The notes below the pieces were generated by a model. That model had not been told where the DNA came from, ran no database searches, and worked only from the letters and a program-made list of their open reading frames with translations. Positions 1-64,000 of a stretch of 64,000 nt of DNA are shown piece after piece (the stretch's first letter is position 1; each line of letters begins with the position of its first letter). A program made the position numbers and the translations under genes. The stretch spans positions 310,001-374,000 of the forward strand of contig NZ_UEFQ01000024.1 of NCBI RefSeq assembly GCF_900489465.1, in the 5' to 3' direction. Origin of the DNA: Aequorivita sp. CIP111184 (GTDB lineage Bacteria; Bacteroidota; Bacteroidia; Flavobacteriales; Flavobacteriaceae).

Positions 1-207
1 TCCGTAAACAGCAAGCTGTCCACTAAAACCCCCTGAAACGAAAGCATAAAACTCATCGTGTTCGCCTGGAGCTACATACACTTTTTCAGCGGCGTTGCCA
101 GCCAAACCACCCTGGCCTTTGTTTCCTCTTTTGTTTCCGTCATTGTTACAGCTCACCAAACCGGCGACCATAATTAGGGAAACCAAAATATTAATTGCTT
201 TTTTCAT
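1..207 (-). CDS. nosZ: Nitrous oxide reductase NosZ, N-terminal fragment (cut by window edge)
   Basis: Only the first 69 codons lie in the window; the gene runs off the left edge. NosZ is the periplasmic copper enzyme that reduces N2O to N2. The start ATG is at 207. The product opens with a short hydrophobic signal ending in LVSC, a lipobox-like site, then a Gly/Asn/Lys-rich linker and the segments GNAAEKVYVAPGEHDEFYAF and SGGFSGQLAVYG. I recognise these as the N-terminus of clade II (Sec-exported, Bacteroidetes-type) NosZ. It follows a fasciclin lipoprotein and a c-type cytochrome on the same strand, the usual flavobacterial nos order. Catalytic CuA and CuZ residues are outside the window, so integrity cannot be judged. 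The operon promoter carries an Fnr-like site at 1445-1456. Confidence 0.85.
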   Translation of the reverse strand, partial: MKKAINILVSLIMVAGLVSCNNDGNKRGNKGQGGLAGNAAEKVYVAPGEHDEFYAFVSGGFSGQLAVYG

Positions 208-233
208 TGTTCTATTATTTTATAATTAATTGA

Positions 234-812
234 TTAGTTTACTGGCAATATCACTTTATCCACTACGTGTACAATCCCGTTACCGGCTGGAATGCTTGCA
301 AGAATTTTAGCTCCTCCCACATAAACATCTTCGCCTTTTACCTCTACGGAAATGCTTTCTCCTCCTGCTTGACCAAGTTTTTTAAATTTCTTTAGAAATT
401 CTTTTGAATAATTACCCGGAGTAACATGATTTTTCAAGATGCTAGCCAGTTGATCCTTGTTTTCAGGTTTCAATAGGTTTTCAACCGTACCAGCGGGTAG
501 CGCATCAAAAGCAGCATTTGTTGGAGCAAAGACCATCAATGGTCCAGCATTTACAAGTGAATTTTCCAAGCCTGCAGCTTTAACAGCGGCCACAAGCGTT
601 GTATGATCTGACGAGCCTATAGCAATTTGAAGTACATTGGGTTTTGACTCATCATTTTCAATAAATGCTTGCCCTTGTTTGGCAGTTTCGGCATTACTGT
701 TTTCAGTGCTTTCTAAAACTGTTCCAGTAGCTTCATTTTTTGGTTCGTTTTTACACGCTGAAAACACGAGTAAAACACCTAGTACAAATAGGGATTTGAT
801 AATAGTTTTCAT
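234..812 (-). CDS. Fasciclin (FAS1) domain lipoprotein of the nos operon
   Basis: 192 residues. A lipoprotein signal ends at LVFSAC (Cys near residue 20), so it is probably anchored to a membrane facing the periplasm. After a low-complexity Asn/Glu linker, one FAS1 domain fills residues 60-192. The FAS1 H1-like motif is visible as LMVFAPTNAAFDALPAGTV and the H2-like region as ILASIPAGNGIVHVVDKVI. FAS1 domains mediate protein contacts. In flavobacterial nos clusters a FAS1 protein commonly sits between a cytochrome c and nosZ; its exact role is not established. It lies 27 bp before nosZ and 71 bp after the cytochrome gene, so co-transcription is likely. Confidence 0.85.
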   Translation of the reverse strand: MKTIIKSLFVLGVLLVFSACKNEPKNEATGTVLESTENSNAETAKQGQAFIENDESKPNVLQIAIGSSDHTTLVAAVKAAGLENSLVNAGPLMVFAPTNAAFDALPAGTVENLLKPENKDQLASILKNHVTPGNYSKEFLKKFKKLGQAGGESISVEVKGEDVYVGGAKILASIPAGNGIVHVVDKVILPVN

Positions 813-882
813 CTTGTTTGTTGGTTTTAAAACCTTGCAAGGCTATTCACCTTGCAAGGAAAGTTGGTTGTTTAAGTGTGTA

Positions 883-1389
883 TTAAAGTGTTCTAAAATA
901 TTCAAGTACTTGTCTGGCCTCTTCTTCGGTCAAGTTTTGATTTGCCATGGGCGAACCGTTAAACTCCATCAATAATGCTTTTGCAATAGGATCTTTTTGC
1001 ACCATTTCCTCAGGATTTAGAATCATATTCATAATCCATTCAGGGGTACGTCTTTCCAAAACTCCAGTTGGAGCGGGACCAATAAACTTTTTGTCCGGTT
1101 TATGGCAGGCCATACATTTGTTTTTGTAAACTTCCATTCCTTTGGCCGCCATTGCCTGGTCAACAGTAGCTGGCAACTCTAAATTTTTAATTGGCCCAAT
1201 ACCTTTATTAGTTAAGTCAATTGTTTCTGAAGCTTTCAAAGTAGCTGCTGCTACTTCCTCTTTCGGAGTTTCTGTTGTGGTTGGTTTTTGACCTATTTGA
1301 ATACCTTCACTCTTTTTCTCTTCCTTACCACCGCAGCTTATTAAAGCTAAAATTGCTATCGCGGTTATTGATTTCATTATATTTTTCAT
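883..1389 (-). CDS. Monohaem cytochrome c lipoprotein of the nos operon
   Basis: A class I c-type cytochrome, probably an electron donor to NosZ. I place the start at 1389 rather than the in-frame ATG at 1416. The 1389 start gives a clean lipoprotein signal (hydrophobic stretch ending LALISC), and the promoter -7 element at 1414-1421 overlaps the longer start. The mature part has a Lys/Glu/Thr-rich linker, a single CMACH haem-binding motif and a downstream SPMAN methionine that is the likely sixth ligand. Length is about 168 residues. First gene of the nos operon, preceded by an Fnr-like operator at the class II position. Donor function is inferred from position. Confidence 0.88.
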   Translation of the reverse strand: MKNIMKSITAIAILALISCGGKEEKKSEGIQIGQKPTTTETPKEEVAAATLKASETIDLTNKGIGPIKNLELPATVDQAMAAKGMEVYKNKCMACHKPDKKFIGPAPTGVLERRTPEWIMNMILNPEEMVQKDPIAKALLMEFNGSPMANQNLTEEEARQVLEYFRTL

Positions 1390-1444
1390 AGTTGTTAGAA
1401 TTATTTTACTTGACAAAATTAGCGCTACACTTGAAGTTAGAATA

Positions 1445-1456
1445 TGATTTATATCA
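1445..1456 (-). promoter_or_regulatory. Fnr-like operator and promoter of the nos operon
   Basis: TGATTTATATCA is a perfect TGAT-N4-ATCA palindrome centred at 1450.5. On the minus strand a perfect Bacteroidetes -7 element, TAATTTTG (1414-1421), ends 36.5 bp downstream. This puts the site near -41.5 from the expected start of transcription, the class II activator position. Confidence 0.8.
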
Positions 1457-1553
1457 TATATAGGATATTTTTATCTTTTAATCTTTATTTTTAAATAGCT
1501 TGAAACAAACCTTTTACAAACAATAAAAATTTAGTTTTGCTAAAGTGCGATTA

Positions 1554-1565
1554 TGACGAAAATCA
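1554..1565 (+). promoter_or_regulatory. Crp/Fnr-type operator and promoter of the USP gene at 1610
   Basis: TGACGAAAATCA is centred at 1559.5. A perfect -7 element TACTTTTG (1589-1596) ends 36.5 bp downstream on the plus strand. The 5' leader would be only about 9 nt. The site is divergent from the nos operator, so one intergenic gap holds two class II promoters back to back. Confidence 0.78.
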
Positions 1566-1609
1566 TTTTAGAAAATATTTTTAAAAATTACTTTTGAAGA
1601 AATCTTATT

Positions 1610-2434
1610 ATGAAAAATATACTTTTACCGACAGATTTTTCAAAAAGCTCAAAAAATGCCATTCGTTATGCAATGAGGTTTTTTGAAGGGGAAACCTGTA
1701 CGTTTCATATTCTCAATTCGCAAAAGCCCTCGGGCTATATAACTGCAGATGTGCTTTATGGGGCTCCGGGTTCAACAATTTATGATGGTATTTTAAATGA
1801 CAATAAAAAGGAACTAGAGAAAATGGTTCTATTTTGTGAATCGAATTCAACTAAAGAAAATTTCACCTTTGTTCCAAAAATCGACTTTGACAATATTGTA
1901 GATGCCGTAAACCAAGCAATTACAAAGAATAATATTGAACTAATAATTATGGGTACAAATGGGGCTACGGGCGCTGCTGAAACTATTTTTGGAAGCAATA
2001 CGTTAAAAATTATCCGAAATGTAGATTGTCCCGTTGTTGCTGTTCCCCAGAATTACATTTTTGAAAAAGTAAAATCAGTTTTACTATCACTCAATTACCA
2101 ATATGATGTACCAAAAAGATCATTGGATATTGTTGTTGAAATAGTCAAAAAATATGGAGCATCTTTGAAAATTTTAGAAATTGAGGAAGAGAATATAGAA
2201 CTGGTTTCTAAAACAAACTATACTGAAGAAGTTTTTAAAGAAATTGGTTGTGAACATTTTTCTATAAAAAATATTCCTACGTCCATGGCTATTAATGCCT
2301 TTGAGCAGTTAATACCAGTTCAACTTCACGCAATGGTTGTGGAGCATAAAACTTTTTTGGATCGTTTCATTTTCGGTTCAGAAACTTCAAAAATAAGTTA
2401 CGGTTCCAAAATTCCTATTCTAGTACTTCATTAG
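1610..2434 (+). CDS. Tandem-domain universal stress protein
   Basis: 274 residues made of two UspA-like halves. The N-terminal half begins with ILLPTDFSKSS and carries the nucleotide-binding motif G-x2-G-x9-G-S at residues 115-129 (Gly115, Gly118, Gly128, Ser129), followed by a DCPVVAVP strand. The C-terminal half (residues 150-274) keeps the fold pattern but lacks the motif, so ATP probably binds once per chain. It is a soluble cytoplasmic protein; partners are unknown. It has its own class II Crp/Fnr-type promoter and is divergent from the nos operon. Five further USPs of the same architecture lie in this window. Confidence 0.9.
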   Translation: MKNILLPTDFSKSSKNAIRYAMRFFEGETCTFHILNSQKPSGYITADVLYGAPGSTIYDGILNDNKKELEKMVLFCESNSTKENFTFVPKIDFDNIVDAVNQAITKNNIELIIMGTNGATGAAETIFGSNTLKIIRNVDCPVVAVPQNYIFEKVKSVLLSLNYQYDVPKRSLDIVVEIVKKYGASLKILEIEEENIELVSKTNYTEEVFKEIGCEHFSIKNIPTSMAINAFEQLIPVQLHAMVVEHKTFLDRFIFGSETSKISYGSKIPILVLH

Positions 2435-2448
2435 GGAATTTAATAAAG

Positions 2449-3090
2449 TTATTTTACGATCAAAAGTTTATTCTTTTTGAGCGTTCGCACCAGTGTTTTA
2501 ACATAATCACGAATTGTGTTTGCTGCTGCCGGCGGATTTACAATGTCAATTTTTCCACGCCATATCAAATCGCGTTCCTCGCCTGGGCAGAGACAATAAA
2601 GTGAAGTTTCTGTATTGTATACTTCATAATTCTCAGTCTGGTCACTAACATAAACAGGTTTGTTTTCATAATAATAATCGGTAAAGGACTCAAACGATTT
2701 TGTGAAATTCCGGTAGGATTGCACGATGTTAACTTTGTTTTCCTGTCCAGTAACTTTTGAAAACAAAACCGCATCAAAGCCCGCATTTAGAAGTTCTTTT
2801 TCAATATTTTCTAAATTGTCTTCCGACTGATTGTTCTCGCTGAAAGCGCTTCCGAAATAATCAACACTTTTTACCGCAGTAACATTTTCTTCTTTCAAGG
2901 CAATTACCAAACTATATTCAAATTGCCGTTGAAGTTCGCTATCAGGAGTGAGTCCCACCACCAAAACTTTGCTTGCTTGGTAATTTGGAGTTTCGCTGTT
3001 TACATATTCATCTACCAATCGGCTCGTGGAGCAACTGGAAAGCAATAATATAAAAACCGCTATGGAAAGTAATTTTGTTGTAGTATTCAT
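2449..3090 (-). CDS. Predicted lipoprotein of unknown function
   Basis: 213 residues with a clear lipoprotein signal (hydrophobic stretch, then LLLSSCSTS with Cys at about residue 20). The mature domain alternates beta and alpha segments (ASKVLVVGL, QRQFEYSLVIALKE, GFDAVLFSKVTGQ), a pattern seen in bacterial lipoproteins with a Rossmann-like or CsgG/DUF4136-like core, but I cannot name a family. It is convergent with the USP at 1610 (14 bp gap). An Fnr-type palindrome at 3223-3234 and a -7 element TAAGTTTA at 3192-3199 lie upstream, implying a leader near 100 nt and membership in the same regulon. Confidence 0.75.
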   Translation of the reverse strand: MNTTTKLLSIAVFILLLSSCSTSRLVDEYVNSETPNYQASKVLVVGLTPDSELQRQFEYSLVIALKEENVTAVKSVDYFGSAFSENNQSEDNLENIEKELLNAGFDAVLFSKVTGQENKVNIVQSYRNFTKSFESFTDYYYENKPVYVSDQTENYEVYNTETSLYCLCPGEERDLIWRGKIDIVNPPAAANTIRDYVKTLVRTLKKNKLLIVK

Positions 3091-3222
3091 TTTAAAACTA
3101 ATTATTGAACATTATAAATTTCCTTATCGGTTTCAGCCGTAAAGATACGTTTCTACCTTTTAAAATTTTTAAGTACACTTAAAAGATAGCATAAACTTAA
3201 AGTAAGTTATTATCTTCAAAAA

Positions 3223-3234
3223 TGATAATTATCA
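3223..3234 (-). promoter_or_regulatory. Fnr-like operator upstream of the lipoprotein gene at 3090
   Basis: TGATAATTATCA is fully palindromic, centred at 3228.5. On the minus strand TAAGTTTA (3192-3199, one mismatch to TAnnTTTG) ends 36.5 bp downstream. No fitting -7 element is present at that distance on the plus strand, so I assign the site to the leftward gene. Confidence 0.65.
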
Positions 3235-3294
3235 ATCATTTATAACTTATTTAAAGTCTGGTCCTTAAAAAAAATTATATTATCAAAATTTAAG

Positions 3295-3322
3295 TATCTT
3301 TGTTAACCAAATGGTTAAACCA
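3295..3322 (+). promoter_or_regulatory. TetR promoter with overlapping inverted-repeat operator
   Basis: A perfect -7 element TATCTTTG (3295-3302) is followed directly by TTAACCA-AA-TGGTTAA (3303-3318). A second overlapping palindrome, TGGTT-A-AACCA, spans 3312-3322. Three half-sites therefore cover the predicted transcription start, ideal for autorepression by the TetR protein encoded 12 bp further on. Confidence 0.75.
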
Positions 3323-3334
3323 TAAAGTTGAATA

Positions 3335-3949
3335 ATGGCAAAAACTAAAATAAATCAAGATACTGAAGGACAAATTTTGAACGCAGCTGAAAAGGTGTTT
3401 CAAAAGAAAGGAATGGATGGCGCACGTATGCAGGAAATTGCAGATGAAGCCGACATTAATAAAGCGATGCTACATTATTATTACCGTAGCAAACAATTAC
3501 TTTTTGAAGCTGTCTTTGCCAATGCTTTTTCACTTTTAGCACCGCAACTCAACAAAATTATAAACGACGATTCCTCGGTGGAAGAGAAAATAAAAAATTT
3601 TACAAATAATCATATCTCGTTTATTGCAAAACATCCGTACCTGCCAAATTTTATTATTCAGGAATTGAACCGCAATCCCAAGTTTTTTGAACAAATCCAA
3701 AAAAATGCCGGTTTTCCAAGTCTTGAAAAATTTAAAACCCAAGTGGCCGCTGAAGTTGAAAAAGGCATTTTAAAACCGATTGCCGGCGAACAACTTTTTA
3801 TCAATATTATTTCGTTGAATATTTTTCCCTTCGTCGCCACTCCTTTAATAAAAGGGTTTTTAAAACTTGACGATAAGGGGTTTAAAAAATTAATGGAGCA
3901 GCGCAAAACGGAGGTTTCTGAGTTTATTATCAATTCCATAAAAAAATAA
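3335..3949 (+). CDS. TetR/AcrR-family repressor of the export operon
   Basis: 204 residues. The N-terminal helix-turn-helix spans about residues 10-55 (ILNAAEKVFQKKG, then ARMQEIADEADINKAMLHYY), typical of TetR. The C-terminal region is the all-helical ligand and dimer domain. It is the first gene of a run of nine genes with gaps of 2 to 59 bp or small overlaps, ending at 11312. The palindromic operator at 3303-3322 overlaps its start of transcription, so autorepression and control of the downstream exporter are likely. The ligand is unknown. Confidence 0.9.
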   Translation: MAKTKINQDTEGQILNAAEKVFQKKGMDGARMQEIADEADINKAMLHYYYRSKQLLFEAVFANAFSLLAPQLNKIINDDSSVEEKIKNFTNNHISFIAKHPYLPNFIIQELNRNPKFFEQIQKNAGFPSLEKFKTQVAAEVEKGILKPIAGEQLFINIISLNIFPFVATPLIKGFLKLDDKGFKKLMEQRKTEVSEFIINSIKK

Positions 3950-3951
3950 TT

Positions 3952-5214
3952 ATGAAAAGAATTGCACTCATAATTTTATTTCTCTTTCCTCTACTACTCT
4001 CCGCCCAACAAGTATTGACTTTAGATAAATGTTACGCTCTAGCGGAAAAAAACTATCCTCTCGCAAAGCAAACTGTTTTATTGAGTGAAAAAACAAACAC
4101 TGAAATTAAGATTCTCGAAAAGGAAAGACTTCCCAAATTAGATTTTAATGCACAAGCTACCTATCAATCAGATATTATTGAGTTTCCTTTACAAATCCCG
4201 AATTCAAATATTGAGCCGCCAAATAAAGACCAATATCGCGCCACTCTGGATGCGAACCAGTTAATTTATAATGGGGGAAATATTGCCGCAAATAAAAAAC
4301 TGAAAACCTCAGAACTTGCAACGCAGCAACAACAAATAACCGTAAATCTATACGGTTTAAAGTCTCGCATTAATCAAAATTATTTCAGTGTTTTACTTTT
4401 TCAAGAACAGGAAAAATTAATCCTTTCAAAAATGGAACAGCTGGATGCGCGCTTAAAAGAAGTAAAATCCGGAGTAAAATATGGCGCCCTCCTCCCCGCT
4501 TCCGAACAGATACTAAAAGCAGAGATGCTGAAACTGGAGCAACAGCTTACACAAAGCAAATTTGATCGAAAAAAAGCGCTGGATAATTTATCATTACTGC
4601 TTTCACAAAGACTGGACAGTAAAACTACTTTAGTCAATCCGGAAATTTTGGTTTCCTCTCAAACCGTTTCTGAGCGTCCCGAACTACAATTTTTCAACCT
4701 GCAAGAAGCACAATTGGAAACTTCAAAGGAGGTTATTTCTAAAAGTAATTTTCCTAAATTATTTGGTTTTGCGCAGGCCGGTTATGGCAATCCCGGGTTG
4801 AATATGCTTGACAATTCATTTCAGGATTTTTATATGGTTGGGCTGAAATTGAATTGGAATATTTTCGATTGGGGAAAAACGAAGGAGCAAAAACAAGCCG
4901 TGGATATTTCAAAAGAAATCGTTTCCAGCGAAAAAGAAACTTTTTTGTTAAACAATTCAATACAACTTAAAGAAGCCGAAAACGATATTGAAAAATATGA
5001 AGAAATGCTACAAAATGACGTTGAAATAATTCAATTACGCGATAAAGTTTTACAAGCCACAACATCCCAATTGCAGAATGGTGCTATTACTTCTTCGGAA
5101 TATATAACTGAACTGAACAATCTTTACGAGTCTAGAATTGACCAACAATTGCATAAGGTCCAACTGGCGCTTGCAAAGGCAAATCACAGAATAATAAAAG
5201 GGGATTTTAAATAA
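3952..5214 (+). CDS. TolC-like outer-membrane efflux protein
   Basis: 420 residues. A Sec signal peptide (hydrophobic stretch ending LLLSAQQV) precedes two repeats of the outer-membrane efflux protein family, each with long coiled coils and beta-barrel strands. Recognisable parts are LDKCYALAEKNYP near the N-terminus and LNWNIFDWGK near residue 300. It starts 2 bp after the TetR stop codon. It provides the outer-membrane channel for the membrane-fusion protein and ABC-2 exporter that follow. Confidence 0.9.
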   Translation: MKRIALIILFLFPLLLSAQQVLTLDKCYALAEKNYPLAKQTVLLSEKTNTEIKILEKERLPKLDFNAQATYQSDIIEFPLQIPNSNIEPPNKDQYRATLDANQLIYNGGNIAANKKLKTSELATQQQQITVNLYGLKSRINQNYFSVLLFQEQEKLILSKMEQLDARLKEVKSGVKYGALLPASEQILKAEMLKLEQQLTQSKFDRKKALDNLSLLLSQRLDSKTTLVNPEILVSSQTVSERPELQFFNLQEAQLETSKEVISKSNFPKLFGFAQAGYGNPGLNMLDNSFQDFYMVGLKLNWNIFDWGKTKEQKQAVDISKEIVSSEKETFLLNNSIQLKEAENDIEKYEEMLQNDVEIIQLRDKVLQATTSQLQNGAITSSEYITELNNLYESRIDQQLHKVQLALAKANHRIIKGDFK

Positions 5215-5221
5215 ATATAGG

Positions 5222-6106
5222 ATGAAACATATAAAAATAGTGTTTTTGGGAAGTTTGCTCGGAAGTCTTTTTTCTTGCTCAAACAATGAAAAAGCAGATG
5301 GCTACGGAAATTTTGAAGCTACTGAGATCACGATCTCTTCCGAAGCCAACGGAAAACTTGAATTTCTAAATTTAGAGGAAGGTCAAGTTTTGGAAAAAGG
5401 AGAAATAATAGGTCTGGTTGATACACTTCAACTTTATCTCAACAAACAACAACTCCAGGCATCAAAAGCTACTGTAGCATCAAAATCTGGCGGAGTTTGG
5501 TCGCAGGTAAGTGTTTTAAACCAACAATTACAAACAGCAAAAACGGAACAGCAGCGCATCCAAAATATGTTCAACGAAAATGCCGCAACCCAACGCCAAT
5601 TGGACCAAGCCAACAGCCAAGTTGATGTTTTAAAAAAGCAAATGCAGAATGTAGAAACACAGAATGCACCCATCGTAAACGAGGTAAAATCAATTGATGC
5701 AAAAGTGGCGCAAATAGAGGAGCAAATATCAAAAAGTAGTATAATTAATCCCATAAAAGGTACGGTACTAACCCAATATGCCGAAGTGGATGAGATAACT
5801 TCCTTTGGAAAACCACTATACAAAATAGCTGATTTGGAAGAAATGACACTTCGTATTTACGTAAGTGAAACGCAGCTTCCCAATATTAAAATCGGGCAAG
5901 AAGTAACTGTAAAAATTGATTCCGGCGAGGAAATGAAAAACTATAATGGAACTATCAGTTGGATTTCAGCTTCAGCAGAATTCACACCTAAAATAATTCA
6001 AACTAAAGAGGAACGTGTAAACTTGGTTTATGCGGTAAAAATTACTGTAAAAAACGATGGCAGCCTGAAAATTGGAATGCCCGCAGAAATGTGGATTTCA
6101 GAGTAG
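5222..6106 (+). CDS. HlyD-family membrane-fusion (periplasmic adaptor) protein, YbhG-like
   Basis: 294 residues with a lipoprotein-type signal (LLGSLFSCSNN). An N-terminal biotinyl-lipoyl-like strand (ITISSEANGKLEFLNLEEGQ) leads into a coiled-coil hairpin at about residues 75-170, then a beta-barrel region with the segment INPIKGTVLTQYAEVDE. The architecture fits the YbhG/HlyD adaptor that joins ABC-2 exporters to TolC. It lies 7 bp after the TolC gene and upstream of the ATPases. The substrate is unknown. Confidence 0.88.
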   Translation: MKHIKIVFLGSLLGSLFSCSNNEKADGYGNFEATEITISSEANGKLEFLNLEEGQVLEKGEIIGLVDTLQLYLNKQQLQASKATVASKSGGVWSQVSVLNQQLQTAKTEQQRIQNMFNENAATQRQLDQANSQVDVLKKQMQNVETQNAPIVNEVKSIDAKVAQIEEQISKSSIINPIKGTVLTQYAEVDEITSFGKPLYKIADLEEMTLRIYVSETQLPNIKIGQEVTVKIDSGEEMKNYNGTISWISASAEFTPKIIQTKEERVNLVYAVKITVKNDGSLKIGMPAEMWISE

Positions 6107-6165
6107 TTCGTAATAAAATAATCATTTAAAATTTTAAACAAATAAACACTTAAACTTTTCAAATT

Positions 6166-6666
6166 ATGAAAAAAGTAATCTTAACAACAGCAGTCATTTC
6201 AGCATTATTAATAGGCTGTAATGAAACCAAACAAAAAGAAGAAAATACCGAAACCGTAGAGACCACAACAGGAATTCACGAACACGAAATGAAAGAAATG
6301 TCCCCTGAAATGCATTCAATGAACAACGCTTGGATAAACGAGATAAAATTGGACAACGGCAGTAAATGGCAAGCTAATTTGGAAACAACCGAAGGGGTTA
6401 ACAAAATGCTCAGCTTAATTAAAGCTAGCGACCTAAAAACCGTGGAAGATTATCACGCTTTGGCTTCAAAATTAAACGAGGATAAAAACGTAGTGATCAA
6501 AAAATGTACTATGGAAGGTCCATCACACGATAATCTACACATTTTTCTTCATCCGCTTATTGAGAAAATTGAGGCTTTGGGAAAGGTTTCAACTATAGAC
6601 GAAGGTGCTGAAGTTACCGCTACCATCAAAGAAAATCTTGAAGGGTATTACAACTATTTTCAATAA
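6166..6666 (+). CDS. Small lipoprotein with a His/Met-rich segment
   Basis: 166 residues. The lipoprotein signal ends at ALLIGC (Cys near residue 18), followed by a Glu/Thr linker. Residues 38-55 hold a cluster of His and Met (HEHEMKEMSPEMHSMNN), the kind of sequence that often binds copper or other soft metals. The remaining helical domain has KCTMEGPSHDNLHIFLHP. I do not recognise a named family. It sits inside the exporter operon between the adaptor and the ATPases. A role in metal or substrate capture for the exporter is possible but is inference only. Confidence 0.75.
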   Translation: MKKVILTTAVISALLIGCNETKQKEENTETVETTTGIHEHEMKEMSPEMHSMNNAWINEIKLDNGSKWQANLETTEGVNKMLSLIKASDLKTVEDYHALASKLNEDKNVVIKKCTMEGPSHDNLHIFLHPLIEKIEALGKVSTIDEGAEVTATIKENLEGYYNYFQ

Positions 6667-6683
6667 AAATAATTAAGGAAGTA

Positions 6684-7586
6684 ATGAGCATTTCCCTTAG
6701 CAACATTAGCAAATCCTATAAAAAGGTAAAAGCGGTGCAGAACATTTCGTTTTATGTGAAACCGGGTGAGCTTTTCGGTCTCATTGGTCCCGATGGCGGA
6801 GGGAAAACTACCATTTTTAGAATCTTGACAACTTTGTTAATTCCTGATAGTGGTACTGCCACTGTTGCTGGTTTTGATGTTGTAAAGGATTATAAAGCCA
6901 TACGAAAGTCAGTGGGCTATATGCCAGGACGGTTTTCACTTTATCAAGATTTGACAGTGGAGGAAAACTTGACGTTTTTCGCCACTATTTTCGGAACGAC
7001 GATTGAAGAAAACTATGATTTGATTGAAGATATTTACGTGCAAATTGCACCTTTCAAAGATAGACGTGCAGGAAAACTTTCTGGAGGAATGAAACAAAAG
7101 CTTGCTCTCTGCTGTGCCTTGATCCACAAACCGAAAGTGCTTTTTTTGGATGAACCCACCACGGGTGTAGATCCAGTTTCGCGCAAAGAGTTTTGGGAAA
7201 TGCTAAAGCGCTTACAGAAAAAAGGGATAACCATATTGGTTTCAACGCCATATATGGACGAAGCAGCCTTATGTGATAGGATTGCTTTGATTCAGGATGG
7301 TGAAATATTGGATATTGATACTCCGAATGCTATTGTGAGCAAATTTCCCAAAACCATTTACAATGTTGGTGCAAATAATATGTACAAATTGATTAAAGCA
7401 CTTCAGCACTATGAACATTTGTATAGCGTATTTCCGTTTGGGGAATTTGTGCATTATACAGACAAAAGAGATTCTTTTGAAGTGGTCGATTTAAAATCCT
7501 ATTTGGAAAAAGAAGGCCTAACAGATATTCATATAGAATCCACCCAAGCAAATATAGAAGATGCTTTTATGGAATTAGCGAAGTAA
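6684..7586 (+). CDS. ABC transporter ATPase (YbhF N-terminal-half type)
   Basis: 300 residues. The Walker A motif reads GPDGGGKTT, the signature is KLSGGMKQKL and Walker B is VLFLDEPTTGVDP. The D and G in Walker A (in place of the common GPNGAGKTT) recall the first ATPase half of YbhF. The C-terminal 80 residues form the extension usual in this family. Its stop overlaps the start of the second ATPase gene at 7586. In E. coli YbhF the two ATPases are one polypeptide; here they are separate genes. Together they should energise the two permeases that follow. Confidence 0.92.
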   Translation: MSISLSNISKSYKKVKAVQNISFYVKPGELFGLIGPDGGGKTTIFRILTTLLIPDSGTATVAGFDVVKDYKAIRKSVGYMPGRFSLYQDLTVEENLTFFATIFGTTIEENYDLIEDIYVQIAPFKDRRAGKLSGGMKQKLALCCALIHKPKVLFLDEPTTGVDPVSRKEFWEMLKRLQKKGITILVSTPYMDEAALCDRIALIQDGEILDIDTPNAIVSKFPKTIYNVGANNMYKLIKALQHYEHLYSVFPFGEFVHYTDKRDSFEVVDLKSYLEKEGLTDIHIESTQANIEDAFMELAK

Positions 7587-8320
7587 TGAAAAAAGAGAAT
7601 GTTATAGAAGCCAATCAATTAACCAAGACTTTTGGTGACTTCACAGCCGTAAATGCAATTAGTTTTGAAGTAAAAAAAGGAGAGATTTTTGGGTTTTTAG
7701 GTGCAAATGGAGCCGGAAAAACTACTGCTATGAAAATGTTAATAGGAATTTCTAAGCCTTCATCGGGCACAGCTAAAGTTGCAGGTTTTGATGTGTATTC
7801 CCAAACGGAATCTATAAAGAAAAACATTGGTTACATGAGCCAGAAATTTGCATTGTATGACGATCTAACGGTTAAAGAAAATATCACTTTTTTTGGAGGG
7901 ATTTATGGGCTATCTAGAAAGAAAATCAAAGAGAAAAGAACACAGTTAATTTCCGAATTGGGATTGGAAAACATCAGCAATAAATTGGTTGGCTCTTTGC
8001 CTTTGGGCTGGAAACAAAAACTATCGTTTTCAGTATCACTTTTACACGAACCAAAGATTGTTTTTTTAGATGAACCCACGGGAGGCGTTGACCCCATTAC
8101 CCGAAGACATTTTTGGGAAATGATTTATAAAGCTGCACACCAGGGCACGACCATCTTCGTGACCACACACTATATGGATGAAGCTGAATATTGTGACCGC
8201 GTTTCCATAATGGTGGAAGGAAAAATAGAAGCTTTGGATACACCGAAAAAACTGAAGGAACAGTTTAAAGTTGAATCAATGAATGATGTGTTTTTGAAAC
8301 TTGCTAGGAATATTGAATAA
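7586..8320 (+). CDS. ABC transporter ATPase (YbhF C-terminal-half type)
   Basis: 244 residues. Walker A is GANGAGKTT and Walker B is IVFLDEPTGGVDP. The signature is degenerate, LPLGWKQKL instead of LSGGQ, which is usual for the second ATPase half of YbhF-like exporters, so I do not read it as decay. It starts at the stop codon of the preceding ATPase gene, indicating translational coupling. It probably pairs with it as a heterodimer with unequal ATP sites. Confidence 0.92.
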   Translation: MKKENVIEANQLTKTFGDFTAVNAISFEVKKGEIFGFLGANGAGKTTAMKMLIGISKPSSGTAKVAGFDVYSQTESIKKNIGYMSQKFALYDDLTVKENITFFGGIYGLSRKKIKEKRTQLISELGLENISNKLVGSLPLGWKQKLSFSVSLLHEPKIVFLDEPTGGVDPITRRHFWEMIYKAAHQGTTIFVTTHYMDEAEYCDRVSIMVEGKIEALDTPKKLKEQFKVESMNDVFLKLARNIE

Positions 8321-8335
8321 ACCGAAATTAACGTA

Positions 8336-9442
8336 ATGAAACGATTTATAGGTTTTATAAAAAAAGAATTCTACCATATCTTCAGAGATAAGCGATCACT
8401 GTTTATACTTTTTGGTATGCCTATCGCTCAAATATTGCTTTTCGGGTTTGCTATTACCAATGAAATCAATAATGTAGATATCGCCATTTTAGACCACTCA
8501 AAAGATGCCACTACGGAAGAAATTATCAATAAAATTTCAGCTTCAAAATACTTCACAATAAAACAAATCATTGTTCGAGAAGCCGATATAGAAGCTGCTT
8601 TTAAAAAGGGAAAAATAAAGGCGGTATTGAATTTTGAAAAAGATTTCAGCAAAAATCTAATCAAAGAAAAGAAAGCTACTATTCAAATAATAACGGACGC
8701 AACCGATCCGAATACTGCAAATTCTATAACCAATTATATCAATGCGATACTTCAAAACTATCAGCAATCAAAAAATAAAGGAATTCAAATAGATTATCAA
8801 ATTGTTCCTCAAACACGGATGGTTTATAATCCGGAACTAAAAGGTGTTTTTATGTTCGTGCCTGGAGTGATGACAATTATTCTAATGTTGGTATCGGCAA
8901 TGATGACTTCAATTTCTATCACGCGTGAAAAGGAATTGGGCACAATGGAAATCTTATTGGTTTCTCCTTTAAAACCTTTTCAGGTTATTATTGGGAAAGT
9001 AGTTCCGTACATTTTTCTATCGGTCGTCAACGCCTCAGTAATAGTGCTTCTGAGTATTTTTATATTTAAGATGCCTGTAGTGGGAAGTCTATTTTTATTG
9101 GGCGCTGAAAGTGTTTTGTTTATAATCACTTCATTGGCGTTGGGTATTTTAATCTCAACCATAGCAGAAACTCAACAGGCCGCAATGATGATTTCCTTGA
9201 TGGGATTAATGCTACCGGTAATATTGCTTTCTGGATTTATCTTTCCAGTATCGAGTATGCCAATACCACTCCAAATAATCAGTAACATAATCCCCGCAAA
9301 ATGGTTTATCATCATTATAAAAGGCATTATGCTGAAAGGAGTTGGAGTGACTTATGTGTGGAAGGAAACCGTAATCTTGATCGGGATGACACTTTTCTTT
9401 ATTGGATTAAGTGTGAAAAAATATAAAATACGTCTGGAATAA
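8336..9442 (+). CDS. ABC-2 type permease (YbhS-like)
   Basis: 368 residues. An N-terminal membrane helix (residues 20-45) is followed by a large extracytoplasmic domain and five C-terminal helices, the ABC-2 layout. Typical family sequences are TREKELGTMEILLVSPLKP near residue 200 and the IFPVSSMP turn near residue 300. It overlaps the next permease gene by 1 bp. The pair likely forms the membrane channel of a drug or small-molecule exporter coupled to the adaptor and TolC upstream. Confidence 0.9.
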   Translation: MKRFIGFIKKEFYHIFRDKRSLFILFGMPIAQILLFGFAITNEINNVDIAILDHSKDATTEEIINKISASKYFTIKQIIVREADIEAAFKKGKIKAVLNFEKDFSKNLIKEKKATIQIITDATDPNTANSITNYINAILQNYQQSKNKGIQIDYQIVPQTRMVYNPELKGVFMFVPGVMTIILMLVSAMMTSISITREKELGTMEILLVSPLKPFQVIIGKVVPYIFLSVVNASVIVLLSIFIFKMPVVGSLFLLGAESVLFIITSLALGILISTIAETQQAAMMISLMGLMLPVILLSGFIFPVSSMPIPLQIISNIIPAKWFIIIIKGIMLKGVGVTYVWKETVILIGMTLFFIGLSVKKYKIRLE

Positions 9443-10563
9443 TGAAGACCATTGGGTACATCATACAAAAGGAGTTCAAACAAATCTTTAGAAATAAAGG
9501 GATGTTGCCTATCATTTTTATCCTGCCCATTTTGCAACTGGTCATACTTTCCAATGCCGCTACTTATGAAGTAAAAAACATAAAATTTGCATACATAGAT
9601 TATGATCACACCTCAACCTCCCGCGCATTGATAGAGCGGTTTAACGCCTCTACCTATTTTAATGTTATGACCGATTTTCCTTCCCAAAATAAAGCTAGTT
9701 CTGCAATGCTGGCCGGAGAAGTTGATGTAGTGCTGGAAATACCGAATCATTTTGAACGAAATCTACTGAAGTATAAAACTACCGATCTTTCTATAACAAT
9801 TAATGCCATTGACGGTGCGGCAGCGGGTGTGGAAAGCGGTTATGTAAATCAAATTGTACAAAGCTTTAATAAAGATGTGGAAATGTCTATTATGAACACA
9901 TCCAAAAAAGCTATACAACCCATAACAATTGAAAGCATCCCTTCTTTTTGGTTTAATACCACATTAAATTATAAAACCTTTATGGTACCTGGTATTCTAG
10001 TTTTATTGGTATCTATGATAACCCTTTTTCTTTCTGGGATGAACATTGTTCGCGAAAAAGAAATAGGCACTTTGGAACAAATAAATGTAACGCCCATACG
10101 CAAGAGCCAATTTATAATAGGAAAATTATTTCCGTTTTGGATAATAGGAATGGGACTATTAACCGTAGGATTAATACTTGCAAAAGTTATTTTCAATATT
10201 CCAATGTTGGGGAGTTTAGCGTTGTTGTATTTATTTACCTCCATTTATTTATTGGTAATTCTAGGAATGGGATTGCTCATTTCAAATTTCACCAATACAC
10301 AGCAACAGGCTATGTTTATAGCTTGGTTTTTTACAGTGATTTTTATCTTAATGAGCGGATTATTTACGCCAATAGAAAGTATGCCCAAATGGGCGCAACT
10401 AGTTACCGAATTCAATCCCATAAAATATTTTGTTGAGATAGTGCGTATGGTATTATTGAAGGGTTCCGGTTTTATGGATATTTTACCCCAACTTTGGAAG
10501 ACGTTGTTATATGCCGTTATAATGAATGGATTGGCCGTTTGGAGCTATAAAAAAGTAAATTGA
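9442..10563 (+). CDS. ABC-2 type permease (YbhR-like)
   Basis: 373 residues with the same topology as its neighbour: one N-terminal helix, a large periplasmic domain and a C-terminal bundle. The coupling segment is VREKEIGTLEQINVTP near residue 200, and the FTPIESMPKWAQ turn comes before the last helices. It starts within the stop region of the first permease gene and its own stop overlaps the next ATG by 1 bp. It is probably the heterodimer partner of the permease at 8336. Confidence 0.9.
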   Translation: MKTIGYIIQKEFKQIFRNKGMLPIIFILPILQLVILSNAATYEVKNIKFAYIDYDHTSTSRALIERFNASTYFNVMTDFPSQNKASSAMLAGEVDVVLEIPNHFERNLLKYKTTDLSITINAIDGAAAGVESGYVNQIVQSFNKDVEMSIMNTSKKAIQPITIESIPSFWFNTTLNYKTFMVPGILVLLVSMITLFLSGMNIVREKEIGTLEQINVTPIRKSQFIIGKLFPFWIIGMGLLTVGLILAKVIFNIPMLGSLALLYLFTSIYLLVILGMGLLISNFTNTQQQAMFIAWFFTVIFILMSGLFTPIESMPKWAQLVTEFNPIKYFVEIVRMVLLKGSGFMDILPQLWKTLLYAVIMNGLAVWSYKKVN

Positions 10564-11312
10564 TGGAAAACGATAAAAAATATCATCTACAAAAAAGTGA
10601 ATCTCCCTTTCTGCAAGGCCCTCGTTCCCGATTTAAGGAATTTATTTTTACGCTGAAAGTTCAGTATAATTTTATAAAAGGCTTTCGGAAAATGCACTTT
10701 ATCGGGCCGTGCGTTACCGTTTTCGGTTCGGCAAGATTTACTCCCGACTCCAAACATTACCAAAATGCTGAAAAAATTGGGGCAGAACTTTCAAAATTAG
10801 GATTTACTATAATGACCGGAGGTGGCCCAGGAATTATGGAAGCAGCAAACAAAGGTGCTTTTGAAGCCGGTGGTTATTCGGTGGGCGTAAATATTATTTT
10901 ACCCTTTGAACAAAAGCCAAACCCATACCTGCACAAATGGATAAACATCCCCTATTTCTTTGTTCGAAAATTTTTAATGATGAAATATTCTTATGCCTAT
11001 GTAGTTATGCCTGGCGGAATGGGCACTTTGGACGAACTATTTGAAGCAATTACCTTAATACAGACAAAACTAATAGAAAATTTTCCTATTGTAATTTTCG
11101 ATTCTGAATATCACAAAGAACTGTGTGAACATATCAAAATAATGGCCGCCAACGAAAGTATTAGTTCCGAGGATATGAAATTGCTTTTTGTAACAGATTC
11201 TGCCGAAGAAGTTGTGGAGCACATAAAAGTGAATGCCATTGAAAAGTTTGGTTTAGTTAAAAAACAATATCAACCCAAATGGTGGTACGGGGAAAACCGA
11301 AGGAAGTTTTAA
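10563..11312 (+). CDS. LOG-family protein (nucleotide phosphoribohydrolase-like)
   Basis: About 249 residues. I chose the ATG at 10563 over a TTG three bases upstream. The LOG signature is PGGMGTLDELFEA (PGGxGTxxE), with a GGGPGIMEAANKGA loop and the catalytic Arg in FVRKFLMMKYSYA. LOG proteins hydrolyse nucleoside 5'-monophosphates, releasing ribose 5-phosphate; in most bacteria the physiological substrate is uncertain. It is the last gene of the exporter operon and overlaps the convergent hydrolase gene by 4 bp. Confidence 0.88.
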   Translation: MENDKKYHLQKSESPFLQGPRSRFKEFIFTLKVQYNFIKGFRKMHFIGPCVTVFGSARFTPDSKHYQNAEKIGAELSKLGFTIMTGGGPGIMEAANKGAFEAGGYSVGVNIILPFEQKPNPYLHKWINIPYFFVRKFLMMKYSYAYVVMPGGMGTLDELFEAITLIQTKLIENFPIVIFDSEYHKELCEHIKIMAANESISSEDMKLLFVTDSAEEVVEHIKVNAIEKFGLVKKQYQPKWWYGENRRKF

Positions 11313-12679
11313 ACCGTAATTTCTTTAATGTCATACAACTTCGGAATGGTTACATTCCAACCATAAGTATCTTTTAATTTTACACGAAATGCATCCTGTG
11401 CCGTAGGCTCTCCGTGAATCAAGAATACTTCTTCAGGAGCATTTTTTATATCACTTGTCCAATCTAATAACCCTTGCTGGTCAGCGTGTGCAGAAAGACT
11501 TTCAATATGATGGATTTCAGCTTTCACAGGATAATATTTTCCAAAGAATTTCAATTCATAAGCCCCTTCCAAAAGTTGTCTTCCACGCGTTCCTTCGGCT
11601 TGGTAGCCCACCAATAAAACGGTGGTATTTGTTTTGTCAATTAGCTGTTTCAGATAAGTCAAAACCCTTCCGCCGGTGACCATTCCGCTGCCCGCAATAA
11701 CTACTTTTGGCTGTGGATTGTCTATGGTTTCCCAGGTTTCTTTATAGGAAGTAATAATATTCATCCGGTTGTTCATCGCGTTGAAATCCTTCATCGGCAA
11801 CTTGTGCCAATCTGGAAAATTCTGAAATACCGAAAGCACATTGTTGCCCATTGGGCTATCAATAAATATTGGGATGTTGGGGATTCGTTTTTCGTTATAG
11901 AGTTTCCAAAGAAGAAACATCAATGTCTGTAAACGTTCTACCGCAAAAGAAGGAATTATCAAATTGCCGCGGTTGTGAATGGTTTTATTGATAAGTTCCA
12001 CCAGTTTATCTGAAACACTTTCCTGCGGATGAAGTTTGTTTCCATACGTACTTTCCATAAAAAGATAGTCGGCCTTCTCAGGTTTTTCTGGCGGGAAAAG
12101 CAATAGATCTTCTTCCCGACCAATATCTCCCGAAAACACAAAGGTTTTTCCGAAAATCTCCAACTCAATAAAAGTGGCTCCAATAATGTGCCCATTATAG
12201 CGAAACCGATATTTTATATTTTCTGAAAGTTGAATCCATTGGTCTTTTTCTTCAGCTTGGAAAAACCCCAAAGTAACCTCAGCTTCTTCCACACTATAAA
12301 ATGGTTCGGCAGGTTTGTGTTTGGAATATCCTTCTTCATTGGCTTTTTCTGCTTCTTCCTCGTGAATTTTGGCACTGTCCAATAAAATGATTTTTGTAAT
12401 TGCAAGCGTTGGTGCAGTACCTATAATTTTTCCGCGGAACCCTTGTTTTACCAGTCGCGGTAAATAACCTGTATGATCCAAATGACCGTGAGTGAGCAAA
12501 ACCACATCTATCTCTGAAACCTCTATTGGTAAGTATTCCCAATTTTTTTCGCGTAGTTCCTTTAGACCTTGGAACATGCCGCAGTCTATTAAAATATTTT
12601 TTTCGCTGGTTTCGATTAAAAATTTGGAACCCGTTACGGTTCCGGCTGCGCCGAGGAAATGGATTTTTAGTTTTTGCAT
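11309..12679 (-). CDS. MBL-fold beta-CASP hydrolase (RNA-processing or exonuclease type)
   Basis: 456 residues. The metallo-beta-lactamase metal motif is THGHLDH (His64, His66, Asp68, His69). Later motifs are FVFSGDIGRE, the beta-CASP region with GSGMVTGGRVL, and SAHADQQGLLDW plus VFLIHGE at the C-terminus. This is the CPSF73-like bacterial group whose members cut RNA; the substrate here is unknown. It is the distal gene of a run of leftward genes from the USP at 16144, following the ATP-cone nuclease by 1 bp. That placement links a likely RNase to the stress operon. Confidence 0.88.
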   Translation of the reverse strand: MQKLKIHFLGAAGTVTGSKFLIETSEKNILIDCGMFQGLKELREKNWEYLPIEVSEIDVVLLTHGHLDHTGYLPRLVKQGFRGKIIGTAPTLAITKIILLDSAKIHEEEAEKANEEGYSKHKPAEPFYSVEEAEVTLGFFQAEEKDQWIQLSENIKYRFRYNGHIIGATFIELEIFGKTFVFSGDIGREEDLLLFPPEKPEKADYLFMESTYGNKLHPQESVSDKLVELINKTIHNRGNLIIPSFAVERLQTLMFLLWKLYNEKRIPNIPIFIDSPMGNNVLSVFQNFPDWHKLPMKDFNAMNNRMNIITSYKETWETIDNPQPKVVIAGSGMVTGGRVLTYLKQLIDKTNTTVLLVGYQAEGTRGRQLLEGAYELKFFGKYYPVKAEIHHIESLSAHADQQGLLDWTSDIKNAPEEVFLIHGEPTAQDAFRVKLKDTYGWNVTIPKLYDIKEITV

Positions 12680-12680
12680 T

Positions 12681-13529
12681 TTATTCGTTTTTACATAAAA
12701 GTTTAATTTCTACTAAAATCCGCTCTTTACGTTTTTCTGAAATCCCTAAATGATCTAAAAAGAAAGCGTCATTTACCAATTGTTTACAGAGCACAACATC
12801 GCGACTGAGCAGAAATTGTTTTTCCCTTTGGCTCAAAAGTGTGGAAACAGTTATTGGATAAAGCCCTAAACGATCTATGCGATCCTTTATACCATCTCCC
12901 TTTGGGAAATCCCAACTTAAAAGGTAAAGTGCACTGCATTTACCATATTTCAAAGCATCTTCTGAAAACCTGGTATTTGTAACTACCCAGCCTTCGTTTG
13001 GCTTTTCAGAATTATCACTTTCGCTATAAAAATTTAATATATCTCGATATCTAGAGTGAATATACAATGGCACTTTTACATCGCAATTTCGGCCTTCATC
13101 ACTGTGAAATTTGCACTCTGCAACTATATACCGTCCGTTTTTGTGCGCCACAACATCTACTTCGTGGGTTACGCATTTTCCATGCAGGAACTGGCCTGTT
13201 TCTACTTTAAAACCACTATAAAAAAGCAAGGCGCCCACAAATTTTTCAAAAGGAAAACCAGTGGGGCCAAGTTCATAAATAGCCTTCTTCAGTTTGTATT
13301 TTGACGCAAATGCGTTTTTCTTTTTTTTGAGCAACGCAAAGGCGCGATTATAAATCTCCTTGGTAGTAATGCCCTGGTAAAGTTCATCGCGCACGTTGTT
13401 GGAAATTTCCTCAACCAGCGATTCTTCCGCACCACTTTTACGTAAAGAATTTTTTAATTTTTCAATCGAAAATTTTGTTTTTTGGCCAGAGTGTTTTATT
13501 ACTTCAATATTTGAAAAATTTTTCACCAT
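12681..13529 (-). CDS. ATP-cone domain fused to an Mrr-like PD-(D/E)xK nuclease
   Basis: 282 residues with two recognisable parts. Residues 7-90 form an ATP-cone like that of NrdR and ribonucleotide reductase (VIKHSGQKTKFSIEKLKNSL, then ITTKEIYNRAFALLKK). Residues 92-200 look like a restriction-endonuclease-type fold with Asp125 (HEVDVVAH) and Glu138-x-Lys140 (VAECK), the PD-(D/E)xK catalytic pattern, preceded by GFPFEKFVGALL. The natural reading is a nucleotide-gated nuclease, though neither activity is shown. It is packed between a USP gene (5 bp) and the beta-CASP hydrolase (1 bp), so it is almost certainly in the same operon. Confidence 0.8.
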   Translation of the reverse strand: MVKNFSNIEVIKHSGQKTKFSIEKLKNSLRKSGAEESLVEEISNNVRDELYQGITTKEIYNRAFALLKKKKNAFASKYKLKKAIYELGPTGFPFEKFVGALLFYSGFKVETGQFLHGKCVTHEVDVVAHKNGRYIVAECKFHSDEGRNCDVKVPLYIHSRYRDILNFYSESDNSEKPNEGWVVTNTRFSEDALKYGKCSALYLLSWDFPKGDGIKDRIDRLGLYPITVSTLLSQREKQFLLSRDVVLCKQLVNDAFFLDHLGISEKRKERILVEIKLLCKNE

Positions 13530-13533
13530 ACGA

Positions 13534-14388
13534 TCAATTTCTTAAGTCATGCATAGCCAGTAATGGTATTTTAGTATGCATCCCTAACTCTTTTACCATC
13601 GGGTTTGAAAAAATACTTTCGAAGAAATTATGTTTTTTATTAACTATAGCGATCATCTCACTTTCTCGGCTCTGCACAAAACAGCGTACGCCATTTTGCG
13701 TATCCACATTGTATAGTGTGTGATGGGTAAATGTGGCAGGATCCAAAATATCTTCCAATAGTGCTTTATTTTCTAGCTGTGCTTTTGTCAAATCTTTGCC
13801 TTTTCGCATATGTAGTATACGAATGGGGGCATTGGTACAGCGTGAAATTTCAACTAGAGTCGCTAATTCTTTTTCTTTATAATGGGTTCTGAAACTGGTG
13901 GGAAATACAATCTCGTTTGGATCCTTAAACGTAACATTAGATGGAATGGCAAGTACAGGACAATTCCTGATTTTCTCCATGGCATTTACGGCATTACTAC
14001 CCAGAATCGCAGATTGATTGGCGGTTTCACCTTGGGTACCTAAAATTATCAATTCTATGTCCTGCTTTTCCACTGTTTTCTTCATTACGTCAAAAAAGGG
14101 ACCAAATTCACTCATGTAATTAAAGGTATGCTTATCATTTTCTTCATAAAAACCCATTTGTACTTTGAGCTTTTCCATATTTTTAAATGAAGCTTCCTGC
14201 ACATTGTTCAGCTCTTTCTTAGTGGGTTCAGGACTTAAAAGATTATCCTTTGAATATCCTGAAAGGTAATAAGTATGCATAATGAAGAATTCTATATTCT
14301 CTCTTTTGTAAAGATCCATTGCATATTTGAGGGCGTTCCAGGCATTTTTTGAAAAATCTGTTGGTATCAATATTCTTTTATTCATCAT
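13534..14388 (-). CDS. Tandem-domain universal stress protein
   Basis: 284 residues (possibly starting one codon later at the second Met). It opens with RILIPTDFSKNAWNALKYA and carries the ATP-type motif G-x2-G-x9-G-S (LGTQGETANQSAILGSN), followed by NCPVLAIPS. The second half is a diverged UspA domain without the motif. Third of three consecutive USP genes in the leftward operon that starts at 16144, with gaps of 20 and 41 bp. Expression would follow the class II Crp/Fnr promoter upstream of 16144. Confidence 0.9.
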   Translation of the reverse strand: MMNKRILIPTDFSKNAWNALKYAMDLYKRENIEFFIMHTYYLSGYSKDNLLSPEPTKKELNNVQEASFKNMEKLKVQMGFYEENDKHTFNYMSEFGPFFDVMKKTVEKQDIELIILGTQGETANQSAILGSNAVNAMEKIRNCPVLAIPSNVTFKDPNEIVFPTSFRTHYKEKELATLVEISRCTNAPIRILHMRKGKDLTKAQLENKALLEDILDPATFTHHTLYNVDTQNGVRCFVQSRESEMIAIVNKKHNFFESIFSNPMVKELGMHTKIPLLAMHDLRN

Positions 14389-14429
14389 TTCGATTTTCTT
14401 AAATTATAATTCAATTGTTATAAAATCTT

Positions 14430-15278
14430 TTAATATCTAACTGGTATAACCAATGTGGGCTTATTTGCGTGCTTGCCTACTCTACTAACGACAGGTTCTC
14501 GAAAGAGTTGTTTAATAAAAGCGTGTTTATGGTAAACCAAGGAAAGAAGATCTATATTATTTTCATTAATAAAATTATGTATGGATTTTGAGATATTTCC
14601 TTCTTTTGAAACGAAATGGAATTCGGTATCATATTCCGAAAGGTCATTTTTAAATTGTTCAAGATTATTTTGCTGCGCTGGCTCTAACGTATTTTTATCT
14701 CCAATGTGCAACAAGTGCAACTGGCTATTATACTGACGTACTAAACGAATAATAGGCTTCAGTTTTGAGAGTTGGTAAAATTCATTATAATCTGTAGCAA
14801 AAGCGATTTTTGCAGGAATTACAAAATCAACTTCGCGAGGCACGATAAGCAATGGACAGCCTTCTATTGTTTTGGTGACACTTATTGTTGTGCTTCCCAT
14901 AAGCACTTCTTCGGCACCAGTGCGTCCTTTGGTGCCCATCACCACAAGATCATAACCATCATTAGCAATCATTTTATTGATAGTTTGGGATAGTTGTGCG
15001 GGTGTAGAAACTATGTTGAATGTATGGGGCAACTTGCCCATATCTAATTTAATTTTATGAATCAACTGTTTTCCATCTTCTTCAGAATGACTGTAGAGTT
15101 TTTCAACAATATTCTCGGAACGGCCAATATCTACACGACTTGTAAGTGTGCTAACTTCATTTCCAAATGAATGGAGAATGGTTATCTGCAAAGCTTCATC
15201 ACTAAATAGTTTTGAAACATAAAATAAAGCCGCATAAGCGTTTTTTGAGAAATCAGTAGGAACAAGAATTTTTTTCAT
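14430..15278 (-). CDS. Tandem-domain universal stress protein
   Basis: 282 residues beginning KKILVPTDFSKNAYAALFY. The first domain has the nucleotide motif MGTKGRTGAEEVLMGST (G-x2-G-x9-G-S). The second domain, from about residue 155, keeps the fold pattern (AKIAFATDYNEFYQLSKLK) but not the motif. It is the middle gene of the USP triplet. Sequence divergence from its neighbours is large, so these are old paralogues and not a recent tandem duplication. Confidence 0.9.
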   Translation of the reverse strand: MKKILVPTDFSKNAYAALFYVSKLFSDEALQITILHSFGNEVSTLTSRVDIGRSENIVEKLYSHSEEDGKQLIHKIKLDMGKLPHTFNIVSTPAQLSQTINKMIANDGYDLVVMGTKGRTGAEEVLMGSTTISVTKTIEGCPLLIVPREVDFVIPAKIAFATDYNEFYQLSKLKPIIRLVRQYNSQLHLLHIGDKNTLEPAQQNNLEQFKNDLSEYDTEFHFVSKEGNISKSIHNFINENNIDLLSLVYHKHAFIKQLFREPVVSRVGKHANKPTLVIPVRY

Positions 15279-15298
15279 TTGTACGATTTTAAAAAAGT

Positions 15299-16144
15299 TT
15301 ATCTAGGTAAATTTTGAAGTACTAAAAACGGAATATCTATATTCAATCCTATTTTTTCGATAGTTGATTGGTAAAGTATATTTTCCAAATAGGAATGACG
15401 TGTATTTATCATAACCAGCATATCTATGGGATTTTCAATAAGGAAAGTGTTAATTTCTTTTGTAACATTACTGCCGTTTTTTTGTTTAAAGTCAATTTGA
15501 TTTTCACAAAAAGATGCTTCTAGAAAGTTTTTGTTATCCTGCTGCCGCAAAGACAATCCTGGAAACTTGGAAACATAAAGAAAGTGCATTTTTGAAACAA
15601 AACATTTAGCTATACAGCTCACAAATTTTAATTCCCGCCGTTTGTATGGCAACTGAAAATCTGTTGAGAACAAAATATTTTTAGGGTGTACATCCTTATA
15701 AACTGATGGAATGGCGAGCACAGGACATTTCACGTATTTAATAACCTGAAGCGTGTTACTGCCAAACGTCAGTTTTTTATCTGCTGTCTGCCCCTTGGTC
15801 CCCATAACCACAACATCTATATTTTCTTTTTCAACCCAATCATTTACAGAATCTACCAACATTCCGAATTCTGCCATAGTGTGTACTTCATGCTTGGGAT
15901 TTGGCGAAAATTCAATAATTTGATTTCGAAAATTTTCTAGCTCAATTTTTGCTTTTTCCAGTGTTTTCTCCTTGAGTTTATCGAAAATTTCTTCAGTAAC
16001 TCTAGTTTCAGCCTCGTACACCTCATCGGCAAATGCGTGCAGAATATAAATTTCAGCGTGATCATATTTAAAAAGTTCCGTGGCATACTTTATAGCATTC
16101 CATGAGTTTTCAGAGAAATCTGTGGGAATGAGTATTTTTCGCAT
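15299..16144 (-). CDS. Tandem-domain universal stress protein, first gene of the stress operon
   Basis: 281 residues opening with RKILIPTDFSENSWNAIKYA. The motif MGTKGQTADKKLTFGSN marks an ATP-binding first domain, followed by KCPVLAIPS. The second domain is degenerate. It heads the leftward operon: three USPs, the ATP-cone nuclease and the beta-CASP hydrolase. The promoter has a perfect Fnr-type palindrome at 16200-16211 with a -7 element at the standard spacing, so the whole set is probably induced together. Confidence 0.9.
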   Translation of the reverse strand: MRKILIPTDFSENSWNAIKYATELFKYDHAEIYILHAFADEVYEAETRVTEEIFDKLKEKTLEKAKIELENFRNQIIEFSPNPKHEVHTMAEFGMLVDSVNDWVEKENIDVVVMGTKGQTADKKLTFGSNTLQVIKYVKCPVLAIPSVYKDVHPKNILFSTDFQLPYKRRELKFVSCIAKCFVSKMHFLYVSKFPGLSLRQQDNKNFLEASFCENQIDFKQKNGSNVTKEINTFLIENPIDMLVMINTRHSYLENILYQSTIEKIGLNIDIPFLVLQNLPR

Positions 16145-16199
16145 AGCTAATAATTTAAAATATATACGTAAAGATACTAATCGACAAATTAAATAAATA

Positions 16200-16211
16200 T
16201 GATAATTATCA
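16200..16211 (-). promoter_or_regulatory. Fnr-like operator of the USP/nuclease operon
   Basis: TGATAATTATCA, identical to the site at 3223-3234, centred at 16205.5. TATCTTTA (16169-16176, one mismatch to TAnnTTTG) ends 36.5 bp downstream on the minus strand. The same -7 octamer is used by the peroxiredoxin promoter. Confidence 0.75.
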
Positions 16212-16286
16212 ATTAAGCATCTGATTTTTAAGTAATCGTTAAGAATAAATACATTTTAAATTTTGTAAATTCAAGTAAAAAATTTT

Positions 16287-16520
16287 ATGAAAATTTCCGC
16301 AATTACATCGCTTATAATAACCACTTTATTGCTTGTAACCATAACCATTTTTGCAGTGATGGACTTTCCATTTAGCTGGGTATTTTACCTAACAATTTTG
16401 GGGCAGGTTTTATTGATTTTTTCAGTACTAAAAGTTCTTAAAGACTCTTACACCACTAACAAGACTTTTGAGGATTTTTATGAGGATTGCCCGTATGACC
16501 GGGAGGGACAGTTTCGTTAA
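16287..16520 (+). CDS. Small two-helix membrane protein, unknown function
   Basis: 77 residues. Two hydrophobic helices (about residues 5-26 and 31-50) are followed by a charged tail with TFEDFYEDCPYDREGQ. I do not recognise a family. It stands alone on the plus strand between two leftward USP transcription units. The tail has the codon pattern of a real gene and the upstream gap (142 bp) leaves room for a promoter, but no clear -7 element was found at a fixed distance. Probably a real inner-membrane protein with unknown job. Confidence 0.6.
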   Translation: MKISAITSLIITTLLLVTITIFAVMDFPFSWVFYLTILGQVLLIFSVLKVLKDSYTTNKTFEDFYEDCPYDREGQFR

Positions 16521-16567
16521 AAATATTTTTTTAAAATAAAATATTCAATCTGTTGTGGGTATTAAAA

Positions 16568-17413
16568 CTACTCGTGAAGAATTAAAAAAGGGACTTCGCT
16601 TTGGTAGTTTATAGAATTGATAATTGGTTTAAAAAGTAGTCTCTGAATCAAGTTTAAATTTTTGGCCACAATGGCAATCATATCTATTTCCCAAGTATCA
16701 ACAAAATCCTGAATTCCTGTTTCAATATTTTTATTTTCCAAAAAATGAAAACTGTGTTTGGTTTCTCTAAAAAAATAATGCAAAAATCCTTTGTTATCGG
16801 TTTGTGATACGGTAAGTTCACTCTTTTGGGAACGTATGTGCAATACTCTAAGGGCGGCTTCCTGCAATTGCAATGATTGTGAAAGTGCGTTGATAACTTT
16901 GTTTCGGTATATGTAGTTATAATCAGTCAAAAAAGCAATATTTTTTATCTTATTAAATCTTGCATTTTCGGGAATTATTAATATGGAACATTTAACTTTA
17001 GTGATTACATCACTTGAATTGCTACCTATTTTATTGCGGTTAATTTTCGAAGCACCTTTGGTACCCATTAGGATATAATTAATTTCTTTTTCTTCAACAT
17101 GTTTTCTAATTGCTTCAACCAAAAGTCCGTTTTCAAAAAGAGGAAAGAAAGAATGTTCAGCATTTTTCGCTAAGAGTTTACAGGTTTTAATTTCTTCCTG
17201 CAGCATTCCTAACGTGTTTTGGATTACCTGCTTACTTTCTAGCTGATCAAAAAATCCATCTGCTTCCTCCTCATGAGTGTTGAAATCTGAACTTTTCTGT
17301 GATATATGCAGAATATAGAAATTTACTGGAATAGCAGCAAAATAGTCCAGTGCATACCGAATAGCGTTGTGTGCATTTTCGGAAAAATCTGTCGGAATTA
17401 AAATATTCATCAT
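16568..17413 (-). CDS. Tandem-domain universal stress protein
   Basis: 281 residues, possibly starting one codon later. It opens MNILIPTDFSENAHNAIRYA. The nucleotide motif is MGTKGASKINRNKIGSN, with G-x2-G-x9-G-S intact, followed by KCSILIIPE. The second half is degenerate. Unlike the triplet to its left it is its own transcription unit, with a Crp/Fnr-type site at 17464-17475 and a perfect -7 element TAATTTTG at 17433-17440. It lies next to the hybrid response regulator gene. Confidence 0.9.
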   Translation of the reverse strand: MMNILIPTDFSENAHNAIRYALDYFAAIPVNFYILHISQKSSDFNTHEEEADGFFDQLESKQVIQNTLGMLQEEIKTCKLLAKNAEHSFFPLFENGLLVEAIRKHVEEKEINYILMGTKGASKINRNKIGSNSSDVITKVKCSILIIPENARFNKIKNIAFLTDYNYIYRNKVINALSQSLQLQEAALRVLHIRSQKSELTVSQTDNKGFLHYFFRETKHSFHFLENKNIETGIQDFVDTWEIDMIAIVAKNLNLIQRLLFKPIINSINYQSEVPFLILHE

Positions 17414-17463
17414 TATATCATAATCTTACCGACAAAATTATCTCTAAGTATCGGTCCAGAAAA

Positions 17464-17475
17464 TGATAAAGGTCA
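17464..17475 (-). promoter_or_regulatory. Crp/Fnr-type operator of the USP gene at 17413
   Basis: TGATAAAGGTCA (TGAT-N4-GTCA), centred at 17469.5. A perfect -7 element TAATTTTG (17433-17440) ends 36.5 bp downstream on the minus strand. Confidence 0.75.
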
Positions 17476-17518
17476 GTTATAAGAAAAATATTTTAAAAAA
17501 CTTTGCTAAGTTTTTTAA

Positions 17519-18565
17519 TTATTCAATTTCCCGTAAACTTTCCAAATTTATAATATGAATATCTCGTCCTTCTATTTCTATAATACCGTCTTTCTTAAAA
17601 TCGGAAAGAGTTCTGATTAAGCTTTCAGTAGCTATACCAGCGGTGGTGGCTAAATCGTTTCGGGAAATTCTTAAAGGTGCACCCGGTTTTTTACTCATTA
17701 TATCTACAAACTGAAGAATGGTTGCTGCCGTTTTTTTTCGAACTGAACTGTAAGCCATTTTAAGTAATTGTAATTTTATTTCCGAAAGATTATCTGTGAG
17801 AAGGTTTACCAATTCCAATGAAACATCTTGGCTCTTTTTCAAAATATCTTTCACATATTTTTTTGAAACACCAACAATTTCAGTGTCTTCAACCGTTGTT
17901 GCTGTTTCATTATAAGGAATATTATCTTCAAAAGAAGTGAAGCCTAAAAAATCATCTGCTTTGTAAAGCCCTGTAATAAGCTCTTTGGCATTGGCATCCA
18001 TCGTGTGCGTTTTAACCACACCTTTCAAAATAAGAAACATACTATTGGAGTGGTCACCTCTTCGAAAGATTGTTTCTCCCTTTTTATAATTAGCTACCTG
18101 ACCTTCATCACAAAAATAGTTTTTTAATTGATTCAGATTTTGGAGGTTATCATCTTCTTCGTAGGCTTCATCGCTGCTTTTGCGCATCGCCATAATGCTT
18201 GCTTTTGCCAAACGGCTTTCCACGGCACTAAGCAATTCCTGCTCTTCAAACGGTTTGGTTAGATAATCATCTGCACCCATATCCATCCCTTTCCGTATTT
18301 CCTTGTGTTCTGTTTTTGCTGAAAGGAAAATAAAAGGGATATGCTTGGTTTTTTCTTCAGATGCTACTGCTTCCAAAACACCATAACCATCAACTTCTGG
18401 CATCATTATATCGCAAATAATAATATTTGGCTCTTCTTTTTTAGCTTTTTCGATGCCAATTTTGCCGTTTGGCGCTGTAAAAACCTTGAAACCAGAAAGT
18501 TCTAAAAGCTCGGCTGTGTTTTCTCTTAATGCACTATCATCTTCTATGAGAAGTATTGTCTTCAT
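17519..18565 (-). CDS. Hybrid response regulator: receiver domain fused to a Crp/Fnr regulator
   Basis: 348 residues. Residues 1-120 are a receiver domain with the acidic pair Asp9/Asp10, phosphoacceptor Asp52 (CDIMMPEVDG), Ser82 and Lys104 (TKPF). Residues 145-265 form a cyclic-nucleotide-binding-type beta roll (GETIFRRGDHSNSMFLILKG). Residues 275-335 form a winged helix-turn-helix with the recognition helix ATESLIRTL. Glu314 and Arg318 have the spacing of the base-reading Glu/Arg pair of Crp and Fnr. No Fe-S cysteine cluster is present. It is encoded 1 bp after the histidine kinase gene. It is the best candidate to read the TGA(T/C)-N4-(A/G)TCA sites in this window (inference). Confidence 0.9.
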   Translation of the reverse strand: MKTILLIEDDSALRENTAELLELSGFKVFTAPNGKIGIEKAKKEEPNIIICDIMMPEVDGYGVLEAVASEEKTKHIPFIFLSAKTEHKEIRKGMDMGADDYLTKPFEEQELLSAVESRLAKASIMAMRKSSDEAYEEDDNLQNLNQLKNYFCDEGQVANYKKGETIFRRGDHSNSMFLILKGVVKTHTMDANAKELITGLYKADDFLGFTSFEDNIPYNETATTVEDTEIVGVSKKYVKDILKKSQDVSLELVNLLTDNLSEIKLQLLKMAYSSVRKKTAATILQFVDIMSKKPGAPLRISRNDLATTAGIATESLIRTLSDFKKDGIIEIEGRDIHIINLESLREIE

Positions 18566-18566
18566 T

Positions 18567-19802
18567 CTATTCTAAATTATTTTTTGTTGGAAAAGAAATT
18601 GTAAACGTGCTACCCTTACCTTCTTCACTTTCAAATTTTATTGTACCACCTAGATTTTCCAAATGGCTCTTAACAATATTAAGACCGATACCAGTTCCTT
18701 GATCCAAAAGTGCGTTCTCGGCCCGAAAATATCTATTAAAAATAAATTTCTGTTCTTTCTGTGGAATACCCATTCCTTCGTCTATAATTTTTATCTCAAC
18801 CGTATCCTTCTTTGCAGTTACCACGACATCAATAATTGTATATTCTGGCGAATATTTTATGGCATTATTTATCAAGTTTGTGAGTGAAAGCTCTAAGATT
18901 TTTTCATCAAAATTTATGGTAATGTCGTCAATATTAATGGGATAGTTAATTTTTTGCCCATCTTTTAAAAGCATATTGGAATTGTAAATTACCTCATTAA
19001 CAACTTTACTTAATGGCACCGTGTCAAACTTATAGTTGGCTTTACCAGATTCTAAACGTTCAATGGAAAGAAAATCATTTAGAATATTATTCAAGTACTT
19101 TACCTTGCTTTGAATAGTTTTTAAATGCTTTTCTCTTTTATCCTGCTGGTCTGTTTCAGTATATTTACCCACCAGTATGGCAGAGGTTAAAATACCACTT
19201 AATGGGGTTTTAAATTCATGGGAAACAAGTGATAAAAATTTAGTCTTCAACTCATTAAGCTCACGCTCCTTCCGAAGCGACTCCTTCATTTTATGTTCCG
19301 CTTCCTTGCGTTTTGCTACCTCTTCCCTTAATATTTCAATAGATTTTTTAAGCTCTTTAGTGCGTTCATCAATTTTTTGCTCCAACGATAAGTTAAGCTC
19401 AATTATTTCCAGTTCCTGATTTTTTCGCACCGAAATGTCCGTTACCAAAGCCATTACATATTTGCTGCCATAAATATCAAAAGGATTTAATCCTGCCTCT
19501 ACGGGAAATACACTACCATCTTTGCGTTGTCCATACAGATCGCGTCCGTGACCCATTTGACGAGGGTCGCTTTTTTCCAAAAATTCGTCAACTTGATGGT
19601 GATGGTTTTCTCTGTAATTTTTAGGTATCAGTATACTCAGGTTTTGGCCTAATAGTTCCTCCCGATTATAGCCAAACATTTTATCTGCCGCATCATTGGA
19701 AGTAACAACTTCCTGATTTTGATTTACAATTACAATACCTTCCGAAATTGCTTCGGAAAGAATTTTGAAAATATTGTGCTTTTCTTCCTTAAAAACCTTC
19801 AT
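18567..19802 (-). CDS. PAS-domain sensor histidine kinase, FixL-like PAS
   Basis: 411 residues with no membrane segment, so cytoplasmic. Residues 10-125 are one PAS domain, 126-185 a coiled coil, then HisKA with the phospho-acceptor His195 (SHEFKTPLSG) and an HATPase domain with NLINNAIKYSPE and GTGIGLNIV. The PAS stretch IPKNYRENHHHQ and MGHGRDLYGQRKDGSVFP resembles the FixL haem pocket. His67 aligns with the FixL haem ligand and Arg87 with the oxygen-sensing Arg. Many non-haem PAS domains share these residues, so haem binding is only a possibility. It is coupled to the hybrid regulator downstream, its obvious partner. Confidence 0.88.
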   Translation of the reverse strand: MKVFKEEKHNIFKILSEAISEGIVIVNQNQEVVTSNDAADKMFGYNREELLGQNLSILIPKNYRENHHHQVDEFLEKSDPRQMGHGRDLYGQRKDGSVFPVEAGLNPFDIYGSKYVMALVTDISVRKNQELEIIELNLSLEQKIDERTKELKKSIEILREEVAKRKEAEHKMKESLRKERELNELKTKFLSLVSHEFKTPLSGILTSAILVGKYTETDQQDKREKHLKTIQSKVKYLNNILNDFLSIERLESGKANYKFDTVPLSKVVNEVIYNSNMLLKDGQKINYPINIDDITINFDEKILELSLTNLINNAIKYSPEYTIIDVVVTAKKDTVEIKIIDEGMGIPQKEQKFIFNRYFRAENALLDQGTGIGLNIVKSHLENLGGTIKFESEEGKGSTFTISFPTKNNLE

Positions 19803-19839
19803 ACTTCAAAAGTAAGGATTTTAAACAGTTTTTGTTAAC

Positions 19840-19851
19840 TGATTAATGTCA
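19840..19851 (+). promoter_or_regulatory. Crp/Fnr-type operator between the kinase and TerB-like genes
   Basis: TGATTAATGTCA, centred at 19845.5. On the plus strand TAGCTTTA (19875-19882) ends 36.5 bp downstream, fitting the TerB-like gene at 19914. On the minus strand a perfect -7 element TACTTTTG (19807-19814) lies 38.5 bp away, close to the kinase start. The site may therefore also allow feedback on the kinase-regulator pair. Confidence 0.6.
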
Positions 19852-19913
19852 TAAAATTTGGGATAAAAACAATTTAGCTTTACACCATTAAAAACTAAAA
19901 TAAACAAACAATT

Positions 19914-20318
19914 ATGGGAGCCGCAGATAAACCGCAACTACTATTTTACCAAAAAATGGGAGAGCTTTTTTATTCCATTGCTGCGGCCGATAAAGTAGTG
20001 CGGAAGGAAGAGTATGAAGCATTGAAAAATATTGTTTTAGACCAGTGGAAAAATCTGGAAGATTATGAGGATCCATTCCATACCGATGCCGCTCAACAGA
20101 TTGAAGTGGTTTTTGATTGGTTTGATTATGAGCAGTTGGACGCCAACGATTGTTTCGAGAGTTTTGCCGATTATAACAAAGAATACCCCCAACTTTTCAC
20201 CAAAGAACGAAAGCAACTTATTTGGAAAACCGCAAACGCGATAGCGAGCTCATTTTCAGATAAAAACAAAAATGAAATTATAATGCTCGCAAAATTGAAA
20301 ATTCTTTTTAAAGATTAA
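19914..20318 (+). CDS. TerB-like small acidic protein
   Basis: 134 residues, soluble and helical, with no signal peptide. The segment FYSIAAADKVVRKEEYEALKNIV resembles the first helices of TerB-type domains, with acidic residues that could bind metal. The function of TerB-like proteins in Bacteroidetes is not known. It is transcribed divergently from the histidine kinase under a class II Crp/Fnr-type promoter, which places it in the same stress regulon. The family call is tentative. Confidence 0.65.
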   Translation: MGAADKPQLLFYQKMGELFYSIAAADKVVRKEEYEALKNIVLDQWKNLEDYEDPFHTDAAQQIEVVFDWFDYEQLDANDCFESFADYNKEYPQLFTKERKQLIWKTANAIASSFSDKNKNEIIMLAKLKILFKD

Positions 20319-20392
20319 ATTGGTTTAAAAACATTAAAGCTTCTCTACTTAAAATTGTTTGCCTAATTTTATAAATTAAAATGCCCATAACT

Positions 20393-21259
20393 ATGAGAAT
20401 TCTTCTACCAATACTTATTTTATTCGTTTTGTTGGGTTGTAAAAACGACCAAAAAAAAGAGGAATTTAAAATTGACACCGATACCTATTTAGAAGAAATT
20501 GTAGATTCCTTGCGGGTTTCAGACAAAAATTTAGAACAACAGCAAAAAACCCTAACCATAAAACGTCAGGAACTCATAGAGAAAAAAGATTCTAAAGAAG
20601 AACTTGAAAAGCTGCTTATCTCAAAATCATTCGTTAAGGAAGGAGATTGGTACACAATCGATTTTAAATATCCATACCTCAACGAAAAAATCAAACCTCA
20701 ATTTGAAAATTTCAACGAATACATTACCAAGTCTTATCTGAATGCCAAAGGCGTTGAAAAAGAAATTTTAGAAGAAAAACGTCTTTGTGATTCGCTGGGA
20801 TGTCCTAAACAAGATGAAAAACGCCTCGTTGATTATAAAATTTACAACCTCAACGATAGACTTATAAGTGTGCTTTTTTACAAAGAAAACTACTATACTG
20901 GCGCAGCGCATGCCTCCTATACGTTTGATTGCCTAAATTTTGATTTAGTAAGTGCAACTTTTATGGAGTATGAAGATATTTTTAATAATGGCTCCGAAGA
21001 AGAGCTTCGTGGAATTTTGAATGATCTTTTAAAAGAAAAAATCAATTCCGGAGAAATGTATTATGACTGTTGGGCAATTTCAGCAGATGACTTTTTTAAT
21101 GCAAAAAACAATTTTGTAATCAATGACGATGTGGTTGAATTCTATTTTGATGATTGCGTTATCTGTCCGTCCTACACAGGAACCTATTCAATCCAAATTC
21201 CACTGAAAATGTTGATGCCCGTTTTAAGAAATTACAAAAAGAATCCCTTACTTGGTTAA
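20393..21259 (+). CDS. RsiV/DUF3298-like lipoprotein
   Basis: 288 residues. I use the ATG at 20393 because it directly precedes the lipoprotein signal (LFVLLGC). An ATG 12 bp upstream is possible. Residues 25-70 are a charged coiled-coil linker. The C-terminal part contains YYTGAAHASYTFDCLNFDL and CPSYTGTYSIQIPL, patterns of the DUF4163/DUF3298 domains of RsiV-like proteins. These bind extracytoplasmic ligands in some bacteria. It is followed by thioredoxin, deoC and deoD on the same strand. No specific role can be assigned. Confidence 0.7.
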   Translation: MRILLPILILFVLLGCKNDQKKEEFKIDTDTYLEEIVDSLRVSDKNLEQQQKTLTIKRQELIEKKDSKEELEKLLISKSFVKEGDWYTIDFKYPYLNEKIKPQFENFNEYITKSYLNAKGVEKEILEEKRLCDSLGCPKQDEKRLVDYKIYNLNDRLISVLFYKENYYTGAAHASYTFDCLNFDLVSATFMEYEDIFNNGSEEELRGILNDLLKEKINSGEMYYDCWAISADDFFNAKNNFVINDDVVEFYFDDCVICPSYTGTYSIQIPLKMLMPVLRNYKKNPLLG

Positions 21260-21269
21260 ACCTGATATC

Positions 21270-21572
21270 ATGAAAAGTAACTTCAAAGACATAATAAATT
21301 CTGAAACTCCCGTATTAGTCGACTTCTTTGCAGATTGGTGTGGCCCGTGCAAAATGCTTGCGCCAATACTAAAACAAGTAAAGGATGAACTGGGAGACGG
21401 TGTGAAAATTGTAAAAATAGACGTCGACAAAAACCAACCACTAGCTGCAGAATTTCAAGTGCGCGGTGTGCCCACGATGATTCTCTTCAAAAATGGAAAG
21501 CAACTTTGGCGTCAAAGCGGGGTTTTGCAGAAAAATGATTTGGTAAATATCATCAATCAACATAAAAATTAA
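21270..21572 (+). CDS. Thioredoxin
   Basis: About 100 residues. The start at 21270 (MKSNFKDII) is preferred over an upstream TTG at 21252 that would overlap the previous gene. The active site is DWCGPCK (CxxC) and the cis-Pro loop is RGVPTMILF. It is a cytoplasmic dithiol reductant. The stop codon overlaps the deoC start by 1 bp, so it is translationally coupled to nucleoside catabolism, an unusual but credible pairing. Confidence 0.9.
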   Translation: MKSNFKDIINSETPVLVDFFADWCGPCKMLAPILKQVKDELGDGVKIVKIDVDKNQPLAAEFQVRGVPTMILFKNGKQLWRQSGVLQKNDLVNIINQHKN

Positions 21573-22216
21573 TGGATCTCAACCATTATATTGACCATAC
21601 ATTATTAAAAGCTACCGCTACACCTCAAGACATTCTTAATCTTTGCAACGAAGCAAAGAGATATCAATTTTATGCAGTTTGTGTAAATAGTTGTTATGTT
21701 TTTTTAGCTTCAAATGAATTAAAAGAAAGCAATATAAAAGTTGCCGCCGTAGTTGGTTTCCCATTGGGAGCAAATAGTTGTCACACTAAAGTATGCGAAG
21801 CGGAACAATGCATAAAAGATGGGGCTGATGAAATAGACATGGTGTTGAATATAGGACTGTTGAAAGCAAAATTACACACATCAGTTCGTGAAGAAATTTC
21901 AGCCGTTAAAGAAGCAATTGGCACCCGAATCTTAAAAGTAATCTTGGAAACGTGCTATTTAAATGATGATGAAATAAGAATGGCATGCCAAATAGCCAAA
22001 AAGGCTGGTGCCGATTACGTAAAAACTTCTACAGGATTCGGAACGGGCGGAGCAACTGAACACGCTATAAAAATTATGGTTGAAGAAGTTGGTAACACAT
22101 TAAAAATAAAAGCATCAGGTGGAATAAAAGATGCTGAAACTGCTAAAAAATATATTGCAATGGGCATTAGTAGAATAGGCACATCTTCAGGAATAGCAAT
22201 TGTTTCACCCAACTAA
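21572..22216 (+). CDS. deoC: Deoxyribose-phosphate aldolase
   Basis: 214 residues. It cleaves 2-deoxyribose 5-phosphate to acetaldehyde and glyceraldehyde 3-phosphate. Family sequences are DHTLLKATAT at the N-terminus, VVGFPLGA, DEIDMVLNIG, LKVILETC and the Schiff-base Lys in YVKTSTGFG. It lies directly before deoD (9 bp), giving a pathway that splits deoxynucleosides and then burns the sugar. Confidence 0.95.
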   Translation: MDLNHYIDHTLLKATATPQDILNLCNEAKRYQFYAVCVNSCYVFLASNELKESNIKVAAVVGFPLGANSCHTKVCEAEQCIKDGADEIDMVLNIGLLKAKLHTSVREEISAVKEAIGTRILKVILETCYLNDDEIRMACQIAKKAGADYVKTSTGFGTGGATEHAIKIMVEEVGNTLKIKASGGIKDAETAKKYIAMGISRIGTSSGIAIVSPN

Positions 22217-22225
22217 AAAACACAG

Positions 22226-22927
22226 ATGAGTACACATATTGAAGCCAAACCTGGAGAAATCGCAGAATCGGTTCTTCTTCCCGGAGATCCAATGCGTGCC
22301 AAATGGATTGCTGAAACTTTTCTTGAAGATGCAAAATGTTATAATGATATTCGCGGCATGTTTGGCTATACAGGAACTTTTCAAGGAAAGAAAATTTCAG
22401 TACAGGGCACTGGAATGGGCATCCCTTCAGCTTTAATTTATTGTCACGAACTTATTAATGATTACGGCGTTAAAAACCTAATTCGGGTTGGTTCAGCTGG
22501 AAGCTATCAAAAAGACATCAAGCTTCGCGATATTGTGATAGCAATGGCTGCTTCATCAACCTCGGGAATTAATAATACCCGCTTTATAAATTGCGACTAC
22601 TCTCCTACTGCAGATTTTGATTTGCTTATGAAAGCCGCTCTTTATGCAAAGAAAAACAGTATTTCTATAAAAGCAGGTAACGTACTCTCGAGCGATCAGT
22701 TTTATGAGGATGACTTCAACAATTATAAAAAATGGGCAGATTTTGGCGTGCTTTGTGTTGAAATGGAAGCCGCGGGGCTTTACACTATTGCGGCAAAATT
22801 TAATGTGAAAGCCTTGGCCATTTTGACCATTTCTGATTCTCTGCTAACAGGTGAAAGCATTTCCGCAGATGAGCGCGAAGGTAGCTTTGCAAAAATGATC
22901 GAGATCGCTCTTAATACACTTATATAA
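22226..22927 (+). CDS. deoD: Purine nucleoside phosphorylase, DeoD type
   Basis: 233 residues, the usual length of hexameric bacterial DeoD. It converts purine (deoxy)nucleosides and phosphate to base and (deoxy)ribose 1-phosphate. Typical motifs are VLLPGDPMRAKWIAETF, GMGIPSALIY, the RVGSAG phosphate-site region, CVEMEAAGLY and ILTISDSLLTGE. Last gene of the unit; a strong hairpin terminator follows at 22935-22969. Confidence 0.95.
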   Translation: MSTHIEAKPGEIAESVLLPGDPMRAKWIAETFLEDAKCYNDIRGMFGYTGTFQGKKISVQGTGMGIPSALIYCHELINDYGVKNLIRVGSAGSYQKDIKLRDIVIAMAASSTSGINNTRFINCDYSPTADFDLLMKAALYAKKNSISIKAGNVLSSDQFYEDDFNNYKKWADFGVLCVEMEAAGLYTIAAKFNVKALAILTISDSLLTGESISADEREGSFAKMIEIALNTLI

Positions 22928-22934
22928 AAAATAA

Positions 22935-22969
22935 AAAAGCAGGAGTTCAAAATTGAAACTCCTGCTTTT
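22935..22969. terminator. Bidirectional intrinsic terminator
   Basis: A 13-bp stem, AAAAGCAGGAGTT paired with AACTCCTGCTTTT, around a 9-nt loop, with T or A runs on both sides. It lies between the convergent deoD and USP genes and can stop transcription from both. Confidence 0.88.
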
Positions 22970-22997
22970 GTTGTTAATTGTTGTCGATAGCAATTAA

Positions 22998-23834
22998 CTA
23001 AATCTTGAAAGTCATCACCGGTAAATCTGAATGGTTTACCACATCTTCACCAATACTTCCGGAGAAAAAATGAGCTAAACCTTGTCGTCCCTGTGTGGGT
23101 AAGGCTATTATATCGGCATTGCTTACTTGACTATAACCAAATATTCCTGCTTCAACAGAATATTCATTATATTGAATCACCTTGTTTAAAATTTCTAATG
23201 AATTTGGTTCTCCTACCTGCTTCAAAAAGCTAAGAATTCGTTTTTCAATTTCACGGGTGCTTCTGAATTCGCCGGGCAAATTCACATATAGCAACTCCAT
23301 TTTTATTCCTAAGACTTCGAACATTTTCTTGGCTCGATTGTAAGAACCGATAGATTTTTCCAAGAAATCGCACGCAAAAAGTCCTGTTTGGGGGTTAAAA
23401 TTATCTGAGTGGTGTTTAATAACAAGCACTGGAATTTCAGAAGTACGAACAACTTTTTCGGTATTGCTGCCTACAAAAACTTCTTTCAGACCTGAGCTTC
23501 CATGAGAACCCATTACAATTAAATCTGCCTTAAATTCACTTGCCAAGTCATTCAACTCGCTAAAATTTTTATAGTTGTGAACGGCTTCAGTAATTTTAAT
23601 TCCTTCTAAATAATCTTTGTCTAGAAATTCCGCAAAACGCTTTTCGGCCAGTTTCATATAAAACATTGCCTCAAAAACCTCTTTGCTTTCATCGCGCGTT
23701 ACAACTGCTTCGCTTAAACCCATCATATGTACTGCAACTATTTCGGCATTTTGTTTTTTGGCAATGCTTGCTGCCACTTCCATTGCATATTCGGAATGTT
23801 GGGAAAAATCTACCGGTACTATTATTTTTTTCAT
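22998..23834 (-). CDS. Tandem-domain universal stress protein
   Basis: 278 residues from the ATG at 23834. A longer reading frame to 23948 would overlap the hpf gene and lacks family similarity in its extension. It opens KKIIVPVDFSQHSEYAMEVA. The motif MGSHGSSGLKEVFVGSN (G-x2-G-x9-G-S) is in the first domain, followed by EIPVLVIKH. The second half is degenerate and ends DLPVMTFKI. It lies 10 bp after hpf, so the two are co-transcribed from the operator at 24202-24213. Confidence 0.9.
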   Translation of the reverse strand: MKKIIVPVDFSQHSEYAMEVAASIAKKQNAEIVAVHMMGLSEAVVTRDESKEVFEAMFYMKLAEKRFAEFLDKDYLEGIKITEAVHNYKNFSELNDLASEFKADLIVMGSHGSSGLKEVFVGSNTEKVVRTSEIPVLVIKHHSDNFNPQTGLFACDFLEKSIGSYNRAKKMFEVLGIKMELLYVNLPGEFRSTREIEKRILSFLKQVGEPNSLEILNKVIQYNEYSVEAGIFGYSQVSNADIIALPTQGRQGLAHFFSGSIGEDVVNHSDLPVMTFKI

Positions 23835-23844
23835 GTTGATTGGT

Positions 23845-24144
23845 TTAATGTGTTGTGAATTTTGCTTTGCGTTTCTTAAGTTGCTTTTCGAGATCTGAAA
23901 TTGTTTCTTTTGCGGCCGCTTCAAAAGTTGCTTCTTTGGAAGTAGCAAAAATTTTGGGTCCCGGAAGGCTCAGTTCCATTTCACAAATATTGCCTTTGCC
24001 ATAAACGTTATTTTCTAGTTTAAAACTTACTTCAGCTCTTATAAGCCATTCATATTTTTCGGCAAGTTTTTGAAGTTTCTTTACTACATATTCGTTCATT
24101 GCCTCGCTGGTAGGCATTTTCACGTATTGGATATTTATAGTCAT
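23845..24144 (-). CDS. hpf: Ribosome hibernation-promoting factor (short HPF/RaiA type)
   Basis: 99 residues, the length of short HPF without the C-terminal dimerisation domain of long HPF. It starts TINIQYVKMPTSEAMNEYVV and shows the beta-alpha-beta-beta-beta-alpha pattern with a basic C-terminal helix (LEKQLKKRKAKF). Such proteins bind the 30S decoding region and silence ribosomes in starvation. The gene has a Crp/Fnr-type class II promoter and is followed by a USP, coupling ribosome hibernation to the same signal as the other stress genes. Confidence 0.88.
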   Translation of the reverse strand: MTINIQYVKMPTSEAMNEYVVKKLQKLAEKYEWLIRAEVSFKLENNVYGKGNICEMELSLPGPKIFATSKEATFEAAAKETISDLEKQLKKRKAKFTTH

Positions 24145-24201
24145 GATACTCTTAATTGGTTTATATTCTTCAAATATATTCCCTATTAGGCATTTTTAAA
24201 A

Positions 24202-24213
24202 TGACCAAAGTCA
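24202..24213 (-). promoter_or_regulatory. Crp/Fnr-type operator of hpf-usp
   Basis: TGACCAAAGTCA (TGAC-N4-GTCA), centred at 24207.5. A perfect -7 element TATATTTG (24171-24178) ends 36.5 bp downstream on the minus strand. Confidence 0.78.
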
Positions 24214-24243
24214 TATTTTGATTTGTTTGTTGCCATAAACTAA

Positions 24244-24282
24244 AAAATCCTGTTGCTCAATTTTTTGCGCCAACAGGATTTT
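24244..24282 (-). terminator. Intrinsic terminator downstream of the DUF2892 gene
   Basis: A 12-bp perfect stem, AAAATCCTGTTG paired with CAACAGGATTTT, with a 15-nt loop. On the minus strand a run of T residues follows. It separates the DUF2892 unit from the hpf promoter. Confidence 0.85.
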
Positions 24283-24309
24283 CATAATAAAGTTATTTAA
24301 GAGAATAAA

Positions 24310-24516
24310 CTAGGTACAGCAATTCTCCTTTTCATCTTTTATGCCAAGCTTTTTAAGGATTTTTTCCATCAAACACCATTTTGTAAATGATGATTGCAGC
24401 AAATTTACACCTACAAAAGCGGTGAACCACAACCAGTTTACATTTACGTAAATAGCCAAAATAAGACTGATCAAAATAAAAGTTCCAGCAATTGCTCTAA
24501 TATATCTGTTAATCAT
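24310..24516 (-). CDS. DUF2892 (YgaP-like) small membrane protein
   Basis: 68 residues. Two hydrophobic helices (ILISLILAIYV and LWFTAFVGVNLL) follow RYIRAIAGTF, and the segment SSFTKWCLMEKILKKLGI is typical of DUF2892 proteins. These often accompany rhodanese and sulfur genes. The tail ends in a Cys-Cys-Thr. It may follow the RND pump and PII-like gene in one unit, although a GC-rich repeat lies in the 102-bp gap. Confidence 0.8.
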   Translation of the reverse strand: MINRYIRAIAGTFILISLILAIYVNVNWLWFTAFVGVNLLQSSFTKWCLMEKILKKLGIKDEKENCCT

Positions 24517-24549
24517 AGTATTAAAATTTAAAGTTTAATATTTATAGGC

Positions 24550-24613
24550 CTTCCTCCCAGAACCCCTCCAAAGGAGGAGGAACGTAATTACGCACCTTTG
24601 GGGAGTCGGGAAG
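24550..24613. repeat. GC-rich intergenic inverted repeat
   Basis: A GC-rich island in an A/T-rich gap. It contains CCTCC-AAA-GGAGG (near 24566-24578), a central CGTAATTACG palindrome (24583-24592) and an outer pair CTCCAAAGG / CCTTTGGGGAG. This resembles the dispersed CTCCAAAGGAG-type intergenic repeats of flavobacterial genomes. I cannot count copies elsewhere from this window. Confidence 0.6.
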
Positions 24614-24618
24614 ATGTT

Positions 24619-24924
24619 TTATATACTTCTTTCTATGGGCACTACAACCGCATGAATAGGGTTATTAGTTTCCAAAGTTTTATTGAACTGAGTTACTAAG
24701 CTGAAAAACGAATCAATCTTTTCTTCTTCAGTGAAAGAGAAAAACATACTGCTCTGTGCTCCACCCTTTTCCGATGGAAACCAACTGGAATTCATCATAA
24801 AAGAGGACGCGTTTTTATAGCCCTCAATATCGGAGCCACTATAGCTCTCAATATTTGCTTTCTTGAAAAGTTGTAGCACCTCTTTCTGAAATTGGTCTAC
24901 AACGGTTACAATTAGTAGTTTCAT
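24619..24924 (-). CDS. Small PII-like (ferredoxin-fold) protein downstream of the RND pump
   Basis: 101 residues. It begins MKLLIVTVVDQFQKEVLQLFKK and ends HAVVVPIERSI, with an internal GAQSSMFFSFTEEEKIDSFF. The beta-alpha-beta-beta-alpha-beta pattern resembles small PII/CutA-like proteins found beside cation or RND pumps (DUF3240 type). It is separated from the RND permease by 131 bp on the same strand. Regulation of the pump is a reasonable guess without direct evidence. Confidence 0.6.
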   Translation of the reverse strand: MKLLIVTVVDQFQKEVLQLFKKANIESYSGSDIEGYKNASSFMMNSSWFPSEKGGAQSSMFFSFTEEEKIDSFFSLVTQFNKTLETNNPIHAVVVPIERSI

Positions 24925-25055
24925 AGGTTTATTATTTATGGTCTATTATTATTATTTTGCTAATATTTATTCCTAAGAATTCAAAATTAAGTAGCGAACA
25001 ATCAAACACATTAATTATTTCGTCGTACGTATTATAGCGTAGCGGTCTTTTGTCT

Positions 25056-28000
25056 TTACTCTTTATAATTTTTACGTTCAATCATATAATAAACTAAAGG
25101 CACAACAAGCAATGTTAACACAGTGGAAACAATAGTTCCACCCATTAATGAAATGGCAAGTCCTTGAAAAATGGGGTCAAAAAGTATTACAAATGCACCT
25201 ATCACAACCGTTCCAGCGGTTAATAAAATTGGGGTAGTTCTTACTGCTCCGGCTTCAATAACGGCTTGTTTAAGGGGGATTCCATCTGCAGTTCTCAAAT
25301 TTATAAAATCTATCAATAGCACAGAATTCCGTACCATAATTCCTGCTAAAGCAATCATCCCAATAAAGGAGGTAGCAGTGAAAAAAGCACCCAAAACCCA
25401 ATGGCCCACAATAATTCCAATTAATGACAAAGGAATAGCAACCATCATAACCACTGGTGCTTTAAAGTTTTGAAACCAACCTACAATCAAAATGTAAATG
25501 ATGATAATTACACCTAGAAAAGCAATTCCTAAATCTCGGAATACTTCTAAGGTTATCTGCCATTCACCATCCCATTTCACTGTGAAATCGTCTTCAAATT
25601 CAGGTTGCTCCAAGTACAATTCATTCATTTTATAACCCGCTGGCAATTTTATTTTATTCAGTTTATCGGTCATTCCCAGAATAGCGTACACAGGGCTTTC
25701 AAGTTCTCCAGCCATATCAGCCAAGACATAAACGACTCGCTTTTGGTTTTTCCTATAAATACTTTTTGCTCGGGTAGTTTCCTCAATATTTACCAAATCG
25801 CCCACCGAAACCATATTGCCTTGCTTGGAAGTAATTTTCAACTGCGAAATATCTTGGATAGTTGATTTTTCCTTTTCGTCCAACGCCAATAATATTCCTA
25901 CTTGATCGGTTACATTTTCATCGTAAAGATTGGTTACAGGCTTATCTGAAAGCGCCATATTCATTGTGTAAACAATCTGTTGGGGCGAAACGCCATAGCG
26001 CATTGCTTTCTCTTTGTCTATGATGAATTCGTATTCCGTTTGATCCGCCTCCACCATCCAATCTACATCTACAACATCTGGCGTTTCGTTTAATATATTC
26101 TCAAGTTGTTTTGCAACTGCAATTTGTTGGTCATAATTAGGACCGTAAACTTCAGCTACAATGGTTGAAAGTACAGGCGGTCCTGGTGGCACTTCCACTA
26201 TTTTAACGTTGGCGCCGTATTTCTTCCCGATTTCCTGAATATGCGGGCGAACTAATTTTGCTATATCGTGGCTTTGTTCATCCCGTTCTTCCTTATCGAT
26301 CAAATTTACTTGTATATCCGCATTATTGCTACCCCCACGAAGGTCGTAATGACGCACCAAACCGTTGAAAGTTATCGGCGCCGAGGTACCTATGTAGTTT
26401 TGATAATTAACCACGAGAGGCTGTGTTGAAAGGTATTGTCCAATCTCGCGAGTAACAACTGCAGTGCGTTCCAAAGTAGTTCCCTCGGGCATATCGATCA
26501 CTACTTGCATTTCGTTTTTATTGTCGAAAGGGAGCATTTTCACTGCAACCGATTTTGTAAAAAACAACATCATGGACCCCAAAAGAAGTACTATAGTTGT
26601 TCCCAGAAACAGCCAACGCGTTTTTTTATTTTCGATTAGAGGCATTTCAAATTTTGAATAAATTCTATATATGAAGGTGCTTTCTAATGGTTTTTCTGGC
26701 TTGGGTGCTTTTCCTTTTTTTTCTTTTTCGCGAAGGAAAATATAACCCAAATAAGGTGTTATGGTTAAAGCAACAAATAGCGAAAGTATCATTGCAATGG
26801 AAGCTCCAATAGGCATTGGCGACATATAAGGGCCCATCAATCCGGAAACAAAAGCCATTGGCAATACAGAAGCTATAACCGTGAATGTTGCCAAAATGGT
26901 TGGGTTTCCTACTTCATTTATCGCGTAAATAGCGGCTTGCTTAAACGGCAAGCGTTTCATCTTGAAATGCCGGTGCATATTTTCCGCAATAATAATGGAG
27001 TCATCCACTACAATTCCCGTTACGAAAACCAAGGCGAAAAGTGTAATTCTGTTTAGTGTATAGTCGAGTAAATAATAGCTCAAAAGCGTTAGCGCAAAGG
27101 TAATGGGCACCGAAAGGAAAACTACCAAACCACCACGCCAGCCCATGGCCAGCATTACCACTAAAGTTACAGCAATAATGGCGCCTATAAGGTGCATTAG
27201 GAGTTCCGAAACTTTGTTGGACGCTGTTTCGCCGTAATTTCGTGTGATTTCTACGTGAACATCATCTGGAATTAGGTTGCTTCGCAAATGATCTACCTTA
27301 TCGATAATCACGTCTGCGATTTTCATTGCATCGGCTCCTTTTCTTTTCGCTACCGAAATGGTTACAGCTGGATATTCCGAAGCGTATTTCGATAGATTTT
27401 CACTAGCTCCTCCAAATCCGAAGGAAACATATTTACTTGGAATTTCGGGGCCGTCAAATACAATGGCCACCTGCTTCAAATAAATAGGCTGGTTCTGCTG
27501 CACGCCAACAACTAAGTTTTCAACATCGGCTGCAGATTTTAGGAAACTGCCAGTTGAAACCAAAAACTCAGTATCGTTTTTATCAAAACTGCCCGAACTC
27601 ATTTGCTGGTTATTTGCCTTTATCATTTCGGCAACCGTTAAAAAGTCCAAACCACTAGCGGCCAATTTGTCTTTGTCCAATATAACCCGCAATTGGCGAT
27701 CACGACCCCCAATTTTGTGGGTTGTGGAAACCATATCCACTTTTTCAATTTCCTGTGTAAGTTCGTCAGCAATTTGTTTCAGCTGAAAATCGTCATAACT
27801 TTCACTCCAAAGCGTGACTCCCAACATTGGCACATCGTCAATGGCGCGCGGTTTTACAAGCGGCATAGTTACACCCGGAGGCATTTGGTCCATATGCTTG
27901 TTCATTTCGTTGTAAAGTTTTACGAAGGAACGTTCAATATCTTCCCCCACATAAAACTGTACGATTACCATTGCCCCTTCTTCGGAAGAAGTGGAATATA

Positions 28001-28253
28001 CATACTCCACCCCAGGAATATTGGAAACCAATTTTTCCAAAGGTTTCACAACCCTAGATTCAACCTCCGTTGGAGATGCGCCGGGGTAGCCCACAAAAAT
28101 GTCGGCCATTGCCACATCAATCTGCGGTTCCTCTTCACGCGGTATCAAAAACGAACTGTAAACTCCGATGACCATAAACACAATCATCAAAAGCACTGTA
28201 AGCTTCGAGCCTATAAATAACTTGGCAATTTTGCCAGCAAATCCGTCCTTCAT
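25056..28253 (-). CDS. RND efflux permease (HAE/AcrB-type)
   Basis: 1065 residues, full length for an RND inner-membrane pump: two repeats of one plus five helices with large periplasmic loops. The helix-4 segment TGIVVDDSIIIAENMHRH has the Asp pair of hydrophobe or organic-substrate pumps and lacks the DFG...D...E pattern of the metal pump at 37379. The N-terminus has IPREEEPQIDV and YPGASPTEVE, typical of AcrB/MexF relatives. The gene follows its adaptor by 2 bp. The substrate is unknown; control by a GTAAC-type site suggests a stress-linked substrate. Confidence 0.93.
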   Translation of the reverse strand: MKDGFAGKIAKLFIGSKLTVLLMIVFMVIGVYSSFLIPREEEPQIDVAMADIFVGYPGASPTEVESRVVKPLEKLVSNIPGVEYVYSTSSEEGAMVIVQFYVGEDIERSFVKLYNEMNKHMDQMPPGVTMPLVKPRAIDDVPMLGVTLWSESYDDFQLKQIADELTQEIEKVDMVSTTHKIGGRDRQLRVILDKDKLAASGLDFLTVAEMIKANNQQMSSGSFDKNDTEFLVSTGSFLKSAADVENLVVGVQQNQPIYLKQVAIVFDGPEIPSKYVSFGFGGASENLSKYASEYPAVTISVAKRKGADAMKIADVIIDKVDHLRSNLIPDDVHVEITRNYGETASNKVSELLMHLIGAIIAVTLVVMLAMGWRGGLVVFLSVPITFALTLLSYYLLDYTLNRITLFALVFVTGIVVDDSIIIAENMHRHFKMKRLPFKQAAIYAINEVGNPTILATFTVIASVLPMAFVSGLMGPYMSPMPIGASIAMILSLFVALTITPYLGYIFLREKEKKGKAPKPEKPLESTFIYRIYSKFEMPLIENKKTRWLFLGTTIVLLLGSMMLFFTKSVAVKMLPFDNKNEMQVVIDMPEGTTLERTAVVTREIGQYLSTQPLVVNYQNYIGTSAPITFNGLVRHYDLRGGSNNADIQVNLIDKEERDEQSHDIAKLVRPHIQEIGKKYGANVKIVEVPPGPPVLSTIVAEVYGPNYDQQIAVAKQLENILNETPDVVDVDWMVEADQTEYEFIIDKEKAMRYGVSPQQIVYTMNMALSDKPVTNLYDENVTDQVGILLALDEKEKSTIQDISQLKITSKQGNMVSVGDLVNIEETTRAKSIYRKNQKRVVYVLADMAGELESPVYAILGMTDKLNKIKLPAGYKMNELYLEQPEFEDDFTVKWDGEWQITLEVFRDLGIAFLGVIIIIYILIVGWFQNFKAPVVMMVAIPLSLIGIIVGHWVLGAFFTATSFIGMIALAGIMVRNSVLLIDFINLRTADGIPLKQAVIEAGAVRTTPILLTAGTVVIGAFVILFDPIFQGLAISLMGGTIVSTVLTLLVVPLVYYMIERKNYKE

Positions 28254-28255
28254 GA

Positions 28256-29335
28256 TTATTGTTTAATGGTTATTTTAGCACCGTTGAAAAGTTTTCCATC
28301 GGCAGAAATAATATAATTTTCATCTGCATTTAAGCCAGAAAGTACTTCCACATTATCGCCATAAGTGCGCCCAAGTCGCAACCAGCGAAGGAGAGCGGTA
28401 TTATTTTGACTCACCGTGTAAATTCCAGTTAATTGACCGCGTTTTACTAATGCTTCCGTTGGCACTAATACTGTAGTAACATCGGTTTTCTTTTCAATGG
28501 GAAATTGAACCGTAGCATACATTCCCGAAAGAATACTCTCGTCGGTTTTGTTTAAAACTACTTTAACCAAGTACTGCCCGCCTGTGTTTTTTGCGGAAGT
28601 ACTCACTTCGGTGACCGTCCCCGGAAGTATTTTATCTGAAGATTTTACAATCACTTTTACTTCGGTCCCAGATTTTATTTTTGAAATTTCACTTTCAGGA
28701 ACTGAAGCAGTAACTTCAAAATTCCCTGGACCTTCAATTGAAATTAAAGGTGCGCCGGGATTAGCCATATCGCCAGCTTCAATGGATTTGCTTGTAACAA
28801 CCCCGTTAAAAGGAGCGCGAAGATTTACATAAGCAAACTGCGACTGCACTTCATTTTTCATTTGTTTTGCACCTTCCAATCTGGCTTTTGCCATTTCGTA
28901 CCGGGCGCGTTGATCATCAAGTTCCTTTTGACTTGCACTGTTATCTGCAAACAGGTTTTGAAACCGTTGATAATCTTTTTCTGCATTATTGAAAGCAGCT
29001 TGTGCTTCAGTTATTCCTGCGCTTGTCTGCGCTTGTTTTGCTGAAAGATCTGAGTTATTGATGCTCACCAACAATTGCCCCTTTGTAACTTTTTGACCAA
29101 CGTTTACAAGAACTTTATCCACAAACCCCATCATACGGGTGCTTAGAGTTGCGCTATTCGCAGCTTCTATTTTTCCGCTGGCGGTTAAAAACGGCGTGTT
29201 GTTTTCTGCAGCTACAGAACTCACCGTTACGGGAACAGCAGGAGTACTATCAATTTTCTTTTCTTCGGAAGAATTATTACAGGCAGTAAAACTGAGAACC
29301 GCCGAAAATAAAAGTATGGTATATATTTTTTTCAT
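28256..29335 (-). CDS. RND adaptor (membrane-fusion) protein
   Basis: 359 residues with a lipoprotein signal (AVLSFTACNNSS). It shows the order lipoyl half (GFVDKVLVNVGQKVTKGQLL), a helical hairpin at about residues 95-160, the second lipoyl half (NLRAPFNGVVTSKSIEAGDM), a beta barrel and a membrane-proximal domain. It bridges the permease at 25056 and the outer-membrane factor at 29342, and lies between them with gaps of 2 and 6 bp. Confidence 0.92.
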   Translation of the reverse strand: MKKIYTILLFSAVLSFTACNNSSEEKKIDSTPAVPVTVSSVAAENNTPFLTASGKIEAANSATLSTRMMGFVDKVLVNVGQKVTKGQLLVSINNSDLSAKQAQTSAGITEAQAAFNNAEKDYQRFQNLFADNSASQKELDDQRARYEMAKARLEGAKQMKNEVQSQFAYVNLRAPFNGVVTSKSIEAGDMANPGAPLISIEGPGNFEVTASVPESEISKIKSGTEVKVIVKSSDKILPGTVTEVSTSAKNTGGQYLVKVVLNKTDESILSGMYATVQFPIEKKTDVTTVLVPTEALVKRGQLTGIYTVSQNNTALLRWLRLGRTYGDNVEVLSGLNADENYIISADGKLFNGAKITIKQ

Positions 29336-29341
29336 TACTGA

Positions 29342-30646
29342 TTAGTTTTTTGTTAAAAATTGAAGGTATGCCAAGGCGTAATTATGCTGAAAAACGGTGT
29401 TGAAATACTCCAACTGTTTCTGTGAAAACTGAGTTTCAGCACTCAATAAATCGGTTGTTCTTTCTAGTCCTTCCCCAAATCTATTGGTTCGAATTCGAAG
29501 TGCTTCTTTTGATTGTTCGAGCGCCAATTCAGTTAATTTTAAATTGCTCTTAGCGTCTTGAAACATACGTCGCGCCTTGTTAAGCTCCAATTGGCTATCG
29601 GCTTTATATTGTTCTAATTCGAGGTTTGCTTTGTTGAATTCGGCTTTGCTTTTTTGGGTTTTTCCGAAACGTTTGGAGCCTTCAAAAAGATTCCACGTTA
29701 AGGCCGCGCCGAATAAATATCCACTGGCATCTGCTTGAAAAATCTGATCGTCATAAAGTTCATAGCTTCCGTAAGCATTCAACCTTGGCAGAAAAGTCAT
29801 TTTATCTGCTTTGTAATTTTGTTTGTATGCATCTGCTACAAATTCCATAGCTTGAATATCGGCTCTGGAATCGGAAAGGCTTTCAACTGGGTTTAATTCC
29901 GAAGAAACCATAAGGGAATCCGTGGGTTTTAAAACACCAGATACTTCCTCATTCATTAAAACCGCCAGATATTCTGAAGCGTTAATCACATTGCTTTTTG
30001 CATATTGTAGTTGGTTCTCCACTTCGGTAACGCGCACTTGTACCGCCAAAACATCACTTTGCTGTAAGTAACCTTGTTTGAAACTATTATTAGCCAAACG
30101 GAAATTTTCATTAGCAGCTTTTAAAGCGTTTTCCAAAACGTCCACACTTTTATAAGCCAATTGCAACTGCATATATGCCTTTTCAGTTTCCAGGGAAAGG
30201 TAATCTCCCGTGCGAGCCAACTGCATTTGGGTTGCTTGCCATTTTGCTTTCGCAGCTTTTCGCTGAAAAATTCCATCAACATTTATAATGGGTTGCTGAA
30301 CCTCAAATTTTGTAGCGAACAGATTAATCTGTGAAGGATTGTTCAATTTATTCGGATCAAAATCTGATTGAGTAACTATTTCCTGATTCAGTTTAAAACC
30401 AAAAGCCATCAACGGATTGGTAGTCGCAGTTCCACTATGAGAAGCAGTAATATTGGGCAGAAAGACAGCATTGGTCTGGTTATAATCGCCTTTTGCGGAA
30501 AGAACTTGCTGCTCGCCGATTTTTAGTTTATTGTTTTGTTGAACCACCTTTTCCAGCACTTCTGCTTTGGAAATGGGAACAGTTTGCTGTGCGAAGAATA
30601 TCGCGGGCAACAAACCTATTAGTGTAATTATATTTTTAATCTTCAT
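29342..30646 (-). CDS. TolC-family outer-membrane factor of the RND pump
   Basis: 434 residues from the ATG at 30646. The longer frame to 30724 would run through the promoter and operator, and its extra residues are not a signal peptide. The signal is IITLIGLLPAIFFAQQ, followed by two outer-membrane-efflux repeats with long helices and LTWNLFEGSKRFG near residue 340. First gene of the leftward operon TolC-adaptor-RND. Its promoter holds a perfect GTAAC-N4-GTTAC site. Confidence 0.92.
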   Translation of the reverse strand: MKIKNIITLIGLLPAIFFAQQTVPISKAEVLEKVVQQNNKLKIGEQQVLSAKGDYNQTNAVFLPNITASHSGTATTNPLMAFGFKLNQEIVTQSDFDPNKLNNPSQINLFATKFEVQQPIINVDGIFQRKAAKAKWQATQMQLARTGDYLSLETEKAYMQLQLAYKSVDVLENALKAANENFRLANNSFKQGYLQQSDVLAVQVRVTEVENQLQYAKSNVINASEYLAVLMNEEVSGVLKPTDSLMVSSELNPVESLSDSRADIQAMEFVADAYKQNYKADKMTFLPRLNAYGSYELYDDQIFQADASGYLFGAALTWNLFEGSKRFGKTQKSKAEFNKANLELEQYKADSQLELNKARRMFQDAKSNLKLTELALEQSKEALRIRTNRFGEGLERTTDLLSAETQFSQKQLEYFNTVFQHNYALAYLQFLTKN

Positions 30647-30695
30647 TGCTATATTAAATTTGATGCAAACATACGCCAGAAAACAAGCTTGGTCA

Positions 30696-30709
30696 GTAAC
30701 TAATGTTAC
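30696..30709 (-). promoter_or_regulatory. GTAAC-class operator of the RND efflux operon
   Basis: GTAACTAATGTTAC, centred at 30702.5. A perfect -7 element TATGTTTG (30666-30673) ends 36.5 bp downstream on the minus strand. The predicted leader is about 15 nt before the ATG at 30646. Confidence 0.78.
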
Positions 30710-30717
30710 CAAACAAA

Positions 30718-30740
30718 AAAGCACCTGTTGGAGGTGCTTT
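30718..30740 (-). terminator. Intrinsic terminator after the cytochrome b561 gene
   Basis: The perfect stem AAAGCACCT / AGGTGCTTT with a 5-nt loop; on the minus strand it is followed by a T run. It isolates the DUF302-b561 unit from the RND promoter just downstream. Confidence 0.82.
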
Positions 30741-30808
30741 CTATAACTAAAAAATTTTCACATTTAAGGAACGAACCAACTAAGAAACGCTCCTAAATAC
30801 TTTGTGAA

Positions 30809-31381
30809 TCAATCATCAGAGCCACGCACTATTCTTGAAATAATTCCTTTTTGATTTGTAAATTCTGCTATTAATATTCCTCCAATATGGATAGCGATAA
30901 ATGCGATTAGGTAATAAATACCCAGTATATGAATTTCTTCCATTACTCCTTTTAAACTTTTTGGACCCCATACTATTACAAGTCCTGTAACCAAAGAAAC
31001 AACTACGCATACATAAAAAACGATATAAGACCACTTCTGAAATTTCTGCTTTGTGGTTAAGTTTTTAAGTAATGGACTTTGAAATTTCATACTTCCAAAA
31101 AAGGGTAAAATGAAGCGTAAACTGAACAATCCTGTTAAAACATACCCTAAATAAATATGCCAGTCCCACATAGGTTTTCTTATCTGTTTTGCTAGATCGA
31201 TGAGCTGCTCACTAGATAGCGATTGATCGGTACCACTGAGATAAGCCTGTATAATATCTGCCATATTATTTTTATTCATCCAAGTCAATCTCAGAAAAAT
31301 TGTTAATAATAGAAGTAGAAAGGTAATTGCGATAGCCCAATGGATTATTCTATAGGTTTTAGAATAGTTTACAGTTTCCAT
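30809..31381 (-). CDS. Cytochrome b561-type membrane protein
   Basis: 190 residues with four predicted membrane helices. Candidate haem-ligand histidines are in RIIHWAIAITFLL (helix 1), WDWHIYLGYVLTG (helix 2) and the pair HILGIYYLIAFIAIHIGGIL (helix 4). This fits the di-haem cytochrome b561 / Ni-Fe hydrogenase b-type family, which passes electrons between quinone and periplasmic partners. It lies 28 bp after the DUF302 gene and shares its promoter. The electron partner is not evident. Confidence 0.8.
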   Translation of the reverse strand: METVNYSKTYRIIHWAIAITFLLLLLTIFLRLTWMNKNNMADIIQAYLSGTDQSLSSEQLIDLAKQIRKPMWDWHIYLGYVLTGLFSLRFILPFFGSMKFQSPLLKNLTTKQKFQKWSYIVFYVCVVVSLVTGLVIVWGPKSLKGVMEEIHILGIYYLIAFIAIHIGGILIAEFTNQKGIISRIVRGSDD

Positions 31382-31409
31382 AAGTCTCGTTTTAAATTAA
31401 TGAATATTT

Positions 31410-31799
31410 CTAGATACTTTGAATAACTTTGGTTAACCTCTTTTGAACATCTTTGGCAATATCTCCCAAAGAATCATTTTCCACAGCCATCATTGAAGCT
31501 GCAGGATCTACTGCCGAAATTTCTATAATTCCGGGTTCGCGCTCCTGAACAATTACGTTACAGGGAAGCATCGTCCCAATTTTATTTTCTGCTTGCAGAG
31601 CTTGATACGCCATTTGTGGATTACAAGCACCGAGAATGGTATAATTATAAAAGTCTGCGTCCAACTTCTTTTTTAAGGTAGCTTTTAGGTCTATTTCGGT
31701 CAATACCCCGAAACCTTCCTCTTTTAAAGCCGCCGTTGTCTTTTCAATAGCGTCTTTAAAAGTTGTGTTTTTTAATGTTGTGCTTATGTAGTAACTCAT
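31410..31799 (-). CDS. DUF302 family protein
   Basis: 129 residues, soluble and without a signal peptide. The DUF302 features are FKDAIEKTTAALKEEGFGVLTEID, the NYTILGACNPQMAYQAL segment with a conserved Cys, and LLPCNV-like MLPCNVIVQE with a second Cys. The biochemical role of DUF302 is unsettled; it often sits near sulfur or stress genes. First gene of a two-gene unit with cytochrome b561, under a class II Crp/Fnr-type promoter with a perfect -7 element. Confidence 0.88.
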   Translation of the reverse strand: MSYYISTTLKNTTFKDAIEKTTAALKEEGFGVLTEIDLKATLKKKLDADFYNYTILGACNPQMAYQALQAENKIGTMLPCNVIVQEREPGIIEISAVDPAASMMAVENDSLGDIAKDVQKRLTKVIQSI

Positions 31800-31867
31800 G
31801 ATTCTAGCTTATTTAATTTACTTAAACATTCATAAACAAATGTATGATTGAAAAATGGGAGAATATG

Positions 31868-31879
31868 TGACAAATATCA
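31868..31879 (-). promoter_or_regulatory. Crp/Fnr-type operator of the DUF302-b561 unit
   Basis: TGACAAATATCA, centred at 31873.5. A perfect -7 element TACATTTG (31837-31844) ends 36.5 bp downstream on the minus strand. Confidence 0.78.
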
Positions 31880-31934
31880 TATAATTTTAAAAGTAACTCC
31901 TATCTGTTAATTTTTTCTTTAATTCTGAGGTTTT

Positions 31935-31948
31935 GTAACCTTTGTTAC
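31935..31948 (+). promoter_or_regulatory. GTAAC-class operator of the sulfur-related operon
   Basis: GTAACCTTTGTTAC, centred at 31941.5. A perfect -7 element TAAATTTG (31970-31977) ends 35.5 bp downstream on the plus strand, one base closer than elsewhere. The start codon at 31984 would give almost no leader. Confidence 0.75.
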
Positions 31949-31983
31949 ATTCAAAAAAAACAAAAATCATAAATTTGCATTTA

Positions 31984-32334
31984 ATGAATTCGAAGAACCT
32001 TATAGCCTTTGTTTTAGCAGGTCTTTTTTTAATGAACCTCATGCTTTCCCAATCTGCCAGCTTGCTGGAGGTTTTAACGGGTAAAGAGGTTACTGTCGTT
32101 CATCCATTTTGTAAAAAAGCGAAAACCAGCTCAAATAAAACAGATTCTTATAAAGTAGATAATTCAGCTTCGAGTTCCTTTGAGATTTCAGCAATTTGCA
32201 CTACAGTTTTCAACTTTAAAACTACTTCTTTTACGTTCTTTACTGTTAAAGATAATTTTAAGGAATACATCTTTGAAGACGCCCTTCACATAAATCTATT
32301 TGCAGAACGATTTTACATACCTCCCCGAGTTTAA
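31984..32334 (+). CDS. Small exported protein of unknown function
   Basis: 116 residues from the ATG at 31984; a TTG-initiated frame from 31942 would start inside the operator and is rejected. A hydrophobic N-terminus (LIAFVLAGLFLMNLML) looks like a signal or anchor. It is followed by VVHPFCKKAKTSS and a Ser-rich linker, with a second Cys in ISAICTTVF. I recognise no family. It leads the plus-strand cluster of DoxX, DsrE-like, TlpA-like and SoxB-like genes, 111 bp before DoxX. The transcript may be nearly leaderless. Confidence 0.6.
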   Translation: MNSKNLIAFVLAGLFLMNLMLSQSASLLEVLTGKEVTVVHPFCKKAKTSSNKTDSYKVDNSASSSFEISAICTTVFNFKTTSFTFFTVKDNFKEYIFEDALHINLFAERFYIPPRV

Positions 32335-32360
32335 CTTCTTCTTTAGTTAAAAATTACTCA

Positions 32361-32411
32361 TTGGTCACACCAATAGATTCCACGTATCAGGAAGTCTATT
32401 TCCTCGACCAA
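32361..32411 (+). other. Nested RNA hairpin between the small exported protein and DoxX
   Basis: TTGGTC (32361-32366) pairs with GACCAA (32406-32411). Inside, ATAGATTCC (32373-32381) pairs with GGAAGTCTAT (32390-32399) with one bulge. It lies in the transcribed gap of the operon and could shape RNA stability or attenuation. No T run follows, so a classical terminator is unlikely. Confidence 0.45.
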
Positions 32412-32445
32412 TAAAATCACAAATTACTTATTTAACTTTATAATT

Positions 32446-32853
32446 ATGACTCCAATTATAACGGTAAGCAGGCGTTCTATACAACTGCTTCGTATTATGG
32501 TGAGCGGGATATTTTTATCGGCGGGTTTCGGCCATTTAGTAAATATCGAAAAAACCGTTCGGCGTATTGAAATGGCTCAATTTAAGGGTTTTGCAAATTT
32601 TTTCGGAAATCTAGAACTGCTAGTAATACTTTCCGGAATTGTCATGCTGATCGCAGGAATAAGCTTTTTAATAGGCTTTAAAACCCGCTGGGCTGCTATT
32701 ATTTTATTGTTCGTATTAATACCCATAACCATTACAATTCAAATAGGGCAAATTACCAGTCTTGGCCCCCTATTTAAAAATATCGCCATCGCTGGCGGCC
32801 TATTATTTTTTATTCTAAACGATATAAAAACCTTTAAAAACGAAAAATTATGA
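32446..32853 (+). CDS. DoxX-family membrane protein
   Basis: 135 residues with four predicted membrane helices and the DoxX features LRIMVSGIFLSAGFGHLVN and LLIAGISFLIGFKTRWAA-type repeats. DoxX/DoxD relatives include the thiosulfate:quinone oxidoreductase subunit, and others act with sulfur or thiol oxidation partners. It overlaps the DsrE-like gene by 4 bp, so the two are translationally coupled. The neighbours support a sulfur role, which is inference. Confidence 0.82.
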   Translation: MTPIITVSRRSIQLLRIMVSGIFLSAGFGHLVNIEKTVRRIEMAQFKGFANFFGNLELLVILSGIVMLIAGISFLIGFKTRWAAIILLFVLIPITITIQIGQITSLGPLFKNIAIAGGLLFFILNDIKTFKNEKL

Positions 32854-33269
32854 AAGCAATTATTTCAACTATAATATTATCAATCTTTTTAATTTTAGGA
32901 AACACACAACAATCCTATTCACAAGAAAGTAAAACACAAAACTATGTGGTGCTTACAAAAAAAGTAGCACAATTAAAACCCATTTTGCTTGCTGCAAAAA
33001 CACTAGCAGAAGAAGATGGCGCAAACTTTGGCAGTTTTGAAATTATAGTATGTGGCAAAGAAATAGGTGATTTAACAGATATTGAAAAATTACAACCGCA
33101 TCTCACCGAAGCCAAAAAAATAGGTGCAACTATTGTTGCCTGCGGTTTCTCATTGAAGAAATTTAATGTAGCTAATAGTGAACTTCCGAAGGACATCAAA
33201 ATTGTGGATAATGGAATTTTATACAATTTCCAACTTCAGAAAAAGGGATACAAAAGTTTAAGTTTATAA
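32850..33269 (+). CDS. Exported DsrE/DsrF-like protein
   Basis: 139 residues with a signal peptide (IILSIFLILGNTQQSYSQ). The mature part has the DsrE/F-like alpha-beta pattern: YVVLTKKVAQLKPILLAAKTL, then FEIIVCGKEIGDL with one Cys and ATIVACGFSLKKF with the second Cys, at the place where DsrE-type proteins carry persulfide. These proteins act in sulfur transfer. It is probably periplasmic, coupled to DoxX by a 4-bp overlap and 17 bp before the TlpA-like gene. Confidence 0.8.
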   Translation: MKAIISTIILSIFLILGNTQQSYSQESKTQNYVVLTKKVAQLKPILLAAKTLAEEDGANFGSFEIIVCGKEIGDLTDIEKLQPHLTEAKKIGATIVACGFSLKKFNVANSELPKDIKIVDNGILYNFQLQKKGYKSLSL

Positions 33270-33286
33270 TATTTAATAAAAATAAA

Positions 33287-33898
33287 ATGGACAAAAAGAA
33301 AAAGAAAACTTGGATACAATACGGTGTTTTTGCCATAATCGCAATTACACTTTACGTAACTGGACTTCACACAGAAGTTATTGGCTTTGCACAACGTGGG
33401 CTTTTGGCCACAGGATTAATGAATCCAGATGTGGAAGAGATTGCACAAGTTCGTAAAGATGAAAATGAAACCGCAACTATTCAAAAACCTACCAAAGCAG
33501 ACTTCAATTTGAAATTGATAGATAGCGATGGTAATATTACCTCTTTGGAAAGTTTGAAAGGCAAAGTGATATTTATGAATTTTTGGGCCACCTGGTGCCC
33601 TCCTTGTATTGCGGAAATGCCCAGCATCGATAAATTACATGATGAAATGGGTGATGAAGTGGCTTTTGTAATGTTATCGCTAGATCAAGATTTTGAATTG
33701 GCCAAAGCATTTGATAAACGAAAGGGCTATAATCTACCTATTTATGCTCCAGCGAGCAATTTGCCAAGTATGTATGAATCTTCAGCAATTCCTACTACCT
33801 ACGTTATTGATGCCGATGGAAATCTGGCATTGACACATAAGGGAATGGCAGATTACAACAGTGATGAATTTAAAAAATTCCTTAATAGTTTAAAATAG
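33287..33898 (+). CDS. TlpA-like membrane-anchored thioredoxin
   Basis: 203 residues. A lysine-rich start and one membrane helix (residues 11-28) precede a thioredoxin domain with FWATWCPPCIAEMPS (CPPC active site) and a cis-Pro loop SAIPTTYVIDADG. This is the periplasmic TlpA/ResA/SoxW-like group that reduces disulfides. In a sulfur context it could reduce the SoxB-like or DsrE-like partners. It follows DsrE by 17 bp and precedes the SoxB-like gene by 93 bp. Confidence 0.88.
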   Translation: MDKKKKKTWIQYGVFAIIAITLYVTGLHTEVIGFAQRGLLATGLMNPDVEEIAQVRKDENETATIQKPTKADFNLKLIDSDGNITSLESLKGKVIFMNFWATWCPPCIAEMPSIDKLHDEMGDEVAFVMLSLDQDFELAKAFDKRKGYNLPIYAPASNLPSMYESSAIPTTYVIDADGNLALTHKGMADYNSDEFKKFLNSLK

Positions 33899-33991
33899 TA
33901 TTTTTCCGAAAAGGGATGGGGAATTGAAAATTTTTCCGTCCCTTTAGGAAGAATAATAATGTGATATTTAAAATTATAAAATATCGAAATT

Positions 33992-35419
33992 ATGAAACTG
34001 AACATTTTATTTATAAACGATGTACACGGGTATTTGGCCCCACATTCCGAATTATTTTATGACGAAACTGGAGAGGTAATAGAAATTGTAGGCGGTTATG
34101 CACATATTGCAGGATTGGTTGAAGCTATTAGAAAAGAAAACCCGAACACCCTTCTTTTTGATGGAGGTGATACCTTACATGGTACCAAACCGTTAGTAGA
34201 TTCTAAAGGCGAAGCGATCATTCCAATCTTGAATACTTTAAAACCTGATGCCTTGGTAGGGCATTGGGATTTTGCATACGGACCCGCGCATTTAAAGGCT
34301 ATCGGTAAACAATTTAGTTTTCCGATATTGGGTTGCAATGTATTTAATGAAGACGGTTCAAACTTTTTGCAGCCTACGGTTATGTTCGAAAAAGAAGGCC
34401 TGAAGATCGGAGTCATTGGAATTTGCGCTATGATTGTAGACAAGGTAATGCCTAAGCAGATGAGCAAAGGCCTAAAATTTACTTCAGGAATTGAGGAAGT
34501 TCCAAAGTATATCAAACAATTGAAGGATGACGGAGCAAATATAATTATACTACTATCCCATAATGGCTTTCCGCAAGATATTGCACTTTTGAAACAAGTG
34601 GAAGGAATTGATATTTGTTTAAGTGCACACACCCACAATCGAATTTATAGTCCTATCACGGTCAATGGAACACGTATAGTGCAATGTGGTTGCCACGGAG
34701 CATTTATGGGCAAGTTTACCCTTCAAATTAGGGAAAATCAAATTAACGACTGTGATTATGAACTAATAAAAATTGACAGTTCAATATCGAAAAATGCTGA
34801 AGTAGAATTGTTGGTCGAAAAAGCATTAGCGCCTTATCAAGAATTAAGAACGGTCGTTTTAGGTCGTACAGACGAGGTTTTACACCGTTATAATACCACA
34901 AATTCAACGATGGATAATCTTCTTTTGAAAGCCATCGCCTACGTTACAAAGACTGATATTGCATTTTCAAATGGTTGGCGTTATGGCGCTCCTATTGCTA
35001 TAGGCAGCATCACTGAAAATGATCTTTACAACATAGCTCCCATGAACCCTCCGGTATCTACCGTAGAACTTTCGGGAGCGGAAATCAAGGAAATGTTAGA
35101 AGAAAACCTGGAAAGAACTTTTTGCAAAGATCCATTTGGACAGATGGGAGGCTATGTAAAAAGAGTTTTTGGCTTGCAAATAAATATGCGAATAGAAAAC
35201 CCAAATGGGCATCGTATTCAAGAAATTTATCATAATGGGACACACCTTATTTTGGAAAAGTCCTATAAAGTAAGTTTTGTAACTACACAAGGCGTTTCAA
35301 AAAAATATGGCAAAAACAGAAAAGAACATTCTAAAAAAGCTGTAGAAACGATGAAGGTTTATCTAAATGAGAACCCAGACTTTAGTCCAGATAAAATTAA
35401 GAGCTTTCGTTTAGTTTAG
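33992..35419 (+). CDS. SoxB-like metallophosphatase / 5'-nucleotidase family protein
   Basis: 475 residues. Metal motifs are NDVHGYL (Asp10, His12), FDGGD (Asp57 to Asp60) and SAHTHN; the C-terminal half is a 5'-nucleotidase domain. Where ordinary 5'-nucleotidases read GNHEF, this protein has GHWDF (residues 90-94), close to the GHWEF of SoxB, the thiosulfohydrolase of sulfur oxidation. No signal peptide is visible, unlike classical SoxB. It ends the DoxX-DsrE-TlpA cluster. SoxB-like chemistry is plausible but not proven; a nucleotidase remains possible. Confidence 0.75.
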   Translation: MKLNILFINDVHGYLAPHSELFYDETGEVIEIVGGYAHIAGLVEAIRKENPNTLLFDGGDTLHGTKPLVDSKGEAIIPILNTLKPDALVGHWDFAYGPAHLKAIGKQFSFPILGCNVFNEDGSNFLQPTVMFEKEGLKIGVIGICAMIVDKVMPKQMSKGLKFTSGIEEVPKYIKQLKDDGANIIILLSHNGFPQDIALLKQVEGIDICLSAHTHNRIYSPITVNGTRIVQCGCHGAFMGKFTLQIRENQINDCDYELIKIDSSISKNAEVELLVEKALAPYQELRTVVLGRTDEVLHRYNTTNSTMDNLLLKAIAYVTKTDIAFSNGWRYGAPIAIGSITENDLYNIAPMNPPVSTVELSGAEIKEMLEENLERTFCKDPFGQMGGYVKRVFGLQINMRIENPNGHRIQEIYHNGTHLILEKSYKVSFVTTQGVSKKYGKNRKEHSKKAVETMKVYLNENPDFSPDKIKSFRLV

Positions 35420-35525
35420 GGCAATTTCCTAGCTAAAAATTATTGTTTTAATTTTTTCTATTTTCACTTTAAATCCGAAATATCGGGTTAGGAAAAGAGT
35501 TCTTTTAAAATAATAAACTTATTTA

Positions 35526-36110
35526 TTAATTAGCTGGCGTAACCATAATATGGGATCGATGTGTACCGGCATCCATTAACCATGGCATTCCTGGCGCTTG
35601 TGGTTTAGTGGGTAAGCCAGTGCTTTCTCCTGTCATATATGGTTTGTAGATTACATAGCGTATTTTACTGTTAAGTAATTCGCCAGTTTCTGAACTATAA
35701 TCTTTTTCTTCACCAGCCAGTATGTATAGCATGGATGGTTCTGCAGGCATCTTTAAAGTTCCCCCATCTATTTCATTTTTCCGGATTACTTCCTTTTCTT
35801 CATTGGATTTTCCTTCTGCAGCCAACTCACGGCCACGTGCCATAAAGGGTTCTAATTCGGCTCCGTAACAGGCTACGCTTATTCCTTCTTTATTTGGGTC
35901 ATCTGCCAGGCACACCATTCCGTTGGTACCTTCACGCAAGGTAATAAGTTTTCCTTCGGAATTATAACCCAGAACGGTTGCGCCATCACGGTACATTTCA
36001 GGCGCAGCCAAAACAGCAGTTTTAATTTGTATATTATTGGGTAAAATTTTGCTTTGTGAAAATGCCGAAAATGCAAATGCAAAAACGAAAACAAATATTA
36101 AATTTTTCAT
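35526..36110 (-). CDS. Secreted protein of unknown function
   Basis: 194 residues from the ATG at 36110 (an ATG six bases upstream is equally possible). The signal peptide is IFVFVFAFAFSAFSQ. The mature protein has YRDGATVLGYNSEGKLITL, NGMVCLADDPNKEGISVACYG with two Cys, and ends GTHRSHIMVTPAN. I do not recognise a family. It stands between the sulfur cluster (convergent) and the metal efflux genes, with an 88-bp gap to CusB. It is likely its own unit. Confidence 0.65.
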   Translation of the reverse strand: MKNLIFVFVFAFAFSAFSQSKILPNNIQIKTAVLAAPEMYRDGATVLGYNSEGKLITLREGTNGMVCLADDPNKEGISVACYGAELEPFMARGRELAAEGKSNEEKEVIRKNEIDGGTLKMPAEPSMLYILAGEEKDYSSETGELLNSKIRYVIYKPYMTGESTGLPTKPQAPGMPWLMDAGTHRSHIMVTPAN

Positions 36111-36204
36111 GATCAAGCTTTTTAAAAAGTGAAGGCTTAAGATACGAATATTTGTGAGATTAGATAGGAAATCAGAAGTTGCAATTCTTTTAGAGAATTA
36201 TCTA

Positions 36205-37368
36205 TTAATGATCGTTGCCACCACCTTCTTCATTTAATAATACAAAAGCACCTTTAGTCAAAAATTTGCTATCGGCTTTAAATTGGTCGTTTTTTTCAAT
36301 AGCCGTAAAACCTTTATAATTGGCAGTCGTTTTTACTTCCATGGATCGTAATTCATATCCCTCGGCATCTTCATTTTGAATTAGCAAAACATAATTTTTA
36401 CCTTCCATTTCCACAACTGCGTTTTCAGGAAGTGCCATTTGGTTTAAAGTACCTGTAATAATCTGGGCCTCAACAAACATTCCAGCAGTGAAGTTGTTCT
36501 CATCCTTTTCATCAATATGCCCATGAACCATCGCGATTCTTGAATTTGGATCTATTGAGGTTCCTACCAGATGCACCTCGCCATTAAAAGTTTCATCGGA
36601 AGCTTCAGGTACCGTAAAAAGGATGTCCTGTTCTTTTTTGAGTTGCAGTAAATCCTTTTCAAACACTTTCAATTCCAAGTGAATATGGTCTGTGTTCATA
36701 ATTTCCATAATCTTATCTGCAGGTGAAACGTAGGTGCCGGTATTCACAAAAACTTGGGTTACATTGCCGTCAATCGGGCTGTAAATATTCACTTGCGAAA
36801 CAATGTTTCCGGCCTCTACCGAAGCAGGATTCATATTCAGCATTTCAAGGTTTTTCTTCAAGCTGTTGTAGCGCGCCAAATTGGATTTATATTCGCTTTC
36901 AGCTTTTAGATAACTTCGCTGTGAGGTGATTTTTTCATCAAACATAATTTTCTGGCGATCGTATTCCGATTTTAAATATGAAAGGTGCTCTGCTGTTTCT
37001 AAATAATTCTGTTGCATTGTGATAAACTCAGGATTTTCAAGGGTTACCAAACGTTGCCCTTTAGAAACTTTATTACCCACCAATAAGGGCGTGTTTTTAA
37101 TATAACCTCCAGAAAAAGCACTTATCACTGCTCTACTCTGGGGTGGCACATCAATCACTCCACTGGTATGTACTGTTTCAGCAAAAGGTTTTTCGGTGAG
37201 TTGGCCCACTTCCATTTTTGAGTTTTCGAACTGTGCTTTTGAAAGATGGATTGTTCCTGAATTAGTTTCTTCTGAAGTAATTGCAGACGAAACTACTTCC
37301 TTATTTGAATTATTGCACGACACCAAAGTGAAAATGAGAAGCAACAAAATTGATTTTATATAGTTCAT
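36205..37368 (-). CDS. CusB/CzcB-like adaptor of a heavy-metal RND pump
   Basis: 387 residues with a lipoprotein signal (LLIFTLVSCNNSN). It has the lipoyl halves (SAFSGGYIKNTPLLVGNKVSKG and YSPIDGNVTQVFVNTGTYV), a helical hairpin between them at about residues 115-180, and a barrel domain. It follows the CusA-like gene by 10 bp and ends with a His (GGGNDH). It is the periplasmic bridge that brings metal to the pump. Confidence 0.88.
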   Translation of the reverse strand: MNYIKSILLLLIFTLVSCNNSNKEVVSSAITSEETNSGTIHLSKAQFENSKMEVGQLTEKPFAETVHTSGVIDVPPQSRAVISAFSGGYIKNTPLLVGNKVSKGQRLVTLENPEFITMQQNYLETAEHLSYLKSEYDRQKIMFDEKITSQRSYLKAESEYKSNLARYNSLKKNLEMLNMNPASVEAGNIVSQVNIYSPIDGNVTQVFVNTGTYVSPADKIMEIMNTDHIHLELKVFEKDLLQLKKEQDILFTVPEASDETFNGEVHLVGTSIDPNSRIAMVHGHIDEKDENNFTAGMFVEAQIITGTLNQMALPENAVVEMEGKNYVLLIQNEDAEGYELRSMEVKTTANYKGFTAIEKNDQFKADSKFLTKGAFVLLNEEGGGNDH

Positions 37369-37378
37369 AACGAGATTT

Positions 37379-40300
37379 TTATAGAATTAAATAATTGATA
37401 GCGATAATCGCTTGATTGTAGTTGTTGAGATTTTCTAGGTGTTGCAATTCAATTTCGTAAGCGTTTTCAAGACTTTGGATGTATTGAAAAAAGTCTATTT
37501 CCCCATTTTTAAAACTGATGTTTGCGGTTTTTAAAATTTCTTCGGAAAGTGATTTCCCTTCATTTTCATAATATTGAAGGGCCTCTTCATATTTTGAAAC
37601 TTCATTAAGCAATTGAACTTTACGCGAATTCAAATGAATTTTATAATCCTCAGCCTGCTGTTGGCTCATATCCACAGCAATTTTTGAAGCATTAATTTTT
37701 GAAGCATTTCCACTGAAAAGCAACGGAATTTTAAGGCCAATTTGATACGCATATAAATTCTGGCTCAAGCCTGAATTGCTTCCCAAAGAATAGGAAAGGC
37801 TAATATCGGGAAGTAAATGTTGCTTTTCCAGACTTTGCTTTGCTTGAAAAAATTCATTTCTACTTTGATAATAATCTGTTGCGGGATGTTTCTCCAAACT
37901 TGGAAGTGAAAGTTGCAATTTCTCCAAAGGCTGTTCAGAAATAACCAAACTATCCTTGGATTGAATGACCGCCTTCAAACGTTCCATTGCAATTTGCACA
38001 TTTTCCTTACTCTGCTTATAATCAGTTTCTAATTGTCGCTGTTTGGCGCGAGCGGTTATTTTTTCCAAATAATTAGTTTCCCCGAGTTCAAAACGGCGTT
38101 GGGCTGCGTGCGCAAAATTTTGATACAAACTGTCCAAACTTTCATAAACGCGTTCCCTGTTTTTTTCAAATTGAAATTGATAAAACGCCGCGGCAACCAA
38201 ACCTTCCGTTTTGCGCTTTTGAAGTTCATATTGACTGCTTTGCATTTCAAATTGGCGCTTGTTCACGCTTTTTTCAGCGAAATAAACCGTCGGAAAAAGA
38301 AAACCTTGCTGTACTCCAAAAACCTTTAGCGGTTCATTGTTTGGCGCTAAGTTATTCTCATCATACTCATAAAAAACTGTGGTTTTATCAAAACTGAAAG
38401 CACTGCCAATTAAGGCATCTGCTTCGTCAACCTGAAGCGAAGAAGCCTTTAATCCTGCGTTGTTTTCCAAAGCCATTTGCTTTAAATCTTCCAAAGTTTG
38501 AGTATTTTCCTGAGCCATTCCCGAAAAACCAAACATTAAGATGATTATAGCTGTAGGCAATTTTTTTCCTTTCCTTTTCAACTTTATTACTTTTTTATCT
38601 GAATCAAAAATTGAAAATAGCACTGGCAAAACGATTAAGGTTAAAAGTGTAGCTGTAACCAAACCGCCAATTACAACAGTTGCCAAAGGTCTTTGAACCT
38701 CAGCCCCAGCACCCGTTGAGATAGCCATCGGCAAAAAGCCAAGTGCTGCCGCTGCCGCTGTAAGTAAAACCGCTCGAAGTCGATTTTTTGCCCCATGCAC
38801 TATCAGTTCTTTTTTATCTGTCATCCCTTCTTTTTTTAATTCCTTAAAATGTTCTATCAAAACAATTCCGTTTAATACTGCGATTCCGAAAAGTGCAATA
38901 AAACCAACGCCTGCCGAGATACTAAAAGGCATATCGCGTACCCATAGCAACAATACGCCACCCACAGTCGCTAAGGGAATTGCAGAATAAATCATCAATG
39001 CTTCCTTTACGGAATTAAAGGCAAAATACAACAGAAAGAAAATGAGGACCAATGCCACAGGAACGGCAAATAACAATCTGCTTTTCGCGCTTTGAAGATT
39101 TTCAAACTGACCACCGTAATCAATGCTATACCCCACGGGAAGTTTTATGTTTTCATCAATCAATTTTTGCACGTCGTCAACAACACTTTGCAAATCGCGG
39201 TTACGGACGTTTATACCAACCACAATGCGGCGCTTGGTATCGTCCCGTGATATTTTTGCAGCGCCTTTCGTATATTTAATTTCCGCAAGCTCGCGCAACG
39301 GCACTTTTTCACCAGAAGGTGTATCAACATAAAGATTTTGGAGGTTTGAAAGGTCTTGACGGTTGTTTTCATCAAGCCGAACCACAAGATCAAAACGTTT
39401 TTCGCCTTCAAAAATGCTTCCCAATGATTTGCCGGCAAAACCCATTGCTATCATTTCGTTTAAATCAACGATGTTGAGTCCGTAGCGGGCAATTTTAGAA
39501 CGATCAAATTTTACGTTCATTTGCGGCAGTCCCACTACTTTTTCGATAGTTATATCTGCAGCACCATCCACATTTTCTATTACTCCCTTTATTTCATTGG
39601 CCTTTTTGTTCAATATATCAAGGTCTTCCCCAAAAATTTTGACAGCGATATCTGCTCGTACTCCCGTTATCAATTCGTTAAAACGCATTTCAATGGGTTG
39701 GGTAAATTCCACTTCCATCCCAGGAATAATTGAGAGCGCCTCCTTAAATTTATCGGCAAGCTCATCTTTACTATTCGCTGAAACCCATTCACTTTTAGGT
39801 TTAAGAGTAACTATTACATCACTCTCTTCCATAGACATTGGGTCCGTAGGAACTTCAGCAGCACCAATGCGGCTTACCACCTGATCTACTTCGGGGAATT
39901 TTTCTAAAAGAATTTTTTCAATATTGGTTGTTATATCAATTGTATTGCTGAGGGAAGTACCTGTTTTCAGTACGGGTTGGATAACAAAATCGCCTTCATC
40001 CAGCGTTGGCACAAACTCACCACCCATAGTGGTAAAAAGATAAATGGTCGCAACCAAAATCAATGCTGCAATACCTAAAACAAACTTTTTAGTATGCAGC
40101 GCCCAACGAATTGTTGGTTCGTAAAAACGATTCAGAAAATTCATTATGCGCACAGAAATATTTCTTTTTGAAGTTTCCGTTGGTTTTAGAAATATTGAAG
40201 CTGCTACTGGAACATACGTAAAACAAAGCACCATTGCACCAATCAATGCGAAACTGAAGGTAAGCGCCATGGGTTTAAACATTTTGCCCTCTACCCCACT

Positions 40301-41710
40301 TAACGACAGAATTGGGATGAAAACTATCAAAATAATTAATTGCCCAAAAATTGCCGAATTCATCATTTTTGAGGCACTTTTTACAGTGAGATTATCCTTT
40401 GACAATTGTTTTTCTTCGGAAGAAAGTGCATTCAGTTTTGTAGCGTTTTTACTTATTTGAAATGCTACAAACTCAACAATAATGACGGCGCCGTCAATAA
40501 TAATTCCGAAATCAATTGCACCAAGGCTCATCAAATTGGCATCCACGCCAAAAATATACATCAGCGAAAGCGTGAAAAGTAAAGACAATGGAATCACCGA
40601 AGCAACAACGAGACCCGAGCGGAGATTTCCCAACAAGAGCACCACTACAAAAATTACGATGAGCACGCCAAGAATTAGGTTTTCTGCTATGGTGAAAGTT
40701 GTTTTACCAATCAAAACGCTACGGTCCAAAACGGGATTGATGTAAACACCTTCGGGCAGCGATTCAGCAATATTCGCAACGCGTATTTTTACATCTTCAA
40801 TTACTTGATTTGAATTGCCATCTTTCAGCATCATTACCTGGCCAAGGATTTTCTCGCCTTCGCCATTACCAGTAATTGCACCAAAACGAGGAGCACTTCC
40901 AAATTGGACTTTCGCGATATCCTTAATATAAATAGGAAAGCTATTATCGTTTTTTACAACAATATTCCCAATATCTTCTAAGGAAGAAGCCAAACCTTCA
41001 CCACGAATAAAATAAGCTTGGTTTTCCTTTTCAATATAACCACCACCGGAAACGCTGTTATTTTTTTCTAGGGCAGTGAAAACCTCTTGCGCGGTGATGC
41101 CCATTGCATTAAGCTTGTGGGTATTTATTGCGACTTCATATTGTTTTAACTTACCTCCCCAGGTGTTTACCTCTACTACGCCAGGAATTCCAGAGAGTTG
41201 TCTTTTTACAATCCAATCTTGGATTGTACGAAGCTCCGTGGTTGAATATTTATCTTCAAAACCTGGTTTTACATCGAGAATATATTGATATATTTCGCCC
41301 AGACCTGTAGTTATGGGTCCCATCTGTGGCGTACCGAACCCTTCGGGGATGTTTTCAGAGGCTGATTGAATTTTTTCCGCAATTAGCTGTCGCGGTAAAT
41401 AGGTGCCCATATTCTCCTCAAAAACGATGGTAACTACTGAAAGTCCAAATTTTGAAGTGGAACGAATTTCCTTAACACCTGGTAAATTCGCCATTTCCAA
41501 CTCTACTGGATAGGTTATGAATTGCTCCATATCCTGCGTAGAAAGGTTACGCGAAGTGGTAATTACCTGCACTTGATTGTTGGTAACATCGGGCACCGCA
41601 CCAATGGACAACTGTGTAAGTGAAAACACGCCAAAGCCTACAAGCACTAACGTGAACAACCCAATGATGAGTTTATTTTTAATACTGAATTGAATTATTT
41701 TTGATAGCAT
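37379..41710 (-). CDS. CusA/CzcA heavy-metal RND permease fused to a TolC-like outer-membrane factor
   Basis: 1443 residues from the ATG at 41710 (MLSKIIQFSIKNK). A start 30 bp upstream is less likely. Residues 1-1030 are an RND permease of the metal type: helix 4 reads AIDFGIIIDGAVIIVEFV, the DFG-D-E pattern of Czc/Cus proton relay. After a basic linker (KLKRKGKKLP), a hydrophobic stretch IIILMFGFSGMAQ looks like an internal signal, followed by 400 residues of outer-membrane-factor repeats (LEDLKQMALENN... YQIGLKIPLLFSG). Fusions of this kind occur in Bacteroidetes. Substrate probably Cu, Ag, Zn, Co or Cd; which one is unclear. Confidence 0.92.
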   Translation of the reverse strand: MLSKIIQFSIKNKLIIGLFTLVLVGFGVFSLTQLSIGAVPDVTNNQVQVITTSRNLSTQDMEQFITYPVELEMANLPGVKEIRSTSKFGLSVVTIVFEENMGTYLPRQLIAEKIQSASENIPEGFGTPQMGPITTGLGEIYQYILDVKPGFEDKYSTTELRTIQDWIVKRQLSGIPGVVEVNTWGGKLKQYEVAINTHKLNAMGITAQEVFTALEKNNSVSGGGYIEKENQAYFIRGEGLASSLEDIGNIVVKNDNSFPIYIKDIAKVQFGSAPRFGAITGNGEGEKILGQVMMLKDGNSNQVIEDVKIRVANIAESLPEGVYINPVLDRSVLIGKTTFTIAENLILGVLIVIFVVVLLLGNLRSGLVVASVIPLSLLFTLSLMYIFGVDANLMSLGAIDFGIIIDGAVIIVEFVAFQISKNATKLNALSSEEKQLSKDNLTVKSASKMMNSAIFGQLIILIVFIPILSLSGVEGKMFKPMALTFSFALIGAMVLCFTYVPVAASIFLKPTETSKRNISVRIMNFLNRFYEPTIRWALHTKKFVLGIAALILVATIYLFTTMGGEFVPTLDEGDFVIQPVLKTGTSLSNTIDITTNIEKILLEKFPEVDQVVSRIGAAEVPTDPMSMEESDVIVTLKPKSEWVSANSKDELADKFKEALSIIPGMEVEFTQPIEMRFNELITGVRADIAVKIFGEDLDILNKKANEIKGVIENVDGAADITIEKVVGLPQMNVKFDRSKIARYGLNIVDLNEMIAMGFAGKSLGSIFEGEKRFDLVVRLDENNRQDLSNLQNLYVDTPSGEKVPLRELAEIKYTKGAAKISRDDTKRRIVVGINVRNRDLQSVVDDVQKLIDENIKLPVGYSIDYGGQFENLQSAKSRLLFAVPVALVLIFFLLYFAFNSVKEALMIYSAIPLATVGGVLLLWVRDMPFSISAGVGFIALFGIAVLNGIVLIEHFKELKKEGMTDKKELIVHGAKNRLRAVLLTAAAAALGFLPMAISTGAGAEVQRPLATVVIGGLVTATLLTLIVLPVLFSIFDSDKKVIKLKRKGKKLPTAIIILMFGFSGMAQENTQTLEDLKQMALENNAGLKASSLQVDEADALIGSAFSFDKTTVFYEYDENNLAPNNEPLKVFGVQQGFLFPTVYFAEKSVNKRQFEMQSSQYELQKRKTEGLVAAAFYQFQFEKNRERVYESLDSLYQNFAHAAQRRFELGETNYLEKITARAKQRQLETDYKQSKENVQIAMERLKAVIQSKDSLVISEQPLEKLQLSLPSLEKHPATDYYQSRNEFFQAKQSLEKQHLLPDISLSYSLGSNSGLSQNLYAYQIGLKIPLLFSGNASKINASKIAVDMSQQQAEDYKIHLNSRKVQLLNEVSKYEEALQYYENEGKSLSEEILKTANISFKNGEIDFFQYIQSLENAYEIELQHLENLNNYNQAIIAINYLIL

Positions 41711-41801
41711 AACTAACTTAAAATTTATATTTTTCAACAAGGAACTGCTGAAAATAGAAATAATTAAAATTGATTTTTACTGCTAAAAAAGCAGCATATC
41801 A

Positions 41802-41845
41802 AGACCTTAGAAGAATCTGGAAATAACTATTTCCAAAAAAGGTCT
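41802..41845 (-). other. Nested hairpin in the leader before the CusA-like gene
   Basis: AGACCTT (41802-41808) pairs with AAGGTCT (41839-41845), enclosing a perfect inner hairpin GGAAATA-AC-TATTTCC (41819-41834). It lies between the His-rich protein gene and the pump gene in a likely common transcript. It could be a terminator-like or processing structure that sets the ratio of the two products. Confidence 0.5.
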
Positions 41846-41851
41846 ATTTAA

Positions 41852-42250
41852 TTATACAAATTTAGGGGGTTGAAAAATGGAGAATTTTTTGAGAGAGGAA
41901 TATAAATTTTGATAGCGGAATGTATGCGATTTTTGTGTGTTTATTTCCGCTTTTAAAATTGGGATTTCAAAAGGAACCAATACAATATCAGTTAAGGCGT
42001 GGTGGCAAGAAATATGCTGAAAAGGTAATTCTTCATGTTCTTGCTCTTCTTCCTTGTGATTTTTTTGATGTTCCGTTTTTAAAGAACCATAGTGTTTTTC
42101 AAAAAAAGTGAAAAAATCATCTCCATAGTTTTCAGAATGATATTCTGCGTGTTCCACAAAACGTCCGAACAGAAAAATATCCGTCATGCCAAGCCCAACG
42201 CTTTGAAAAAAAACGAGGAATGAAAGCGATATGGTGATAATTATTTTCAA
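41852..42250 (-). CDS. His-rich exported protein of the metal efflux operon
   Basis: 132 residues with a hydrophobic N-terminal signal (IIITISLSFLVFFQSVGLG). The central part is rich in His and acidic residues (EHAEYHSENYGDD, EHQKNHKEEEQEHEELPFQH, SCHHALTD), consistent with metal binding in the periplasm. Small His-rich proteins precede CusA-type genes in other flavobacteria. It is 141 bp upstream of the pump gene on the same strand. I infer a sensor, scavenger or chaperone role. Confidence 0.72.
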   Translation of the reverse strand: MKIIITISLSFLVFFQSVGLGMTDIFLFGRFVEHAEYHSENYGDDFFTFFEKHYGSLKTEHQKNHKEEEQEHEELPFQHISCHHALTDIVLVPFEIPILKAEINTQKSHTFRYQNLYSSLKKFSIFQPPKFV

Positions 42251-42303
42251 TTAGTTTTCAAAAATATGGAATAATACTCTATTAATCTACAACAAGTATC
42301 AGC

Positions 42304-42444
42304 TTAATAACCCGTTTTTCGAGTTCCACCATGTCCTCCAGCTACAATTAGTAATACTTTAATGCTCAAAAAAATAAATTTGAAAAATTGGATGATGGGA
42401 TTCATCATCACAAATCGTTTGAAATTTGATATTCTGCGTGTCAT
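42304..42444 (-). CDS. 46-residue basic peptide downstream of sulfide:quinone oxidoreductase
   Basis: A short frame of 46 codons. It begins 12 bp after the stop codon of the oxidoreductase gene, on the same strand. The product starts MTRRISNFKRFVMMNPI, has one hydrophobic helix (FFKFIFLSIKVLLIVAG) and ends GGHGGTRKTGY. The basic start, single helix and Gly/His/Arg tail look like a real membrane peptide, and the codons match the neighbours. I judge it a genuine small gene of the cyd-SQR operon, but homologues were not searched. Confidence 0.55.
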   Translation of the reverse strand: MTRRISNFKRFVMMNPIIQFFKFIFLSIKVLLIVAGGHGGTRKTGY

Positions 42445-42455
42445 AATTTTATTTT

Positions 42456-43913
42456 TTATTCAGGAATTAAATACCAAAAAGGTCTCATTTTGGCTTTGTA
42501 AATAAAAGCATAGTGTAATGCAAGCTTTAACCAGTGGCCCGCAAGACCTATTTCTCCAAAAGTCTTGCCTAATTTCCTTCCCATTGTGTCTGGATATTTT
42601 TTATAATCGGGCACAATAGGAAATGTAGTGATACTTATACCACTACCCTTAGTCATCCCAAAACCTGCAGATGCAATACAAGCAGCACCCATATTACCCA
42701 TAGAACCTTTATGGTCAAGAGATTCTTTTTGTTTTTTTATACTATCAATTATATTATCGGCAACTAATTTAGCTGTTATTCCTGAAGGCATTCCCGTTCT
42801 TGGCGGAGCAGGAAAGATTTCTGTTCCATTGGGACTTTTACGGGGTTTAGAGATGCTGTGTGGTGGTGCAAATGCTATTCCTGGCGCAAAAATATTTTTA
42901 TAATTTGGGTTTTGATAGGTTTCAGGCCAATCCTGCACAGTCCATTCTTCATAAGGTTTTGGTGTATAATCTGCATCAACCAGCATAAAACCTTTGAAAA
43001 GTTTTTCAGTTATGTCTTGATTACTTTTATCGAAAGCCTTAAATCCATGTCCGGAGAAAGAAGGAATTAACATCGCAAAGTCAAATTCTATATTTTTTAG
43101 CTCTCCGTCCAAATTTTCATAATGAGCAATCCCATCTTCAATTTTGTTCACTCCAGACCCAAGGATCCATTCAATTCCCCTATCTTCAAAAACCATCTCC
43201 ACCATTTCGTGAGATTTCATTATGTTGCTTCCATAGCTCAGCAACATTCCGTCCATTCCAAAATCACCCAATTGATATTCATTCGAAATCCAAGTGATTT
43301 TTGCTTTATCGCGAACCTTTTGTCTTCGAAGCTCCTGTTCCACATTCAGTATATATTCAAATGCAGCACCTTGACAGGTTGCTTTGGCGTGCCCAGTACC
43401 AATTACAATTCTAGCTTCCTTTCCTTGCTTCATTTCTTCAATAAGTGCACTTAAACCTTGCCATGCGTGATCTGCGTGGGTATAAGTACAAACGGAATAT
43501 GCTTTATTTGTTCCTGGGTTTAATCCTTCCGTAGCTTCAAAATTTAATTTGGGGCCGGTAGCATTTATAAGATAATCGTAAGTAATTTTTTCAGTTTCGC
43601 CTCTTTTCTCTTCGGAAACGTATTCTGCCATCACAAAAGGTTTTTCGGTTTCGCTATCACCTTCGGGAAAAAAAGAAGTCACTTTGGCCTGTTTAAAGCC
43701 GATTCCTTTCTTTTTATATAATGGTGCCAATGGAAAAAGTATTTCCTTTGATTTCATTCTACCTACTCCCACCCAGATATTAGAGGGAATCCATTGATAA
43801 TTACTGTTGGGCGAAACCACAACTACTTCGTGGGTTTTGTCCAGTTTTCTGCGAAGATGTGCTGCGGCTACGTGACCCGATATTCCTGCACCCAATATTA
43901 CGATTTTTGACAT
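42456..43913 (-). CDS. Sulfide:quinone oxidoreductase-like flavoprotein
   Basis: 485 residues. The N-terminal FAD site is ILGAGISGHVAAAHL; the second nucleotide-fold motif is IVIGTGHAKATC. Three cysteines stand where SQR enzymes need them: Cys142 (SVCTYTHA), Cys180 (TCQGAAFEY) and Cys412 (AACIASAGFG). The last two would carry the polysulfide bridge. SQR oxidises sulfide to sulfane sulfur and reduces quinone at the membrane. It lies downstream of cydAB on the same strand, a sulfide-resistant route to oxygen. The 154-bp gap before it holds two candidate promoters, one of each site class. Confidence 0.85.
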   Translation of the reverse strand: MSKIVILGAGISGHVAAAHLRRKLDKTHEVVVVSPNSNYQWIPSNIWVGVGRMKSKEILFPLAPLYKKKGIGFKQAKVTSFFPEGDSETEKPFVMAEYVSEEKRGETEKITYDYLINATGPKLNFEATEGLNPGTNKAYSVCTYTHADHAWQGLSALIEEMKQGKEARIVIGTGHAKATCQGAAFEYILNVEQELRRQKVRDKAKITWISNEYQLGDFGMDGMLLSYGSNIMKSHEMVEMVFEDRGIEWILGSGVNKIEDGIAHYENLDGELKNIEFDFAMLIPSFSGHGFKAFDKSNQDITEKLFKGFMLVDADYTPKPYEEWTVQDWPETYQNPNYKNIFAPGIAFAPPHSISKPRKSPNGTEIFPAPPRTGMPSGITAKLVADNIIDSIKKQKESLDHKGSMGNMGAACIASAGFGMTKGSGISITTFPIVPDYKKYPDTMGRKLGKTFGEIGLAGHWLKLALHYAFIYKAKMRPFWYLIPE

Positions 43914-43964
43914 TTCTCAACGATTTTAAATGTCTAAATTACTTCAGATAAATGAACTCTAAAA

Positions 43965-43976
43965 TGATATTAATCA
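43965..43976 (-). promoter_or_regulatory. Proximal Fnr-like operator of the SQR gene
   Basis: TGATATTAATCA, a perfect TGAT-N4-ATCA site centred at 43970.5. TAATTTAG (43934-43941, one mismatch to TAnnTTTG) ends 36.5 bp downstream on the minus strand. Confidence 0.68.
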
Positions 43977-44032
43977 TATAGCTGTGAGATTATTAGACCT
44001 GTCAAAAATCTAATTTTTTATTATGAAGTCCA

Positions 44033-44046
44033 GTAACTTTTGTTAC
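44033..44046 (-). promoter_or_regulatory. Distal GTAAC-class operator of the SQR gene
   Basis: GTAACTTTTGTTAC, centred at 44039.5. GATTTTTG (44003-44010, one mismatch to TAnnTTTG) ends 36.5 bp downstream on the minus strand. With the TGAT site at 43965 it gives two stacked class II promoters for one gene. Confidence 0.65.
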
Positions 44047-44067
44047 ACACAAGAAAATATAAAAATT

Positions 44068-44370
44068 CTAATTCTCTTTATTCAATGCGTTTCTTATAAT
44101 CTTAATCGCCATTAAACCAATAGCGCCACCAAATAGTGACACTACAAAGTTGATTGTAAACAATAAACCATTCATCTCTCCCGATTGCATTATTGAAACA
44201 GGATCGAAACCAAGTCTTGCGAAGATTTTAATGAAAAAGATACTGCCAAAAATTCCTGAGATGGTGTTTGCTGTAAAACCCATCGCATATTTCCTTTTAA
44301 TTGCACCAAATACATTAGCTCCAATAATGCCACTAAAAATGCTGATGATGGCAATAAGAGTATCTGTCAT
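44068..44370 (-). CDS. Small multi-helix membrane protein of the cyd operon
   Basis: 100 residues with three hydrophobic helices rich in Gly and small residues (LIAIISIFSGIIGANVFGAI, ISGIFGSIFFIKIFA, NFVVSLFGGAIGLMAIKII). I do not recognise the family; it resembles small GlsB/YeaQ-like membrane proteins only in size and glycine content. It is 22 bp downstream of cydB, so it is probably co-transcribed with the oxidase. A role as an oxidase accessory is possible. Confidence 0.6.
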   Translation of the reverse strand: MTDTLIAIISIFSGIIGANVFGAIKRKYAMGFTANTISGIFGSIFFIKIFARLGFDPVSIMQSGEMNGLLFTINFVVSLFGGAIGLMAIKIIRNALNKEN

Positions 44371-44392
44371 AATAAAAGAATTTCACCAAAAA

Positions 44393-45469
44393 TTAATGTT
44401 CTCCGTAACCTACATCGTCCATCTTACCTTTAAAAACGCGGTATTGAACAAACATATAAACACCAACTAAAACTGCAGCAATTATAAACCAATACACACC
44501 CACTGATAATCCATATTCGTGGGCAGCTACATTATATAGGGTTAAGGAAGGATTTACGTCATTTGTTGACGGTAAAACCTTTGGAAATATTGAGGCCACA
44601 GTACTCGTTAATCCTCCCAACAGAAATAAAGACGAAAACAAGAATCCCATTCCATCCTTTTTGAAAGATTTTACTTTAAACAAACCGAAAAGTCCCGTGA
44701 ATGCAATAATTGGAAAAATCCAAACCCAAGGATGTTCCATAAAATTGTGAAAAGGTTTTGGTTCAATATTATGCCAAAGCAATAAGGAAATTATTACCAA
44801 TGCCAATAACACAATATTTAAATTGAAAACCACTTTTTTAAGCTTTTGGTTTAAGTCTGAATTGGTCTTGAAAATAATCCAGTTTGCCCCGTGGATTGTT
44901 AATGCTACAACTCCAACAACCCCAAGTAACAATGTAAACCAATCAATAATCCCCAAATGCTCTGCGTGTGGACTAAAAGTTGAATTCCATAATGGCAAAA
45001 AGAAATAATGGGGTTCCTGTGCAGAAACACCATCGGTAACCATTCCCAAATTTACACCTCTTACAACATTTCCTAAGGCAATTCCAAAAAATAAAGCCAG
45101 CAATAAACTTGAAATTCCAAAGGCCTTATCCCAAATAGTTTCCCACATCTTGTTATGGATTTGCCCACGTAATTCCAAACCAATAGCCCTAAAAATAAGC
45201 AACCATAAAATCATAATCAATGGCAAGTAAAAACCGCTAAAAGATGACGCATATAAAGTTGGGAAAGCAAAAAACAAAACACCTCCAGAAGCAATAAGCC
45301 AAACTTCATTAGCATCCCAAAATGGGCCAATGGCGCTTGTTATGGCTTTTTTATCCTTTTCGGTTTTTGCAAAAAATAAATGTATAATTCCTGCTCCAAA
45401 ATCATACCCATCCAAAATAACATAAATGGTTAACATTGTCATTAAAACGATATACCAGAATATTTCCAT
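44393..45469 (-). CDS. cydB: Cytochrome bd oxidase subunit II
   Basis: 358 residues with about nine membrane helices. The CydB start MEIFWYIVLMTMLTIYVILDGYDFGAGI and the segments GPFWDANEVWLIASGG and FSGFYLPLIMIL are typical. With CydA it forms the quinol:O2 oxidoreductase that works at low oxygen and resists sulfide and NO. It starts 2 bp after cydA. Confidence 0.95.
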   Translation of the reverse strand: MEIFWYIVLMTMLTIYVILDGYDFGAGIIHLFFAKTEKDKKAITSAIGPFWDANEVWLIASGGVLFFAFPTLYASSFSGFYLPLIMILWLLIFRAIGLELRGQIHNKMWETIWDKAFGISSLLLALFFGIALGNVVRGVNLGMVTDGVSAQEPHYFFLPLWNSTFSPHAEHLGIIDWFTLLLGVVGVVALTIHGANWIIFKTNSDLNQKLKKVVFNLNIVLLALVIISLLLWHNIEPKPFHNFMEHPWVWIFPIIAFTGLFGLFKVKSFKKDGMGFLFSSLFLLGGLTSTVASIFPKVLPSTNDVNPSLTLYNVAAHEYGLSVGVYWFIIAAVLVGVYMFVQYRVFKGKMDDVGYGEH

Positions 45470-45471
45470 AG

Positions 45472-46806
45472 TTAGATTTGTTGTGTGGTTTCTGGTCCTT
45501 TGCTGATAATTTTTCCAGCTAGCATTAAAAATAATAATCCCAAAAGAAGATAAAGACCAATAAAACCTAGTAAAGTGAATAAGGTGTTTCCCGAGGACAC
45601 GGTGGGCGAAATACCATCAGCAGTTCGCAAGAGATCATATACCAACCACGGTTGCCTGCCCAACTCAGCAGTATACCAACCGGTAGTGTTCGCTATATAT
45701 GGAAATGGCAACATAAACATCAATGACCACAAAATCCATTTAGTTTTATAGAGCTTTTTACGAAATAATTGAATACTGGCAAGAAGCATTAAACCAATAA
45801 AAATGGTGCCCAAGCCAACCATAATATGATACGAATAATACAATCCAGGAATATTTGTTGGGTAAACACTTTCATCAAATTCATTCAACCCTTTAATCTG
45901 TGCATCCCATCTTTGATACGTTAAAAAACTCAATACATTTGGTACTGCAATTTTATTGTCCAATTTTTTATTTACAACATCTGGTTGTCCCACTAAAACG
46001 ATTTCCGAACCTCCATCTTCAGACTCAAAAATACCTTCCATAGCCGCAAATGTTACAGGTTGATGCTTTACCACATTTTTAGCTGCCCAATCTCCTGTTG
46101 GAAAAGCCACCAAAACACTCGAAATCAATCCAAAAATAACGCCCGTCTTCACGAATAGCCTTCCAAAATCACTATGTTTATTGTTTAAAAGATAAAATGC
46201 CCCAATGGCTGCAATTACAAAAGATGCTGTTATAACTGAGGCCAATTGATTGTGTAGATACGAAGGTAACAACCAAGGGTTGGAAAATAAAGCGCCAAAA
46301 TTATTAAGGACAAACTTTCCATTTTCTAAAATTTCAAACCCTACGGGATGTTGCATCCACGAATGTGTCGCTATAATTAAATAGCCACTTGCCCAGGATC
46401 CTAAAAACACCAGAAAACCTGTTAGGAAATGTAACTTCTGTCCCATTAATTTTTCTCCAAAAAGGAATAACCCCAAAAACGAAGATTCAAGGAAAAAAGA
46501 AAACATCCCTTCCATAGCGAGGGTTTGACCAATAATTCCTCCGGTAAGTTCAGAAAACTTTGCCCAATTGGTTCCAAATTGAAATTCCATAGGTATTCCG
46601 GTAACTACGCCCATTGCAAAGTTGAGCGCAAAAATCTTCATCCAAAATTTCGCAGCCTCATTGTATTTATCAATTTTAGTCCTTAGAAATTTCCATTTAA
46701 AATAGACGATTATCAACGATAAACCCATTGTTAATTGTGGAAACAGGTAGTGGAAAGTGATAGTAAATGCAAATTGCATTCTATCGTAGAAAAGCATATC
46801 TTCCAT
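45472..46806 (-). CDS. cydA: Cytochrome bd oxidase subunit I
   Basis: 444 residues, shorter than E. coli CydA (about 520), so of the short Q-loop type. The haem-ligand His in FTITFHYLFPQLTMG, the WASGYLIIATHSWMQHPVG region and the GRQPW motif (ELGRQPWLVYDLLRT) are present. It heads the operon cydA-cydB-small membrane protein, with SQR further down. The promoter has a GTATC-N4-GTTAC site at the class II position and a perfect -7 element. Confidence 0.95.
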   Translation of the reverse strand: MEDMLFYDRMQFAFTITFHYLFPQLTMGLSLIIVYFKWKFLRTKIDKYNEAAKFWMKIFALNFAMGVVTGIPMEFQFGTNWAKFSELTGGIIGQTLAMEGMFSFFLESSFLGLFLFGEKLMGQKLHFLTGFLVFLGSWASGYLIIATHSWMQHPVGFEILENGKFVLNNFGALFSNPWLLPSYLHNQLASVITASFVIAAIGAFYLLNNKHSDFGRLFVKTGVIFGLISSVLVAFPTGDWAAKNVVKHQPVTFAAMEGIFESEDGGSEIVLVGQPDVVNKKLDNKIAVPNVLSFLTYQRWDAQIKGLNEFDESVYPTNIPGLYYSYHIMVGLGTIFIGLMLLASIQLFRKKLYKTKWILWSLMFMLPFPYIANTTGWYTAELGRQPWLVYDLLRTADGISPTVSSGNTLFTLLGFIGLYLLLGLLFLMLAGKIISKGPETTQQI

Positions 46807-46866
46807 TGGTCAGTAAATTAATGGATAAAAACTAAGCAAATATAATCAGCAGTTGCGCTTGTTGCT

Positions 46867-46880
46867 GTATCATTTGTTAC
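46867..46880 (-). promoter_or_regulatory. GTAAC-class operator of cydAB
   Basis: GTATCATTTGTTAC, one mismatch from a perfect GTAAC-N4-GTTAC palindrome, centred at 46873.5. A perfect -7 element TATATTTG (46837-46844) ends 36.5 bp downstream on the minus strand. Confidence 0.72.
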
Positions 46881-46966
46881 CTAATTAATAAATTAGTGGA
46901 TCTTTATTTTAATTTTGTTTTAGTAATACTTATTTCAAAAAATTAATAGTACAATTTTAATAGATT

Positions 46967-47620
46967 ATGATAGTCCACGATTTCAGCAACGAAAAATCAA
47001 TACTTAATCAATTCATTTTGGAAATGCGCGATGTTTCTATTCAGAAAGATTCCATGCGCTTTAGAAAAAATATAGAGCGGATTGGAGAAATTCTCAGTTT
47101 TGAAATGAGTAAAACTTTAAATTTTAAAGCAGCTGTTGTACCTACCCCTTTGGGAAATAAAGAAATGCTTATTCCGGAAAATGATTTGGTTGTTTGTTCC
47201 ATTTTAAGAGCTGCATTACCGCTACACAATGGTATTCTGAATTTTTTCGATCGTGCTGAAAACGCTTTTATTTCGGCGTATCGTCACCATCCTAATGATA
47301 GTGACGATTTTGAAGTAGTTGTAAATTATTTAGCTTCTCCCTCTATTGAAGGAAAAACTTTGGTGCTAACCGACCCAATGCTGGCCACGGGTAAAACTTT
47401 AGAAAATGTGCTTAAAGCTTTTAAAAGTCACGGAACTCCAAAACAGATTCATATCATTTCAATTATTGGAGCCAAACCCGGAATTGAATACATAGAAGAC
47501 ATTTTTCCTGAAAACACCCATCTTTGGATTGCAGCCGTTGACGACAAGCTTAACAATCGCGGCTATATTTTACCCGGATTAGGCGATGCTGGTGATCTTT
47601 CCTTTGGTCTAAAACTGTAA
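46967..47620 (+). CDS. upp: Uracil phosphoribosyltransferase
   Basis: 217 residues. It makes UMP from uracil and PRPP. Visible parts are the PRPP-binding loop LVLTDPMLATGKTLENVL, the conserved CSILRAALPLHNGIL segment and the C-terminal uracil-site region YILPGLGDAGDLSFG. A -7 element TAATTTTG at 46910-46917 serves it. The cyd operator lies 43.5 bp from that element, outside the class II spacing, so I expect independent expression. It converges on the MBL-rhodanese gene with no gap. Confidence 0.93.
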   Translation: MIVHDFSNEKSILNQFILEMRDVSIQKDSMRFRKNIERIGEILSFEMSKTLNFKAAVVPTPLGNKEMLIPENDLVVCSILRAALPLHNGILNFFDRAENAFISAYRHHPNDSDDFEVVVNYLASPSIEGKTLVLTDPMLATGKTLENVLKAFKSHGTPKQIHIISIIGAKPGIEYIEDIFPENTHLWIAAVDDKLNNRGYILPGLGDAGDLSFGLKL

Positions 47621-48961
47621 TTATTTGAAGTTCTCAACATCATCACTTAGGTCAAAAACTTTTTTCACATTTAATTCCCTTTCAAGAATACTCGCCCCAG
47701 CTGCGCTGCGATAACCGCCTGCACAATGCACTACAATTGGCTTGTTTGTTGGTATTTCATTTGCTTTTTCCCGCAATTGATGAAGGGGAATAGTGATTGC
47801 ACTTTTAAAAAATTTACCGTCAGCAACTTCGCTTTCATTTCGAATATCTACAATGGTATAATTTTCAGTGTTATTTTTAAAGTCTTCCAAATTAAAGCCC
47901 ATTGATTTTTCTAAATCTTTATCATCAAGGGTGAAAACAGATTCCACATTGGTTTCATAACCTATCTTAGCTGTGCGTTGAAGAACACCTTCGGCATTTT
48001 CAATTGAATCTACTACCAAATGAAATTTTTCATCTGGTCTAACAATTGATCCCAACCAAGTTTCAAATTTAGAAGTTTCAGAAGTCGCCATTACATTTAT
48101 ACTTCCAGGTAAGTGATTCTTTTTAAATTCACTTTCATCCCGAATATCAATTATTAAAGCTCCTTTATTTACCTCTTTAATATCTAATTTATATTCAATT
48201 CCACCCAAAGAGGAACGTAAGTTCTTCGCACCATTTTTATTTATGCCCACATTGTATCCAAAATAATGGGGAATAAAAGGCTGGGAGTCTAACAGGTGAT
48301 TCACAAATTGTTCCTCTGTTTGTTTTTTAAAAGCCCAATTTCCCACTCGCTCATTACCCAGCGTGCTGGAAGAAGCATCTTCACTCATTCCTTTTCCGCA
48401 AAGTGAACCTGCACCGTGGGCAGGATACACATAGGCCGTGTCTGGTAAATCGGTAAATTTATTTTGAATGGTTTCATACATCATCTTTGCCAATTCCTCA
48501 CGCTTGGCTTTCATATGTCCTGCTTTTTCACGTAAATCCGGACGACCCACATCGCCCACAAATAGAGTATCTCCCGTAAAAAGTGCCGTTTTATTTTCCT
48601 CATTAGCAAGAATGGTTATGCTATCTGGAGAATGTCCCGGCGTATTAATGGCTCTAAAAATTGTATTTCCCATGGAAACTTCATCGCCATCGTCAAAAGA
48701 AGCGTTTGGGTAATCAGCACCTGTTTTTTTGCTACAATAAATTTTTGCACCTGTTTCTTTATGAATTTGTAAGTGCGAACTCACAAAATCAGCGTGAGGG
48801 TGGGTTTCAAAGACGGCAACTATCTGGGCATCGTTTTCTTCTGCATATTTATAATATTGCAATGGGTTTCTTTCTGGATCCACCAATGCCATTTTTCCAT
48901 CGCTGATAATGGCGTATGAAAAATGCGAAAGTGGCTTATATTCAAACTGTTTGATTTTCAT
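47621..48961 (-). CDS. MBL-fold (persulfide dioxygenase-like) hydrolase with two rhodanese domains
   Basis: 446 residues. The MBL domain has HPHADFVSSH (His54, His56, Asp58, His63), TPGHSPDS and FTGDTLFVGDVGRPD, the pattern of ETHE1/Blh-type persulfide dioxygenases. Rhodanese domain 1 (about 260-350) lacks the catalytic Cys. Rhodanese domain 2 (about 360-446) keeps it in VVHCAGGYRSA. The protein should oxidise glutathione-type persulfide or handle sulfane sulfur made by SQR. It is the distal gene of the peroxiredoxin operon, with a 79-bp gap to the methyltransferase gene. Confidence 0.88.
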   Translation of the reverse strand: MKIKQFEYKPLSHFSYAIISDGKMALVDPERNPLQYYKYAEENDAQIVAVFETHPHADFVSSHLQIHKETGAKIYCSKKTGADYPNASFDDGDEVSMGNTIFRAINTPGHSPDSITILANEENKTALFTGDTLFVGDVGRPDLREKAGHMKAKREELAKMMYETIQNKFTDLPDTAYVYPAHGAGSLCGKGMSEDASSSTLGNERVGNWAFKKQTEEQFVNHLLDSQPFIPHYFGYNVGINKNGAKNLRSSLGGIEYKLDIKEVNKGALIIDIRDESEFKKNHLPGSINVMATSETSKFETWLGSIVRPDEKFHLVVDSIENAEGVLQRTAKIGYETNVESVFTLDDKDLEKSMGFNLEDFKNNTENYTIVDIRNESEVADGKFFKSAITIPLHQLREKANEIPTNKPIVVHCAGGYRSAAGASILERELNVKKVFDLSDDVENFK

Positions 48962-49040
48962 ATCTATATTTTTTTATCAATTTATAAAAGTCTTTTAAGA
49001 CTAAAAAATGAATTGTAGTATTATAACCAAGTTTTTTAAA

Positions 49041-49622
49041 CTATTTCTTACTAAGTTTAAAAAACAATTCGTTTCCTTCCCTTTGTGAAATTGAATTGTA
49101 GGCAGTTTCCATTTTTTCAATTTTGAAATTTTCTTCAAAAAGTGAAATATATTCTTCTTTATTTCCACCAAAGGGTGGTTTATCATTATTTAGAGGAATA
49201 TTGAAAAGTAATCCCGCAAGCTTTCCTTTTGGTTTAAGTAATTGGTGCATTTTTGAAACATAATGTTTCCGAAAACCGGGATCGAGTGCGCAAAAAAAAG
49301 TTTGCTCAAAAATAAGGTCGAAGCTATCGTCAAGTTCAAAAAAATCTGAATGTATCAAATTTTTCTCTGGAAAAAATGGAACTCGTTCCGATAAATTCTT
49401 TAGTGGAATCGTAGAAATATCAATAACAAAAACGTTCTCAAATCCATTGTTAAAAAGATATTCCGCTTCATAAGAATTACCGCCTCCGGGAATCAATATT
49501 TTTAAACTTTTATCTGAAAGTTGATCAATATATTCTTTTAAAGGCGTTGAAACATAGCCAATATCCCATCCCGTTTCCCCACTAATGTATTTGTGATTCC
49601 AAAAAGTTTCGTAAAAATTCAT
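49041..49622 (-). CDS. TPMT-like SAM-dependent methyltransferase
   Basis: 193 residues. It begins NFYETFWNHKYISGETGWDIGYVS, the usual thiopurine S-methyltransferase opening. The SAM-binding loop is ILIPGGGNSYEAEYLFNNG, followed by FVIDISTIPLKNL, then FDLIFEQTFFCALDP. Bacterial relatives methylate sulfur, selenium or tellurium compounds. It lies 3 bp after the cytochrome gene and belongs to the peroxiredoxin operon, so a sulfide- or thiol-related substrate is likely by context. Confidence 0.85.
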   Translation of the reverse strand: MNFYETFWNHKYISGETGWDIGYVSTPLKEYIDQLSDKSLKILIPGGGNSYEAEYLFNNGFENVFVIDISTIPLKNLSERVPFFPEKNLIHSDFFELDDSFDLIFEQTFFCALDPGFRKHYVSKMHQLLKPKGKLAGLLFNIPLNNDKPPFGGNKEEYISLFEENFKIEKMETAYNSISQREGNELFFKLSKK

Positions 49623-49625
49623 AGG

Positions 49626-50648
49626 TTAATTTTCAAAGCTTATACTCCAAATTCCGCGAACCTGATTTTCATTATAACCAGTAGCCATGTCGGTTGGGTA
49701 AAGCTTCTTAATTTTATTCAAGGTAAGTATTTCTAATTCCTTACCTGGTGTTCCATGACATTTTAAACACATGGAGTTGGTAACGATTGGATAATAAAAT
49801 TCAGTTTCATTTCCCATTTGAACCGTAATAGGCTTTACTTCATCACCCGCAGCTATTTGTTTTTTGAAATTTTCTAGGTATTGCAATTCCGCAGCATTCG
49901 CCTTATTTTTTGGGTTCCTAGGTTTGTCAGTAACTCGCTTTATATTTGCTTTATAAAGGGTAGCCATACTATCAGTTATTGGCAACGCTTGTACATTACA
50001 GAAATCAAGTGCAGCTATTACTCCATTTTTTTTGATTTGCCCCATAAGGTTTTTACCAAGTTCAGCCTTGGTAATCAGCGCCATTTCCATCCCGCGTTCT
50101 TCCACAGAAAGTTGTTTGTTGGTGTTAGCTTGGTTTTTATTCATTCCCATACCTCTTCCACGACCCATTTTTCCTTTCATCATGGGGCGGTCGCCGTGCA
50201 TTTTGTTATAATGCTCTCCAAACCAAACAGGCTGTTCAATTTCATCGTCGAACATATAATTAGCAATTTGCCGGATTGTTTTCTCTGGAAAAAATTGATA
50301 AGGCATCAATCCAAATTTTTTAATCGCGCCAGGCATTTTAGATTTTTCTTCAGAAGGTTGTTTGGACCACTCAACCATCGCATTCACAAATTCTTCCTTA
50401 GAAGTGTCCTCAGAAATATAATGCATCTTTACAGCTACAAAGGGCGGGGCAATCATATTTTCTTCTGAAGCTTTTGGATTGTGACAGGCGTAACAATTAT
50501 TTTCCATTAGTTTTTTCCCCGGATGCTCTTGGGGAGTGGCCATAGCCAAATCCCCAGAAACATCTTGAATACTGGAATAAGAATCTTTGGGTTTTGTGTT
50601 GCAAGCAAATAAAATGCTTCCCAATACAACTATAGCAAATAATTTCAT
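49626..50648 (-). CDS. Two-haem cytochrome c lipoprotein with DUF3365 domain
   Basis: 340 residues. A lipoprotein signal (VVLGSILFACNTK) is followed by a cytochrome c domain with NNCYACHNP. Next is a Met/Gly-rich loop with MKGKMGRGRGMGMNKN, then a DUF3365 (Tll0287-like) domain at about residues 190-340 with a second haem motif MCLKCHGTPG. The Tll0287 fold resembles PAS-type sensors, so a periplasmic redox sensor or electron carrier is possible. It lies 19 bp after the peroxiredoxin and 3 bp before the methyltransferase. Confidence 0.85.
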   Translation of the reverse strand: MKLFAIVVLGSILFACNTKPKDSYSSIQDVSGDLAMATPQEHPGKKLMENNCYACHNPKASEENMIAPPFVAVKMHYISEDTSKEEFVNAMVEWSKQPSEEKSKMPGAIKKFGLMPYQFFPEKTIRQIANYMFDDEIEQPVWFGEHYNKMHGDRPMMKGKMGRGRGMGMNKNQANTNKQLSVEERGMEMALITKAELGKNLMGQIKKNGVIAALDFCNVQALPITDSMATLYKANIKRVTDKPRNPKNKANAAELQYLENFKKQIAAGDEVKPITVQMGNETEFYYPIVTNSMCLKCHGTPGKELEILTLNKIKKLYPTDMATGYNENQVRGIWSISFEN

Positions 50649-50667
50649 CAGTATTCTTTTTTAAAAT

Positions 50668-51327
50668 TTAAAGGGATTTTTTAGCCAAATAAAAATCAAC
50701 TTTCTCTATAGAATCATCATTTAAACGCTCTTCCATTTCAGCCAATGTTTTTGGTGGTGGAATGATTACTTTATCACCTTTCTTCCAATCCAAAGGCATT
50801 GCAACACTATATTTATCTGATGTTTGTAAGGCATAGAGTGCTCTTAAAATTTCATCCATATTTCTACCCACATTTAAAGGATAATACATAATCAACCTGA
50901 TTTTTTTTGCGGGATCTATGAAGAAAACAGCACGCACCGCAGCAGTTTCACTTTCGTTGGGTTGCAACATTCCGTATAGTTTGGATACTTTCATATCTAT
51001 ATCTGCGATAATGGGGAAGTCAAAATAAACTCCCGTTTTTTCGCGAACGTTATTCACCCAGCCTAAATGCGCGTGAATACTATCTATACTCAATCCTAAA
51101 AGTTCTGTATTTAGGGCATCAAATTCTGGTTTGCGAATTGCGAAACCGCTCATCTCCGTAGTACAAACGGGAGTAAAATCGGCAGGATGCGAAAACATTA
51201 CGATCCATTTATCTTTCGCAAATTCTGAAAGTTTAATATCGCCCTTAGTCGTTTTTGCGGTAAAATCTGGTGCGATATCACCAATTCTAGGCATTGAAGT
51301 AACTTCTTTTAATTCTGAATTTTCCAT
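50668..51327 (-). CDS. 1-Cys peroxiredoxin (Prx6 type)
   Basis: 219 residues. The peroxidatic Cys55 lies in HPADFTPVCTTEM, the Prx6-type motif. I find no second Cys, so a resolving thiol must come from a partner. The C-terminal arm (LPAD-like MPLDWKKGDKVIIPPPKT) is typical of Prx6. It reduces peroxides in the cytoplasm. First gene of a leftward operon with the two-haem cytochrome, methyltransferase and MBL-rhodanese genes. It is controlled by a perfect GTAAC-class site just upstream. Confidence 0.93.
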   Translation of the reverse strand: MENSELKEVTSMPRIGDIAPDFTAKTTKGDIKLSEFAKDKWIVMFSHPADFTPVCTTEMSGFAIRKPEFDALNTELLGLSIDSIHAHLGWVNNVREKTGVYFDFPIIADIDMKVSKLYGMLQPNESETAAVRAVFFIDPAKKIRLIMYYPLNVGRNMDEILRALYALQTSDKYSVAMPLDWKKGDKVIIPPPKTLAEMEERLNDDSIEKVDFYLAKKSL

Positions 51328-51383
51328 TTGAGTCTTCTTTAATAATTTAAGTATAAAGATACTCTAAGAAGATACTTTTGGCA

Positions 51384-51397
51384 GTAACAAAAGTTAC
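51384..51397 (-). promoter_or_regulatory. GTAAC-class operator of the peroxiredoxin operon
   Basis: GTAACAAAAGTTAC, centred at 51390.5. TATCTTTA (51354-51361, one mismatch to TAnnTTTG) ends 36.5 bp downstream on the minus strand. The site lies 27 bp from the end of the Crp/Fnr gene, its likely reader. Confidence 0.75.
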
Positions 51398-51423
51398 AAT
51401 TAAAAAAAAATTATCCCCAGAAG

Positions 51424-52056
51424 TTAAAGCGAAATAATCTGGATGCTATTTCTAAAAAGTTTAATTTTTCCAAGGGATTCCAATTTTTTCAGCAAACGCG
51501 ATACCACCACTCGTGAAGTGTGCAGTTCATAAGCTATTTCTTGATGTGTAGAATTAATTATGGAATCATTAGTGATCTTTTGTTTATTCTGAAGGTATTT
51601 CACCAAGCGCTCATCCATATTATAGAATGCAATACTATCAATGGTTTCAAGCATTTCAGTTAAGCGGGCGTGGTAACTTTGAAACACAAAATTGCGCCAG
51701 CTTTTATATTTCCCTGTCCATTCTTCCATTTTTTGAATCGGGATCATAATTATTGTGGTATCAAGCTCTGCGATTGCGCGAATTTCACTTCTGGTCTGTC
51801 CCAAACAGCAGGTTAATGTCATTGCACACGTGTCGCCACGTTCCAAAAAATAAAGCAATAGCTCGTCGCCGTTCTCATCTTCCCTCAAAATTTTTATTGC
51901 GCCAGAAATTAGCAATGGCATAGACCGTACATAATCGCCAATTTCTATAAGTTTTTCACCTTCCTTTATATTCTTCAGCGTTCCCACTTCCAAGATTTCA
52001 TCGATCAATGCATCTTCAAATATATTGGCAAAGTTTTCTTTTAAACTATTGAGCAT
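51424..52056 (-). CDS. Crp/Fnr-family transcriptional regulator with a three-cysteine sensor region
   Basis: 210 residues. Residues 10-125 form the effector-binding beta roll, and the C-terminus a winged helix-turn-helix (HQEIAYELHTSRVVVSRLLKK). The recognition helix has Arg182 and Arg187 but Val183 at the place of the usual Glu, so it should not read TGA half-sites in the standard way. Cys77, Cys83 and Cys84 (DTCAMTLTCCLG) sit in the sensor domain, suggesting thiol-based sensing. It is the best candidate for the GTAAC-class sites. It ends the Mla-type operon and stands next to the peroxiredoxin operon. Regulator and ligand assignments are inference. Confidence 0.9.
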   Translation of the reverse strand: MLNSLKENFANIFEDALIDEILEVGTLKNIKEGEKLIEIGDYVRSMPLLISGAIKILREDENGDELLLYFLERGDTCAMTLTCCLGQTRSEIRAIAELDTTIIMIPIQKMEEWTGKYKSWRNFVFQSYHARLTEMLETIDSIAFYNMDERLVKYLQNKQKITNDSIINSTHQEIAYELHTSRVVVSRLLKKLESLGKIKLFRNSIQIISL

Positions 52057-52104
52057 ACAACAATATTAATTAGTTTTTGAAAAAACGAAAATACCGAAAT
52101 AAAA

Positions 52105-53091
52105 TTAGTTTTCCTTGGCTTCCCTTCTTTCCTGCCGCTCTAGTTTTTTAAAATATCCACGGAAAAGAAAATTGTGCTTTAAGGCTTCCATATTTTCGTT
52201 TAGCTTCTGCGAAGCTTCTTTTACATTAATCATTGTAGAATCAATATTTTTCACCAAAATTTCATTCTGAGTAACATAATTCAGCGTTCCTTTCCCTGTT
52301 TTTATTTCCTGAAGATATTCCTCTAAATTTTTAGTTACTTCGTTTATGTCATTGCTGGATTTTTCAAGATTGGCAAATACTTTTTTTATTTGGTTTGCGG
52401 AAACGGTATCGCTTAAAAGCACTGCCGCAGCGCTTTCATCATAATTTATTTTTGAAATAATAGCGTTGATATTCGAAATGGCTGCGGAAGTACCCGTTGC
52501 TGTATTTTTGAGTTCAACTACAAACTGTCGGATATTTTGTGACAATAATGTATCATTCACCAATGCGCCCAAAGTACCTTTCCCTTCAAGAATTTTATTG
52601 GTTATCTTTAACAAATCTGCAGTCAATAAGGCTGCATTCTCATTGGTTGTGTTTAAGGTAGAAAGCATATCGTCGGCCCCGATTCTGCTGTAAGATTGAA
52701 TGGTATCTCCCGAAATTACGGGTTTTGCGTTTTCAACTTTTCCTGGAATGATGTTCACAACCATACTTCCAACTAGCCCATCTGAACTAATGGACGCAAT
52801 GGCGTCTTTTTTGATGAATTTTGAAGTTTTATCTTCCACCAACATTTGAATGGTAATATTGCCTTCACCAATCATCTCAATTTTACTTACGGTACCAATA
52901 TTAATTCCGGAGTAACGAACGTTGTTGCCCAAGGTTAAACCATTCACGTTTTCGAAACTGGCATAAATTTCAATATTCTTACTGAACAGATGCTGTTTAT
53001 TTCCAATAAAGTAAAGTGAAGCAACAAGAAAAATTGTTCCCACTACTACAAAAATACCGACCTTTATTTTTTGTGAAGTTGATTTTCCCAT
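52105..53091 (-). CDS. MlaD-like MCE-domain protein
   Basis: 328 residues from the ATG at 53091; the frame extending to 53178 would overlap the ATPase gene. One N-terminal membrane helix (VGIFVVVGTIFLVASLYFI) is followed by one MCE domain (IYASFENVNGLTLGNNVRYSGI). A long helical C-terminal region has asparagine- and threonine-rich coiled coils. MCE proteins form hexameric rings that carry lipids between membranes. It belongs with the ATPase and permease genes just upstream. Confidence 0.9.
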   Translation of the reverse strand: MGKSTSQKIKVGIFVVVGTIFLVASLYFIGNKQHLFSKNIEIYASFENVNGLTLGNNVRYSGINIGTVSKIEMIGEGNITIQMLVEDKTSKFIKKDAIASISSDGLVGSMVVNIIPGKVENAKPVISGDTIQSYSRIGADDMLSTLNTTNENAALLTADLLKITNKILEGKGTLGALVNDTLLSQNIRQFVVELKNTATGTSAAISNINAIISKINYDESAAAVLLSDTVSANQIKKVFANLEKSSNDINEVTKNLEEYLQEIKTGKGTLNYVTQNEILVKNIDSTMINVKEASQKLNENMEALKHNFLFRGYFKKLERQERREAKEN

Positions 53092-53095
53092 AACA

Positions 53096-53845
53096 TTAAT
53101 TTTTAAAGAATGCCTGTACTTGAGGGTCTTTCGAATTTGAAAGCTCCTGGAAAGTTCCTTCGGCATAATTGATTCCATCCACTAACAAAATCATTCGGTT
53201 TGAGATTACTCTCGCACAATCCACATCGTGGGTAATGATTAGGGAGGATGTATTATATTTTTTTTGAATATTTCGCATTAATAAGATAATTTCCTTGGCC
53301 GTAATTGGATCTAAGCCCGTTGTTGGCTCGTCGTACATAATGATTTTTGGTTTCAAGATTAATGCTCGTGCCAAGGCTACCCGTCGTTGCATTCCACCAG
53401 AAAGCTCGGCTGGCATTAAATCAATTGCATCTGCTAAGCCTACGTTTTCCAAAGCTTCCTTTACCAAAATTTCGGTTCCTTGAAAATTTTCTATTTTATC
53501 TTTATGGCGTCGCAGTGGAAATTCCAGATTTTCACGTACAGTCATAGAATCGTATAAAGCACTGCCCTGAAAAAGAAAACCAATTTCAGTGCGAAGAATG
53601 TCCAATTCCTTATGACCCATTTTAATAATATCTTCATCCTTTATAGTAATACTACCGCTGTCGGGTTGAATTAAGCCCACTAAACATTTTACCATCACCG
53701 ATTTTCCTGAACCCGATTTGCCCATCACTACCAAGTTTTCACCTTTAAAAAGTTTTAGATTGAAACCTTTCAGCACATGGTTATCGCCAAAACTTTTATG
53801 TAAGTTTTTCAACTCTAGTACTGGTTTATTTTTTTCAGAATTCAT
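53096..53845 (-). CDS. MlaF-like ABC transporter ATPase
   Basis: 249 residues. Walker A is GKSGSGKSV, the signature is ELSGGMQRRVALARAL, and Walker B is IIMYDEPTTGLDP, followed by the H-loop VIITHDVDCA-type segment. The substitution of Val after the Walker A Ser is typical of MlaF relatives. It drives lipid transfer by the MlaE permease. It lies 6 bp after mlaE and 4 bp before the MCE gene. Confidence 0.93.
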   Translation of the reverse strand: MNSEKNKPVLELKNLHKSFGDNHVLKGFNLKLFKGENLVVMGKSGSGKSVMVKCLVGLIQPDSGSITIKDEDIIKMGHKELDILRTEIGFLFQGSALYDSMTVRENLEFPLRRHKDKIENFQGTEILVKEALENVGLADAIDLMPAELSGGMQRRVALARALILKPKIIMYDEPTTGLDPITAKEIILLMRNIQKKYNTSSLIITHDVDCARVISNRMILLVDGINYAEGTFQELSNSKDPQVQAFFKN

Positions 53846-53851
53846 TTCTAT

Positions 53852-54628
53852 TTAAAAAAATATATCGGTTACAAAAACGGCAATAAAATCAATCACAAAC
53901 AAAAGCATCGAGATATAAACCACAGCGGAATTTGATGCCTCTCCAACGCCAACAGTTCCTTTAGAACAATAATAGCCTTTGTAACACCCCACCAAACCAA
54001 TCGCAAAACCAAAGAAAACAGATTTTACTGTTGCAGGAATTATATCGCTAAATTTTAAGGCATCAAAAACTTGGTTGAAGTAAAGCAAAAAGGAAACATC
54101 GCCCTTTAAATTTTCTATCAAAGCTGAACCTAAAAGAGCAATCGCATCACCCATAATTATCAACAAAGGCAACATCAAGGTAGTAGCCACAATTCGGGTA
54201 ACCACCAAATATTTAAAAGGGTTGGTGCCAGAAACCTCCATGGCGTCTATCTGTTCCGTAACCCTCATAGAACCCAGCTCCGCACCAATTCCAGAACCAA
54301 TTCGCCCAGCACAGATAAGGGCAATGACTACAGGACCAATTTCCCGAACAATAGAAAGACTAACCATAGAGGCCATCCAAGATTGTGCGCCAAATTGTAA
54401 TAAAGTAGGTCGCGACTGTAGTGTAAACACGAGCCCCAAAATAAACCCCGTAACCCCAACTAATAGCAGTGAACGGTTGCCCATATTGTAACATTGGCGA
54501 AGCAATTCCTTAAATTCAAAAGGCGGACTGAACACTTCCCTAAAAAAGCGTCCGGCGAATAAAGTCATATCACCGATTTCGGCAAAGAATGATTTTGTGC
54601 GGGTTAATATGGTGTTTGAACTATTCAT
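53852..54628 (-). CDS. MlaE-like lipid ABC permease
   Basis: 258 residues from the ATG at 54628 (MNSSNTILTR). The frame extends to 54670, but that would include the -7 element, so the shorter start is preferred. About five membrane helices follow, with the MlaE region EIGPVVIALICAGRIGSGIGAELGSM and SVFFGFAIGLVGCYKGYYC. First gene of the lipid transport operon that ends with the Crp/Fnr gene. Its promoter has a TGAC/ATCA site. Confidence 0.9.
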   Translation of the reverse strand: MNSSNTILTRTKSFFAEIGDMTLFAGRFFREVFSPPFEFKELLRQCYNMGNRSLLLVGVTGFILGLVFTLQSRPTLLQFGAQSWMASMVSLSIVREIGPVVIALICAGRIGSGIGAELGSMRVTEQIDAMEVSGTNPFKYLVVTRIVATTLMLPLLIIMGDAIALLGSALIENLKGDVSFLLYFNQVFDALKFSDIIPATVKSVFFGFAIGLVGCYKGYYCSKGTVGVGEASNSAVVYISMLLFVIDFIAVFVTDIFF

Positions 54629-54676
54629 AAAGGAAAAGGAAAGGCCAAATATAATGTTGACTAGCATCATTTAATA

Positions 54677-54688
54677 TGACATAAATCA
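54677..54688 (-). promoter_or_regulatory. Crp/Fnr-type operator of the Mla-type/Crp operon
   Basis: TGACATAAATCA, centred at 54682.5. A perfect -7 element TATATTTG (54646-54653) ends 36.5 bp downstream on the minus strand. It drives a transcript that carries the Crp/Fnr gene at its end. Confidence 0.78.
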
Positions 54689-54751
54689 GCATATCAGCTT
54701 TGTTAGCTATGTACTTAGCAATCTAATTATGAATAGAAATGCCAGTAAAGA

Positions 54752-54763
54752 TGATCAATGTCA
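54752..54763 (+). promoter_or_regulatory. Crp/Fnr-type operator of the L,D-transpeptidase gene
   Basis: TGATCAATGTCA, centred at 54757.5. A perfect -7 element TACGTTTG (54787-54794) ends 36.5 bp downstream on the plus strand. The leader would be near 95 nt. It lies 75 bp from the divergent operator at 54677. Confidence 0.78.
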
Positions 54764-54894
54764 TACCATTTTGTTAATTAGATTCCTACGTTTGATCCAT
54801 ATTAAAATGGACATTTGCATAGCGCAGAATTCTATTTTCAATCTTTCATAAAACCAAATTACAGCGCTGAAATAGGCTTTAAAAGATAACATAA

Positions 54895-55926
54895 ATGAAA
54901 AATATTTTATTGGTAGTTATAATCTTCACCTGTATAAGTTGCGTAAATAAGCATCAAGTTAATAGCAAAGAAAAAAATACAAATAACGTAACTGAGGTAG
55001 TATTAGATACTTTAGATCAAGAAATAACTACAATTCCTATTGAAATAGTAGTTAATAAAGATATTCCTATTCGTTCTTACTTTAAATGGATGGACAGTAT
55101 AGTTGTAGAACATAACCAAACTCACAATTATCTTATTGATGAGTATATTATCGTACAAAATAACAAGTGGATTATGGACACGCTTGCACATACAGATTAT
55201 TACTATTTAATGGATAAGGGAATTTTCAACGAAGATTCCCAAGCATTGAATGCACTTTATGAAGGACAAACTCTACTAATTCCAGATTCTTTACAAACTC
55301 AAAATATTAGAAAAGTTATGGAAAACACCTATCTAGATATAAATATTCCGGAATTTAAACTTCGTATTATAGAAAATGGAAAGGTGATAAAAAAGTTTCC
55401 TGTTAGAGTCGGCCAAAATAACAAGCGTTACTTAGAAATGGCAAATGGCGTTGTAGATATGCGTACAAAACCTGGCATAGGAAAAATCGTTAGAGTTAAT
55501 AAAAAACCGTGGTTCATTAATCCGAAGGACAACCATAGGTATTACAAAACAAATCGAGATGATAAAAAGGTTACTGCCCTTCCTGCCATTCCTTGGATAG
55601 AGCCAGAAATTGACGGTCGCCGTTTAGGGCAACTTATTCACCCTACAACCAATTTAACTACGTTGAGTAAAGCATACTCCAATGGTTGTATCGGCTTACG
55701 GGAATCTGATGCCTGGATTGTGTATTACTATGCTCCATTAGGAACAAAAGTGGTAATTAGGTACGATCTATCAGGGAAAGATAATGAAGGGCAAGATGTT
55801 CAATTTGAAAATATTTATCCTGGTTTTGAAAGTGAAACGTATAGAAAAGAAAGTATTGAAGCTGCATTTAAAGCTATTGATGGAAAACCTATAAACGTTT
55901 GCGAATGTGGAGACTTAAGCAACTAA
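54895..55926 (+). CDS. L,D-transpeptidase (YkuD domain) lipoprotein
   Basis: 343 residues. A lipoprotein signal (VIIFTCISCVNK) is followed by a linker and the YkuD domain. Its catalytic part reads LIHPTTN ... YSNGCIGLRESDAW (His and Cys in the HxT...SxGCIxL pattern). Such enzymes make 3-3 peptidoglycan cross-links or attach proteins to the wall, typical of stationary-phase cells. It has its own Crp/Fnr-type promoter and is divergent from the Mla-type operon, pairing envelope repair with lipid transport. Confidence 0.88.
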   Translation: MKNILLVVIIFTCISCVNKHQVNSKEKNTNNVTEVVLDTLDQEITTIPIEIVVNKDIPIRSYFKWMDSIVVEHNQTHNYLIDEYIIVQNNKWIMDTLAHTDYYYLMDKGIFNEDSQALNALYEGQTLLIPDSLQTQNIRKVMENTYLDINIPEFKLRIIENGKVIKKFPVRVGQNNKRYLEMANGVVDMRTKPGIGKIVRVNKKPWFINPKDNHRYYKTNRDDKKVTALPAIPWIEPEIDGRRLGQLIHPTTNLTTLSKAYSNGCIGLRESDAWIVYYYAPLGTKVVIRYDLSGKDNEGQDVQFENIYPGFESETYRKESIEAAFKAIDGKPINVCECGDLSN

Positions 55927-56098
55927 TAGTTAAATTCAATCATTTTGCTAGAAGTTCAAAAACACGCTTCAAGTGCGGGAATACAAATCTTTTTTATATT
56001 TTACAAAGAGACGATATTTTGTGAACGGAGATAAACAATTCGAAGTAAACATTGAAATTAACCCATTTTGTGACAAATATATTGAGAAGGAGAAAAAT

Positions 56099-56677
56099 TT
56101 AAAAATCCCAAGCCAACCCTATTCCAAAAGAGATATAATTTAGTTTTATATCTGTTGAAATACTTTCAATTTCAACATCCGTTGCAAGTGATCGGTACCG
56201 AAGCATCGGTTTTAAAGATAGATTTGGAGCAAACTCATAATTAACACCCGCTGCCACTTGCCAACCAAAGCCGTAACCCGTGTCCACAGAAATATCACCA
56301 GCGTTACTTTCCAATTTAATGTGATTATAGATGGCACCAGTACTTCCTACATAAGAAAATGCGGAAGTACCTATTTGACGAATAATTTCGAAACCAAACG
56401 TATAGCCCGTTTCCTCAAAGGTAAAATCTTCATTAAAATTACTATCCGAACCTTTAAATTGGTTCAGCCCCCAGCCTGCGTATACAGAAAAGTGAGGCAT
56501 TAATTTGTAAGCGCCAGTTAATTCAAATCCATACCCAATTTCTGCATCTATATTTCCAACATCACTAGTAGGAAAATTGAGGCCGGGCCTAAACTCCACA
56601 GACCATTTTTCTTGTGCTTGCAAAGTAAATGAAACTAACAGTATTGCTATAGCCAGTAAAAAACCAGACTTTTTCAT
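56099..56677 (-). CDS. Outer-membrane beta-barrel protein
   Basis: 192 residues with a signal peptide (LLAIAILLVSFTLQAQ). It is an eight-stranded barrel type: alternating hydrophobic strands (WSVEFRPGLNFPTSD, YGFELTGAYKLMPHFSVYAGW, YGFGWQVAAGVNYEFAPNLSL) and the C-terminal aromatic Phe in LAWDF needed for BAM recognition. Similar in size to OmpW/OmpX-like porins; substrate unknown. It has a Crp/Fnr-type promoter with a perfect -7 element. Confidence 0.88.
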   Translation of the reverse strand: MKKSGFLLAIAILLVSFTLQAQEKWSVEFRPGLNFPTSDVGNIDAEIGYGFELTGAYKLMPHFSVYAGWGLNQFKGSDSNFNEDFTFEETGYTFGFEIIRQIGTSAFSYVGSTGAIYNHIKLESNAGDISVDTGYGFGWQVAAGVNYEFAPNLSLKPMLRYRSLATDVEIESISTDIKLNYISFGIGLAWDF

Positions 56678-56737
56678 AATATTTCAATTTGAGTTAAGGG
56701 GGTATGCAAAAATAACTTGAAAAAACAATCTTCACTA

Positions 56738-56749
56738 TGACGAAAATCA
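56738..56749 (-). promoter_or_regulatory. Crp/Fnr-type operator of the outer-membrane barrel gene
   Basis: TGACGAAAATCA, the same twelve bases as the USP site at 1554, centred at 56743.5. A perfect -7 element TATTTTTG (56707-56714) ends 36.5 bp downstream on the minus strand. Confidence 0.78.
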
Positions 56750-56785
56750 GTACAAACATCTTAAAATGAGACCTATTAAAAAAAG

Positions 56786-59287
56786 TTACCTCAATTTTTT
56801 ACGTTTCCCCCATTTCACGATTTCATACCATAATGTGCTTAACACTCCAATAGCAATACTAATAAAAATCTGGTTTAGTCCAAGTCTCTCAAAATCAAAA
56901 AATTTAGTAAAGAGCGGTACAAAAAGTAACGATAAAGTGATGCCAATGGTGATGCCAATGATAATCGGCACCAACTTATTTTTATATTTAAAAGTGGAGA
57001 AAATAGAATAGATAAAAGAGCGATTTACAAAAGTTAAAACAATGTTTGCTGTTATGAGCGTGGTAAAGACCATCGTTCTTGTTATCGCTTCATTATAACC
57101 ATCATTTACTGCCAATTGATAAACAGTGAGCACACCAACAGTAATAGCCAAACCTTGGATTATACTTGTAAAAAGTTCGCTCCAATTGAAAAAAGTACTG
57201 GAGAAAGGTCTCGGCTTTTGAAGCATGGAATCCTTTTCCAGCGGTTCATTTTCATAAACTATCGAGCAGGTTGGCCCCATTATTAATTCTAATAAGATCA
57301 CGTGAACAGGCGTGAAAATATTGGGGTAAACCCAGCCTAACACCAAAGGGATAAAAACCGTAAGAATGATGGGTATATGAATTGAAATGATATACTGAAT
57401 TGCTTTTTTAAGATTTGAATAGATTTTTCTACCCATCGCCACAGCATCTACCATTTTAGAAAGATCATCATCTACCAAAACCAGTGAAGCGGATTGCTTT
57501 GCTATTTCAGTTCCCTTCTTCCCCATTGCAATTCCAATATTGGCAGCTTTCAATGCAGGGCCATCATTAACGCCATCGCCTGTCATTGCCACAATATGTC
57601 CCTGCGCCTTGAGGGCATTGATTATCTTAAGTTTTGCTTCGGGAAACATTCGGGCAAAGATGTTTTTTTCTGAAGTGATTTTTTCAAATTCCGCAGGGTT
57701 TAAAGCGAAAAGCTCATCGCCAGAAACAACATCTTCAGAACCTCTAAAATTTACTTTTTTTGCAATGGCGGCAGTAGTTTCAGCAATATCTCCAGTAATA
57801 ATTTTTACAGCAATTCCCGCTTTGTAGAAATCCTGAAATACTTTTGAAATATTTTCCTTTGGAGGATCATAAAAAGCTACTAAACCCTTAAATTCAAAAG
57901 GAAAGTCCTGCTGTTTTTTCGGCCAATCCGTTCCTTCAAAATTTGAAATCCCAACTCCCAAAACACGATATCCTTCCTCTGCCAAAAAGGTAATTTTCTG
58001 TTTTAACCTCTCCTTTTGCTCGCCATTCAAATTTGAAACTGCTATTAAAGCCTCGGGCGCACCTTTAGCAGCGATGATTCTATTACCTTGGTCATTTTCA
58101 AAAATGTGGGTCATCATTGGGGGTTTTCCTCCCAACGGATATTCGTGCACCATTTTAAAATTGGGCCTTTGGTCATTTTTAACAAAGGAACTGTAAAACC
58201 CATGCAGCGATTGTTCCATCGTATCAAAAGGAATAGGTTCGCTGGCCCACATTGCCGTAGTTATAAGTTCTTTTTCAACTTCGGAAAGCATTTCTTCAAC
58301 CGAAGTGATGTTATCGGTTTCCAACGTATAAATCTTATCCAAACGCATTTTATTCTCAGTAATCGTACCTGTTTTGTCTACACAAATCACAGTAGCGCTA
58401 CCCAAGGATTCAACGGTTTTCATTTGTTTTACAATAACACCTAAGTTCATAAGCCGCCAAGCACCAATGGCCATAAACGTGGTAAAGGCAACGGGAATCT
58501 CCTCTGGCAAAACGCTCATTGCAAGTGTAAGCGCTTTCAAAAGACTCTCTAAAAGGCTGCCCGTATTATAATAATTAATTCCCCAAACCAATAGAAAAAT
58601 AATCGCTCCCGCGATTACCATCTTTTTTACAAAATTGTTTATTTGGAGTTCAAGCGTAGATTTTTCAGAAGAAATTTCTTCAATGCTTTTACCAATTTTC
58701 CCAACCTTTGTTTGATTACCAACCGCAAATATTTCAGCAATGGCAAGTCCTCCTCCAACTTGGGTACCCATATAAATTTTGTTGTCTTCTGAAGAGGCAT
58801 CTTTTTCTACTGAAAAAGATTCTCCCGTCAAGATGGATTCATTTACCGAAAAGTCATTGGAATGAACAATGGTGCCATCTGCTACAATGGTGGATCCCTC
58901 CTCTACCATCAAAAAATCGCCAACTACCACTTCTTGGCTCTTTATTTCAACAACTGTCCCGTTCCGGATTACCTTACAATGGGGCTGTGAAAGTTCCTTA
59001 AGCTTATCTAGTGCATCGTGGGTTTTAGCATCTTGATAGAGAGAAATTGCAGCTACCAAAAGAATGGCTGCTGCGAGAAAAATTCCGTCCCCTGTATTAC
59101 CCGTGAAAAAATATAAAGTCGCCGCAACTAGCAATAAAATTACCATTGGTTCTTTCAACAGTCCTTTTATTGCTTCAAAAAATGGATTCTTTTTTTTGGA
59201 TTCTAAAATGTTTAGCCCAAATTTTTCACGAGAAGCCAAAACTTCAGAATCCGACAGACCCTGAATATCAAAATTTTCTACAGCCAT
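56786..59287 (-). CDS. Cation-transporting P-type ATPase (P2A-like)
   Basis: 833 residues. Landmarks are TGES (residues 154-157), the phosphorylation motif DKTGTIT at Asp304, the nucleotide-domain KGAPEA and the hinge MTGDGVNDGPALKAA, plus eight to ten membrane helices. Helix 4 reads VLPEEIPVAF (residues 259-268) rather than the PEGL of Ca2+ pumps, so the ion is uncertain. I call it a P2-type cation exporter. It follows an Fnr-type site with a weaker -7 element. Confidence 0.85.
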   Translation of the reverse strand: MAVENFDIQGLSDSEVLASREKFGLNILESKKKNPFFEAIKGLLKEPMVILLLVAATLYFFTGNTGDGIFLAAAILLVAAISLYQDAKTHDALDKLKELSQPHCKVIRNGTVVEIKSQEVVVGDFLMVEEGSTIVADGTIVHSNDFSVNESILTGESFSVEKDASSEDNKIYMGTQVGGGLAIAEIFAVGNQTKVGKIGKSIEEISSEKSTLELQINNFVKKMVIAGAIIFLLVWGINYYNTGSLLESLLKALTLAMSVLPEEIPVAFTTFMAIGAWRLMNLGVIVKQMKTVESLGSATVICVDKTGTITENKMRLDKIYTLETDNITSVEEMLSEVEKELITTAMWASEPIPFDTMEQSLHGFYSSFVKNDQRPNFKMVHEYPLGGKPPMMTHIFENDQGNRIIAAKGAPEALIAVSNLNGEQKERLKQKITFLAEEGYRVLGVGISNFEGTDWPKKQQDFPFEFKGLVAFYDPPKENISKVFQDFYKAGIAVKIITGDIAETTAAIAKKVNFRGSEDVVSGDELFALNPAEFEKITSEKNIFARMFPEAKLKIINALKAQGHIVAMTGDGVNDGPALKAANIGIAMGKKGTEIAKQSASLVLVDDDLSKMVDAVAMGRKIYSNLKKAIQYIISIHIPIILTVFIPLVLGWVYPNIFTPVHVILLELIMGPTCSIVYENEPLEKDSMLQKPRPFSSTFFNWSELFTSIIQGLAITVGVLTVYQLAVNDGYNEAITRTMVFTTLITANIVLTFVNRSFIYSIFSTFKYKNKLVPIIIGITIGITLSLLFVPLFTKFFDFERLGLNQIFISIAIGVLSTLWYEIVKWGKRKKLR

Positions 59288-59351
59288 ATATTTAAGATAA
59301 TAGCATTAATTAATTGCCTGTTAAAATACTTATCCCATTTTTCAATTTATA

Positions 59352-59363
59352 TGATAAATATCA
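59352..59363 (-). promoter_or_regulatory. Fnr-like operator upstream of the P-type ATPase gene
   Basis: TGATAAATATCA, a perfect palindrome class member centred at 59357.5. At 36.5 bp downstream on the minus strand the octamer is TATTTTAA (59321-59328), two mismatches from TAnnTTTG. On the plus strand no -7 element sits at that spacing, so the leftward gene is preferred. Confidence 0.55.
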
Positions 59364-59483
59364 AAGAAAAATTTTGATGTACTTTCAATTTATCTAAAAT
59401 TTAAAATTCATCTAAAAGTAAAGGTCCTTTTTTAAAATTATGATTAACCTTGTAGTAAAGATTTCAATAAAATAAATCCTTTA

Positions 59484-60284
59484 ATGGAAATCACTGAAAT
59501 ATTTGGTTATTTAGGAGCTCTTATGGTTGGCTTAGTACTAGGTCTAATAGGTGGTGGTGGCTCAATCTTAACTGTTCCCGTATTAGTTTATCTTTTTTCT
59601 TTAAATCCGATTGTTGCAACGGGATATTCGCTATTTGTGGTAGGAACATCTGCTCTTGTTGGCGCTATTCGCAATATGAAAAAAAAGCTAGTCGATTTTA
59701 AAACAGCTTTCATTTTTGCTACTCCTGCTTTTATTACTGTCTATTTAACGAGAAGATTTATCCTTCCTGCGATACCTGAAAACCTATTGGTATTAGGCGA
59801 ATTTACGCTTACAAAAGACATTGCTATAATGCTATTTTTTGCAATTGTTATGCTAGCTGCTTCTATCACAATGATTGTTAACAAAACTCCCGAACCCGAA
59901 ATTGGAAAAAAAGTTTCATATAACTATCCACTAATTATTATACAAGGAATTTTTCTTGGCTTTGTTACTGGTGCAGTAGGTGCTGGTGGAGGATTTCTAA
60001 TTATCCCTGCCTTAGTTTTGTTGGCGAAATTACCAATGAAAAAAGCCGTTGCTACCTCGCTGCTCATTATTGCAGTAAATTCATTGATAGGTTTTACCGG
60101 AGATCTCGCAACGCTTGAAATTGATTGGAAATTCCTTCTCATTTTTACTGCAATTTCAATTGTCGGAATATTTATCGGAATAAGACTGAATGGTTTTATA
60201 GATGGAAAAAAACTTAAAAAAGGGTTCGGTTGGTTTGTATTGCTGATGGGTATCTATATTATTTTTAAAGAGTTTTCCAACTAA
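59484..60284 (+). CDS. TauE/SafE-family sulfite or sulfonate exporter
   Basis: 266 residues with about eight membrane helices in two inverted halves. The glycine-rich motifs GLIGGGGSILTVPVLVYL and TGAVGAGGGFLIIPALVLL are diagnostic for TauE/SafE. It exports sulfite, sulfoacetate or related anions in other bacteria. In this window it may remove sulfite made by the SQR/persulfide route, which is inference. A possible -7 element TAACCTTG lies at 59445-59452. It ends 14 bp from the convergent carboxylase gene. Confidence 0.85.
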   Translation: MEITEIFGYLGALMVGLVLGLIGGGGSILTVPVLVYLFSLNPIVATGYSLFVVGTSALVGAIRNMKKKLVDFKTAFIFATPAFITVYLTRRFILPAIPENLLVLGEFTLTKDIAIMLFFAIVMLAASITMIVNKTPEPEIGKKVSYNYPLIIIQGIFLGFVTGAVGAGGGFLIIPALVLLAKLPMKKAVATSLLIIAVNSLIGFTGDLATLEIDWKFLLIFTAISIVGIFIGIRLNGFIDGKKLKKGFGWFVLLMGIYIIFKEFSN

Positions 60285-60298
60285 TCCTTTTCCAATTC

Positions 60299-61840
60299 TT
60301 ATAAAGGAATATTCCCATGTTTTCTATTTGGCCTTGGAACGTCCTTTGTTTCCAACATTGTAAACGCTTTTAACAATTTTCTACGGGTTTCCTTCGGCTG
60401 AATTACTTCATCAATAAAACCTCTTTGCGCAGCTTTGAAGGGATTGGCAAAGGTTGACGCATATTCAGCTTCTTTTTCCGATAGTTTCAACTCAGGATTT
60501 TCAGCAGCAGCAATTTCCTTTCTGAAAATAATCTCACTGGCTCCCTTGGCTCCCATCACAGCAATTTCAGCTGTTGGCCACGCATAGTTCATATCTGCGC
60601 CAATGTGCTTGCTATTCATAACATCATAAGCGCCACCATAAGCTTTTCTGGTAATTACTGTAACCCGCGGCACGGTTGCTTCGCTTAAGGCGTAAAGCAG
60701 TTTGGCGCCATTCAAAATAATTCCATTCCACTCTTGATCGGTTCCCGGAAGGAAGCCTGGAACATCAACCAAAACCAAAAGCGGAATGTTAAAACAATCG
60801 CAGAAACGCGTAAATCGCGCTCCTTTTTTAGAGCTGTCCACATCCAAAACGCCCGCTAAACTCATAGGCTGGTTTGCAACAATGCCGATGCTTCTTCCAC
60901 CAAGTCTTGCAAAACCAACTATAATGTTATCTGCGTAATCTTTATGCACTTCAAAAAAGGAATCGGTATCGATAATTCCTTTGATTACTTCGTGCATGTC
61001 ATAAGGCTTATTTGCTGAATCTGGAACAATAGTTTCCAATTCATCTCGGAATTCATCACCTGTTTCAAAAGGTAATTTTTCGGTAATAGATTTGTTATTT
61101 TGCGGAAGATAACTGAGCAAGGTTTTAATCTGTTCCAAACAAACAATATCATTAGCAGCAGTAAAATGTGTAACTCCACTTTTAGTGGCGTGTGTTCGTG
61201 CACCTCCCAATTCTTCCGAAGTAACATTTTCATTAGTAACGGTTTTAACAACATTTGGACCAGTAACAAACATATAACTACTATCCTGCACCATCAATGT
61301 GAAATCGGTCATCGCTGGAGAATATACTGCCCCACCAGCGCAGGGCCCCATTATTGCTGAAATCTGTGGAACAACGCCCGAAGCTTGCACATTTCGGTAA
61401 AAAATATCGGCATAGCCGCCTAAAGAGCGAACTCCTTCTTGAATACGCGCCCCACCAGAATCATTTAAACCAATTATTGGTGCGCCAACACTCACGGCAT
61501 GATCCATAATTTTACAGATTTTCTCAGCGTGCGTTTCAGAGAGTGCACCGCCAAAAACCGTGAAATCCTGTGCAAAAACATATACCAAACGACCGTTAAT
61601 TGTTCCGTAGCCCGTCACTACACCGTCACCGTAATACAACTCTTTTTGCATATCGAAATCGGTAGTTCGGTGGGTTACAAGTATACCCATTTCTTCAAAA
61701 GAGCCTTCGTCAAGTAGATATTCTACACGTTCGCGGGCTGTGAGTTTTTTCTTTTCGTGTTGTTTTGCAATTCGTTTTTCTCCGCCACCTTTTTTTGCTT
61801 CGGAAATGATTTCTTGCAGTTTTTTATTGTTATCGCTCAT
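60299..61840 (-). CDS. Acyl-CoA carboxylase, carboxyltransferase subunit
   Basis: 513 residues, the usual length of propionyl-CoA/methylmalonyl-CoA carboxyltransferase beta chains. It contains [22 protein letters not shown] at the N-terminus, [15 protein letters not shown], the oxyanion-hole glycines GGARIQEG and [10 protein letters not shown], and [14 protein letters not shown] in the C-terminal half. It moves carboxyl from biotin to acyl-CoA, probably propionyl-CoA. Third gene of the operon, after the biotin carrier and the biotin carboxylase. Confidence 0.93.
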
Positions 61841-61845
61841 TTTGT

Positions 61846-63297
61846 TTACTTAGAAATTTTTGGCAATCGTAGTTTTTCGGAATCTTTTAAATATTGTTTC
61901 AAAGCGAAAAGCGCTGCTATTTTTGCTTCTTCTTCATTTATCGCTTTTAGTTTTTCTTCGGAATAGTATTTCTTTACAAAATTGGTGTCAAAATTTCCAC
62001 TTCGAAAGGCCTCATGTTCAAAAACAAATTTTCCAAACTGAAGTGTTGTACTCACGCCTTCAATATGATATTCTGAAATGGCTTCCAGCATTGTTTGCAT
62101 CGCTTCGTTTCGTGTCTTTCCGTAAGTAATTAATTTTGAAAGCATGGGGTCGTACTGAATTGGCACTTGCATTGCCTCAGTAAAACCGTCATCTACTCGA
62201 ATATTTTTTCCGCTCGGCGGACGGTAAACTTCCAATTTTCCAACACTAGGCATAAAATTATTCAATGGGTCTTCCGCATAAACACGGACTTCAAAAGCGT
62301 GTCCGTTGATTTTCAAATCTTCCTGCGAAAAGGAAAGCTTTTCATTATTGGCAACATTTATTTGCTGTTCTACCAAATCGAGACCCGTAATGAGCTCGGT
62401 AACGGGATGTTCCACTTGCAGACGTGTATTCATTTCAAGGAAGTAGAAATTGTGCTTATCATCCAAAAGGAATTCCACTGTTCCGGCACCTACATAGTCA
62501 CAAGCTTTCGCAACTTTTACAGCCGCTTCGCCCATTTGTTTACGTAACTCAGGTGTTAAAACTGAAGAAGGTGCTTCCTCTACCACTTTTTGATGTCTGC
62601 GCTGTATGCTGCATTCACGTTCAAAAAGATAAACGGTATTTCCAAAATTATCAGCCAAAACCTGAATTTCAATATGCCGCGGGGAAGTGACAAACTTTTC
62701 AATAAAAACCGAACCGTCGCCAAAAGCATTTTCGGCTTCACTGATAGCTCGCTTCATCTGGTCTTCAAATTCTTCAGAATTTTCCACGATGCGCATTCCC
62801 TTTCCACCACCTCCGGCAGAAGCTTTTATAAGAATTGGAAATCCAATTTTTTTAGCAATTTCCTTTGCAGCGCCAACATTTGTAATGGCTTCATCAGTAC
62901 CAGGAACCATTGGAATATCATACTTTTTAACAGCGTCTTTTGCAGCAAGTTTGCTTCCCATAACACGAATAGCGTATGATTTTGGACCTATAAAAATCAT
63001 TCCGCTTTTTTCAACGTGTTCACCAAATTCGGCATTTTCACTCAAAAATCCATACCCGGGATGGATTGCGTCCACGTTTAATTCCTTGGCAACTTTTATA
63101 ATTTTATCACCCAATAAATACGATTCATTTGAAGGTGGTGGGCCAATGCATACCGCTTCATCAGCAAACTTTACGTGTGGAGCATTTCTATCTGCTTCGG
63201 AATAAATAGCTACCGTTTTAATGCCCATATTTCGGGCTGTTTTCATTACTCGCAAAGCTATTTCGCCACGATTGGCAACTAATATTTTTTTAATCAT
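61846..63297 (-). CDS. Biotin carboxylase subunit
   Basis: 483 residues from the ATG at 63297 ([14 protein letters not shown]); a start five codons upstream is possible. The ATP-grasp core shows the glycine loop [13 protein letters not shown], the [18 protein letters not shown] segment, and the catalytic region [14 protein letters not shown]. It carboxylates biotin on the carrier protein with ATP and bicarbonate. It overlaps the carrier gene by 8 bp and precedes the carboxyltransferase by 5 bp. Confidence 0.95.
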
Positions 63298-63781
63298 TTT
63301 TCTCAAATTCAATTAGCAATTTTCCTTTATCGACTGTTTCTCCTTTTACAATGTTCACAGATTTCACAACACCGTCACGAGGAGCGGTGAGTGTGTTTTC
63401 CATCTTCATTGCTTCTAAAACACAGAGAAAATCGCCTTTTTTTACCTCATTTCCTTGGGAAACATTAACTTCTAAAATAATTCCTGGCATCGGAGCGTGC
63501 ACTTCGTCATCTACTGAAGCGTTACCGATGGAAAGTCCCATTTTAGAAATAAGGGCGTCAAGTTGATTTTCTATCTTAACTTGATACCGATTACCGTTTA
63601 TTGATAAGGTGTATGTTTTTTTATGAAAATTTGATTCAAGGGTTTCAATCCCTACCGATTTGTTGTTAAAGATAACATTGGACTTTTTATTGTCGGAAAT
63701 TACATCAATTGTTTCCAAATCTTTTGAATTCAATGAAAACTCAAAGTTATCATTGACAATCGCTTTATATTCTTCTTCCAT
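63290..63781 (-). CDS. Biotin carboxyl carrier protein
   Basis: 163 residues. The biotinylation motif is EAMKMENTL with the biotin Lys in AMKM, set in the lipoyl-like fold (HAPMPGIILEVNVSQGNEVKKG). It has an N-terminal extension of about 90 residues, longer than the minimal carrier domain, as in many acyl-CoA carboxylase carriers. First gene of the three-gene operon with the biotin carboxylase and carboxyltransferase. Confidence 0.93.
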   Translation of the reverse strand: MEEEYKAIVNDNFEFSLNSKDLETIDVISDNKKSNVIFNNKSVGIETLESNFHKKTYTLSINGNRYQVKIENQLDALISKMGLSIGNASVDDEVHAPMPGIILEVNVSQGNEVKKGDFLCVLEAMKMENTLTAPRDGVVKSVNIVKGETVDKGKLLIEFEKND

Positions 63782-63796
63782 AAATAGAAATTTTGA

Positions 63797-63828
63797 TAAA
63801 GGTAATATTTGTAGAAAGATTATGCCAA
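63797..63828 (-). promoter_or_regulatory. Housekeeping promoter of the acyl-CoA carboxylase operon
   Basis: On the minus strand a TTG (-33-like, 63826-63828) lies 21 bp before TACCTTTA (63797-63804), one mismatch from TAnnTTTG. This is the ordinary Bacteroidetes promoter shape. No Crp/Fnr-type site is present, in contrast to the stress units. Confidence 0.55.
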
Positions 63829-63941
63829 TAGGAAAACCTTATATATGGAAAAGATGCCTAAAAAGTTTACTAGCTTGTCCGTAATTTACGAATAGCTCTA
63901 CTTTTTAGACATCTCTTTATTTAAAAAAATTGGCGAACAAT

Positions 63942-64000
63942 TTATTTTTTAGATTTCGGTTTCGATTTCGATTTGGGTTTTGTCATTTTTGGCTTTGATT
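63942..64000 (-). CDS. Possible 3' end of a gene with a Lys/Pro/Ser-rich tail
   Basis: The last 59 bases on the minus strand read as an open frame ending at 63942, with the tail SKPKMTKPKSKSKPKSKK and then a stop. Such repetitive basic tails occur at the ends of several bacterial proteins. The gene starts beyond the window, so no family can be named, and this could equally be non-coding. Confidence 0.35.
   Translation of the reverse strand, partial: SKPKMTKPKSKSKPKSKK

Follow-up and report, generated by a model that had tools for sequence, protein, structure and literature searches.

Bacteroidota abound in the sea, soil and gut, yet little has been charted of how they activate transcription. 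A stretch of 64,000 nucleotides from the genome of a marine flavobacterium, Aequorivita (the window), raises the question of why promoter after promoter has a Crp/Fnr-type palindrome at one fixed distance from the −7 element, and which proteins read these sites. We consider it quite likely that two Crp/Fnr-type class II activators are at work: a receiver–Crp fusion (REC-CRP) that, with a PAS-domain kinase, would control a low-oxygen regulon of the FNR/FixK type through A operators, and a regulator, P0003, that would control a B regulon. A search of literature titles and abstracts, with subscription papers mostly outside its scope, found no description of such a regulon in flavobacteria.

We defined the A operator as TGAYnnnnRTCA, the B operator as TAACnnnnGTTA and the core promoter element as the −7 octamer TAnnTTTG. 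A gap of 23 places the palindrome centre 36.5 bp from the end of the octamer; gaps of 22 and 25 correspond to 35.5 and 38.5 bp. Because an earlier note on this DNA gave counts without positions, the site list was reconstructed from the sequence, and it yields identical numbers: eighteen promoters, 17 at 36.5 bp and one at 35.5 bp. The octamer is perfect in ten of the former and also in the latter. Further gap-23 rows that are weak or lie inside genes (1445+, 12474+, 18099+ and 42301− in the A scan; 55419+ in the B scan) were excluded. Thirteen of the promoters, all at 36.5 bp, have A operators. They are given here with their conservation in up to seven other Aequorivita, within the compared stretches, together with one additional A-site arrangement that faces a kinase gene.

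1414..1456, minus strand: A site and TAATTTTG, gap 23, before a cytochrome-c-like gene (883–1416); exact in 7/7 other Aequorivita
1554..1596, plus strand: A site and TACTTTTG, before a universal stress protein (USP) gene (1610–2434); gap 23 in 6/7, two with one palindrome mismatch
3192..3234, minus strand: A site and TAAGTTTA, before an ORF (2449–3090); identical −7 at gap 23 in 5/7
16169..16211, minus strand: A site and TATCTTTA, before a USP gene (15299–16144); gap 23 in 7/7, where the −7 ends in A
17433..17475, minus strand: A site and TAATTTTG, before a USP gene (16568–17413); exact in 7/7
19840..19882, plus strand: A site and TAGCTTTA, before an ORF (19914–20318); gap 23 in 6/7, each with one −7 mismatch, the seventh not scorable
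19807..19851, minus strand: palindrome of the preceding site, facing the kinase gene, at gap 25 (38.5 bp) from TACTTTTG; gap 25 in 5/7 and gap 26 in 2/7
24171..24213, minus strand: A site and TATATTTG, before a hibernation-factor-like (S30AE) gene (23845–24144); gap 23 in 7/7, one with a palindrome mismatch
31837..31879, minus strand: A site and TACATTTG, before a DUF302 gene (31410–31799); a B-like variant at this place in 5/7
43934..43976, minus strand: A site and TAATTTAG, before an FAD protein gene (42456–43913); gap 23 in 3/5 relatives having the gene in the compared stretches
54646..54688, minus strand: A site and TATATTTG, before an mlaE gene (53852–54670, the true start of which must be further downstream); A site at gap 23 in 5/5
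54752..54794, plus strand: A site and TACGTTTG, before an L,D-transpeptidase-like gene (54895–55926); kept in 2/2
56707..56749, minus strand: A site and TATTTTTG, before an outer-membrane beta-barrel gene (56099–56677); gap 23 in 6/6, two with one −7 mismatch
59321..59363, minus strand: A site and TATTTTAA, a −7 with two mismatches, before a cation ATPase gene (56786–59287); palindrome at gap 23 in 6/6, −7 with one or two mismatches

The kinase-facing site is conserved and was absent from the set in the earlier note. It possibly serves autoregulation, and at 38.5–39.5 bp across Aequorivita it is an exception to the 36.5-bp rule that counts against our preferred explanation. The remaining five promoters have B operators.

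30666..30708, minus strand: B site and TATGTTTG, before an outer-membrane efflux gene (29342–30724, the true start of which must be further downstream); closely similar promoters in other Aequorivita among the matches listed
31936..31977, plus strand: B site and TAAATTTG, gap 22 (35.5 bp), at an ORF (31942–32334)
44003..44045, minus strand: B site and GATTTTTG, a second site before the FAD gene (42456–43913); a B site in roughly this position in one relative, G272
46837..46879, minus strand: B site with one palindrome mismatch and TATATTTG, at 36.5 bp, before a cytochrome bd gene (45472–46806) that has no orthologue in the compared stretches of seven relatives
51354..51396, minus strand: B site and TATCTTTA, before a peroxiredoxin gene (50668–51327) just downstream of the P0003 gene; in 3/3 relatives having the gene in the compared stretches

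The earlier note had proposed shuffled-sequence or other-gap controls, a whole-genome scan and a search for the spacing in related genomes, and all of these bear the pattern out. In the window, exact A operators are paired with exact −7 elements eight times at gap 23; 31 other gaps average 0.03 such pairs (maximum, 1), and 300 dinucleotide shuffles of the window average 0.003 (maximum, 1). When up to one −7 mismatch is allowed, there are 12 A pairs (shuffle mean, 0.067; maximum, 1) and 4 B pairs, including the excluded 55419+ (shuffle mean, 0.017; maximum, 2). The case is weaker at up to two mismatches overall, where the 18 gap-23 rows compare with 5.5 on average, and 11 at most, for the other gaps. 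Gap 23 is the dominant spacing in the window, in the genome, in the genus (for B) and at REC-CRP loci across the family. The fixed-spacing pattern is thus confirmed as real and far beyond chance, whereas the weaker sites depend on conservation, which is itself uneven. The −33 TTTG is rare in both promoter sets, so a comparison for a weakened or missing −33 element says little.

The genome holds 16 exact A pairs, of which eight are in the window (0.29 expected), two lie within 35 kb upstream of it and six are elsewhere. The regulon, described as regional in the earlier note, is therefore dense in the window but not confined to it, as ccoN, hemN and the six further exact sites lie outside.

For each of the two operators, the window itself encodes a likely regulator.

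17519..18565, minus strand: REC-CRP (P0001), a response regulator with receiver, cNMP-binding-like and HTH_Crp_2 domains (Pfam); proposed A-site activator
18567..19802, minus strand: histidine kinase with a PAS domain (Pfam and PDB matches); likely cognate sensor of REC-CRP
51424..52056, minus strand: P0003, a Crp-type regulator (Pfam) with a recognition helix, SRVVVSR, that lacks Glu; proposed B-site activator

The rigid spacing, the two operators and the 'one or two global activators' of the earlier note hold, but the likely A regulator is a receiver–CRP response regulator rather than a classical FNR or CRP. The phosphoacceptor Asp52 of the receiver is present in 80 of 81 aligned REC-CRP homologues (the remaining row is a gap), and the recognition-helix residues E314, I317 and R318 are present in all 81, in an alignment for which the homologue filter itself demanded TES. 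The cluster cysteines of an FNR-type N terminus are absent from P0001, in which Cys51 and Cys152 are the only cysteines, and its score with the NCBIfam CRP model, 72.9 bits, falls short of the cut-off of 266. In 78 of 80 loci the kinase gene is the immediate upstream neighbour of REC-CRP, no more than 160 bp away; a stricter adjacency criterion gave only 60 of 80 because of the start codons chosen. Among the PDB sequences matched by the kinase PAS domain, 13 of 14 are the heme-PAS oxygen sensors DosP or FixL. His67, which we take to be the heme-binding residue after DosP and FixL, is conserved in 73 of 79 homologues, whereas Arg87 is conserved in only 55 of 79. The kinase is a probable heme-based sensor of oxygen or a related gas.

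From the computed sites, spacing and conservation, and their co-occurrence with these regulators, we infer DNA binding, activation, phosphorylation, heme and an oxygen signal as follows. Each Crp/Fnr dimer would occupy its own palindrome, centred near −41.5, beside RNA polymerase on TAnnTTTG. The class II geometry claimed in the earlier note is found in the window and across the family, and it is this geometry that points to activation. With a T after TGAYnnnnRTCA, the A operator would mark an FNR/FixK-type regulon through which flavobacteria respire and survive when oxygen is low, with hemN, ccoN, universal stress proteins and the hibernation factor as predicted members. REC-CRP would be activated by phosphorylation from the neighbouring PAS kinase, and P0003 would read the B operator. 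Some eighteen promoters are probably switched on at low oxygen in this way, by a kinase-driven regulator that takes the place of the iron–sulfur-type one found in many relatives.

Several known systems resemble this arrangement in part. Escherichia coli CRP at class II promoters has its centre some 41.5 bp upstream of the start, as predicted here, but the −7 element differs and there is no sign of cAMP control. Proteobacterial FNR and ANR use a TGA-type palindrome in the class II position, with hemN, ccoN and universal stress protein genes as targets. The A regulon shares all of these, as well as an FNR-type recognition helix; unlike FNR and ANR, the regulator in Aequorivita carries a receiver, lacks the N-terminal cysteines and would act at TAnnTTTG promoters. 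FixJ is a response regulator with a LuxR/NarL-type output, in contrast to the cNMP_binding and HTH_Crp_2 domains (Pfam) of REC-CRP. The rhizobial FixLJ–FixK cascade likewise has a PAS kinase (FixL, to which the Aequorivita kinase is related) and a Crp-type output, whereas receiver and output are joined here in one protein, with no separate FixJ/FixK step, and the promoters have Bacteroidota −7 elements. Excerpts of one report place cco genes among the FixK targets (PMC4999443).

Other Flavobacteriaceae have a cysteine-rich, FNR-like protein (MSKCEQC...) that shares operator, spacing and ccoN and hemN targets with the A regulon, and its recognition helix is nearly identical (GTATESxIR in 15 proteins; GIATESLIR in REC-CRP). 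Unlike REC-CRP, it is a one-component protein and, judging from an N-terminal CxxC and further cysteines, likely an iron–sulfur one. Searches of 28 Aequorivita yielded no such protein, and the genome of the window has no FNR-like gene at its place beside the cco genes. By contrast, 27 of the 28 have a REC-CRP-type match (an open frame of 346–385 aa) and 5–17 A pairs. The remaining one, G267, has no exact A pair and yielded no REC-CRP-type match in a search that did not cover its whole length with REC-CRP itself as the query.

Outside Aequorivita, 56 of the 68 REC-CRP loci show the gap-23 A geometry no more than 10 kb from the regulator gene (137 sites; mean of 0.66 at other gaps), and a T follows the promoter-side half-site in 134 of the 137, with no mirror T on the far side. 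Across 149 family genomes, phylogeny ignored, A pairs average 12.5 per genome with both FNR and REC-CRP (n = 46), 6.4 with FNR only (n = 51), 9.1 with REC-CRP only (n = 31) and 0.81 with neither (n = 21; smaller genomes, mean 2.55 Mb); FNR-positive here means a best E-value below 1e-49, which leaves G286, G294 and G312, with weaker matches in frames of 233–244 aa, as FNR-negative, and some REC-negative labels may be wrong because scoring took at most 14 candidates per genome at E ≤ 1e-60. The targets HemN and CcoN are full-length proteins above NCBIfam cut-offs, and their genes lie behind 15 of 18 A sites near FNR-like genes in eleven genomes of another genus; without G172 and G192, which have Crp matches of 360–371 aa and may carry REC-CRP, they follow 13 of 15 (nine ccoN and four hemN).

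We regard as somewhat more likely than not an exchange of regulators that preserved the operator: a single family-wide low-oxygen regulon would be read by FNR in some genera, by REC-CRP under a FixL-like kinase in others and by both in many, and Aequorivita would have lost FNR and come to rest on the fusion, which would represent the FixL–FixJ–FixK cascade collapsed into one step. The operators seem to be shared by two kinds of sensor, which would make the family a natural setting for tracing regulon evolution through sensor exchange. Besides two candidate activators, the analysis yields a rule open to experiment, in which an operator is followed after 23 bp by TAnnTTTG, and with it low-oxygen promoters can be predicted throughout the family from the sequence.

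Alternatively, the A sites may be read by a third Crp-type protein, L002 (195–211 aa, contig C7), with REC-CRP incidental, or by both proteins. The L002 helix, RVETVIR, is similar to that of REC-CRP and retains Glu and Arg, and among the genomes classed as having neither FNR nor REC-CRP, orthologues (51–56% identity) occur in G343, with 2 A pairs, and in G385, with 5. L002 was not found in G267 either, so that genome cannot separate it from REC-CRP. None of the 16 exact A pairs lies on the L002 contig, however, and the clustering of A sites around REC-CRP genes outside Aequorivita also makes this reading unlikely. Some FNR and CRP proteins act as repressors, and the kinase-facing site at 38.5 bp could be a repressor operator. 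Blocking of promoters by the Crp/Fnr proteins at the sites in general is less likely still, as repression does not require the single spacing seen in the eight exact pairs (mean of 0.03 elsewhere), and the promoter-side T also speaks against it.

A cAMP-CRP or MalR-like carbon regulon seems marginally less plausible again: excerpts of a metatranscriptome study predict MalR-like carbon sensing for a Crp/Fnr protein of Flavobacteriales (PMC8510549), but the predicted targets here include hemN, ccoN, universal stress protein and hibernation factor genes, the regulator is a response regulator adjoining a PAS kinase, and the alternative regulator is cysteine-rich. Chance or base composition is a negligible explanation overall. 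TAnnTTTG alone is not enriched in the window (91 found compared with 97.7 expected), enrichment is modest for loosely matched pairs, and individual weak sites could be fortuitous, but for the exact pairs chance is refuted by the shuffles, the other-gap controls and conservation.

For the B regulon, a C-x5-CC motif is present in P0003 and in 7 of 7 orthologues looked at. In G267, three exact gap-23 B pairs remain, and two B sites flank the P0003 orthologue.

Two palindromes, A (TGAYnnnnRTCA) and B (TAACnnnnGTTA), occur upstream of genes with a constant spacing to TAnnTTTG, the Bacteroidota -7 element. In the window (bases 310001–374000 of contig C16), the operator centre lies 36.5 bp from the end of the -7 octamer (gap 23) at 13 A and 4 B sites, and 35.5 bp from it at one B site. 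The counts of 17 + 1 sites and ten perfect octamers in the earlier note are reproduced by this list, which leaves out five further rows at gap 23 that are weak or lie within genes. Shuffled sequences and other gaps, the controls named in that note as the refuting test, do not reproduce the exact-pair numbers: exact A with an exact -7 octamer gives 8 pairs at gap 23, whereas 31 other gaps average 0.03 and 300 dinucleotide shuffles of the window 0.003 (maximum 1). A pattern ending in TAnnTTTR has 11 matches in the window versus none in 100 shuffles. Across the whole 3.54-Mb genome, 18 of 58 matches to the looser TGAN6TCA fall at gap 23 (each of 28 other gaps: mean 1.43, maximum 5). When as many as two mismatches in total are allowed, gap 23 has 18 rows and the other gaps have a mean of 5.5 and a maximum of 11; because the signal weakens at this setting, the weakest sites rest on conservation.

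The window genome has four HTH_Crp matches, three of them above the family cut-off, and the candidate regulators in the window are as follows:
17519–18565, minus strand: REC-CRP, response regulator with receiver, cNMP-type and HTH_Crp_2 domains, proposed A-site activator
18567–19802, minus strand: adjoining PAS histidine kinase, likely cognate sensor
51424–52056, minus strand: P0003, Crp-type regulator, proposed B-site activator

Conservation was assessed in the best 80 loci listed for a relative of REC-CRP (12 from Aequorivita and 68 others), in 78 of which the kinase gene lies directly upstream. The spacing described in the earlier note recurs at these loci, with 27 A pairs (palindrome plus octamer) at gap 23 in 12/12 Aequorivita loci and 137 in 56/68 others. 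Across the rest of the 5–40 gap range the mean is 0.09 (maximum 2) and 0.66 (maximum 6), respectively, excluding gaps 22, 24 and 25, which hold 0, 0 and 10 pairs in Aequorivita and 2, 6 and 4 elsewhere. Four control palindromes have none at gap 23 in the same loci. Outside Aequorivita, 134 of 137 sites have a T next to the promoter-side half-site of A, a feature not mirrored on the far side.

In orthologous promoters of up to seven other Aequorivita, the arms and spacing are kept and the inner bases vary. The promoters of a cytochrome-c-like gene, two universal stress protein (USP) genes and a hibernation factor are kept in 7/7 (for the hibernation factor, one of the seven has a mismatched palindrome), those of a beta-barrel gene and a cation ATPase in 6/6, that of ORF 2449 in 5/7 and that of an FAD protein in 3/5; 31936+ and 46879- fall outside this comparison. 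The start annotated for an efflux gene lies too far upstream for its B site to be caught in this comparison; closely similar B promoters are present in other genomes. B sites obey the same spacing: with the gap free from 19 to 27, 57 of 88 matches fall at gap 23, in 27 of 28 Aequorivita genomes. In the window genome and in G004, the DUF302 promoter (31837–31879) carries an A operator; in five other Aequorivita a B-like TAATCTTTGTTA stands there at gap 23, and no operator was found in G269. At this one promoter, the operator seems to have been exchanged.

Other Flavobacteriaceae encode an FNR-like protein that has a single domain, is rich in cysteine and has a recognition helix near-identical to that of REC-CRP (15 proteins). 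Among 149 family genomes, with no correction for phylogeny and REC-CRP presence judged from at most 14 candidates per genome, A pairs average 12.5 with both regulators (46 genomes), 9.1 with REC-CRP only (31), 6.4 with FNR only (51) and 0.81 with neither (21); the reversed-pattern control averages 0.0–0.23. The sites therefore go with either regulator. Genomes with neither are smaller; the nine of them that reach at least 2.6 Mb have 0–5 A pairs.

The FNR-like query found no FNR in 28 Aequorivita genomes. Its best match was a REC-CRP-type protein in 27, which have 5–17 A pairs each; G267 has no match and no A pairs. In the 80 kb of G267 that was searched with REC-CRP itself as query, no REC-CRP, kinase or USP gene was found. 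Three exact B pairs at gap 23 remain in G267. Two B sites flank an orthologue of P0003 (57% identity), near genes for TauE-type and MBL-rhodanese proteins, and a B site with a palindrome mismatch precedes a cytochrome bd gene. Thus, loss is independent for the two operators, and B accompanies P0003. L002, a third Crp-type protein (contig C7), was also not found in G267, so this genome does not separate L002 from REC-CRP.

Of 18 A sites at 11 loci around FNR-like genes of another genus, 15 precede ccoN (11) or hemN (4), or 13 of 15 without two genomes that possibly also carry REC-CRP. In two such loci compared, the FNR-like gene adjoins the copper ATPase gene of the cco cluster, and hemN is close by; the window genome has hemN, the cco genes and the ATPase in the same order but lacks an FNR-like gene there. 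Its hemN and ccoN, 20–32 kb upstream of the window, are also preceded by A sites, and both proteins score above NCBIfam cut-offs. Further exact A pairs precede genes for sulfide-quinone reductase, a zinc alcohol dehydrogenase, a pyridine-nucleotide oxidoreductase, an outer-membrane efflux protein and two small proteins of no assigned function. At L007 (4047–4842), the gene for a di-iron protein of iron-sulfur repair, which scores above the TIGR03652 cut-off, has an A site at gap 24.

An operator centred 36.5 bp before the octamer end would lie near -41.5, the position of a class II activator. Phosphorylation of REC-CRP is the likely switch, because receiver Asp52 is conserved. The kinase PAS domain is closest to the heme-PAS domains of DosP and FixL (13 of 14 PDB sequences matched), and its His67, kept in 73 of 79 kinases, aligns with a DosP histidine that serves as the heme ligand. 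Oxygen, the probable signal, would also fit the ccoN, hemN, USP and hibernation-factor targets. At the kinase's own promoter (19807–19851) an A site is conserved, but at gap 25 or 26 and not 23; the -7 octamer there lies 4 bases ahead of the annotated start codon, and the mRNA may therefore be nearly leaderless.

FixLJ–FixK and FNR regulons are well known. The literature that we searched yielded no description of a fixed site-to-promoter rule on Bacteroidota promoters, of a one-step REC-CRP version or of REC-CRP/FNR exchange on the same operators. The FixLJ–FixK regulon is treated in PMC4999443.

P0003 has a C-x5-CC motif kept in all seven orthologues examined, and the B-site group may serve a sulfide or persulfide response. 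Genes for cytochrome bd, peroxiredoxin and an MBL-rhodanese protein cluster around P0003 and B sites (46837–52056 in the window; L163–L164 in G267, with TauE). In the USP cluster, a beta-CASP nuclease (11309–12679) scores 399 bits against the type VII CRISPR Cas14 model, below the membership cut-off of 800. Adjoining the USP genes, 12681–13529 encodes an ATP-cone domain fused to a weak restriction-endonuclease-like match.
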